DNA from: a virus
IMG/VR virus record: IMGVR_UViG_3300044811_000028
Coordinates: 1-30,086 of that record
Length of the DNA stretch: 30,086 bases
Direction: 5' to 3' (one strand)
Part shown: piece by piece, positions 1 through 30,086 of the stretch
Numbering within the stretch: the stretch's first letter is position 1
Layout of the letters: every line of letters starts with the position of its first letter
Translations under genes and position numbers: made by a program
Notes under the pieces: generated by a model
Told to the model about the DNA's origin: nothing
The model's database searches: none
What the model saw: the letters and a program-made list of their open reading frames with translations, nothing else

Positions 1-2
1 AA

Positions 3-143
3 GAGTGTACATGTCATTGCCATCCACAAAATCAATTATGTTCTAGTGATTGTGGAAACTCAAGGTTTTACCATCACTCATCATTGATGAGGAAGAAGAT
101 GAAAAGGAATAATTACGACCCATATGGTATAATAAAACTATGA
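3..143 (+). CDS. C-terminal part of a Cys/His-rich, probably zinc-binding protein (5' truncated)
   Basis: The frame is open from the window edge and ends at TGA 141-143. The 46 visible residues begin with a Cys/His-rich stretch (ECTCHCHPQN), followed by LCSSDCGN and aromatic and basic residues. The CSSxC-type knuckle resembles the zinc ribbons found in phage HNH and related small proteins. Its stop overlaps the start of the next gene as ATGA (140-143), which supports it over the other open frame (1-87, ending ITHH). Only the tail is present, so no function can be given. The choice of frame is an inference. Confidence 0.4.
   Translation, partial: ECTCHCHPQNQLCSSDCGNSRFYHHSSLMRKKMKRNNYDPYGIIKL
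125..133 (+). promoter_or_regulatory. Possible extended -10 promoter just before the 140-1183 gene
   Basis: TGGTATAAT matches the extended -10 consensus (TGnTATAAT), with TATAAT at 128-133. No good -35 is seen at 17 bp. Transcription from it would start at or next to the ATG at 140, giving a leaderless message. It lies inside the preceding partial frame, so it could be chance. Confidence 0.35.
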
Positions 144-1183
144 AGAAGACTAAAATGATAAGTCTGATGAAACATCAGAAAGATCGAATGGACAACTTAA
201 TGCCTCAGGTAGAACGCGTACAGTTAATTAATGTTTTGAAATCCGCCGGAGCAACACATCTAGAATGTTCAACGGTGATAGGACACCCTAACTTTGTTTC
301 TCACACCAGAGCATGGGCTGATGATATTCACAATGCAGGATTACAAACAACTTTCCGTTGTGCACATCAGAATATGGAAGGCCTTTATGGGGCAACTAAA
401 TTTGTCGGTCCTCTGCGGAAGCAGCAACAGTTTTGGATTGATGAAGCCGTTAATGCTTTTACGAGTATTAAGGATTCGATTAAAGCTGGAGACGAGGAGG
501 CGATTTATCCTGAACGAACAGAATCAATTTTCCAAGACGCAACATCATTTCTTGATATTTCAGGACTCCCTTTAAGCTATGCTCAATTCTTCATTTCTTT
601 GCATAACGCTTTAAAGATATTTCCTTTTACCGTTGGTTTATCTGCAAATAACGCATCAGAATTATTAACACGATGGATGCCAAAGGAATTATCTGATTAT
701 GCCGGAGTAGTCTCGATTGACCATTACAAGGACAGCGATCCCGTAGCATATGAAAAAGATATACGAACGATTTATGCAAACTATGGTAAACCTGTCTATG
801 TACAAGAGGGTTCTCCTGATCGATTTACTAAACCAACTAGAGCGCAAGCAGATACATATTACGCAGCAAATAAGCGAATGGTAGATGATGGGGTTCTTGT
901 TTCTTATGGTTCTTGGAGTGGCTGGAACGGTGCACCTGAATCGATTGTAGATAAAGTAAATGGAGTTTACATACTAAACGATAATGGGAAGTCACTACAA
1001 GCATGGTGGACTACTTCTGATGTCACACCGACTCCTGTACCACCTGTTGTTACGCCTCCCGCAGTTGACGATGACCCGTTTATCAAGGTAGGGGAAGAGA
1101 TACCATACAGTAGTTATTATCCATTAACTATTAATGGAACACTTTTAGGATATGTGAAACTCTATAAGAAGATCCCGCAGTAA
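140..1183 (+). CDS. Putative TIM-barrel glycoside-hydrolase-like protein with Pro-rich linker and C-terminal domain
   Basis: This 347-aa protein has alternating strand/helix segments that read like a TIM barrel. Examples are the strand VVSIDHY (about 191-197) and the strand ending KPVYVQEGS, where the Glu is a candidate catalytic residue, followed by a Trp-rich loop YGSWSGWNG. A Pro/Thr linker (TPTPVPPVVTPP, about 297-308) leads to a roughly 40-aa C-terminal module. A barrel plus linker plus small module suits a cell-wall or glycan-cleaving enzyme, and it lies next to the lysis genes but on the opposite strand. There is no clear signal peptide. The start overlaps the upstream stop (ATGA) and has no strong Shine-Dalgarno; Met17 (MDNLMPQ) is a possible alternative start. 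I cannot assign a GH family. The enzymatic role is inference. Confidence 0.5.
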   Translation: MKKTKMISLMKHQKDRMDNLMPQVERVQLINVLKSAGATHLECSTVIGHPNFVSHTRAWADDIHNAGLQTTFRCAHQNMEGLYGATKFVGPLRKQQQFWIDEAVNAFTSIKDSIKAGDEEAIYPERTESIFQDATSFLDISGLPLSYAQFFISLHNALKIFPFTVGLSANNASELLTRWMPKELSDYAGVVSIDHYKDSDPVAYEKDIRTIYANYGKPVYVQEGSPDRFTKPTRAQADTYYAANKRMVDDGVLVSYGSWSGWNGAPESIVDKVNGVYILNDNGKSLQAWWTTSDVTPTPVPPVVTPPAVDDDPFIKVGEEIPYSSYYPLTINGTLLGYVKLYKKIPQ

Positions 1184-1184
1184 T

Positions 1185-1322
1185 ATGAAGTCACTGATTT
1201 ATCAAGTAGCAGCAATATTTCTCATAATCCTCGCACTCTATATTCTCTTCGGGTTTGAGTTCACCACAACACTCCTGGTAACAGGAATCTTTACCCTTCT
1301 CTATTTGGCAATCTTTAACTAA
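1185..1322 (+). CDS. Small membrane protein, 45 aa
   Basis: The ATG at 1185 follows the TAA of the upstream gene by one base, so the two are probably cotranslated. The peptide begins MKSLIYQVAAIFLIILALYI and has two hydrophobic segments (about 5-23 and 28-43) split by GFEFTTT, so it reads as a two-span membrane protein. Its TAA overlaps the stop of the convergent holin-like gene by 4 bp. No family is recognised. Next to lysis genes, a holin or antiholin-type role is possible but not shown. Confidence 0.5.
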   Translation: MKSLIYQVAAIFLIILALYILFGFEFTTTLLVTGIFTLLYLAIFN

Positions 1323-1483
1323 CTTTTGGTATTAGGCACGATGTAAACTGCTGCTGCTGTTACCAGTAATGTTAAGGCATCCTGAATCGTCATTGTTGGA
1401 AGTATTCCAAAATGTGAGAGAATCCCCGCGATAACTGCTACCACTAAAGGTACAATCGCTTTATTGTATTGTGTTAATTGCAT
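1319..1483 (-). CDS. Holin-like small membrane protein, 54 aa
   Basis: The peptide runs MQLTQYNKAIVPLVVAVIAG, then a second hydrophobic segment LTLLVTAAAVYIVPN, ending in NTKS. An N-terminal YNKAIV motif, two spans and a C-terminal VYxVPN motif recall a family of short phage holin-like proteins, from memory. It is the last gene of the minus-strand lysis run, downstream of the amidase, as expected for a holin partner that lets the amidase reach the wall. The start at 1483 has a purine-rich GAAGGGATG sequence about 10-18 bases upstream. The 3' end overlaps the convergent plus-strand gene by 4 bp. Confidence 0.62.
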   Translation of the reverse strand: MQLTQYNKAIVPLVVAVIAGILSHFGILPTMTIQDALTLLVTAAAVYIVPNTKS

Positions 1484-1500
1484 ATAAATTCACATCCCTT

Positions 1501-1656
1501 CTATCGTCTTAGATAAGGCAGATAAGGCCAGCCATGCGTAACCAAATCGGCTAACAAAGCTACGATAAATGCCCAAAAGACTGGACTACCAAAGGTAAGT
1601 CCTGTTGCTCCTCCCATGAGCCATAAAATTAAAAACAAAATAACGTAAAAAAACAT
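1501..1656 (-). CDS. Small membrane protein of the lysis module, 51 aa
   Basis: The peptide begins MFFYVILFLILWLMGGATGL, followed by a second apolar stretch SPVFWAFIVALLADLV and a short tail WPYLPYLRR. It looks like a two-span membrane protein with a basic C-terminus. It sits between a 22-aa peptide and the holin-like gene in a run of tiny membrane genes. No family is recognised. A place in the lysis or membrane-permeabilising machinery is inferred only from position. Confidence 0.5.
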   Translation of the reverse strand: MFFYVILFLILWLMGGATGLTFGSPVFWAFIVALLADLVTHGWPYLPYLRR

Positions 1657-1662
1657 AATGAA

Positions 1663-1731
1663 TCACGCTCCTAACTTCCCCAACAGCCAGAGGATCAAGA
1701 GAATCACGATGATCGTTCCTATAATTCCCAT
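1663..1731 (-). CDS. 22-aa single-span membrane peptide
   Basis: The peptide is almost entirely one hydrophobic helix (MGIIGTIIVILLILWLLGKL) with a single Lys near the end. The ATG at 1731 lies two bases after the amidase stop (TAA 1734-1736), and an AGAAGAAGGTG purine stretch inside the amidase end can serve as ribosome site. It resembles the very short membrane peptides common next to phage lysins. It is too short for family assignment, and the evidence is composition, coupling and context. Confidence 0.42.
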   Translation of the reverse strand: MGIIGTIIVILLILWLLGKLGA

Positions 1732-1733
1732 AC

Positions 1734-2645
1734 TTACACCTTCTTCTTACTAATAAACGCGTTAATAACAATATTCCACCATTTATCAAGTATCGTTGCC
1801 AGTTCCTTCTTCTTCTGAGCCTGCTTAGCTAGGAGATCTTTGTACTTTTGCTCTGATGCTATCCCCAAATCAATCGCTGTACTATCCGATTTTGCCATTT
1901 CCTGCATTTTACCCAGAAGGTCACTATTATCTTTTTGTACTTGTGAGATGTTAACTTTGAGATTAAGGTTATCCGTTCCAAGCGTACTCACCTGCCCTTC
2001 AAGGTCATGTACTTTCTGATTTAGTTCGTCAAGTTGTTTCTGTTTATCGTCGTTGCCTTTAGACAACTGAGCTATGGTTTGATCCTTAGAATTATTTAAA
2101 TTTACAAGTGCTGTGTGCTGTTCTAAACAAGCCGCCAATGCATCGGTAGAAGGCGCTGTAGTGCCCCCAGACGCAAGCTTATTTGCTTCCCTCACTATTC
2201 GGTCAATATCCAAAGCATCAGGGCATCCTGTGGCGATAACTTCACTATGCTTAATGATATGTTGACGATCAATGGGGATATTATAAAACGTGCAGATATC
2301 AGCTACGAGTTTGGCCGTTGAGGCATAAAGAATATCAGGCCGAACACCATTAAAATCTCCACCATCCTCATGCTCAATGCCAATTGATCTCTGATTCATG
2401 GTATAGTTTCCAGCATGATAAGCCGTGTAGTATTCCTCAAGCCAGTGAATTAATCCACCATCGAGTTTTACTCCATAATGTGCTGAGACTTTCTCTGTTG
2501 GATTATCAAAACGCATCGCAGCACCCTGCCAGGTTCCTACCATTGTATGGATAACGATTCTATCTATTGGGGCGCGTGAAGAGTCGAAGTTGCCATCGGC
2601 TATTTCGAGTTCTGTATAAGGGAGGCTTGTCGCTTTCCTTTGCAT
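1734..2645 (-). CDS. Endolysin: N-acetylmuramoyl-L-alanine amidase (Amidase_2) with C-terminal coiled coil
   Basis: The first 155 residues are an Amidase_2/T7-lysozyme-type domain. VIHTM supplies zinc ligand His33, KHSEVIATGCPD supplies His133 and Cys141, and the AHYGVKLDG, YHAGN and GIEHED segments are in the usual order. This enzyme class cleaves the bond between MurNAc and the stem-peptide L-Ala. A Ser/Thr-rich linker (about 157-166) leads to a long heptad-like coiled coil (about 180-275). The end is amphipathic and basic (WWNIVINAFISKKKV), unusual for an endolysin, and may oligomerise the protein or hold it at the membrane. There is no signal peptide, so release should depend on a holin. 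The start has no clear SD. A TACAAT box six bases before the ATG could give a leaderless message. Confidence 0.88.
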   Translation of the reverse strand: MQRKATSLPYTELEIADGNFDSSRAPIDRIVIHTMVGTWQGAAMRFDNPTEKVSAHYGVKLDGGLIHWLEEYYTAYHAGNYTMNQRSIGIEHEDGGDFNGVRPDILYASTAKLVADICTFYNIPIDRQHIIKHSEVIATGCPDALDIDRIVREANKLASGGTTAPSTDALAACLEQHTALVNLNNSKDQTIAQLSKGNDDKQKQLDELNQKVHDLEGQVSTLGTDNLNLKVNISQVQKDNSDLLGKMQEMAKSDSTAIDLGIASEQKYKDLLAKQAQKKKELATILDKWWNIVINAFISKKKV

Positions 2646-2651
2646 ATCAGT

Positions 2652-2657
2652 ATTGTA
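2652..2657 (-). promoter_or_regulatory. Possible extended -10 element in front of the amidase
   Basis: The minus strand reads TGATACAAT and then six bases before the amidase ATG. This fits TGnTATAAT with one mismatch in the hexamer and would place +1 at the start codon. There is no convincing -35. The 36-bp gap to the upstream gene is A+T-rich and holds nothing else. Confidence 0.3.
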
Positions 2658-2681
2658 TCATATTCACTAAAAGAGATATTA

Positions 2682-2963
2682 TTATTTAACGAAGAATTTT
2701 AATAGTATTTCGATAGTAATTACAATACCAACACCTGTATAAACAAGTCGTGTGAGTGATTCAACTACCTTCTCCAGCGCTTGTAGTTGTGTCTTTGTAG
2801 CTATATCTCCCCGTAATTCGTTTAGTAAGTCGAATCTTTTTTCTGCTGCAATTTCTGTTTTTTGATTTTCTTCTTTTACTGCAATAAGTGCGGCATTGAG
2901 AGCCTTATCTTTTTCCTCCAATATCTTTTCAAAATATTCCTTGAGGTTTACATGCTCTTTCAT
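2682..2963 (-). CDS. Small coiled-coil protein with C-terminal membrane anchor, 93 aa
   Basis: Residues 1-70 are charged and helical (EYFEKILEEKDKALNAALIA, then a EKRFDLLNELRGDI segment). One apolar helix, VYTGVGIVITIEILLKFFV, spans about 74-92. Phages often carry such proteins with a motif like KRFD.LNE.RG and a tail anchor, next to lysis or head genes. It is probably an oligomeric inner-membrane protein. A spanin or holin-accessory role is possible, but there is no signal peptide or lipobox. Confidence 0.5.
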   Translation of the reverse strand: MKEHVNLKEYFEKILEEKDKALNAALIAVKEENQKTEIAAEKRFDLLNELRGDIATKTQLQALEKVVESLTRLVYTGVGIVITIEILLKFFVK

Positions 2964-2966
2964 ATC

Positions 2967-3254
2967 CTACATACCACCATTAAATTTATAGAAACCCAAA
3001 GCTATTGCTACGACTGTTGAGATTAGAGAAAAGGTTGCAAGGATAATCTTCTGTACATCAATGCGAGGTTGTGCAGCATCTTGAACAATCTGTGCCGCTT
3101 GGAATTTCTCAAGGTCAATCAGTCTTTTATCTGTATCAGATTTATATTGATCGAACTTAATTGTTATATTCTGAAGTAGTCCTTTAACCTCTCCTAATTG
3201 GTACATGATTAATTCTGTTGATGTTTGAGGATGAGTTGAATCGAGATCTGGCAT
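2967..3254 (-). CDS. Small coiled-coil membrane protein, 95 aa (XhlA-like layout)
   Basis: A polar N-terminus is followed by a helical segment (MYQLGEVKGLLQNITIKFDQ and onward, about 17-60) and one apolar helix IILATFSLISTVVAIALGFY (about 70-89). A coiled coil plus a C-terminal helix is the layout of XhlA-type haemolysin/holin accessory proteins, but I cannot claim homology. The start ATG lies one base after the TGA of the upstream gene (TGATATG), so translation is probably coupled. It shares this layout with the next gene, and the two could act as a pair. Confidence 0.48.
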   Translation of the reverse strand: MPDLDSTHPQTSTELIMYQLGEVKGLLQNITIKFDQYKSDTDKRLIDLEKFQAAQIVQDAAQPRIDVQKIILATFSLISTVVAIALGFYKFNGGM

Positions 3255-3255
3255 A

Positions 3256-3669
3256 TCAGTAGTATTTCTTGTTCTTAGTGAAGTCTAGTATAGCAAAACC
3301 ATAGCCCATTGTAAGGATTATTGTTGGTAATTGATCTTGAAGAATAAACTGCCATGAACGAATTACCCCATCTGCATAGTGTTGCATAAAGATATAGTTG
3401 AGTGCTGAACCTGTCGTAAGTAATAAGAAGAACTGTTGTGGCATAAAGAAAATAAAACGCCATCTTTTATAAGACGGAAGTGTTAACCCATATAAGGCAA
3501 AAAGAACTGAGAGAAGCATGAGAACGCCACCGGTATAGGCATGAGGAAAGAGTTGATAGAAAATACCCATACGGGCAACGATTAACGGATAGGGATAACA
3601 GAGAATGAGTAAAGAGGTGACAAGATCCATCATAGTGACAGACATAATGAGAATATTACTATTTTTCAT
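3256..3669 (-). CDS. Polytopic membrane protein, 137 aa, about four helices
   Basis: Hydrophobic segments lie at about 5-30, 45-63, 70-90 and 108-130, separated by short polar loops. The C-terminus is basic (FTKNKKYY). There is no recognisable catalytic motif. In a lysis module it could be a holin or a superinfection-exclusion protein, and four spans make it larger than typical holins. The stop shares TGA with the spacing to the next gene. Confidence 0.45.
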   Translation of the reverse strand: MKNSNILIMSVTMMDLVTSLLILCYPYPLIVARMGIFYQLFPHAYTGGVLMLLSVLFALYGLTLPSYKRWRFIFFMPQQFFLLLTTGSALNYIFMQHYADGVIRSWQFILQDQLPTIILTMGYGFAILDFTKNKKYY

Positions 3670-3695
3670 CTGTCTACTTACTATAGCATAAGTCT

Positions 3696-3926
3696 TTAAT
3701 TACCGTGCGGGGCATCGGGGAAACAATCTGTCTTCTGACTCATGTCCCTTGCATTATGATAGGTGATACAAGTTCCGGTGATATTACGATTGATCGTAAC
3801 CCTTGTATCGTTTGTGTTTTGGTTCTTTGCACTCTGAATAAAGGTTGCAATGCCTACCAGGATAAAGAAGAGTAAAACTCCTAAGAAGAAACAACTAATA
3901 ATGAATGTTCTATTTCGTTTAAACAT
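3696..3926 (-). CDS. Small bitopic membrane protein, 76 aa
   Basis: A basic N-terminus (MFKRNR) precedes one long apolar helix (FIISCFFLGVLLFFILVGIA, about 8-27), then a polar, Asn/Thr-rich domain of about 45 residues with two Cys (GTCITYHNARD and KTDCFPD). By the positive-inside rule the polar domain would lie outside the membrane, where the Cys pair could form a disulfide. It resembles a small spanin- or pinholin-type layout. The start follows a GGAGGTAAT ribosome site and the upstream TAA. Confidence 0.48.
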   Translation of the reverse strand: MFKRNRTFIISCFFLGVLLFFILVGIATFIQSAKNQNTNDTRVTINRNITGTCITYHNARDMSQKTDCFPDAPHGN

Positions 3927-3927
3927 A

Positions 3928-4035
3928 TTACCTCCACAGATACGCTGTTAAAAGCGTAATCCCTACAATTATAACAATCGCTAGACTGTAATCATATCCA
4001 TCTGCTTCTAATGGTTGTTTCATTTTAATCTTCAT
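3928..4035 (-). CDS. 35-aa single-span membrane protein
   Basis: The peptide has a polar start (MKIKMKQPLEADGYDYSLA) and one apolar helix (IVIIVGITLLTAYLW). Its ATG overlaps the TGA of the upstream 31-aa gene (ATGA), and the stop is followed after one base by the next ATG. The evidence is this tight coupling and the membrane-helix composition. No family is recognised. Confidence 0.42.
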   Translation of the reverse strand: MKIKMKQPLEADGYDYSLAIVIIVGITLLTAYLWR

Positions 4036-4127
4036 AGTTTATTAATCAGTCTCAAGACTCGATAGCCACTGTAGAGTATCGCTACTTCTGAAAACCAAAC
4101 GATAATAAATGTTATTGGATTATCCAT
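4032..4127 (-). CDS. 31-aa single-span membrane peptide, first gene of the lysis-side operon
   Basis: The peptide begins MDNPITFIIVWFSEVAILYS and ends with a basic tail RVLRLINKL. It is the first reading frame after the 4218-4246 promoter and starts about 12 bases after the closing arm of the structured leader. It overlaps the next gene by ATGA. There is no strong SD, so the folded leader may influence its translation. It is short, and support comes from position and coupling. Confidence 0.4.
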   Translation of the reverse strand: MDNPITFIIVWFSEVAILYSGYRVLRLINKL

Positions 4128-4138
4128 ATTGTTATTAT

Positions 4139-4210
4139 CTGATATATTTCCTACTAACCTGCGCTTTCATTCCAAGGAAACTACTGGGTAGATCCTCAGA
4201 AATATATCAG
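4139..4210 (-). ncRNA. Structured 5' leader closed by a 12-bp perfect stem
   Basis: The arms CTGATATATTTC (minus strand, 4210-4199) and GAAATATATCAG (4150-4139) are perfect reverse complements across a 48-base loop. Inside the loop a smaller hairpin CTAC-CCA-GTAG and the palindrome TTCCTTGGAA can also form. The predicted start site of the minus promoter is at about 4211, so the transcript would begin with the 5' arm. I recognise no known riboswitch family. It could control the lysis genes or protect the message end. Confidence 0.55.
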
Positions 4211-4217
4211 TATAGAT

Positions 4218-4246
4218 ATACTACCACATGATGCACCGTGTGTCAA
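4218..4246 (-). promoter_or_regulatory. Sigma70 promoter for the minus-strand lysis module
   Basis: The -35 TTGACA (4246-4241) and the -10 TAGTAT (4223-4218) are separated by exactly 17 bp. It faces away from the plus promoter at 4263. Both carry the string CATGTGGTA at the end of the spacer and into the -10, which may be a shared operator or chance. Confidence 0.75.
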
Positions 4247-4262
4247 TAGGGGATAGTACTAC

Positions 4263-4291
4263 TTGACACGTAATGATTCATGTGGTATAGT
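4263..4291 (+). promoter_or_regulatory. Sigma70 promoter for the small plus-strand gene at 4304
   Basis: The -35 TTGACA (4263-4268), a 17-bp spacer and the -10 TATAGT (4286-4291) are present, with TGG just before the -10 (extended -10). The start site would be near 4298, giving a leader of only about six bases. Only 16 bp separate its -35 from the -35 of the opposite promoter. Confidence 0.75.
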
Positions 4292-4303
4292 TCACAGTTA
4301 GAT

Positions 4304-4459
4304 ATGAAACTTTTATGGATACCAATCATTATTGCGTTATTTATCTGGATACCTGGCATCATGTTGTTTGCTAGTGGGATGATTATTGCTGCGATATCTT
4401 TTGCAGTATGGAGGGAGCAAGGAACCGACGAGGAATATCACGAGTCTTTACAATCCTAG
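4304..4459 (+). CDS. Small membrane protein, 51 aa
   Basis: The peptide begins MKLLWIPIIIALFIWIPGIM, continues with a second apolar segment (LFASGMIIAAISFAVW) and ends in an acidic tail (REQGTDEEYHESLQS). It has two spans with the charged C-terminus predicted inside. It has its own good promoter, which argues that it is a real gene. The message would be nearly leaderless and no SD is visible. Its 3' end overlaps the convergent 584-aa virion gene by 12 bp. Divergence from the lysis operon suggests a regulator or antiholin-type role, but this is inference. Confidence 0.55.
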   Translation: MKLLWIPIIIALFIWIPGIMLFASGMIIAAISFAVWREQGTDEEYHESLQS

Positions 4460-6202
4460 AATTCTTCCTAATGCTCCAAGTCCTGCTGCTTGTAAGCCTA
4501 CGCTTACAGCTTTGCCTGGAACATTCTTAGCAATTTTTCCAGGAATACTTTTATCCGTCTTGAATGATTTACCAATAATTTTTGTTCCCTGTTCCCATCC
4601 TGGAGCTACATTCTCAAGCTGCTTTGCTAAAACATCTCGAAGTCCTCGATCAATTAATGCCTGTGTGGCTGTCTTTGGAACACCATTTTGGGTAAAACCA
4701 CTATCTGCTGACTTATATGCATCAACGATATCCTGTGGGTGCATCTGTTTATCTTTAAATAAGGTCTGAGCATTATCAAGAGCTTCTTGAATTTTTTTCC
4801 CCTCCGATAGATTACCAATCTTTGCCGTATTTGCCCATTTATTAAGACCAGTAAGAATGTCTTCTCCTGCCACCGTTTTCCCTTCTTTTACAGCATTTGC
4901 TATAGCCGTATCACGCATTTGACTTCCCATATTCTTTGCCGCTTGCGGTTGCAAAATTTGTTTTAATATGCCAGGACCTTGTGTTGCTGTAGGACCAGCG
5001 GCATCTCCTGCTTTTGCAGCCATCGCATTTTTAGCTCCGAGGAAAGGTAATACGTCCAAAACAGTACTAACAGGTCGATCTTGAAAATTCTGTCCTGCTC
5101 GACCTAAAATATCTCCTCCCTGCATGGGCTGTCCTAGATCTTTATTAAGGTTCCCTGCATAGTTTTGTATCGCATCTACGCCTAATTGTGGATTCACATT
5201 GATGCCTAGTGGTTGTAATGGATTTCCATTTAATGGATTCATATTAACTGTTGTGTTTTTCGCAACAGTAGCAGGTATATTTAGAATCCCATTTAATACA
5301 TTTCCTGCATCCTTTGGTATATTACTTATAGTATTCCCAATTGCAGGTAATATGCCCCCATTATCTTGCGCTGTTTTACCTTGAATATATTTCCCCTTAT
5401 CATCACGCGAAACATTAAGTGCAGTAAGATAATCATTATCAAGTCCTACACCCGTAGCTGCTCGCATCTTTTTATCAAGAGAAATGATAGAAGTCTGGTT
5501 CTGCCCTAATGTTTTTCCTGATTGGGGTAACAAATTAGACCAGCCTTCTATTTCTGGTGCAGATATTCTAAGACCATTTCCTTTACCTGGACCCAATGCT
5601 GGAGAAAGAGAAGCCGACAATCCTCGCCTTTGTTGCTCATATGTCGTAACAGGATCGAATCTTCCAAAATAAGGAATCTTTGAACCTAATTCGCCACCTG
5701 GACCCTTCTTATCGTCAGGCAGCTTATTATATGTATCAAGTAATGCTTGTAGCGAACCTTTTATTGTTCTCGTTTGTGGATCATTAGGTAATCGATTAAC
5801 ATCTAAACCTTGACCTCTAACCGACGCATCAACTTGTGCTTTCTGTGTTGAATCCCCTATGTCACTAAGAGTCATATCCCCCTTAATTACTGCTTGTGCC
5901 ATATTTGTAATAGGGTCAACAATCTTGCCTCCACCTTTTAGAAAATTCTGGGTTGCCGTAGGATCTTTAAGGGCTTGATCTGGGGTAATTCCCCCTGCTG
6001 TTTGTCCATAAACCTGTGTATTAGTTGCATGTTGTACCTGCTGCTGGTATGCGGCCTGATTTTGTGCAATAAAGTCATCTACCTGCTTCTGTCCTCCAGC
6101 ACCATTAGATAAGGCTTTATTACGAAATTGTTGTACCCATGATGGATTACCCCAATTATCACTTAATTGTCCAGATTGCTGTGGTTGTCCTGTTGGGTTC
6201 AT
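4448..6202 (-). CDS. Large virion protein, probably internal or ejection protein, 584 aa
   Basis: The N-terminal part (1-75) is Gln/Asn/Gly-rich. The middle is Pro/Gly/Asn-rich with low-complexity stretches such as NMNPLNGNPLQPLGINVNP. The C-terminal third is Ala-rich and helical (AANLIANAV-like segments), with an apolar Gly/Leu end (LQAAGLGALGRILGL). No enzymatic motif is seen. Composition and position at the end of the structural operon, after the Q/N-rich protein and the M23 protein, fit the internal/ejection proteins of short-tailed phages that cross the host envelope during DNA entry. The ATG overlaps the HNH stop (ATGA). The assignment rests on context. Confidence 0.55.
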   Translation of the reverse strand: MNPTGQPQQSGQLSDNWGNPSWVQQFRNKALSNGAGGQKQVDDFIAQNQAAYQQQVQHATNTQVYGQTAGGITPDQALKDPTATQNFLKGGGKIVDPITNMAQAVIKGDMTLSDIGDSTQKAQVDASVRGQGLDVNRLPNDPQTRTIKGSLQALLDTYNKLPDDKKGPGGELGSKIPYFGRFDPVTTYEQQRRGLSASLSPALGPGKGNGLRISAPEIEGWSNLLPQSGKTLGQNQTSIISLDKKMRAATGVGLDNDYLTALNVSRDDKGKYIQGKTAQDNGGILPAIGNTISNIPKDAGNVLNGILNIPATVAKNTTVNMNPLNGNPLQPLGINVNPQLGVDAIQNYAGNLNKDLGQPMQGGDILGRAGQNFQDRPVSTVLDVLPFLGAKNAMAAKAGDAAGPTATQGPGILKQILQPQAAKNMGSQMRDTAIANAVKEGKTVAGEDILTGLNKWANTAKIGNLSEGKKIQEALDNAQTLFKDKQMHPQDIVDAYKSADSGFTQNGVPKTATQALIDRGLRDVLAKQLENVAPGWEQGTKIIGKSFKTDKSIPGKIAKNVPGKAVSVGLQAAGLGALGRILGL

Positions 6203-6747
6203 ATTGTTAATTGCCTCCTATTTAGTTCCTGATGTAGGATTGCATGTTCTCTCTTTGATAAAACCATGAGGTTCTCGATTCGATTATCTTGTTTATTTTG
6301 ATTAATATGGTGAACTTCTTCTGCTTGTGTTAAATATCTCCCAAGATCTTTTTCTACTATATAGCGATGCTCTCGAATACGTCCTCCTGATACTGCTGTT
6401 TGCCAATCAACTGGAGCCTTAATCCAAATATAACCATAATGATCTATTGTTTTACCATTCTTATATCGAGGATTATTCTTCCCAGAGATTCTTACATCAC
6501 CTTTTTTAAAAGAGGTTTTATTCCTTGCAGTTAATCCCTTTGTCCCCTTATTCCATGGTTTCTCTTTTTCAAATCTTTTTACCTGTGCTTCTCCCATTCG
6601 CAATCTAGATAATGCAGAATGCTTTTTACCTGAAAAGTTTTTGGTGCCTTTTGCAGCACAAGAATGAGAACAATACCTTGCAGTATCTATACGATGAGCA
6701 TGAATATTGAATTCAATATTGCATATAAAACAATTCTTTATTATCAT
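6199..6747 (-). CDS. HNH endonuclease with N-terminal zinc ribbon and NUMOD-like repeats
   Basis: This 182-aa protein has an N-terminal zinc ribbon (Cys6, Cys9, Cys26, Cys30), basic KPWNKGTKG and FKKGD segments like NUMOD DNA-binding modules, then an NNPRYKNG motif. The C-terminal HNH fold has REHRYIVEK, VHHINQNKQDNR (His146-His147) and ENLMVLSKREHAILH (Asn159, His168, His172). Such proteins are usually free-standing homing endonucleases that cut DNA at a fixed site and spread by repair. It lies between the M23 gene and the 584-aa virion gene and overlaps the latter by ATGA. A paralogue lies at 14005-14529. Confidence 0.88.
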   Translation of the reverse strand: MIIKNCFICNIEFNIHAHRIDTARYCSHSCAAKGTKNFSGKKHSALSRLRMGEAQVKRFEKEKPWNKGTKGLTARNKTSFKKGDVRISGKNNPRYKNGKTIDHYGYIWIKAPVDWQTAVSGGRIREHRYIVEKDLGRYLTQAEEVHHINQNKQDNRIENLMVLSKREHAILHQELNRRQLTI

Positions 6748-6748
6748 A

Positions 6749-7408
6749 CTATAAACCTAAACTATTAGCATATGAAGTGTTGAGAAAGTCGGCTAATTGA
6801 CCAGTTTTATTATAATACTCTAGGTCTAGATGATTTCCGCTGGTATTTCCAGTTCTTCCACTCAAACCTACCGCTTGCCCCCCTGTCATTATATCAGATG
6901 GTACGTTAATTGAGTTCAGATGAGAAAATCGTAGCTTCTCACCCGTATCAACATTTTGCACATATACAGAATTACCATATCCAGAATTCTCATTGTCTCC
7001 TATATACCCCGACTTTGCCCCATTAAACGCACTAAGTACCTTCCAATTACCATTTGGCAGAAAAATAGGAGTATTAGCAGGAACGCCGATATCTACTCCA
7101 CTATTAACCCCATTGCTGAATCTTTCAATACCTGGATTATAATTTCCGAATTGTTGTGTTATTGGATAGCCTTTTAGTGAGCTAGGATTATGTATGGAAG
7201 AATCAGTACTAATTCCTAAAGAAGAATTAACCGCATTTGCGGACTGTTGCTTAGAAAGCTCAAGAGCTATTTGAACAGGATCAACGCCAATAGTCTTTGC
7301 AGCTTCGTTAAATGCCATCTGCTGACCTTGATTCATATTATCTCCACCCAAATTCTGATAGATCTTTTCGGCGGTAGATCTGAGGGCTGGATTAGCTGTG
7401 TTGTCCAT
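6749..7408 (-). CDS. M23-like (LytM-fold) peptidase or transglycosylase-like virion protein with altered metal site
   Basis: Residues 1-75 are helical and polar. Residues 80-210 are an M23 domain: GYPITQQFG, GVDIGVPANTPIFLP, GYGNSVYVQN, LRFSHL and TGNTSGNHLDLEYY. In canonical M23 enzymes zinc is bound by His, Asp and the second His of HxH. Here the first is Asn102, Asp106 is kept, His163 and His193 are kept, and the last is Asp195 (HLD, not HLH). I recall similar HLDLEYY variants in other phages, so the change may be a family feature. It may remodel peptidoglycan during infection or be a structural relic. A strong GGAGGATATC ribosome site precedes the ATG, and TAATG overlaps the upstream stop. 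Confidence 0.7.
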   Translation of the reverse strand: MDNTANPALRSTAEKIYQNLGGDNMNQGQQMAFNEAAKTIGVDPVQIALELSKQQSANAVNSSLGISTDSSIHNPSSLKGYPITQQFGNYNPGIERFSNGVNSGVDIGVPANTPIFLPNGNWKVLSAFNGAKSGYIGDNENSGYGNSVYVQNVDTGEKLRFSHLNSINVPSDIMTGGQAVGLSGRTGNTSGNHLDLEYYNKTGQLADFLNTSYANSLGL

Positions 7409-8151
7409 TATTGATATCCTCCAAGTTGTTTAGCCAAACTTGCAATACTTGAATTATTAGCACCATTAATACTATTAGCAAAAGCATTCCAATAATTACC
7501 ATACGATTGATTATATGGCACTTGGCTTTGTGCAGCCTGTGCCTGTGCCGCAGCAAGGGCATTTTGTGCAGTAATCGAGCTTGCTTGGTTCTGCAAATTC
7601 TGGTATCCCTGCGCTGTTGAGGCTCCTTGTACACCACTTGCATAGGCATTCTCAGGATTTCCTGCTTGTAATTGTGCGATATGCAGAGCCAAAGCCTGTG
7701 TATCAGCAATTGATCCTGCATTCGCATTAGCAGTCAAACCTGCATACTGCGTATCAATAGGAGTCAAGGAGTCAACCATTTGCTGTTGATAGACACCGGA
7801 AGTAGGTAAGATACCCCGTTGCCCAAGTTCGTTATTAGTAGCACGAGTCTGTCGATTGGTATCAAGCTGTTGATTTCCTTTGATCGAATTAACAAGCTGT
7901 GTATATTTATCCTGAAGGCCTGGTTGTTGGGTTTGCAGGTTAGCAACAACGGGAGCATTGGCAGTTTTCTGAAAATCAAGATATTTCTGTGCTTGGTAGA
8001 TGGGATCGGAGTTTTGTTTATTCTCAGCATATTGTCGATTCTGTGCTCCATATTGCCCTTCAAAATAGTTGTCATCCCAAATACCACTATTAGGATTAAT
8101 ACCATACTGCTTTCCGGTTGCGGGGTTGATTGAAGTTGCTTTAATATCCAT
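7408..8151 (-). CDS. Gln/Asn/Ala-rich virion protein, probably internal or ejection protein, 247 aa
   Basis: The sequence starts MDIKATSINPATGKQYGINP and has an extended Q-rich segment (YEGQYGAQNRQYAENKQ region, about 30-50). A long Ala/Gln helix follows (about 150-215, for example NALAAAQAQAAQSQVPYNQS). Low-complexity helical composition like this is typical of phage internal or tail-associated proteins. I prefer ATG 8151. An in-frame TTG at 8160 would add three residues. It is the first gene after the 8198-8226 promoter-hairpin unit. Its function is not recognisable from motifs. Confidence 0.58.
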   Translation of the reverse strand: MDIKATSINPATGKQYGINPNSGIWDDNYFEGQYGAQNRQYAENKQNSDPIYQAQKYLDFQKTANAPVVANLQTQQPGLQDKYTQLVNSIKGNQQLDTNRQTRATNNELGQRGILPTSGVYQQQMVDSLTPIDTQYAGLTANANAGSIADTQALALHIAQLQAGNPENAYASGVQGASTAQGYQNLQNQASSITAQNALAAAQAQAAQSQVPYNQSYGNYWNAFANSINGANNSSIASLAKQLGGYQ

Positions 8152-8162
8152 AAAATGCAAAA

Positions 8163-8226
8163 ACCCCGCACGTAGCGAGGTCTTGATCCTTACCTTTTAA
8201 TATATGCTTTTACAGACATTTTGTCA
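8163..8226 (-). promoter_or_regulatory. Promoter with promoter-proximal hairpin (copy 1)
   Basis: The -35 TTGACA (8226-8221), a 17-bp spacer and the -10 TATATT (8203-8198) are present. Nine bases later comes GGATCAAGACC, then a hairpin CCTCGC-TACGT-GCGGGG (8179-8163) and TTTT. The 7408-8151 gene starts about 12 bases further on. The T run is shorter than in the other copies. This may act as an intrinsic terminator/attenuator or as a 5'-end stabiliser. Confidence 0.75.
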
Positions 8227-8230
8227 ATTT

Positions 8231-8788
8231 CTATGAAGTACTGGTGACAAGCAGACCATTCGAGAATGAGAGCGTTCCAAATGTTGTTACCGATCCCGAA
8301 TAATTTACGGTCTTTACATAAGCAATCGTTGTCCCAATCCCGACCGAACCACTTGTTTGATAGACTGATGGATTAAGTGTACCTCCACTCAAAGCAGGAG
8401 TACCAATAACCGAATTAGCAATCGTTCCTCCTTTAAAGAGTGATGTCCCATGCACACCACCACTTAGTGTGCCAGAAAGTGCTGGCGTTCCTGCTAGGAT
8501 GATATTTGAATAGGTTCCTGTAGCTACAGTATTAGCAATTAAAGAACCAAGAATCGTCACAACCCCCGTATCAGGGTTATAGGTAAGAATTTTAGTACCT
8601 CCTGTCGAATCATAGAGAGTCAGAACTCCTCCTGCTGTTGTATTGACCGTTCCTTTAGAAATAACATTAGGCTGGGAAAAAGGATTGTATTCAAACTGTA
8701 GATCTTGCTCAAGTGCCGAAATAAAGTTTCTACGAACGACAAAACCATCGGTAGGCTGCATATATTGATTAAGTTTTGGTGCTTTCAT
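8231..8788 (-). CDS. Beta-rich, Gly/Thr-rich tail fibre- or tail-tip-like protein, 185 aa
   Basis: The N-terminus (1-45) is mixed and may be an anchor (MKAPKLNQYMQPTDGFVVRR). The rest is repetitive beta-type sequence rich in Gly, Thr and Ser, with near-repeats such as AGTPALSGTLSGG and IGTPALSGGTLNP, typical of trimeric fibre shafts. It overlaps the nozzle-like gene upstream by ATGA, which ties it to the tail. No receptor-binding or lyase domain is seen. It could be a short tail spike or a tail-tip protein. Confidence 0.55.
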   Translation of the reverse strand: MKAPKLNQYMQPTDGFVVRRNFISALEQDLQFEYNPFSQPNVISKGTVNTTAGGVLTLYDSTGGTKILTYNPDTGVVTILGSLIANTVATGTYSNIILAGTPALSGTLSGGVHGTSLFKGGTIANSVIGTPALSGGTLNPSVYQTSGSVGIGTTIAYVKTVNYSGSVTTFGTLSFSNGLLVTSTS

Positions 8789-10203
8789 TGTGCGGGAACT
8801 ATTACTGCATCAATCCCAATCCCATAACAGGTATATGAAGGATCGCGTGAATTATCAGTTATTTTAACATACAAGAATCGTGCTCGTTCACCATTACGGA
8901 AACGATAATACACAACGCCCTCTTTAGCAGGCCCGACTGTTTGCCACTTCTTATTTTCCTTGATATATGTCTCACTTGTTGCAACTTCAATCGTTGCCCC
9001 ACATCCAGGATTGAAGAATCCCCACAAAATACGCCATTCCTTTTGTAGTAGGGGATTGCCAAAATCAAACATTAATTCAAGAATTGATTCAATCGGTTGT
9101 CCATTATCACTCGTTGCTGTTCCTTGGTACTGCATTACCTGTCCCGATGCATTACCAAAGATTAACTGTGTATTACTGTTAAGATCACGATAAGAGCGCA
9201 TGGCTGTAGGAAAATCAGCAAATGACCAGTTCGTAAATTCATTCTTCTGAAAATTGTATTTAATAATAGCGTTAGGGACAGTTTCATTGGTAAAATCATC
9301 AGTCATCGATCCCACAGCACAAAGATAATCATAATAATGTACTGTTGCAGGTGCTGAGCCAAAAGATGTTCCAGCAATTTGGGACCCAAGATTATTTTGA
9401 AAAAACCGATAAATAGGATTTGAGATAAGTTCTGGTTGATCCCCCGCTGAGGTGAAAATTCCCTTTTCATTTAACCAGAAGCCATTTGCTTCAACAGATC
9501 CATAGGAATAGGGCGAGGAAAGTCCCATATTTGAAGACATATCGATGAGATTGTACCCATCCCATTTAAACATATTACGACTTGCCTTTGAGATCATTAA
9601 ACGGTTATTAAGTTTGAATAACTTATTTGGTAATCCGCGCCCTGGTATGGTTAACGAAGAACTATCACTCGTACCTGATGTCTGCCAATTCGTCGGATCA
9701 TTTGTGACGGAAAACGTCATTTGTGACGAGGTTCCTGTAATATAGATTCTATTTTGATATTGATCAATAAATTCACCAGCCGGAGCAAGTGACGTATCAG
9801 TAAATGAGGTGCCATTAGTACTATGCCGTGTTGTGCCACCGCTTTGGGAAATAATTAAGGTATTATTTAATACTGCTTGTCCAACATGAGAACCAGGAGT
9901 AATCGTACCATTACCACAAATAGACCAAGCACCTGTTCCATTTACTGAATAATACAGAAGAGATCCAGAAGCGCGGTAAAGATTCATGGTTCCGGCTGCA
10001 TCAGGTACCCAATCAAAGAGCGTTGTTATTGAGGAAGTATCAGGAGTTCCAAGAAAGGAAACATACCCTGATCTCTTATTCTTTGCTTGATAAGGGGATG
10101 AATCGACGTTGACAGCGCGAATGATCTGCCCATCGCTTTGGGAATCCATTAAAGGATTGGTATAGAGATTTAATCCTCCAAGGGAGCTTGTAAATTGTGC
10201 CAT
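8785..10203 (-). CDS. Beta-propeller tail nozzle/hub-like protein, 472 aa
   Basis: Residues 1-60 have the start typical of short-tail nozzle proteins (GGLNLYTNPLMDSQSDGQII, then NKRSGYVSF). Repeated beta blades follow, with motifs such as LFDWVPDAAGTMNLY, NGTGAWSICGNGT, FIDQYQNRIYITG, LFKLNNRLMISK and MFKWDGYNLID. The C-terminus is beta-rich and may be a sandwich. This pattern fits tail tubular protein B/P22 gp10-like nozzle or stabilisation proteins, which close the portal-adaptor channel. It follows the adaptor-like gene directly (TGATATG). The class is known from podoviruses. The exact equivalence is inference. Confidence 0.68.
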   Translation of the reverse strand: MAQFTSSLGGLNLYTNPLMDSQSDGQIIRAVNVDSSPYQAKNKRSGYVSFLGTPDTSSITTLFDWVPDAAGTMNLYRASGSLLYYSVNGTGAWSICGNGTITPGSHVGQAVLNNTLIISQSGGTTRHSTNGTSFTDTSLAPAGEFIDQYQNRIYITGTSSQMTFSVTNDPTNWQTSGTSDSSSLTIPGRGLPNKLFKLNNRLMISKASRNMFKWDGYNLIDMSSNMGLSSPYSYGSVEANGFWLNEKGIFTSAGDQPELISNPIYRFFQNNLGSQIAGTSFGSAPATVHYYDYLCAVGSMTDDFTNETVPNAIIKYNFQKNEFTNWSFADFPTAMRSYRDLNSNTQLIFGNASGQVMQYQGTATSDNGQPIESILELMFDFGNPLLQKEWRILWGFFNPGCGATIEVATSETYIKENKKWQTVGPAKEGVVYYRFRNGERARFLYVKITDNSRDPSYTCYGIGIDAVIVPAQ

Positions 10204-10204
10204 A

Positions 10205-11344
10205 TCAGTACCACCCTATATCGCTATCTGAAGCTGATTCAACGATATCCATCATGGAACTTGACGATACGTTACGTGGGGCAATTTGAGTTTTAAACAT
10301 CGCAAGCTGTGCGGCGGCTGATGCTTCATAGGGGCTAGCTTCCTGATGCTTATTATCTTTATGTAAACTCATTGCATTACCATAATCAATAAAAGACTTG
10401 GTAAACGACTGCATAGGTATGGGGAGTTCATCGGTATCATTTACAAGCATTGGAGTTTGCTTGTAATATTCAACAACAAAGGTTCCTGCGGCCTCTGAAG
10501 GCTTACGTCCGATGACAGTATCACCCTGCATATAATAGAAGGGTTCAAGTGTTGTGAATATTCTGGTAGGTGAAAACGAGTTTGAATCCATCTTATTTGC
10601 GGTATAGGTTCCTGAGGCATCAACAAGCCATACGCGTTTAAATCCTCCTCGAAAATCTGTAGCGGTCATGGTGCCAAGCTCAATATTCGTCGCAAAAGCA
10701 ATTGTTGTTGTCCCTAATCCATAATCCTCATTTACATCAACCTGTGCGTTATGCATCATCTGAAGCCACTCGTTTGTAAAGTTATCAATATCACCGTCTA
10801 ACAGATAGTCAGAATTATATAGTCTGCCCCGAACTCTTTCCCGTATCTTAGCCAAGGAATAAAATGAGAACCCAGCAGGAGTAATCCAGTCACTTTCAGT
10901 TGTTGTTGAACCAAGTACGGAGTTTCTAAAATAGGTCTTGTACGCATATGATGTCGTCCCTGACGTATGATCAAACATCGTATATTGTGCATTTGGTTGA
11001 ATCGTCACTGTTCCATTGGTAATCGGTAATGCAACCCCTCCTGTTCCCGTTGTTGATACTTCAAAGACGATCTGATCATATTTAATGCCATAAAGAGGAG
11101 TATCTGAGGGATGTTCAAATAAGGTATTAGCAGTTAGTGTTCCTGCTGTGCCAGATGGATTTGCTGTTCCTAAGACAACAATCTCTGATTGTGGAATCCC
11201 TGTTGCTCCAACTTGGACAGCCCACGAGGGTTGCATCTGGTCAGCGTTCTTCCAACGCATCACATTAGTACCTGCAACCTCAGGATAGGTTGTATAGGTA
11301 TATGGTGCTTGTTCTGGAAGTAAGTTTCGTGTTTGAATTAGCAT
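10205..11344 (-). CDS. Head-tail adaptor-like protein with N-terminal beta domain, 379 aa
   Basis: The first 150 residues are beta-rich (for example VQVGATGIPQSEIVVLGTAN). From about 165 the sequence becomes mixed and helical with IRERVRGRL, then FTNEWLQMMHNAQVDVNEDYG. It ends with a helical region rich in aromatic and charged residues (SFTKSFIDYGNAMSLHKDNK, then EASAAAQLAMFKTQI). The helical and beta mix after residue 165, followed by a long C-terminal helix, resembles P22 gp4/T7 gp11-type adaptors that bind the portal underside. Position between virion proteins and the nozzle-like gene supports it. The N-terminal beta domain is an addition. Confidence 0.58.
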   Translation of the reverse strand: MLIQTRNLLPEQAPYTYTTYPEVAGTNVMRWKNADQMQPSWAVQVGATGIPQSEIVVLGTANPSGTAGTLTANTLFEHPSDTPLYGIKYDQIVFEVSTTGTGGVALPITNGTVTIQPNAQYTMFDHTSGTTSYAYKTYFRNSVLGSTTTESDWITPAGFSFYSLAKIRERVRGRLYNSDYLLDGDIDNFTNEWLQMMHNAQVDVNEDYGLGTTTIAFATNIELGTMTATDFRGGFKRVWLVDASGTYTANKMDSNSFSPTRIFTTLEPFYYMQGDTVIGRKPSEAAGTFVVEYYKQTPMLVNDTDELPIPMQSFTKSFIDYGNAMSLHKDNKHQEASPYEASAAAQLAMFKTQIAPRNVSSSSMMDIVESASDSDIGWY

Positions 11345-11348
11345 AGTA

Positions 11349-12038
11349 TTACCAATATTTTGAATTAGTCGTGAGTCCCGGTCTACTTGGAAAGAAATTA
11401 AGTTCTACCGCTATTGCACCCAAATGATCTCCGCCCGAACCCGTAAACGTAGCGCTTGGTGTTGTATTATTATCAGGTCGCCACATTGATTCGATATCCC
11501 AATTAGGAGTCGAAACAGGTGCTTCCCCAAGTTCTGTATACCCAGCACCTGGAACCACATCATTTGTGGCATCTTTAGCAACAACAGAGAAAACTCCATT
11601 AGAGACACTTGCAAAAGCCCCAAGCGTTATTGAATAACTTGCTCCATTTGTATTTGTTGTTGCATTTTGAACAATTGCATCAGTTCCTCCGACTCCTGTT
11701 GTCTTTGCATTTTCTACTTGTACTACTGACCAACTAAATACTTTTTGTCCTTGTCCGGCAAAGCTAAAAAGTATTGATCCCGCACCTGCACCAATTCCTG
11801 TAAATAACGTGATCCTTCCTACCTCTACCGATGGAATAACTACCGTATTTATTTGACTAAATGTCCACCCGGTAAGACTCAGCGTGGGCACATTTGGTGT
11901 CCCTGCTGCTATCGTTGATGCCATTCCAATAAGCATTACCCGATTAGGAAAAGGCGTTAAACTTCCCGTTGGGAAACTTGTTGCCCCTATATTCCCATTA
12001 TTGGCAGATGTTTCAAGATTAGTTACAGTTACTGGCAT
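11349..12038 (-). CDS. Beta-sandwich (Ig-like/jelly-roll) virion protein, 229 aa
   Basis: The sequence is beta-rich with few charged residues. Its pattern resembles the protein at 20330-21019: an early apolar strand (NRVMLIGMAS), a WTFSQ-type segment, a small-residue strand (ITLFTGIGAGAGSILFSFAG), a SVVQVENAKTTG segment with VGGTDAIVQ, and a Gly/Thr-rich end. Both look like the same secreted-like or virion decoration fold. It lies between the adaptor-like and fibre-like genes. No catalytic motif is seen. Attachment to capsid or tail is inferred. Confidence 0.52.
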   Translation of the reverse strand: MPVTVTNLETSANNGNIGATSFPTGSLTPFPNRVMLIGMASTIAAGTPNVPTLSLTGWTFSQINTVVIPSVEVGRITLFTGIGAGAGSILFSFAGQGQKVFSWSVVQVENAKTTGVGGTDAIVQNATTNTNGASYSITLGAFASVSNGVFSVVAKDATNDVVPGAGYTELGEAPVSTPNWDIESMWRPDNNTTPSATFTGSGGDHLGAIAVELNFFPSRPGLTTNSKYW

Positions 12039-12039
12039 A

Positions 12040-12561
12040 TCACCTCACAAACCCCGTAGCAGTAATACTTAGGGTGTTGTTTGCGCTTTGCTGATAAACA
12101 AGTGCAGATCCTGAAGTTACTGATCCAGGAGTTCTAAAATTAGTTACAAGTCCTCCGTACTGTCCAAAGGAAAGTGTTCCGATAAGCGGTGTCGATGTCC
12201 CTCCCATGCCAATAACCAGTGTCGTAATTGTCCCCGCCGAGATAATGAGGTCAGTAACGAAAATAGCTGATCCTGCTACAGCAGCCTTGATTGTTCCAAG
12301 CGTTGAAGTTCCTGATGTTGTTGTTACGGTAAAGTAGTTTGGGGGAAGTTGTGAAATTGCATCAATAGTACCTAAATCAATCGAGTTAATATATAACTTA
12401 TCTCTAATGCCTAATACTGAACCTACAGTTCCAATTGTTCCCGTAAAGGGACTATCAGAGGATGTACCTTGATTTAAGATAACATGTTGGAACTCATTGG
12501 TTCCAATGGTCGTTGTGCGTATAGAAGTTTGTGTTCCCTGCGTTATGCTTATATTACTCAT
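12040..12561 (-). CDS. Beta-rich fibre- or decoration-like protein, 173 aa
   Basis: The protein is rich in Thr, Gly, Ser and Ile with short strand repeats (TQTSIRTTTIGTNEF, TIGTVGSVLGI). It ends with a sandwich-like region similar in pattern to the C-terminus of the 21020-22051 protein (a strand LYINSIDL, later SAIFVTDLIISAGT, GTLSFGQYGG and LVYQQSANNTLSITATGFV). This shared pattern suggests a paralogous head or receptor-binding domain. Its ATG overlaps the stop of the short upstream gene (ATGA). Confidence 0.52.
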   Translation of the reverse strand: MSNISITQGTQTSIRTTTIGTNEFQHVILNQGTSSDSPFTGTIGTVGSVLGIRDKLYINSIDLGTIDAISQLPPNYFTVTTTSGTSTLGTIKAAVAGSAIFVTDLIISAGTITTLVIGMGGTSTPLIGTLSFGQYGGLVTNFRTPGSVTSGSALVYQQSANNTLSITATGFVR

Positions 12562-12755
12562 AATCTTGGTCCTACAAAGTTCATCGTAGTACTATAGGTA
12601 ATACTCAGCAAGAGCCCCATCGGCTCGCCTTTACGAATTGTTTTATTTTCCAAGTAGGTCGTTGTGGTATCCGTCATTCGACTGCCTTGGTTGGCAGGAC
12701 GTGTCGTAAGTACTGCCTGATTCTTTGGTTTGGTAGTAATAATTGAGGTAGACAT
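12558..12755 (-). CDS. Small Thr-rich protein, 65 aa, first gene after a promoter-hairpin unit
   Basis: The 65 residues include a Thr/Lys/Pro-rich start (MSTSIITTKPKNQAVLTTRP) and a beta-like end (MGLLLSITYSTTMNFVGPRL). No family is recognised. It begins directly after the seven-T run of the leader hairpin. The only good ribosome site, GGAGG (12791-12787), lies 31 bases upstream of the ATG but would be 8 bases away if the 23-base hairpin folds out. It overlaps the next fibre-like gene by ATGA, so it is probably a minor virion or coupling peptide. Confidence 0.5.
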   Translation of the reverse strand: MSTSIITTKPKNQAVLTTRPANQGSRMTDTTTTYLENKTIRKGEPMGLLLSITYSTTMNFVGPRL

Positions 12756-12760
12756 AAAAA

Positions 12761-12824
12761 AAGACCAAAACCGCCTAGGTCTTGATCCTCCTTTGATATT
12801 ATGCCTTTTTCGCTGTTATGTCAA
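12761..12824 (-). promoter_or_regulatory. Promoter with promoter-proximal hairpin and T7 run (copy 2)
   Basis: The -35 TTGACA (12824-12819), a 17-bp spacer and the -10 TAATAT (12801-12796) are present. Then come CAAAGGAGGATCAAGACC, a stem AAGACC/GGTCTT (12783-12778 with 12766-12761) and seven T (12762-12756) that touch the ATG. The -35 lies in the 3' end of the glycosyltransferase gene. Confidence 0.8.
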
Positions 12825-13779
12825 CTTGTGGTACTCCAAGAAGTTCTGTCTGAAGATCCGTAAGATATGGAATCCATTGCTTTTCAACGATCTTATCAAT
12901 GCTATAGTTATCAACAATCCAGGCACGACAGCTCGTAGAGATCTTATTTTCATCCTTTTTCACCTTTTCATACAGAATCTCCATTTTTGCATTAAGTGAT
13001 TCAGGATCAGGGAAGTAGATATATCCCCCACCAGCTGTCCATAATTTGAACTTAGATTCGCAAATCTCGCCTGTCTTTCCCTCAATAACAAGCTCCGGCT
13101 GTGAATGGCAATTATTAACGATTACAGGCGTCCCTGCTGCCTGTGCTTCAGCGATTACAAGACCAAACCCCTCGGTAGTTGATGCATGTAAGATTACATC
13201 ACAACAATTAAGCCATTGATTTACAATGTTGGGATCACCGTGGATAACCGACATATATATATTTGGGGTTATTAATCGATCATGAATACCAAGATGTTGC
13301 GCATATGCAGGAATATCAAAGCCACCACCTTGATTAAACTGGTAGAAAAACATTGCCTCAGGGTGGGTTTTGGCAAAGATTGCGAATGCATCAAGTGCCT
13401 GTTGCCATCCCTTACGAGATACACCATCAGGCTTATTTGCACCAATCATGCCAAAAATAAACTTATCTTGTGGAAAGTGTAGCTCTTCTCGTACTTTTCT
13501 CTTATCAAGTGGTTTAAAGACATTGGTATCCACCCCTTCAGGAATCATTGTTGACGCAAACCCATGCTTTGCTAAGGCCTTCTGCCCGAACTTGGAAAAG
13601 GTGATGATCTTATAGGCAAAACGAAGGTTGTTTAGTGTCGATTGGGGGATTTCATCCCGATCAATTGGTGTATACGGAATCCAGTGTTTTAATTGTTGTA
13701 AAAACTGTGGATTGATTGCATGGACATCTTGCATGGAGAAATTCACATCAGCACCAAAATGTTGCCCATGTTCAACCAT
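12799..13779 (-). CDS. Glycosyltransferase family 4 (GT-B fold), main body; N-terminal part is in another frame
   Basis: The 326 visible residues from Met include NFSMQDVHAINP, IITFSKFGQKALAKHGF, FGMIGANKPD-GVSRKGW and the GT4 signature ASTTEGFGLVIAEAQAAGTP, with the E-x7-E type loop that binds the nucleotide sugar. It then has the usual C-terminal helix region. GT4 enzymes transfer a sugar from NDP-sugar with retention. The same frame stays open upstream of 13779 to about 13976 and encodes GT4 N-terminal sequence (SSGYARFTDDW, GWNTRLIAWAGLAGG). However, the start and first 22 residues lie in another frame (13940-14008), so the gene appears frameshifted. The cassette suggests glycan decoration of virion or host surface. 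Confidence 0.8.
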   Translation of the reverse strand: MVEHGQHFGADVNFSMQDVHAINPQFLQQLKHWIPYTPIDRDEIPQSTLNNLRFAYKIITFSKFGQKALAKHGFASTMIPEGVDTNVFKPLDKRKVREELHFPQDKFIFGMIGANKPDGVSRKGWQQALDAFAIFAKTHPEAMFFYQFNQGGGFDIPAYAQHLGIHDRLITPNIYMSVIHGDPNIVNQWLNCCDVILHASTTEGFGLVIAEAQAAGTPVIVNNCHSQPELVIEGKTGEICESKFKLWTAGGGYIYFPDPESLNAKMEILYEKVKKDENKISTSCRAWIVDNYSIDKIVEKQWIPYLTDLQTELLGVPQVDITAKKA

Positions 13780-13939
13780 TGCGTCCCCTCCCCAGATATC
13801 ATTTGTTTGTGGATAAGTATAAATCCCTTTATGTTCAATGACTCCCCCTGCGAGTCCAGCCCAGGCGATGAGGCGGGTATTCCAGCCATCTTTAACGATA
13901 CGCTGTGACCAATCATCAGTAAAGCGAGCATAGCCTGAG

Positions 13940-14008
13940 CTAATTAGACCAAACGGAATTTGAACTCCATAAGATTTTTAAATCTCTTCTTTTTGTAGAA
14001 TTGGTCAT
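13940..14008 (-). pseudogene. N-terminal fragment of the GT4 gene, cut off by a frameshift
   Basis: ATG 14008 follows a strong AGGAGGTGGT ribosome site and overlaps the HNH stop as ATGA. It encodes MTNSTKRRDLKILWSSNSVW plus SN and then TAG. The LKILWSSNSVWSN motif is what I expect at the start of phage GT4 proteins, which normally continue into SGYG/SGYA. That continuation (SSGYARF) is present in the +1 frame right after the stop: AAT-T-AGC-TCA. A one-base skip restores a protein of about 402 aa. This may be a mutation, an assembly error or, less likely, recoding. Confidence 0.7.
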
Positions 14009-14529
14009 ATGGCACCACCTCCTCTTCGCATTCTCATATGTAATGAGGCATGCTCTGATGGTGATAGTACCATCAAGTTTCTAATCCGATTATCTAATTT
14101 ATTACCATTAATATGGTGAACGTGTTCTGTTCTTAATAATGTACGATCTAAGTACTTCTCCATCACCAATCTATGCTCTCTTTGAACAATAGAGGATATC
14201 GTTGTTCTCTTATATCCCAGATCTTTTTCTATCCAACCACCCTTATATTTGTAATGATTTTCTCCTTGAATTTGCAAGAATTCAATTCCTTTATTCCAAG
14301 GTCTTATTCCTTTCTTAAACATCGTATCAGCAGATCGTGTATTTTTAAGATCAGGCCTTTTTTTACCAAGCCAGGGCGCTATACCAGTTTTCTTCCCTTT
14401 ATTCCAGGGAAAATGACCTAATTGACCTATTCCCATACATTTCGTACCACAATACTTACCATAACCCTTCTTTATATAAGAAGTTTTGTATTCTTTTTCT
14501 TTTTTACAGATAATGCAATTTATTTTCAT
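14005..14529 (-). CDS. HNH endonuclease with zinc ribbon and NUMOD-like repeats (paralogue of 6199-6747)
   Basis: This 174-aa protein has Cys5, Cys8, Cys27 and Cys31 at the N-terminus. Two PWNKG repeats follow (about 41-45 and 77-81) with GKKRPDLKN between them, then NHYKYKGGW. The HNH core is QREHRLVMEK, HVHHINGNKLDNR (His138-His139), RNLMVLSPSEHASLH (Asn151, His160, His164). All expected HNH residues are present, so it may be active. It sits between two glycosyltransferase genes and overlaps both (ATGA at each junction). The downstream neighbour carries the frameshift. The domain order is the same as in the other HNH gene, which suggests two insertions of one mobile family. Confidence 0.88.
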   Translation of the reverse strand: MKINCIICKKEKEYKTSYIKKGYGKYCGTKCMGIGQLGHFPWNKGKKTGIAPWLGKKRPDLKNTRSADTMFKKGIRPWNKGIEFLQIQGENHYKYKGGWIEKDLGYKRTTISSIVQREHRLVMEKYLDRTLLRTEHVHHINGNKLDNRIRNLMVLSPSEHASLHMRMRRGGGAI

Positions 14530-15218
14530 AATATTAGTCCATCCATATATTTTGCTACCTCTGGTTGAAAACGTAAATGATATTTCATCTTATCAGGAGT
14601 ATTACCTCCTCCTGAGTGGTAAATCATAAGTTGTGTTTCTCCAATCATTACCTTATCATCAACCATTTTAGCCTCAATCCAGCGTGATTTTGCAGCTTCT
14701 CCATAGACCTTCTGCATCGTATCAAAACACTTTACTTGATAGTTATGGTAGTCAGAACAGAGAATATTGAGTAAATCTTGTTCTCTGAATTGATAGGTGT
14801 TGAAATGAGGTGACATACAGAGCCTTAGCCAATGATCAGCAAACGCTTTGGATTTCATCACCACAAGCCCGTTATTGAAGTAGGGGGCGATATCCCATAA
14901 TTGAATCTTGTATGAAGCATCATTAAGAACCACCCCAACATCATAGGCATCCGTATCATCGATAATCTCAGTTAACGGAGCGAGTATTATTTGATCTGCA
15001 TCGGCTCCAATGACTGTCTCATATTCTTCAAGCAGTTTGGAGGCAATCAAAGGCTTTGCTCGGTACCAGAAGTTAGGATCACCTGATTGATTATCATACC
15101 GAAGAAGGGGCAGGTTTTCCTCGCTATGGAATTTACGAAGGGATTTCTCAAACATCGTAAAATAACGATCATTATTCGCATCTGCTGGTACAAAGATACA
15201 TATTTTCTTTTTAGCCAT
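14526..15218 (-). CDS. GT-A type glycosyltransferase-like protein, 230 aa
   Basis: The protein has an N-terminal Rossmann-like strand (KKKICIFVPADAN), a central TVIGADADQIIL motif (DxD-type, about residues 69-80) expected to bind the metal and NDP-sugar, then VGVVLNDASY, YFNNGLVVMKS and FREQDLLNIL. A late IYHSGGGN segment could be the metal-binding His end. This order is typical of GT-A nucleotide-sugar transferases such as GT8-like enzymes. The donor and acceptor cannot be told. A strong TAGGAGGAG ribosome site precedes the ATG, and it overlaps the HNH gene downstream by ATGA. Confidence 0.75.
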   Translation of the reverse strand: MAKKKICIFVPADANNDRYFTMFEKSLRKFHSEENLPLLRYDNQSGDPNFWYRAKPLIASKLLEEYETVIGADADQIILAPLTEIIDDTDAYDVGVVLNDASYKIQLWDIAPYFNNGLVVMKSKAFADHWLRLCMSPHFNTYQFREQDLLNILCSDYHNYQVKCFDTMQKVYGEAAKSRWIEAKMVDDKVMIGETQLMIYHSGGGNTPDKMKYHLRFQPEVAKYMDGLIL

Positions 15219-15381
15219 TGATGAAATCTCCTCCTAAAAACTCGATATTCTTAATCGTATAATCTTCTTTAGAAAACTTCTTCTTGTACCACTGTGCAAA
15301 TGCCTTCGTTGCTGCCTCAAAATTCTCTGCGGCAACAAAAAGAATTCCCATATCGTTATATTGTACTTTGTATAGTTTCAT
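15211..15381 (-). CDS. Small protein of the glycan cassette, 56 aa
   Basis: The ATG at 15381 lies inside the 3' end of the acetyltransferase gene, and the TAA overlaps the next glycosyltransferase start by 8 bp. The peptide begins MKLYKVQYNDMGILFVAAEN and continues with FEAATKAFAQWYKKKFSKED and a strand IKNIEFLGGDF. The beta-alpha-beta pattern looks like a compact folded domain. No family is recognised. Tight overlap on both sides and sensible codon content support it as real. Confidence 0.62.
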   Translation of the reverse strand: MKLYKVQYNDMGILFVAAENFEAATKAFAQWYKKKFSKEDYTIKNIEFLGGDFING

Positions 15382-15838
15382 ATTTTGTTAAGAAGGTATC
15401 AATATCCTTCATTTCCTCTAACCGTTGCAATACCTCTTCTTTTGACCACCACCACCAACTAATCTTCTCAAGTTTTGCAATCTGTTCAGGAGTAAATCGA
15501 ATCCTCGTAATCTGTTGTGGATTCCCAACAACCACAGCATAAGCAGGTACGTCTTTTGCTATTACGGCTCCTGTGCCAATAATAGCTCCTGTACCGATTG
15601 TTATCCCATCAAGTATCCGTACACCTTCGCCTATCCAGACATCATGCCCTATTGTGATAAGCTTTGCATCATTTGTTTGATCATAATTTGTCGTATAAAC
15701 ACATGCATGATTCACTGCTGCTAGATGCGTACCGCTTGAATGAAATTTAACATCTGCACCTATTGAAACGAAATTCCCCACCTTCACATTTAATGGTAAT
15801 GGTGTCAGTGTGTACGACGTCGGATTAATCTCAATCAC
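15356..15838 (-). CDS. Left-handed beta-helix (hexapeptide) acetyltransferase, 160 aa
   Basis: Hexapeptide repeats run through residues 15-105: VKVGNFVSIGADVKF, ITIGHDVWIGEGVRI, ITIGTGAIIGTGAVI, then the exit motif KDVPAYAVVVGNPQQI seen in CatB/NodL/sugar O-acetyltransferases. A Trp-rich helix (ISWWWWSKEE) follows. These enzymes use acetyl-CoA and trimerise. Sugar or xenobiotic acceptors are known, and a surface-glycan sugar is the likely acceptor here given the neighbours. The GTG start overlaps the FkbM stop (GTGA). Confidence 0.87.
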   Translation of the reverse strand: MIEINPTSYTLTPLPLNVKVGNFVSIGADVKFHSSGTHLAAVNHACVYTTNYDQTNDAKLITIGHDVWIGEGVRILDGITIGTGAIIGTGAVIAKDVPAYAVVVGNPQQITRIRFTPEQIAKLEKISWWWWSKEEVLQRLEEMKDIDTFLTKYETIQSTI

Positions 15839-16509
15839 ACTTTCTTCCTTCTTGCAATAATAAGCGTTGCATCGTGTGGGACTAGTTGTACTTCATAGCC
15901 ATTCATTTTGAGCGCATCAGTGATTTGATTAGGATTACGCCCAGAGTAAGAATGTATCTCGCAAACAACAATATCAATTTTAGAAGCGACATTAGCAAAC
16001 GAATCTCCACAAAGTATCTCATACTCAACACCTTCAACATCAAGTTTTAAAAGATCAACATGCTCAATGTTCTGTTCCTTCATGAAGGTATCTAACCGCT
16101 TAAGTGGGACGGTTTCTTTACCCGTTATTTTAAGATTTGCGTTCTCCAAGTTGCCATATAACGAGTCCATTGTACGATTGGTATATTGATAGAATTCACT
16201 CTCACCATCTTTATTTGAGAGCGCAAACTGGAAGGGCTTAACATTGGTGATCTTGTTATAGTCAAGCATGTAATTTAAGACTTCAAAGTGGCGGGAAGAG
16301 GGTTCTATGGAGAGGACTTTTTCAAAACGTGAAGAGAAATAATAAGAAGCTAATCCGAGGTTTGCACCTGCATCGATGACAACGGTCCCCTCCTTTTTCT
16401 CAGGGATTACTGGATTGAATAAACCTGTTTTGTAGATTTCCTCAAAAATATGGCCCCAGCAATTTGAGTCAAGAGGCGGCCTGAAAAATAGTCCTTGTAT
16501 TTGATCCAT
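15835..16509 (-). CDS. FkbM-family SAM-dependent methyltransferase, 224 aa
   Basis: The SAM-binding motif VVIDAGANLGLASYYF lies at about 43-58, followed by VLSIEPSSRHF and the FkbM motifs LKLDVEGVEYEIL and VVCEIHS. FkbM enzymes methylate sugar or other hydroxyl groups, and several act on surface polysaccharides. It is the first gene after the direct-repeat/stem element at 16510-16572. It overlaps the acetyltransferase, so sugar acetylation and methylation may be coordinated. Confidence 0.85.
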   Translation of the reverse strand: MDQIQGLFFRPPLDSNCWGHIFEEIYKTGLFNPVIPEKKEGTVVIDAGANLGLASYYFSSRFEKVLSIEPSSRHFEVLNYMLDYNKITNVKPFQFALSNKDGESEFYQYTNRTMDSLYGNLENANLKITGKETVPLKRLDTFMKEQNIEHVDLLKLDVEGVEYEILCGDSFANVASKIDIVVCEIHSYSGRNPNQITDALKMNGYEVQLVPHDATLIIARRKKV

Positions 16510-16591
16510 AATACTTCACTTCAGGGGGAATCAAGGCGTGAAGTGACCTCTATCCCCCTGAATACTTCACTTAATTACACAGAGTATATCA
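16510..16591 (-). promoter_or_regulatory. Extended -10 promoter and direct-repeat/stem-loop leader before the glycan cassette
   Basis: TGATATACT (minus strand, extended -10, hexamer 16588-16583) has no good -35. Downstream, a 12-bp perfect direct repeat (plus-strand AATACTTCACTT, 16510-16521 and 16561-16572) flanks a 10-bp stem (TTCAGGGGGA 16520-16529 with TCCCCCTGAA 16553-16562). A third, inverted GTGAAGTGA lies in the loop. The inner repeat copy abuts the ATG. There is no T run, so this is not a standard terminator. It may be an operator, an RNA switch or a small mobile relic. Confidence 0.6.
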
Positions 16592-16610
16592 CATTTATGT
16601 GACTACTATA

Positions 16611-17327
16611 CTAGGTTCTTTGCGGTAAATTCGCTACTAAACCTATATTCTCTGAGTTAAATGTTGGACGTACCCATGCGGTAATCGCCATAGTACCCGT
16701 AGTTTGCGGTACAGGTAATAGAATTGAACTATTTGCTACGTTTATAAACGCTGCGATAGTTCCTCCATTAACAGTAACACCACCAGTTCCAGCATTGACA
16801 CTAAGCATCTTAAGATCAGTTGTTCCTCCTACTTTAAAAGGAAGACCAAACTGAGCTGTAGTACCTGTGGTACCAAGTCCCAGCCTTGCTGTTCCATTTC
16901 CGACAGCAGTTCCAAAGGTAAGCGTACCTGAGGTAATCTGTGCAAATATTTTAGTACCGACAGCAGTACCGCCGTTATCAGCAGAACCGAATCCAAAGGT
17001 TTCAGTAACAACTGAACCAAACTGGTCACGTCCTGTTGCTGAAGCGGTTCCTGCCATACCTGTAGCTGACCCTGCAATAGCAAATTCAGCATTTCTAGGC
17101 CAGTCTGCAATAGCATTTATTATTACTAATCCTCCTGCTGCTGCGGTTCCTGCTACTGCCCAAGTTCCAAACCACTTAGATGCTGTAAGCGTATTTGGAT
17201 TGACGATAGTTACTACTTCGTAACGATCAATCTCATCCGGCGTTACCGCCAATATTGGTGTTGGATTTGCGGCTCCCGCAGTTGATGTGGTTCGTAAACC
17301 AAAAATATCTCTTTTTAATCCTGACAT
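16611..17327 (-). CDS. Beta-rich capsid-associated virion protein, 238 aa
   Basis: I chose ATG 17327 (MSGLKRDIFGLRTTS) because an AAGGGGGTG ribosome site lies about 10 bases upstream. The longer frame would use that region as code. The protein is Gly/Thr/Ala-rich with strand repeats. Motifs such as DWPRNAEF, GRDQFGSVVTETFGFG, GTAVGTKIFAQITSG and LKMLSVNAGTG resemble a family of phage head-associated proteins near the major capsid gene. A decoration or head-fibre role is likely but inferred. Confidence 0.6.
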   Translation of the reverse strand: MSGLKRDIFGLRTTSTAGAANPTPILAVTPDEIDRYEVVTIVNPNTLTASKWFGTWAVAGTAAAGGLVIINAIADWPRNAEFAIAGSATGMAGTASATGRDQFGSVVTETFGFGSADNGGTAVGTKIFAQITSGTLTFGTAVGNGTARLGLGTTGTTAQFGLPFKVGGTTDLKMLSVNAGTGGVTVNGGTIAAFINVANSSILLPVPQTTGTMAITAWVRPTFNSENIGLVANLPQRT

Positions 17328-17334
17328 AATATAA

Positions 17335-17466
17335 TTACACCCCCTTTTGAGACAACCATCTACCAAGAATTACCCGTTGCCTAACAGAAATTCCTATTTC
17401 ATTACATAGTCTTTTAAAAGACATTTGTGTTGTTCGTTTCTTCGGATGTTTGTTGTTTCGTGCCAC
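17335..17466 (-). CDS. Small basic protein, 43 aa, GTG start
   Basis: The frame starts at GTG 17466, two bases after the upstream stop (TAA 17470-17468), and ends at TAA 17337-17335, eight bases before the next ATG. The peptide begins with a Lys/Arg-rich tail (ARNNKHPKKRTTQMSF) and then a helical part (KRLCNEIGISVRQRVILGRW). It may bind nucleic acid. No family is recognised. Filling the gap between two coupled genes supports it. Confidence 0.5.
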   Translation of the reverse strand: MARNNKHPKKRTTQMSFKRLCNEIGISVRQRVILGRWLSQKGV

Positions 17467-17467
17467 A

Positions 17468-17809
17468 TTAGAAATTAGGTATAACAAGTTTTCCTGAACT
17501 ATCGTAAATCGTCATCTTTGACATGAGTTCTCGTCTAATATCATCCCCTCTAAGAAAGGTTAGGTACTTCTTGTCAAAATACCTATCAATTGCATATCCT
17601 GGATTCTTCTCAGCTTTTCGCAAATAAGAGACAACGGCATCAGAACGCTCCATATAGGCATCACGAAACTCAGTACCCTTTTTCTTTATCATCTCATTTT
17701 GTTTTTGTATTGATCTTTTAATAATCGCTTTATTTCGAGCAGGAGAAAAGTTTGCATCAGGTATATGCAAATAATATTTCCTATCATCTAATTCACTAAA
17801 TGTGTCCAT
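17468..17809 (-). CDS. Charged hypothetical protein, 113 aa
   Basis: The sequence is hydrophilic and helical (for example NKAIIKRSIQKQNEMIKKKG, then SDAVVSYLRKAEKNPG), with a beta-like end (MTIYDSSGKLVIPNF). No known motif is seen. The start lies two bases after the tRNA-like fold at 17812-17853 and has no SD; the fold may influence translation. It lies directly downstream of the major capsid gene, so it may be a head-related minor protein. I do not recognise a family. Confidence 0.5.
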   Translation of the reverse strand: MDTFSELDDRKYYLHIPDANFSPARNKAIIKRSIQKQNEMIKKKGTEFRDAYMERSDAVVSYLRKAEKNPGYAIDRYFDKKYLTFLRGDDIRRELMSKMTIYDSSGKLVIPNF

Positions 17810-17811
17810 GA

Positions 17812-17853
17812 AGACAAGGTGAGACTCGAACTCACCCCTGTACCATATTGTCT
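17812..17853 (-). ncRNA. tRNA-like acceptor/T-arm fold in the capsid-to-downstream intergenic region
   Basis: The minus strand forms AGACAA (17853-17848), an 11-base bulge, then GGTGAG-TTCGAGT-CTCACC (17836-17818) and TTGTCT (17817-17812). The T-loop TTCGAGT fits the TTCRANN tRNA rule. The two stems (6+6) give the 12 bp of a tRNA acceptor/T-arm. D and anticodon arms are missing and no CCA is coded. It could be a tRNA mimic, a relic of a tRNA or an attachment site, or a chance hairpin. Confidence 0.45.
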
Positions 17854-17857
17854 ATTC

Positions 17858-17889
17858 GTGGTTTCTTTTCTCAGATTAGGTGAAACCAC
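17858..17889 (-). promoter_or_regulatory. Eight-bp perfect hairpin after the major capsid gene
   Basis: GTGGTTTC (17889-17882) pairs with GAAACCAC (17865-17858) over a 16-base loop, starting about 10 bases after the capsid stop. There is no T run after it, so it is not a standard intrinsic terminator. It may protect the 3' end of capsid messages or act as a processing site. Confidence 0.5.
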
Positions 17890-17899
17890 AACTAAAAGC

Positions 17900-19177
17900 C
17901 TATTTCGTTTTCTGAGTTTGACGCGCGTTAGCTGCTGGAGCCATACACATAAGTTCTAGAAACCATGCCATTTCAGCCTGGTATTGAATCTTATTTGAAA
18001 GCCTGAGCAGTGATCCACCGTTAGGATCTTCGAGCCAACCAAGGTCAGATACCTGACAGATTGTCCATGAATCCAAATTAAGGATCACAAACTCACCATC
18101 TGGTACTTGATAATCGAGGAAAACCCCGACTCTCCCTGCACCTGCTGCAAATTCAAGACCTGTCCAACCACCCAACAAATCAGTTTCATTAACTGATCGT
18201 CTCATAGCTGTCAGAAGATCACCATACTTCGTGTAAAGTGAAATGTTCATGAAAATTGCGTATTGATCGCCCATTTGAGCGTACTTTCGAGCCTGTCCAT
18301 ATGCTTGCTCCATACGAGATAGAGTCAAGGATTCTGAAGCAGAGCCGAACTGAGGAGTCCACCCGGTTTGTGACCGAGCAACACCTGCATACTGTGCAGT
18401 ACCTGTCGTTGACGAGAGAGCTGCGCGGATACCTGTTAGTTCTTTACCAACCAACTTATTACCTGAACCATCTACCAAATAGATAGAATCATTCGCGGCA
18501 ATTGCTGGGTTTCCAGTAACTACAATTGAACCCACTGCGAGCCCATTACCTGAACCGTCAGTAATACTGGTGATTGTTCCAAGTGCTGTACCTGGAGAAC
18601 CAACAGCAATAATCATCCCTGGTGCTAGGAATTCAACAGGTGAAATATCACCGTTGACTGTTCCATAGTTATCAATGGATACACCATCGTCCAAGTTAGC
18701 GTCACGAGGCATCAGAGAAGCTGTACCAGCTCCGACTGAACCTGATGTACTGTTAACCTGTGCGATAATACCTGATCCATCACCATAGATCTGACGATTA
18801 GCAGAACGTGCAAAATCTGAAGCTAGAGCCTCTGCCTGATAGGTCAGCGCGTTGACGACTGAACTGGTAGAGCTTTTAGTTGCATCAATTGCGAGTTTTG
18901 AAATATCAAAAGCCCCTGTCATTATTTTAGTAGTAACAGATGCTTGAGAAATTCCTGCTGTTCCTGAAACAGTTGAAGACGCATCTGTTGAAAGATTCGT
19001 CACACCTCCGTGTCGACTGTTACGAAGTGGCGTATAAAACGTACTGTTAAGATACGTCACACCCGCATTTCGTTTCAATTGATCAAGTAAGATTGTCTGT
19101 TTAGGAAAATTGTCACGCACATACGGCAACAAAATGTTGTGTAATGCGTTTGACACATCGCTAAGTAAAAAAGCCAT
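17900..19177 (-). CDS. Major capsid protein, HK97-fold type, 425 aa
   Basis: The N-terminal arm (SNALHNILLPYVRDNFPKQT) is followed by a beta-rich E-loop-like region, TFYTPLRNSRHGGVTNLSTD. Helical spine and A-domain-like segments come later (LTLSRMEQAYGQARKYAQMG, IFMNISLYTKYGDLLTAMRR, then GRVGVFLDYQVPDGEFVILN). The protein ends with LSNKIQYQAEMAWFLELMCM. This pattern and length fit HK97-fold capsid proteins. It lies directly after the scaffold gene in the usual portal-scaffold-capsid order. Residues 175-265 are an inserted Gly-rich beta region (GTITSITDGSGNGLAVGSIV) that may be an I-domain-like addition. A GGAGAAGGGTGGG ribosome site precedes the ATG. Confidence 0.82.
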   Translation of the reverse strand: MAFLLSDVSNALHNILLPYVRDNFPKQTILLDQLKRNAGVTYLNSTFYTPLRNSRHGGVTNLSTDASSTVSGTAGISQASVTTKIMTGAFDISKLAIDATKSSTSSVVNALTYQAEALASDFARSANRQIYGDGSGIIAQVNSTSGSVGAGTASLMPRDANLDDGVSIDNYGTVNGDISPVEFLAPGMIIAVGSPGTALGTITSITDGSGNGLAVGSIVVTGNPAIAANDSIYLVDGSGNKLVGKELTGIRAALSSTTGTAQYAGVARSQTGWTPQFGSASESLTLSRMEQAYGQARKYAQMGDQYAIFMNISLYTKYGDLLTAMRRSVNETDLLGGWTGLEFAAGAGRVGVFLDYQVPDGEFVILNLDSWTICQVSDLGWLEDPNGGSLLRLSNKIQYQAEMAWFLELMCMAPAANARQTQKTK

Positions 19178-19204
19178 TATAAATCACCCACCCTTCTCCA
19201 AATA

Positions 19205-19894
19205 TTATTCTCTCCCTAGTGCCGAAGCAACTAGATCATTAAGATTGGCGCGGGTTACTTTAACTGGTGCTGGCTGTTTTCCTCCTGCTTGTGATCCATG
19301 AGTCGTTGTCATCCCCTGCGGTCTGATTTCGGCTATCTTTTTTTCTTTTATTGCATCAAGCTCTGTCTCAAACATATCCTTATATGCTTTAGCAGGGTTT
19401 TTAATCCCTGTTTCAGACATATGCTGTAAGAGTTCACGCTGCGTTGTTACAGGTTGTCCATTTTCCTTTGCATCAAACATGAGACTATCAATATCTGATA
19501 ATAATTCCTTAGCTGCAAGTTCTTCTCGTACAATTGCACGAAAGTTATCTTGTCCAAAGCCCAAATCTTCAATCTGTTTACGTGCTAATGCCTTTTGTTC
19601 AGCAGTAAGCTCCATATTTGATGGTTGCTGTTGTGTTGGTTGAGTAACTTTTGCTTCAAGTTCGGCAATCTTACGCTCATAATCAGACATCTTCTGTGTT
19701 GCCTTGGTATATTCAGGCCATACACGGTCAATCTTTGTCTTATACTTCTCTTCGGCTTCCGAGGCAATCTCACCAAGACCAACAAGACGACTCAAGTCAT
19801 CCTGTGAGTATTCTTTATCACCTAATTTAAATGTTTGTGGTTCTTCTTGGATTTCCTCTTGTGGTTCCTCAAAGAAATTCTTATTATCTGCCAT
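19205..19894 (-). CDS. Capsid scaffolding protein, 229 aa
   Basis: The protein is highly charged with an acidic N-terminus (FFEEPQEEIQEEPQTF), a short KLGDKEYS motif and a coiled coil (about 45-85, YTKATQKMSDYERKIAELEA). A helical middle follows, and it ends with a basic, Gly/Thr segment (TTTHGSQAGGKQPAPVKVTR). This composition, length and position immediately upstream of the capsid gene are typical of scaffolds that guide prohead assembly. Two purine ribosome sites (AAAGGGGGTG and AAAGGA) precede the ATG, suggesting strong translation. There is no protease motif. Confidence 0.8.
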   Translation of the reverse strand: MADNKNFFEEPQEEIQEEPQTFKLGDKEYSQDDLSRLVGLGEIASEAEEKYKTKIDRVWPEYTKATQKMSDYERKIAELEAKVTQPTQQQPSNMELTAEQKALARKQIEDLGFGQDNFRAIVREELAAKELLSDIDSLMFDAKENGQPVTTQRELLQHMSETGIKNPAKAYKDMFETELDAIKEKKIAEIRPQGMTTTHGSQAGGKQPAPVKVTRANLNDLVASALGRE

Positions 19895-19954
19895 AATTTC
19901 CTTTCACCCCCTTTCCTTTTCCGTCAGTAATTAACTGCGGTAAATATCAAATGG

Positions 19955-20251
19955 TTATTTGCTCCAAATTACACCCAGTACAGGTGTGCCTGTTGCGACT
20001 GCTACCAGTCCTTTTTTAAATGGGTAATCAAGCTCTACGCTTTTATATTGATTCGTGGTAGGAAGAGGGATACTAAAGATATTGTTACCTGCTGCGGTTC
20101 CTGCTGCCGTTCGCGCATCATAAAATTCAACTGATCCGACAAACGTGCCAAGAAAAACGGTTCGTACTAAGTTACCGCCTTGATCAGAAAGAACGGTAGT
20201 TCCTGCTGTACCAATAATTGATCCGAGGTTTTGATTTACTGTATTTGCCAT
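19955..20251 (-). CDS. Small beta-rich virion protein, 98 aa, after a promoter-hairpin unit
   Basis: The sequence is Gly/Thr/Val-rich (GSIIGTAGTTVLSDQG, FLGTFVGSVEFYDARTAAGT, GLVAVATGTPVLGVIW) and reads as a compact beta sandwich. Phages often have such small proteins before the scaffold and capsid genes as head decoration or fibre tips. Its leader is the D-type hairpin at 20266-20291, and the ATG at 20251 has no SD, so initiation may rely on the folded or cleaved leader. The function is inferred. Confidence 0.55.
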   Translation of the reverse strand: MANTVNQNLGSIIGTAGTTVLSDQGGNLVRTVFLGTFVGSVEFYDARTAAGTAAGNNIFSIPLPTTNQYKSVELDYPFKKGLVAVATGTPVLGVIWSK

Positions 20252-20260
20252 TTTGACAAC

Positions 20261-20333
20261 AAAAAAAGACGCCCTCCGAAGAGATCGTCTTAATCGATAG
20301 ACAAATCATATAGGAAATATAAATTATTGTCAA
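20261..20333 (-). promoter_or_regulatory. Promoter with promoter-proximal hairpin, UUCG loop and T7 run (copy 3)
   Basis: The -35 TTGACA (20333-20328), a 17-bp spacer and the -10 TATGAT (20310-20305) are present. Then come CGATTAAGACG and a stem AAGACG/CGTCTT (20291-20266) with an inner CTC-TTCG-GAG, followed by seven T (20267-20261). The cUUCGg tetraloop makes this the most stable hairpin of the set. The predicted start site is about 10 bases before the stem. Confidence 0.8.
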
Positions 20334-21019
20334 ATCCCGACACCAAGGAGTGCTTTCCTTGCATTTGTTCCCGTTACTGCTGCTGCTAATGGTTTGAATG
20401 ATGCCACTTTCGTAGCCCAAGTAGAAGAGATTCCAAGGGTAAAGCTTCCTGTTGTTGCGGTAGCTGTTGTTTGTATCCAGTCTTCTGTTCCAATACGCTC
20501 AAGGGTCGAAGAAGTTAATTGTGTTTGTCTAATTCCAAAATTTGTTCCTGCGGTAATCGTTGTTCCATTAACGGCTGAATCAGACTCAACTGAAATAATA
20601 AGACAATTAGCAACGCTTGGCGTAATACTTGTTGAAGCAGGAGTTGCAGAAACACCTTGCCCCACATCTGTTTGATCCAGAGGTGAACTGGTAGCATTAC
20701 CTGAATATTCAGAGATTGTCATCGTATCTCCCTGATTAACATCAGGAAAGGTTACAGTAACGGTATTTGCTCCAGCTCCATTAGAAACCGCATAGAAAAT
20801 TTGTACCGTATCTCCAAGCGCAGAAACACTAGCGGCTCCTGCTTGCGACCATGAATTTAGTTTAGTGTCTGTTACACCTGACGCTGGTGAACTAGGGCCT
20901 GATGAAGAAACCTCACAAATAAGAAGGGTATTTGCCGCTACATTTGATCCATATGCTTTAACAGTAGTTGTCGAACCACCACCAGTTTGTATTGTTTCTT
21001 GAAGAAGAGAATATGCCAT
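20330..21019 (-). CDS. Beta-sandwich (Ig-like/jelly-roll) virion protein, 229 aa (paralogue-like to 11349-12038)
   Basis: The strand pattern includes VAANTLLICEVSSSG, then TDTKLNSWSQAG, VQIFYAVSNGAGANTVTVTF, TMTISEYSGNATSSPLDQTD and a C-terminal strand WATKVASFKPL. This order (early apolar strand, W-type strand, Ala/Gly-rich strand, EYSG strand) matches the 11349-12038 protein in layout and length. Such domains are common as capsid- or tail-attached decorations. It ends with a basic tail (NARKALLGVGI). The start ATG abuts the stop of the upstream gene. Confidence 0.55.
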   Translation of the reverse strand: MAYSLLQETIQTGGGSTTTVKAYGSNVAANTLLICEVSSSGPSSPASGVTDTKLNSWSQAGAASVSALGDTVQIFYAVSNGAGANTVTVTFPDVNQGDTMTISEYSGNATSSPLDQTDVGQGVSATPASTSITPSVANCLIISVESDSAVNGTTITAGTNFGIRQTQLTSSTLERIGTEDWIQTTATATTGSFTLGISSTWATKVASFKPLAAAVTGTNARKALLGVGI

Positions 21020-22051
21020 CTATACCCCTTTCCAGTAGCTAATATTGATAAATGCAGTACCTGCTCCAACAAAATGATAGATAAGCTCAGAATTAGTACC
21101 TGTAACAAATGCTGGGACTATACGTTTTGATATCCCCCCATTAGGAGAAAACGCTCCTCCTGCCAAAACACCTGTCCCCTGAATAACTGATCCTGCAAGA
21201 ATACGTACATCTGCTGTTCCTGTTTGCATAACAATATCAACACCTGAAATATAATGCTTTGTACCTGCCCCTGAGACTGCTGATAATGTCCCAAAGAACG
21301 AGCCTCCTGCGGTGCCAAGGGTCCCAAATTGTAGTGTTGCTGGCACTGGTGTAGGATCAAGCTTTACGGTACCTGATTCTAATGTGCCGACGTTTGAAAG
21401 CCGTGTTACGGTACCGGTGAGAATATTTATTGATCCATTTGTAAGATTAGAAACAGTGGTAACTGTTGAAACAAGCGTTGTGGTTCCCGTGAGGATGTTA
21501 ATACTGCCATTAGTCAAATTTGTAACGACTCCCACTCCCGTGGTTGTTCCTGAAGATTGCAGCGTACCCGTTAAGATATTAATTGATCCTTGGGTTACAT
21601 TACTAACGACACCAACGCCAGTTGTAGTACCGCTTGATTGCAAGGTTCCTGTCAATATGTTTATTGAGCCATTATTGATATTAGCAACTGTCCCAAGAGT
21701 TTGCTGAGTTCCCGTAGCGATATTTACGGTAGTACCCGTATTGAGTACTGTTCCTCCTGCTAAATTTGAAACCTCTTTTATTGTCCCACCATTGGTGAAA
21801 GAACCAAGATTAGTAACTGAACCGAGTGTTCCGATTGTATTGAGTGTTCCCGCTGTAGGATTGCTTGCTGCACCTGCGTTCGTTGTCTCAACATACATTG
21901 CACCTGTGACAGGATTACCACCAAAAGTCATGGTTCGAGCTGATCCCGTCACATCTGCGGTTCCCAATGTGCCTTGTACACCTATAAGGGTAAATTGTTG
22001 ATTAGCATCAGTTCGAGAGGATTCTGCTACGGTTGGATCTACTTTAGCCAT
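21020..22051 (-). CDS. Fibre-like protein with 27-residue tandem repeats and a C-terminal beta domain, 343 aa
   Basis: The N-terminus (1-45) may be an anchor. Residues 124-215 contain four copies of NxxxGSINILTGT at 124, 151, 178 and 202, that is 27-, 27- and 24-residue spacing, with a repeated LQSSGTTTGVGVV linker. This is typical of beta-helical or triple-spiral fibre shafts. The C-terminal 90 residues (HYISGVDIVMQTGTADVRIL and onward) read as a beta sandwich, possibly the tip, and resemble the end of the 12040-12561 protein. It lies between small head genes, so a head fibre is as likely as a tail fibre. Confidence 0.65.
   Translation of the reverse strand: MAKVDPTVAESSRTDANQQFTLIGVQGTLGTADVTGSARTMTFGGNPVTGAMYVETTNAGAASNPTAGTLNTIGTLGSVTNLGSFTNGGTIKEVSNLAGGTVLNTGTTVNIATGTQQTLGTVANINNGSINILTGTLQSSGTTTGVGVVSNVTQGSINILTGTLQSSGTTTGVGVVTNLTNGSINILTGTTTLVSTVTTVSNLTNGSINILTGTVTRLSNVGTLESGTVKLDPTPVPATLQFGTLGTAGGSFFGTLSAVSGAGTKHYISGVDIVMQTGTADVRILAGSVIQGTGVLAGGAFSPNGGISKRIVPAFVTGTNSELIYHFVGAGTAFINISYWKGV
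21380..21682 (-). repeat. Protein-level tandem repeats with diverged codons (within 21020-22051)
   Basis: Four units encode GSINILTGT with nearly identical residues, but the DNA of the units differs at many third positions. For example, the unit ends read differently while giving LQSSGTTTGVGVV twice. The repeats are therefore older than recent expansion, and selection appears to hold the protein. Two full units are identical over 20 or more residues. Confidence 0.7.
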
Positions 22052-22445
22052 TTGGCATCCTCACCTTCATTCGATTAGAGCGTCCAGGTATTGCTAAGTT
22101 AGGTTTAGGCTGTCTCTTCTCCTGATTCACAAATGATTTGGGTACACCGCGTTCTTGATACTGTTTAAAGGCACTAGTAGGCCGCTGTTGTTGTACCTGC
22201 TTAATCTGTTCACTAGCTGGCTTACCTTCTTTTTGCTTCGTGGGTTTTGGTGTCGGGATAGCATTTGCTCTGGTGATCCAAATCACTCGTTTTCCTGTCC
22301 CTCCTGCTGTTTCAACAATTGATGCATCAAAGCCATAGTACGAGAAGAAGTCACCGAATAACTTCTCGAATTGATAGCCACTTGACCAGCTCTCCGATGG
22401 ATCAAAGATCATATCGTATGATAATATTGCAATTTGCTTACTCAT
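22044..22445 (-). CDS. Hypothetical protein, 133 aa, with basic Gln/Pro-rich tail
   Basis: The first 57 residues look like a small alpha/beta domain (QIAILSYDMIFDPSESWSSG, then YQFEKLFGDFFSYYGFDASI and VIWITRANA). The remainder is a disordered basic tail with TKQKEGKPASEQIKQVQQQR and RSNRMKVRMPNG. No family is recognised. It overlaps the fibre-like gene by 8 bp and lies just after the portal-side small gene. A head-assembly accessory role is possible. Confidence 0.45.
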   Translation of the reverse strand: MSKQIAILSYDMIFDPSESWSSGYQFEKLFGDFFSYYGFDASIVETAGGTGKRVIWITRANAIPTPKPTKQKEGKPASEQIKQVQQQRPTSAFKQYQERGVPKSFVNQEKRQPKPNLAIPGRSNRMKVRMPNG

Positions 22446-22449
22446 AGTC

Positions 22450-22680
22450 TTATCCCAATCTGTTACGTGCTTTGTCGATTGCTGCTACTGAGTATGATTT
22501 GTTGGGATTGCCTTTTTGTTTTGCTTTATATCCCTTAGCAATTGCTTGTTTAGGCTTTTTAGCATCCATTCGATCTACCCCTTCCTCATGTCTCCTGTCA
22601 TTAGCTTTTACGCCAACAGGTTGCTCAGATGGCTGATCTTTAAGTGCATTCGCTACTTGATTCCAAAGTTGTGTATTCAT
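22450..22680 (-). CDS. Small basic hypothetical protein, 76 aa
   Basis: The protein has a polar N-terminus (MNTQLWNQVANALKDQ) and a basic middle (RMDAKKPKQAIAKGYKAKQK), and ends NKSYSVAAIDKARNRLG. It overlaps the portal stop by ATGA. It is small and basic and may bind DNA or another head protein. I recognise no family. Confidence 0.45.
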   Translation of the reverse strand: MNTQLWNQVANALKDQPSEQPVGVKANDRRHEEGVDRMDAKKPKQAIAKGYKAKQKGNPNKSYSVAAIDKARNRLG

Positions 22681-24848
22681 GATTCTCCTCCCTTCTTTTG
22701 GATTTGTTTTTCCTTTATTGATAGTTCTTGTTGTTTATGTGATAACGCTGCATGTTTACTGATCTGCTCTGTTGCAGCAGGTGAAAGTGTTTGTGAAGGT
22801 GTAAGCCCTGCTTGTGCCTCCATCTGTCTTTTAATATCTTCAGGCGCATCTTTGTATGGAATTGGTGCAAGTTCAGGATTATCAGGGATAGGACTTTGTG
22901 CCGCCTGTTGAATATTCTTTGTTAACCCTGCATCTTTAAGTGCTGATAATGTACCCATCTTATTTTCCATAATACGCTTATCCGATGCTTCTTGTCCAAC
23001 TTCTCCCGCATCTTGTAATGCTTCAAGAATTGCACTCTTCATCTGCATAGTCTGTGCTTCTCCCATACCTGCTGTTAATCCTTCAATATCGAGTGCATCC
23101 ATAAATTCAGAGGTATTGCCAAACTGATAGGTTTCGAGATACTTCTGGATAACGGGCTTGAGTGCTGCTGGATTTACCACCCCTGCTTGTGTGTATTGCA
23201 ACATCGTATTAATAAGATCCTGCATGGATTCTTTCTTCCCAGCTCTTGTATACGCCATTCCGTTCTCTATCTCAATATTAACCTTAGTATTCTTTGAAAG
23301 GGTGACAAGGTTCTCGGGTGTTTCGATCTTCTTACTTTTACGTCTAGCAAGTGCCTCTTTGCCAATAACTCGGAAATGATTAGTACTGCCTGATTTTGTA
23401 TAGGATACTGCTTTAGGTGTAACAAAGTGATCATCAGCAATCCTAAACATTTTAAGCCCAATACGACGACATACCTCCTTGAGTCTCCTATGTGCTATCA
23501 CTAAGTTACTATATTCTTGCTCTTTGAGTGATTCAATAGCAGCATGTGCCTTCACTCCCGTTGGAATCTTCCCCAAGGTTGTTGAAACCCCCTGTTCTTC
23601 GATAAATGAAGTAAGTAAGTTCATAAACTCAAATGTCCATTGCCCCGGTGAGGCGAGATTTGCCTGTTCTGGGGGCTTTTGATCGTATTCAATGACTTGC
23701 CCTCCGGCGATATTGTTGATTCTGAACTGTTCCCCGCGGTGCTTCAGCCAGATACCCGTTACCATGGTGTGAAAATAGCGTTCCATGCGTGAGACTGCTG
23801 AATCAAGGGATTTATTGGCATCCTTAAAGCGCTCAATCAGTGGTACTGCATACAATGGGCCTGGTTCAAACCGTACATCAACGTAAGGATATTCATCCAT
23901 ATTGAGATAGGTGTCCTTGAGTACCTGTCCTGAGGCCGTAAAGATCTGTCTAATGATACAATCGCCTTCTTTGCGGTCCTTTAGAATAATAGCCGCATCC
24001 TTTTGCTTCTTGATGCGTTTCATATTGTCTTCATTCAAGTATTCCTTCATAAAAGCCTCATATTGTATGGCTGTACCTGCCAGATCAGAGGAAGAATCAC
24101 GTCCATACCGTGCTCGCATGTATGCTTGCTTGATCTCTGATTCAGCAGCCTTATTATCTGGCATGACTTTACTCCGGGCTATCTCATCAAAATCAGTATT
24201 GGACTTAATTTGGGAAACAAGCTGTGGTGTTGCCTCAATAATGAAGGGAAGATCTTCAAGATTGGTGTAGGAACCGATCAGATAAAGGTCAAATGCATCT
24301 TTTACCGAGTGACGAATATTCCCATAACGATCAGGCCATATCTTAATGTAAGAAATAGAATGTTTAGCGGTTAAAATGACAGCTAAAGCGAGCTTTTCTA
24401 GGAGGGTTTCACCTGATGCGTCAGCCTCTCGCCATTCTTCTTCGAGCCAGAATCCGCGACGTTCTGCTTCTTGTTTTGCTTGCTTTTCAAGGAGCTTCTG
24501 GGTTTGCTCATCTTGCCCCGAAGGTACTTCTTCAGGATAAACTGTTGGTGTAGGATCGGAACTTAAGAGAAGGTTTGCGATACCCCTAATCTGTCTGGAT
24601 GCTTTAGGAATAGCCCGTTGCGGTGTATAGATCGTAGCTCGTTCTGAAAGATCAACGATTTTGTTAGTAGTTCTGGATAAGTAGCGGAAATGGAATCCGT
24701 CGTCAAAGAAGTTGTTATCATACCAGCGTCTTTCATGTATCCGACGATGATTATACGCCACAATACGATTCGCTTCAATGGTCTGAGCCATATCCTTCGT
24801 ATCAGTAGATGATGTATCGTAATCTTGGTCTTGTATTTTATCTGCCAT
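22677..24848 (-). CDS. Portal protein, podovirus type, 723 aa
   Basis: Long and mainly helical with the features of large portals from short-tailed phages. There is an N-terminal RIHERRWYDNNFFDDGFHFR, a region with ATIYTPQRAIPKASRQIRGI, a DAFDLYLIGS segment typical of portal wings, and the strand YPYVDVRFEPGPLYAVPLIE. A stem/crown helix region follows (KDANKSLDSAVSRMERYFHT), and the protein ends with Gln-rich helices (SHKQQELSIKEKQIQKK). A 12-mer of this would form the DNA channel at one capsid vertex and receive TerL. Length and gene order (TerS-TerL-portal-scaffold-capsid) support it. The start overlaps the upstream stop (TAATG). Confidence 0.85.
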   Translation of the reverse strand: MADKIQDQDYDTSSTDTKDMAQTIEANRIVAYNHRRIHERRWYDNNFFDDGFHFRYLSRTTNKIVDLSERATIYTPQRAIPKASRQIRGIANLLLSSDPTPTVYPEEVPSGQDEQTQKLLEKQAKQEAERRGFWLEEEWREADASGETLLEKLALAVILTAKHSISYIKIWPDRYGNIRHSVKDAFDLYLIGSYTNLEDLPFIIEATPQLVSQIKSNTDFDEIARSKVMPDNKAAESEIKQAYMRARYGRDSSSDLAGTAIQYEAFMKEYLNEDNMKRIKKQKDAAIILKDRKEGDCIIRQIFTASGQVLKDTYLNMDEYPYVDVRFEPGPLYAVPLIERFKDANKSLDSAVSRMERYFHTMVTGIWLKHRGEQFRINNIAGGQVIEYDQKPPEQANLASPGQWTFEFMNLLTSFIEEQGVSTTLGKIPTGVKAHAAIESLKEQEYSNLVIAHRRLKEVCRRIGLKMFRIADDHFVTPKAVSYTKSGSTNHFRVIGKEALARRKSKKIETPENLVTLSKNTKVNIEIENGMAYTRAGKKESMQDLINTMLQYTQAGVVNPAALKPVIQKYLETYQFGNTSEFMDALDIEGLTAGMGEAQTMQMKSAILEALQDAGEVGQEASDKRIMENKMGTLSALKDAGLTKNIQQAAQSPIPDNPELAPIPYKDAPEDIKRQMEAQAGLTPSQTLSPAATEQISKHAALSHKQQELSIKEKQIQKKGGES

Positions 24849-25135
24849 TAGGTTACCTCTTGATCTGCCACCTTATTATTGAGCATTGCCTGTATATGAC
24901 TATCAAATCCTTCCTCACTTAATTGATCCATGGGTATTAAATCAGGATCTTGTGGTCCATTGACCTCAGGTTTAATTTGGGTGTTCTCAGCTAAGGTGCG
25001 ATTCACATATTCCTGCGAATCTTTCGCAAGGAGTGCATTGATCAGCTTTGATATCTTTCGTTCCTGTTCACGAATATACCAACCAAAGCCTACAAGAAGC
25101 GCTATTATAATGATTGCAAAGATGATTTCTGTCAT
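24848..25135 (-). CDS. Small membrane-anchored protein between portal and terminase genes, 95 aa
   Basis: A single N-terminal helix (TEIIFAIIIIALLVGFGWYI) is followed by a charged stretch (REQERKISKLINALLAKDSQ) and an acidic, Pro-rich tail (NGPQDPDLIPMDQLSEEGFD). It is probably anchored in the inner membrane with the bulk in the cytoplasm. No SD is visible before ATG 25135, and the 73-bp gap upstream holds only a short GGGTTAATACCC palindrome. No family is recognised. Confidence 0.5.
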   Translation of the reverse strand: MTEIIFAIIIIALLVGFGWYIREQERKISKLINALLAKDSQEYVNRTLAENTQIKPEVNGPQDPDLIPMDQLSEEGFDSHIQAMLNNKVADQEVT

Positions 25136-25210
25136 ATAGTATTTTGTGTCTTATGCCTACGAGTAACGATATTTGCGCCGTCTATCAACTTTGGGTATTA
25201 ACCCATAATA

Positions 25211-25636
25211 TTATTTGATCATATGTCGCATCGGCCAGTAGGTTTTGAACGGATTTGGGATCTTGAAGAAATCAGGACCATAGAACTTCATATCAGGCAG
25301 ATCAAAGAACTTATATTTACGTGTGAAGATATGCACATAGACGGGTACACCCTGGAATTCGTATTTGAAGCCTTTATCATCCCATGATTCAAATCTCCAT
25401 ACAAGGAACAATGACTTGATTTCAGGTGTCAGATTGCGCTGCGGGATACCCCATTCAAGTTTATCTACCTGTAGATCATTCCCATTGAAGCCATCAACGC
25501 CATCAACTAATTGCTTAGCTGCGTCACCAAGAAGTACATAAGGAAGCATGGCACGTTCAGCTACATCATAAATGTCACGCATTGCTGCGTTCACATCCCA
25601 CGCAGAAAGATAATATTTCTCTTTAGAAGATGTCAT
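25211..25636 (-). CDS. Hypothetical protein with nucleotidyltransferase-like features, 141 aa
   Basis: I chose ATG 25636 (MTSSKEKYYLSAWDVNAAMR), which overlaps the TerL stop by 14 bp. The longer frame lies inside the terL coding region. The segment YVLLGDAAKQLVDG, then FNGNDLQVDKLEWG could be a G-x-acidic nucleotidyltransferase-type core, followed by strands VPVYVHIFTRKYKFFDLPD. It ends FKTYWPMRHMIK. This is a weak match to minimal nucleotidyltransferases, and no catalytic acid pair is certain. It could modify sugars or nucleotides, or be a virion factor. Confidence 0.5.
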   Translation of the reverse strand: MTSSKEKYYLSAWDVNAAMRDIYDVAERAMLPYVLLGDAAKQLVDGVDGFNGNDLQVDKLEWGIPQRNLTPEIKSLFLVWRFESWDDKGFKYEFQGVPVYVHIFTRKYKFFDLPDMKFYGPDFFKIPNPFKTYWPMRHMIK

Positions 25637-26981
25637 CGCTTGCTTGTTCAAACTGTGAGAATCCATCTGATTCGTCGTTATTGTCGCGTTCATATCGTTG
25701 TCTTGCCCGTATAAAGGCTATTTGTGTTGGTGTCGGTTCCTTGGCTGTTGCACTCACCATAAGCGGTGAAAGCATCCGTATTGCCAATGCATCAGCTATT
25801 ACTACATCATCATGATAGCCATCAGGTGCACCGTATTGATATCTGCCTGTTGGTCCCCTCTTATAACTAAAGTTCTCATATTCAAAAAGTGAGTATTCCT
25901 GATAGAACATGGTGAATTTCTTCTGTTCAATCCATATTCCTAGCTTCTCAATCAGTTCCTGTTTAACTGGCTGACTGATCTTCACAGGCTCAATTGCAAC
26001 ACCAGCTCTTGAGAGATCGTCTGCTATTGGATCACCCAAGCCTGTTGCATCAATAGCAACAAGGGCCTTATTGTAATGATCAGCGATAGCCTTAATCTTC
26101 CCCTTTTGTATCGGCCATTCCAAATGTTGGAATCTAGCTGAATATACTAAATGGTTATCTTCCTGATCATAGACCCGTATCACGGTCCAGTCCTGTGACT
26201 TTGCTAGATCAACACCCATCACATACATATGGTGCTGCTGTGGTGCTCGTGGCTGTCCTACCATGACCTGTCTTACGCCGCGAAATACTTGTCCCTCACC
26301 TTCAAGGAAAGCACATTCGTATTCTTGATTAAAGATATCAACCGTTGTGGTTCGCTTAGATTCCTCAAGCTGATCCATCGGTATAACACCCGACTCACTC
26401 GCTTTTAAAATATATGATTTCCACTCATGATGCCCTTCTTGTCCCCGCAAATAGAAGCTATAGAGGTGATTTCTCCCCTTTGGTGTACCGATAAACCAGA
26501 CCCATCCTCCATTAGCACGAACGATAGGCTCTAGTACCTGCCACGCCTCAAACTTCATATCTGCGAATTCATCAAGTACTAAGCCATATGGGCCAGCACC
26601 ACGGAGTGTATCAGGTTCATCTGCTCCTTTTAATTGAAGCACTGAGCCATTCTTAAAATACACAACAAGTTCTTGCTCATTTGTCTTAGCAATGAGTTCT
26701 TTAGGTATAATATTAAAGAGCATTGTTGGATCACGCCAGATAGCGTCCTTAGCTTCTACCTTCGTTGGGAAGATATGCCAATAGACTGCTGCTCTAAGCT
26801 GTGTCCACTTTACTAACTGATTGATTGCTGTCGTTGTCTTGCGGGCTCGCCTGTGCCAGATCAGTACTTTGAATCTCTGCGGGTCCATAAGGAGTACTTC
26901 CCGTTGATGTGGCAGTAGATGCTCCAAGCGCGGAAACGTAATCTGCCCCTGAGATGATATTGAGTTTAATTGGTCCACCAT
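25623..26981 (-). CDS. Terminase large subunit (TerL), 452 aa
   Basis: The ATPase domain has Walker A at about 41-51 (IWHRRARKTTT, without the usual Gly, as in some phage terminases), Walker B VLDEF (Asp137-Glu138) and a coupling GTPKG motif (about 165-169). The nuclease domain has YVMGVDLAKSQDWTVI, LVAIDATGLGDP and YHDDVVIADALA, which supply the RNase H-like acidic residues. The complex packages DNA into the prohead and cuts concatemers. A strong AGGAG ribosome site precedes ATG 26981 even though it lies inside terS, giving a 188-bp out-of-frame overlap that covers Walker A. Confidence 0.93.
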   Translation of the reverse strand: MVDQLNSISSQGQITFPRLEHLLPHQREVLLMDPQRFKVLIWHRRARKTTTAINQLVKWTQLRAAVYWHIFPTKVEAKDAIWRDPTMLFNIIPKELIAKTNEQELVVYFKNGSVLQLKGADEPDTLRGAGPYGLVLDEFADMKFEAWQVLEPIVRANGGWVWFIGTPKGRNHLYSFYLRGQEGHHEWKSYILKASESGVIPMDQLEESKRTTTVDIFNQEYECAFLEGEGQVFRGVRQVMVGQPRAPQQHHMYVMGVDLAKSQDWTVIRVYDQEDNHLVYSARFQHLEWPIQKGKIKAIADHYNKALVAIDATGLGDPIADDLSRAGVAIEPVKISQPVKQELIEKLGIWIEQKKFTMFYQEYSLFEYENFSYKRGPTGRYQYGAPDGYHDDVVIADALAIRMLSPLMVSATAKEPTPTQIAFIRARQRYERDNNDESDGFSQFEQASDDIF

Positions 26982-27201
26982 TTTCTCCTGTTATTTCTAC
27001 TGCTTTAATATCTGGTATTGATTTATCAATAAGTGTTTTTGCAGCGCCCATTTTAAGTGACTCATTTCGTGAATTGTGCATGATATCCACAAGGCAGTCA
27101 ATTGCTTCAAGGGTAAAGTTTTGGATATATGATTGCAGGGTTCCTCGGCTTGGTGTAGCCCCTGGAAGCTTAGCCTTCTGCGTAGTTGTTTTTTCAGCCA
27201 T
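26794..27201 (-). CDS. Terminase small subunit-like protein (TerS), 135 aa
   Basis: I prefer ATG 27201 (MAEKTTTQKAKLPG). The upstream extension reads through the leader hairpin and would be non-coding. The N-terminal half is helical and basic (SYIQNFTLEAIDCLVDIMHN, then ESLKMGAAKTLIDKSIPDIK), like TerS recognition helices. ITGENGGPIKLNIISGADYV follows, and the C-terminus is polar (AQASPQDNDSNQSVSKVDTA). It lies directly before terL, and its last 62 codons are also read as TerL in another frame. TerS usually forms a ring that binds pac/cos DNA and controls packaging. Confidence 0.75.
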   Translation of the reverse strand: MAEKTTTQKAKLPGATPSRGTLQSYIQNFTLEAIDCLVDIMHNSRNESLKMGAAKTLIDKSIPDIKAVEITGENGGPIKLNIISGADYVSALGASTATSTGSTPYGPAEIQSTDLAQASPQDNDSNQSVSKVDTA

Positions 27202-27212
27202 ATTGTAAGCAT

Positions 27213-27286
27213 AAAAAAAGACCCGTCGCATGTGCGTAGGTCTTAATCCTTCTTTCAATAGTATATCTTTCTTGAAATATTGTCAA
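27213..27286 (-). promoter_or_regulatory. Promoter with promoter-proximal hairpin and T7 run (copy 4) before the terminase genes
   Basis: The -35 TTGACA (27286-27281), a 17-bp spacer and the -10 TACTAT (27263-27258) are present. Then come TGAAAGAAGGATTAAGACC, a stem AAGACC/GGTCTT (27244-27218, with an inner CGC-ACAT-GCG) and seven T (27219-27213). An ATG directly after the T run (27212) is out of frame with terS, which starts 11 bases later. Confidence 0.8.
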
Positions 27287-27299
27287 ATAATGGTATTCT
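27272..27299 (+). promoter_or_regulatory. Possible plus-strand promoter overlapping the terminase promoter
   Basis: TTGAAA (27272-27277), a 16-bp spacer and TATTCT (27294-27299) with a preceding TGG (extended -10) are present. It overlaps the minus -35 (27281-27286), so RNA polymerase could use only one direction at a time. It would drive the 27325 gene. Confidence 0.5.
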
Positions 27300-27324
27300 T
27301 AATTGTGAGAGGGGGTGAGTATCT

Positions 27325-27540
27325 ATGGATGATGTACAAAGAACGCCTGTTACGCCGCAACCAGCAGAGCCTAGTGAGAAGAAGAAAGAGTCTGAAGTGA
27401 AAGAGACAAAGAAGAAGATAATCCTTACTGCTGAGGAAAAGGAGCGATTACTATCACTCAAGGATCGTGGCAATATGTCACAACCTGAAGCTCGTGAATA
27501 TCATGAGTTATTGAAGAAAGAGGAGGAAGCTACGAAATAG
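27325..27540 (+). CDS. Charged hypothetical protein, 71 aa
   Basis: ATG 27325 is preceded by a GAGGGGGTGAG ribosome site at good spacing. The sequence is Pro/Glu/Lys-rich (PQPAEPSEKKKESEVKETKK) and ends with a helical KERLLSLKDRGNMSQPEARE and EEEA segment. It is likely disordered with a C-terminal helix. No family is recognised. It is the only plus-strand gene in the right part of the window and overlaps the convergent 27530-27697 gene by 11 bp. A regulator role is possible but unproven. Confidence 0.5.
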   Translation: MDDVQRTPVTPQPAEPSEKKKESEVKETKKKIILTAEEKERLLSLKDRGNMSQPEAREYHELLKKEEEATK

Positions 27541-27697
27541 TTAGCTCGAAGTCTTTTTCATCATATTTGGTGATAATTTTAGCGAACTCTATGGGGGAGA
27601 TATTGACTTCAAAGATAAGTTCTGCGGTATTATACTTCGGATCGAGTATCTTACTTCGTATTTTCCCCATAGATGACTTTGAGAGTACAGCTTTCAT
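27530..27697 (-). CDS. Small hypothetical protein, 55 aa
   Basis: ATG 27697 overlaps the stop of the transketolase C-subunit gene (ATGA). The peptide begins MKAVLSKSSMGKIRSKILDP and has an alpha/beta-type end (TAELIFEVNISPIEFAKIIT, then a KYDEKDFELTIS tail). No motif or family is recognised. Coupling to the sugar genes is the main evidence. It overlaps the convergent plus-strand gene at the 3' ends. Confidence 0.5.
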   Translation of the reverse strand: MKAVLSKSSMGKIRSKILDPKYNTAELIFEVNISPIEFAKIITKYDEKDFELTIS

Positions 27698-28170
27698 CGA
27701 CGTAGTGAAATAAAAGTCGGATTAAGTGTATTGATTGCTGTTTGTAATACTCCTTGTAATTCCTCTTTATCTTCTGGATACCATTGAATGATATTCTCCT
27801 GAGTCGATAGTATAGTGAATATATCTCGGGCATCATGGGAATAGCCATCATCTTTTGAGTAATCGTCATCTCGTCCTGCGCCTATTAAAAGAACATGTAG
27901 ATTCTCATAGTTAATATAAGTCCTGATTGTTTCAAACCCCCGCAAGAGAAATGGTGTAATGGTATAGCAAACAGGTATTTTCTTCTCATAAGCAAGTCCT
28001 ACAGCGATATCAAGCATTGTTTGCTCTGATGCCTCGCAGTTTATTGCTCTATTCGGATATTTTTCGAGAAACTCATCAACTCGTGGATAGCCGAGGCCGC
28101 CGAAAAGAAGATAAATATCCTTATTCTGCTCCATAGCGTTATCTAAAATATCAAAAAATTCCTTCTTCAT
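27694..28170 (-). CDS. Transketolase-like C-terminal (pyrimidine-binding) subunit, 158 aa
   Basis: It matches the Pyr domain of transketolases. A catalytic-type Glu lies in INCEASEQTMLDIAVGLA (Glu46 or Glu49), followed by IPVCYTITPFLLRGFETIRT and VLLIGAGRDDDY. The last transketolase domain is absent or replaced by a short tail (ENIIQWYPED, then NPTFISLRR), so it is much shorter than the usual C half. It overlaps the N-terminal subunit gene by ATGA, so the pair should form an alpha2beta2-type ThDP enzyme moving a two-carbon unit between sugars. In phages this would feed nucleotide-sugar or surface-glycan synthesis. Confidence 0.82.
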   Translation of the reverse strand: MKKEFFDILDNAMEQNKDIYLLFGGLGYPRVDEFLEKYPNRAINCEASEQTMLDIAVGLAYEKKIPVCYTITPFLLRGFETIRTYINYENLHVLLIGAGRDDDYSKDDGYSHDARDIFTILSTQENIIQWYPEDKEELQGVLQTAINTLNPTFISLRR

Positions 28171-28763
28171 AAATTAATATAATGTCCTTTTAATCCTTGT
28201 AGTTCCGGCAAGCCATTGTCTGTGAACCTCACAGTAATTGGAGTAAATGCTCGCATACGAGCTGCAAGCCTATAGGGATCGATCTTAGCAACTGCCGTAT
28301 AGCCATTAAAATTGGTATAGATATGAAGATTATCAAGATGTAATTGCTCTTTTATCCTGAGCGCTTCCCAGTTTGACCCCTCCTGCATACTGCCATCTGA
28401 GACAATACAAAAAATGTTTCGTTCTCTCTTAGTGAGTGCCATGCCAATACTAATACCTATTCCATGCCCCAAAGAGCCGCCCGATGCCGCGCATCCTGCT
28501 TGCCTGTCACAATGAATACCATATGCTTTGAGCATCTCCTCAGCGTCGATCCCACGAATAAGTCCAGTACTATCTCCCCTTGTGTCTTCCTCCATGATAA
28601 CGAGATGAGCAAGGTGGGCATGGGCATTATCCATAACTACCTTATCTTGTGGCTTTTTCTTTTGATAGATCTCTTCAAGAATTGGCAGCACACTCAAACA
28701 ACTGCCAATATGGGCGAGGTGATGCTTTTTACTTATTTCTAAAATACGTTCTTTATTTTTCAT
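28167..28763 (-). CDS. Transketolase-like N-terminal (ThDP-binding) subunit, 198 aa
   Basis: I chose ATG 28763 (MKNKERILEISKKHHLAHIG), inside the 3' end of the upstream gene. The earlier start would add 23 residues of that gene's frame shadow. HLAHIGSCLSVLPILEEIY is the His-containing entry motif, GGSLGHGIGISIGMALTKR the GHG motif, and IVSDGSMQEGSNWEALRIKE plus a later Asn (Asn151 or Asn153) the ThDP/Mg motif. It is about 70 residues shorter than common split N halves, which may mean a trimmed version. It probably acts with the downstream subunit. It sits with the epimerase, suggesting a dedicated sugar pathway. Confidence 0.82.
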   Translation of the reverse strand: MKNKERILEISKKHHLAHIGSCLSVLPILEEIYQKKKPQDKVVMDNAHAHLAHLVIMEEDTRGDSTGLIRGIDAEEMLKAYGIHCDRQAGCAASGGSLGHGIGISIGMALTKRERNIFCIVSDGSMQEGSNWEALRIKEQLHLDNLHIYTNFNGYTAVAKIDPYRLAARMRAFTPITVRFTDNGLPELQGLKGHYINL

Positions 28764-29007
28764 ATATTTCCATAAAAAGTTTATTGTAATGTTTTTTAAA
28801 AGATGCTTGTGCTTCTGGTGAAAGTTTTTCAAGCCTATCCTTCCACCATGAAGTGCTAATTTGTTTCATTGATTCCCAATTCGGTTTTTGTCTCCAGAAA
28901 ATAATATCATCAATACCGACACTACAATTAAAGCAGATCTGTCTTTTTTTATCGATTAAATGATCAGGTAATTCTAGAATATTGGGAAAATGGGTGATGC
29001 ATTTCAT
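28753..29007 (-). CDS. Hypothetical protein, 84 aa, possible metal-binding CxxC
   Basis: It has a CFNC motif (QICFNCSVGIDDIIFWRQKP) and a helical charged second half (STSWWKDRLEKLSPEAQASF, then KKHYNKLFMEIYEK). Its ATG overlaps the epimerase stop (ATGA), and its end overlaps the transketolase gene by 11 bp, so it belongs to the sugar operon. One Cys pair alone may bind Zn or Fe only with another partner. No family is recognised. Confidence 0.48.
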   Translation of the reverse strand: MKCITHFPNILELPDHLIDKKRQICFNCSVGIDDIIFWRQKPNWESMKQISTSWWKDRLEKLSPEAQASFKKHYNKLFMEIYEK

Positions 29008-29855
29008 AAATTAGCCTTATACCATTGCAATGTCTTACCAAGTCCTAGGCCTAGGGGGAATTCTGCTCGCCAGCCCCACTCCATAAGTAAGCTGATATCA
29101 GCAGACCATTTACTTGAATCATTAGGCCTGAGTTTTGTTTCCGTATATTTCAGCTTCTTATTTGAGACATTTTGAAGCGCTGTTATGACATATTCATTAG
29201 TGACTTCACGACCTGTACCAATATTGACTATTTGTCCAGGGGTTCCTTTTTCAATAGCCAATGCAAGTCCTGAAATGAAATCCTCGATGTAGATCCAATC
29301 ATGGGAGGCTTTGGTATCAAGTTGCATTTCTTCATCCTTGAGAAGTGATCGGATAGCTGTTGGGATAAACCGATGTGGTGCTTCACCTTCGCCGTAAACC
29401 GAGAACGGTCTGACGATTACAATTGGCTTGACATATTGCTTTGCAAATGTACGTGCGAGATAGGTAGCTGATAGCTTGCTTGCGCCGTAAAATGTCTCAG
29501 GATCGCAGATATCATGTTCACCCATGGCATAGTTCTTACGTCCATATTCACTACTTGAGCCAAACTGGATAAACTTAGCATAAGGGGTCTGAAGGGAAGC
29601 ATAGAGCATATTAAAGCTACTAATCACATTGGAGAAGACAGTCATTGCGGGATTATCTTGATTAGCATGATTACCATAGGCAGCCGCATGAATTACAATA
29701 TCAGGTTTTTCTTTCTTAAAGAATGCAGCGAGATTATCAGGAGAATACAACAATTCCTGACTAATCGGGACAAAATCATAGTTGTCCTTCCATAATCTCT
29801 GCATGGCTTGACCGATGAAGCCGTTAGATCCGCTACAGGCTAACTTTTGTTTCAT
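29004..29855 (-). CDS. NAD-dependent sugar epimerase/dehydratase (extended SDR), 283 aa
   Basis: The N-terminal Rossmann glycine motif is GSNGFIG (8-14). VIHAAAYGNH follows the fourth strand, GSSSEYG precedes the active site, and YGASK gives Tyr123 and Lys127. VRPFSVYGEG and DWIYIEDFISGLALAI are typical of nucleotide-sugar epimerases/dehydratases. The usual length is about 310 residues, so it is a little short. The product sugar cannot be told. It is the partner of the transketolase pair and the nearby glycosyltransferases. Confidence 0.88.
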   Translation of the reverse strand: MKQKLACSGSNGFIGQAMQRLWKDNYDFVPISQELLYSPDNLAAFFKKEKPDIVIHAAAYGNHANQDNPAMTVFSNVISSFNMLYASLQTPYAKFIQFGSSSEYGRKNYAMGEHDICDPETFYGASKLSATYLARTFAKQYVKPIVIVRPFSVYGEGEAPHRFIPTAIRSLLKDEEMQLDTKASHDWIYIEDFISGLALAIEKGTPGQIVNIGTGREVTNEYVITALQNVSNKKLKYTETKLRPNDSSKWSADISLLMEWGWRAEFPLGLGLGKTLQWYKANL

Positions 29856-30086
29856 AATATTGGATCATGGTTCCCCATGTCGTTAAAATACTCGGTTGTG
29901 GCAATTGCATAACTGGTTGTTGTCGATAAATAACCACGTTCTGACAGGTACCACAGATTAAATTAAATTCTTTTGCCTGAATTATGGTATGTTCTATCGT
30001 TTTTTCGATGATCTCATTTGTTTCATCAAGGCGTGTGACCTGCATTCTAAGTATTTTAATACTCCCATCAGGCATGATCTCAGCGA
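29833..30086 (-). CDS. Partial protein with CxxC motif (5' end beyond the window)
   Basis: The frame enters from the window edge as AEIMPDGSIKILRMQVTR. The middle holds ICGTCQN, then VVIYRQQPVMQLPQPSIL, and the end overlaps the epimerase start. It is a beta-rich domain with one Cys pair, as in zinc-ribbon tails of sugar or tRNA enzymes. Whether the Met in view is the start or internal cannot be decided. No family is recognised. Confidence 0.4.
   Translation of the reverse strand, partial: AEIMPDGSIKILRMQVTRLDETNEIIEKTIEHTIIQAKEFNLICGTCQNVVIYRQQPVMQLPQPSILTTWGTMIQYYETKVSL

Follow-up and report, generated by a model that had tools for sequence, protein, structure and literature searches.

The window analysed here, the whole 30,086-base stretch of a virus record, carries nearly all of its genes on the minus strand and is probably incomplete as a phage genome. 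Four units recur along its coding strand (Table 1), each consisting of a promoter-like TTGACA-17-TAnnnT, a further 8-10 nt, GAT(C/T)AAGAC running into a terminator-like hairpin, a T-run of 5-7 and a start codon. The likely start codons of units A-D lie 0-11 nt past the T-run. A Shine-Dalgarno (SD) sequence between T-run and start is present in 0/4 units of the window, and SD-like AAGGA/AAGGAGG is found 5' of the hairpin in units A, C and D.

Table 1. Coordinates of the four units and of the genes around them (window numbering).
Feature	Positions	Strand	Remarks
Unit A promoter	27258-27286	minus	TTGACA-17-TACTAT
Unit A terminator-like hairpin	27213-27244	minus	AAGACC...GGGTCTT + T7 (27219-27213); ATG 27201 (or 27212)
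First gene after unit A	26794-27201	minus	135 aa from ATG 27201
Terminase large subunit (TerL)	25623-26981		follows first gene of unit A
Unit B promoter	20305-20333	minus	TTGACA-17-TATGAT
Unit B terminator-like hairpin	20261-20291	minus	AAGACG...CGTCTT + T7 (20267-20261); ATG 20251
First gene after unit B	19955-20251	minus	98 aa
Next gene	19205-19894		follows first gene of unit B
MCP	17900-19177		major capsid protein; follows 19205-19894
Unit C promoter	12796-12824	minus	TTGACA-17-TAATAT; within 3' end of ORF 12799-13779
Unit C terminator-like hairpin	12756-12787	minus	GATCAAGACC...GGTTTTGGTC + T7 (12762-12756); ATG 12755 abuts
First gene after unit C	12558-12755	minus	65 aa
SU10-type adaptor	10205-11344		
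Unit D promoter	8199-8227	minus	TTGACA-17-TATATT
Unit D terminator-like hairpin	8159-8184	minus	AAGACCTCGC...GCGGGGTTTT + T5 (8163-8159), then GCATTTT; ATG 8151 (or TTG 8160)
First gene after unit D	7408-8151 (or from 8160)	minus	about 247 aa

These units had been reported in a preliminary description, the observation of which is confirmed: all four lie before genes on the minus strand, with TTGACA-17-TAnnnT in each. Some particulars required adjustment. The four sites stand as given, save that unit D starts at 8227 and not 8226; the -10 and GATYAAGAC, placed 7-9 nt apart, are separated by 9, 9, 8 and 10 nt in A-D, respectively; and of the T-runs, given as three T7 and one T4, the three T7 are present while that of unit D is T5. 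The supposedly common initial sequence, GGATCAAGACC, is exact in C and D only, with A reading GGATTAAGACC and B CGATTAAGACG. TTGACA-N15..19-TAnnnT occurs eight times in the window against 2.2±1.3 times in shuffles; the full unit motif occurs four times, always on the coding strand, and its reversed-pattern control not at all. A different promoter class in the window's phage is seen at 4218-4291, where TTGACA-17-TAGTAT (4246, minus) and TTGACA-17-TATAGT (4263, plus) stand back to back in divergent orientation, have CATGTGGTA before the -10 in common and are without terminator hairpin.

Relatives were collected through MCP searches of viral contigs, which returned 10 and then 43 contigs; these 43 records constitute the MCP family, and the 42 besides the window were compared nearly whole. 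The closest relative, G001 (L067; MCP 72%), carries four units at orthologous sites; in two of them, the unit B gene's orthologue is preceded by TTGACA-17-TAAAAT, hairpin, T8 and ATG, and that of the unit C gene by hairpin-T7-ATG. The first gene of unit D is itself conserved in 26 of the 43 records. What is conserved is the layout, the literal GATYAAGAC motif being private to the window's phage: the initial sequence GGATCAAGACC is not conserved in relatives, and a search for the literal motif, of the kind proposed in the preliminary description, matched 66 viral contigs, many through ATGATTAAGAC gene-start coincidences and none in the MCP family.

The order of promoter, terminator-like hairpin and gene is strongly non-random in the MCP family. 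Among 88 TTGACA-17 promoter-like sites, 40 are followed by a terminator-like hairpin within 110 nt, as compared to three with one upstream, 0 and 1 with one in antisense and 33 of 3000 random 110-nt stretches (1.1%). Conversely, among 103 strong terminators, a strong promoter (≥10/12, within 78 nt) was found upstream of 44 and downstream of four. Terminators were identified in both counts on sequence and fold alone. A broader pattern, promoter...T7-ATG, gave a hairpin abutting the T7 in 49 of 77 distinct matches; since the T7 itself selects for terminators and the pattern has no background, this count was not used as evidence.

Beyond the family, a DNA search of INPHARED with the window returned no match, and an MCP search of the same collection yielded only Microbacterium phage Shocker, at 23%. 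No relative was found in an MCP search of 84,980 species genomes, and the module pattern gave only chance-like matches in cellular genomes, nothing convincing among them. No description of this promoter-terminator layout was found in the limited sample of literature surveyed.

The leaders of these modules fall into two classes. In class I (the window, G001, G008, G033 and G037), 8-24 nt separate the -10 from the hairpin, while in the class II relatives the corresponding distance is about 26-46 nt. The longer class II leader accommodates an extra hairpin ahead of the terminator, a single one of 4-6 bp, whose 5' arm starts 6-8 nt past the -10, that is, approximately at the predicted +1, and whose loop is A-rich, such as ACAAAATAG; a spacer then runs into the AGAAGG-like 5' arm of the terminator. 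This extra hairpin is absent from the window and from the other class I phages.

Leaders unselected for the hairpin provide the test of its occurrence: it is present in 26 of 34, where shuffles gave 2.1 on average (at most 7 in 500 rounds), and in 13 of 263 promoters without terminator. Covariation was assessed separately in alignment A3, which was made with MAFFT, was not fitted to structure and comprises 28 clear cases, four of them from the module-pattern search. Within it, 94.6% of the cells of the leader stem are paired and 38 cells are changed on both sides, the covariation score being 0.912 versus 0.289±0.045 in shuffled alignments; slid controls reach at most 48% pairing. As both pairing and covariation exceed their controls, the stem is selected as a structure, most simply as RNA. 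RNAalifold recovered the leader hairpin only, because the terminator stems align poorly. In each of the 60 leaders folded, the minimum-energy structure contains the terminator helix, and no riboswitch-like or antiterminator alternative fold is therefore apparent. Rfam returned no match for the window at E up to 2, nor for eight loci of relatives at gathering scores.

A covariance model found 37 copies in the MCP family at E<0.03, most of which had also served to build it and about a dozen of which had not; all 37 lie in the orientation of the MCP gene. They are located upstream of TerL, of the gene preceding MCP and of the orthologues of 19955-20251 (98 aa) and 7408-8160, that is, at or near sites orthologous to the units of the window. 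Applied to 95 other loci, the model matched only L352, L153, L112, L358 and L345. L153 is part of family record G030; the other four come from records in which the same MCP is encoded (E below 1e-176) alongside 1-4 modules. L345, L352 and L358, found by the sequence pattern of the module, had been used in the model; L112 (record G047) has four copies and lies outside the training set. Modules found by pattern thus sit in records with the same MCP, and a search for the module by sequence returns the same lineage.

Taken together, we read these units as promoters of late gene blocks, each with a promoter-proximal intrinsic terminator that polymerase has to pass, and with termination probably under the control of the leader RNA; we assign this reading a probability of roughly 0.5. 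A near-consensus sigma70-type promoter would drive the first gene of each virion block, and its own transcript would run into an intrinsic terminator just before that gene, some 40 nt from the predicted start site in class I and some 75 nt in class II. Polymerase starting at a unit would thus often release a short RNA, and the block would be expressed, putatively late, once polymerase had been made able to read through. The arrangement suggests that the virion genes stay off until polymerase runs through this stop. The likely control element is the leader RNA, which may act on polymerase directly or via a phage or host factor: in most relatives this would be the 5'-terminal covarying hairpin with its A-rich loop, and in the window the short AGGATYAAGAC leader. 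The preliminary description had likewise interpreted the units in terms of an RNA-level function with a partner, an interpretation that is partly supported and that the covariation of the extra leader hairpin in many relatives makes plausible.

Conditional readthrough under leader control is favoured because the known designs of this kind are cases of antitermination. At PR'-tR', 21Q overcomes a terminator close behind the late promoter (PMC6606751). Both Q of phage 21 and the present units combine a sigma70-type late promoter, here a putative one, with an intrinsic terminator ahead of late genes, an arrangement which the units exhibit in sequence and fold; without the factor a short RNA is expected in the Q system (PMC6606751), and we propose a similar outcome here. 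Q, however, has one target promoter per phage, as opposed to several in this family, and the protein binds DNA between the -35 and -10 with a sigma-dependent pause, whereas the conserved element here lies in the transcribed leader. Inspection by eye revealed no motif common to the -35/-10 spacers of the window's four units and G033. AlpA of Pseudomonas aeruginosa is an antiterminator which overcomes terminators 26 and 54 nt past the start site, that of its target PA0807 starting 26 bp after it (PMC7969949). AlpA and the units are alike in involving several operons or promoters with a terminator starting 25-55 nt past the start site; AlpA differs in serving a bacterial programmed-death regulon through a binding element between the -35 and -10, with no leader hairpin reported (PMC7969949).

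In the put RNA of HK022, a structured nascent RNA suppresses termination, putL lying just downstream of the promoter (PMC9378689). Structured nascent RNA near a promoter is common to put and to the class II relatives, but not to the leaders of the window. The put elements, moreover, measure about 70 nt, contain two stem-loops and act on distant terminators of early operons, while the phage family has one short hairpin at the 5' end and an immediate terminator, in several copies before virion blocks; an element of put-like size, with about 70 nt, two stem-loops and HK022-like sequence, was not found, the leader hairpin being a single one of 4-6 bp. LoaP provides a further comparison, in which an RNA hairpin in the 5' leader allows antitermination past intrinsic terminators. 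LoaP is, however, a NusG-type host factor of long biosynthetic operons, and no NusG-like protein occurs among the phage genes scanned. Nor was a Q-like protein, or any antiterminator gene, identified among the phage proteins scanned, which represent part of the genes, the window being probably incomplete. When protein clusters of module-bearing and module-less phages were compared, many of the records being fragments, no widespread protein limited to the former stood out.

A bolder version may be entertained, tentatively: the covarying RNA hairpin at the 5' end, repeated before virion blocks, might define a class of antitermination which lets polymerase pass a terminator no more than about 75 nt from an ordinary sigma70-type promoter, and thereby form one phage-wide, RNA-coded late switch, of which the window's phage would possess a derived form, the extra hairpin having disappeared. 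Late-gene control is rarely explained for phages represented only in metagenomes, and the module offers a concrete and testable candidate switch, built from host-type promoters, promoter-proximal terminators and an RNA hairpin which is unlisted in Rfam and which a covariance model recognises. If true, antitermination here would add a multi-copy RNA-element design to Q, N, put and AlpA.

Several other explanations deserve consideration. The modules may be compact punctuation, in which the hairpin closes one block and the promoter opens the following one, the two overlap from lack of space, and polymerase leaks through. The fact that promoters overlap the end of the upstream gene or follow it immediately would fit such an account, as would those terminators of the family which have no promoter nearby. 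Punctuation would, however, be better served by a terminator followed by a promoter, yet the opposite order is some tenfold commoner; promoter-terminator distances, furthermore, occupy two narrow ranges, the longer leaders carrying the covarying hairpin. We consider this explanation unlikely.

Alternatively, the module may be a 5' leader for mRNA stability or translation, with the hairpin protecting late mRNA or shaping the start region, or with cleavage at the U-run producing a leaderless mRNA, and with termination incidental. The start of the hairpin at about +1 is in keeping with this, and leaderless starts seem to be tolerated: for 34 strong promoters of the family, the distance from the -10 to an ATG is 14 nt or less (e.g., G003:7291, G007:13740 and G028:11309). 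Leaderless messages are therefore probably common in the family, and in 8 of 50 modules family-wide the ATG lies within 3 nt of the T-run. Stabilisation would nevertheless have no need of the T-run behind a G+C stem, which is kept in all modules, and an SD-like sequence, as in normal initiation, stands between T-run and ATG in 25 of the 50. On balance, we regard a stability or translation leader as rather unlikely.

These promoters bear on how far the module is needed, together with 31 others whose leaders are of a different kind and have no recognised terminator, gene D in G028 being an example of a late site among them; the counts are approximate, since a few of the 31 are modules which fell below the hairpin threshold (e.g., G032:27367 and G010:33800). 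The preliminary description had held that homologues which keep the promoter and lack the hairpin would speak against its reading; such cases occur in some relatives, where the predicted +1 often coincides with an ATG. Some late sites have a promoter without terminator, so that the promoter can persist where the module does not; as these include same-site late promoters in relatives, late expression in the family does not depend on the module. The MCP tree places class I in two positions and scatters class II among module-less lineages; modules are readily gained, lost or changed.

Thirdly, each unit might be a free-standing small RNA gene, comprising promoter, an RNA of 40-75 nt and terminator, placed between genes. 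The anatomy matches that of bacterial sRNAs, and there are several copies per genome with a related leader. That all lie immediately upstream of genes, in a single orientation for 37 of 37 and at orthologous sites, with a start codon within 16 nt of the T-run in 31 of 50 modules, makes this explanation improbable. Chance, or simple duplication of inert sequence, could account for the 11-13 nt common to units A, C and D, but is scarcely credible given that relatives repeat the layout at orthologous sites with sequences of their own, and given the statistics on hairpin order, unselected leaders, covariation and model orientation.

Additional features of the window and its relatives may be recorded. 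Just past the MCP gene (17810-17899, minus), and in the same place in most of the 42 records, there is a conserved, apparently structured element, for example TTTTGGTYGGTTTG...ATGAGAGGAAA...GAACACATAA...GAYACCT...CAAACCGACC, often succeeded, right before the next ATG, by a hairpin resembling a tRNA T-arm (GTTCGANTC); neither ARAGORN nor Rfam gave a match to it. The intergenic stretch 13931-14004 (minus) presents a T-loop-like GTTCAAATTC and then a D-arm-like TAATTAGCTCAG, arranged as in a permuted tRNA, and ARAGORN detected no tRNA there. The HNH endonuclease genes at 6199-6747 and 14005-14529 are related, with an 82-nt stretch 73% identical. Beside and among the virion genes lie sugar-related genes (27694-28170, 28167-28832, 29004-29855, 15835-16509 and 12799-13779), namely a two-part transketolase-like pair, an NAD-dependent epimerase, an FkbM methyltransferase and a glycosyltransferase; G001 (31569-33737) and G036 (31850-33369) appear by eye to encode a GmhA-type isomerase, a GHMP kinase and a nucleotidyltransferase. 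The gene content suggests a heptose-type pathway. Lastly, a group of loci with isolate-genome-style identifiers (L087, L090, L106, L120, L127, L129, L131, L133 and L148) has TTGACA...GGATTAAGATAACCGCAC...GCACCCGACAGCATAGCGGTTTTTTTATGCC in common, which we take to resemble the C4/IsrK-type RNAs of prophages.
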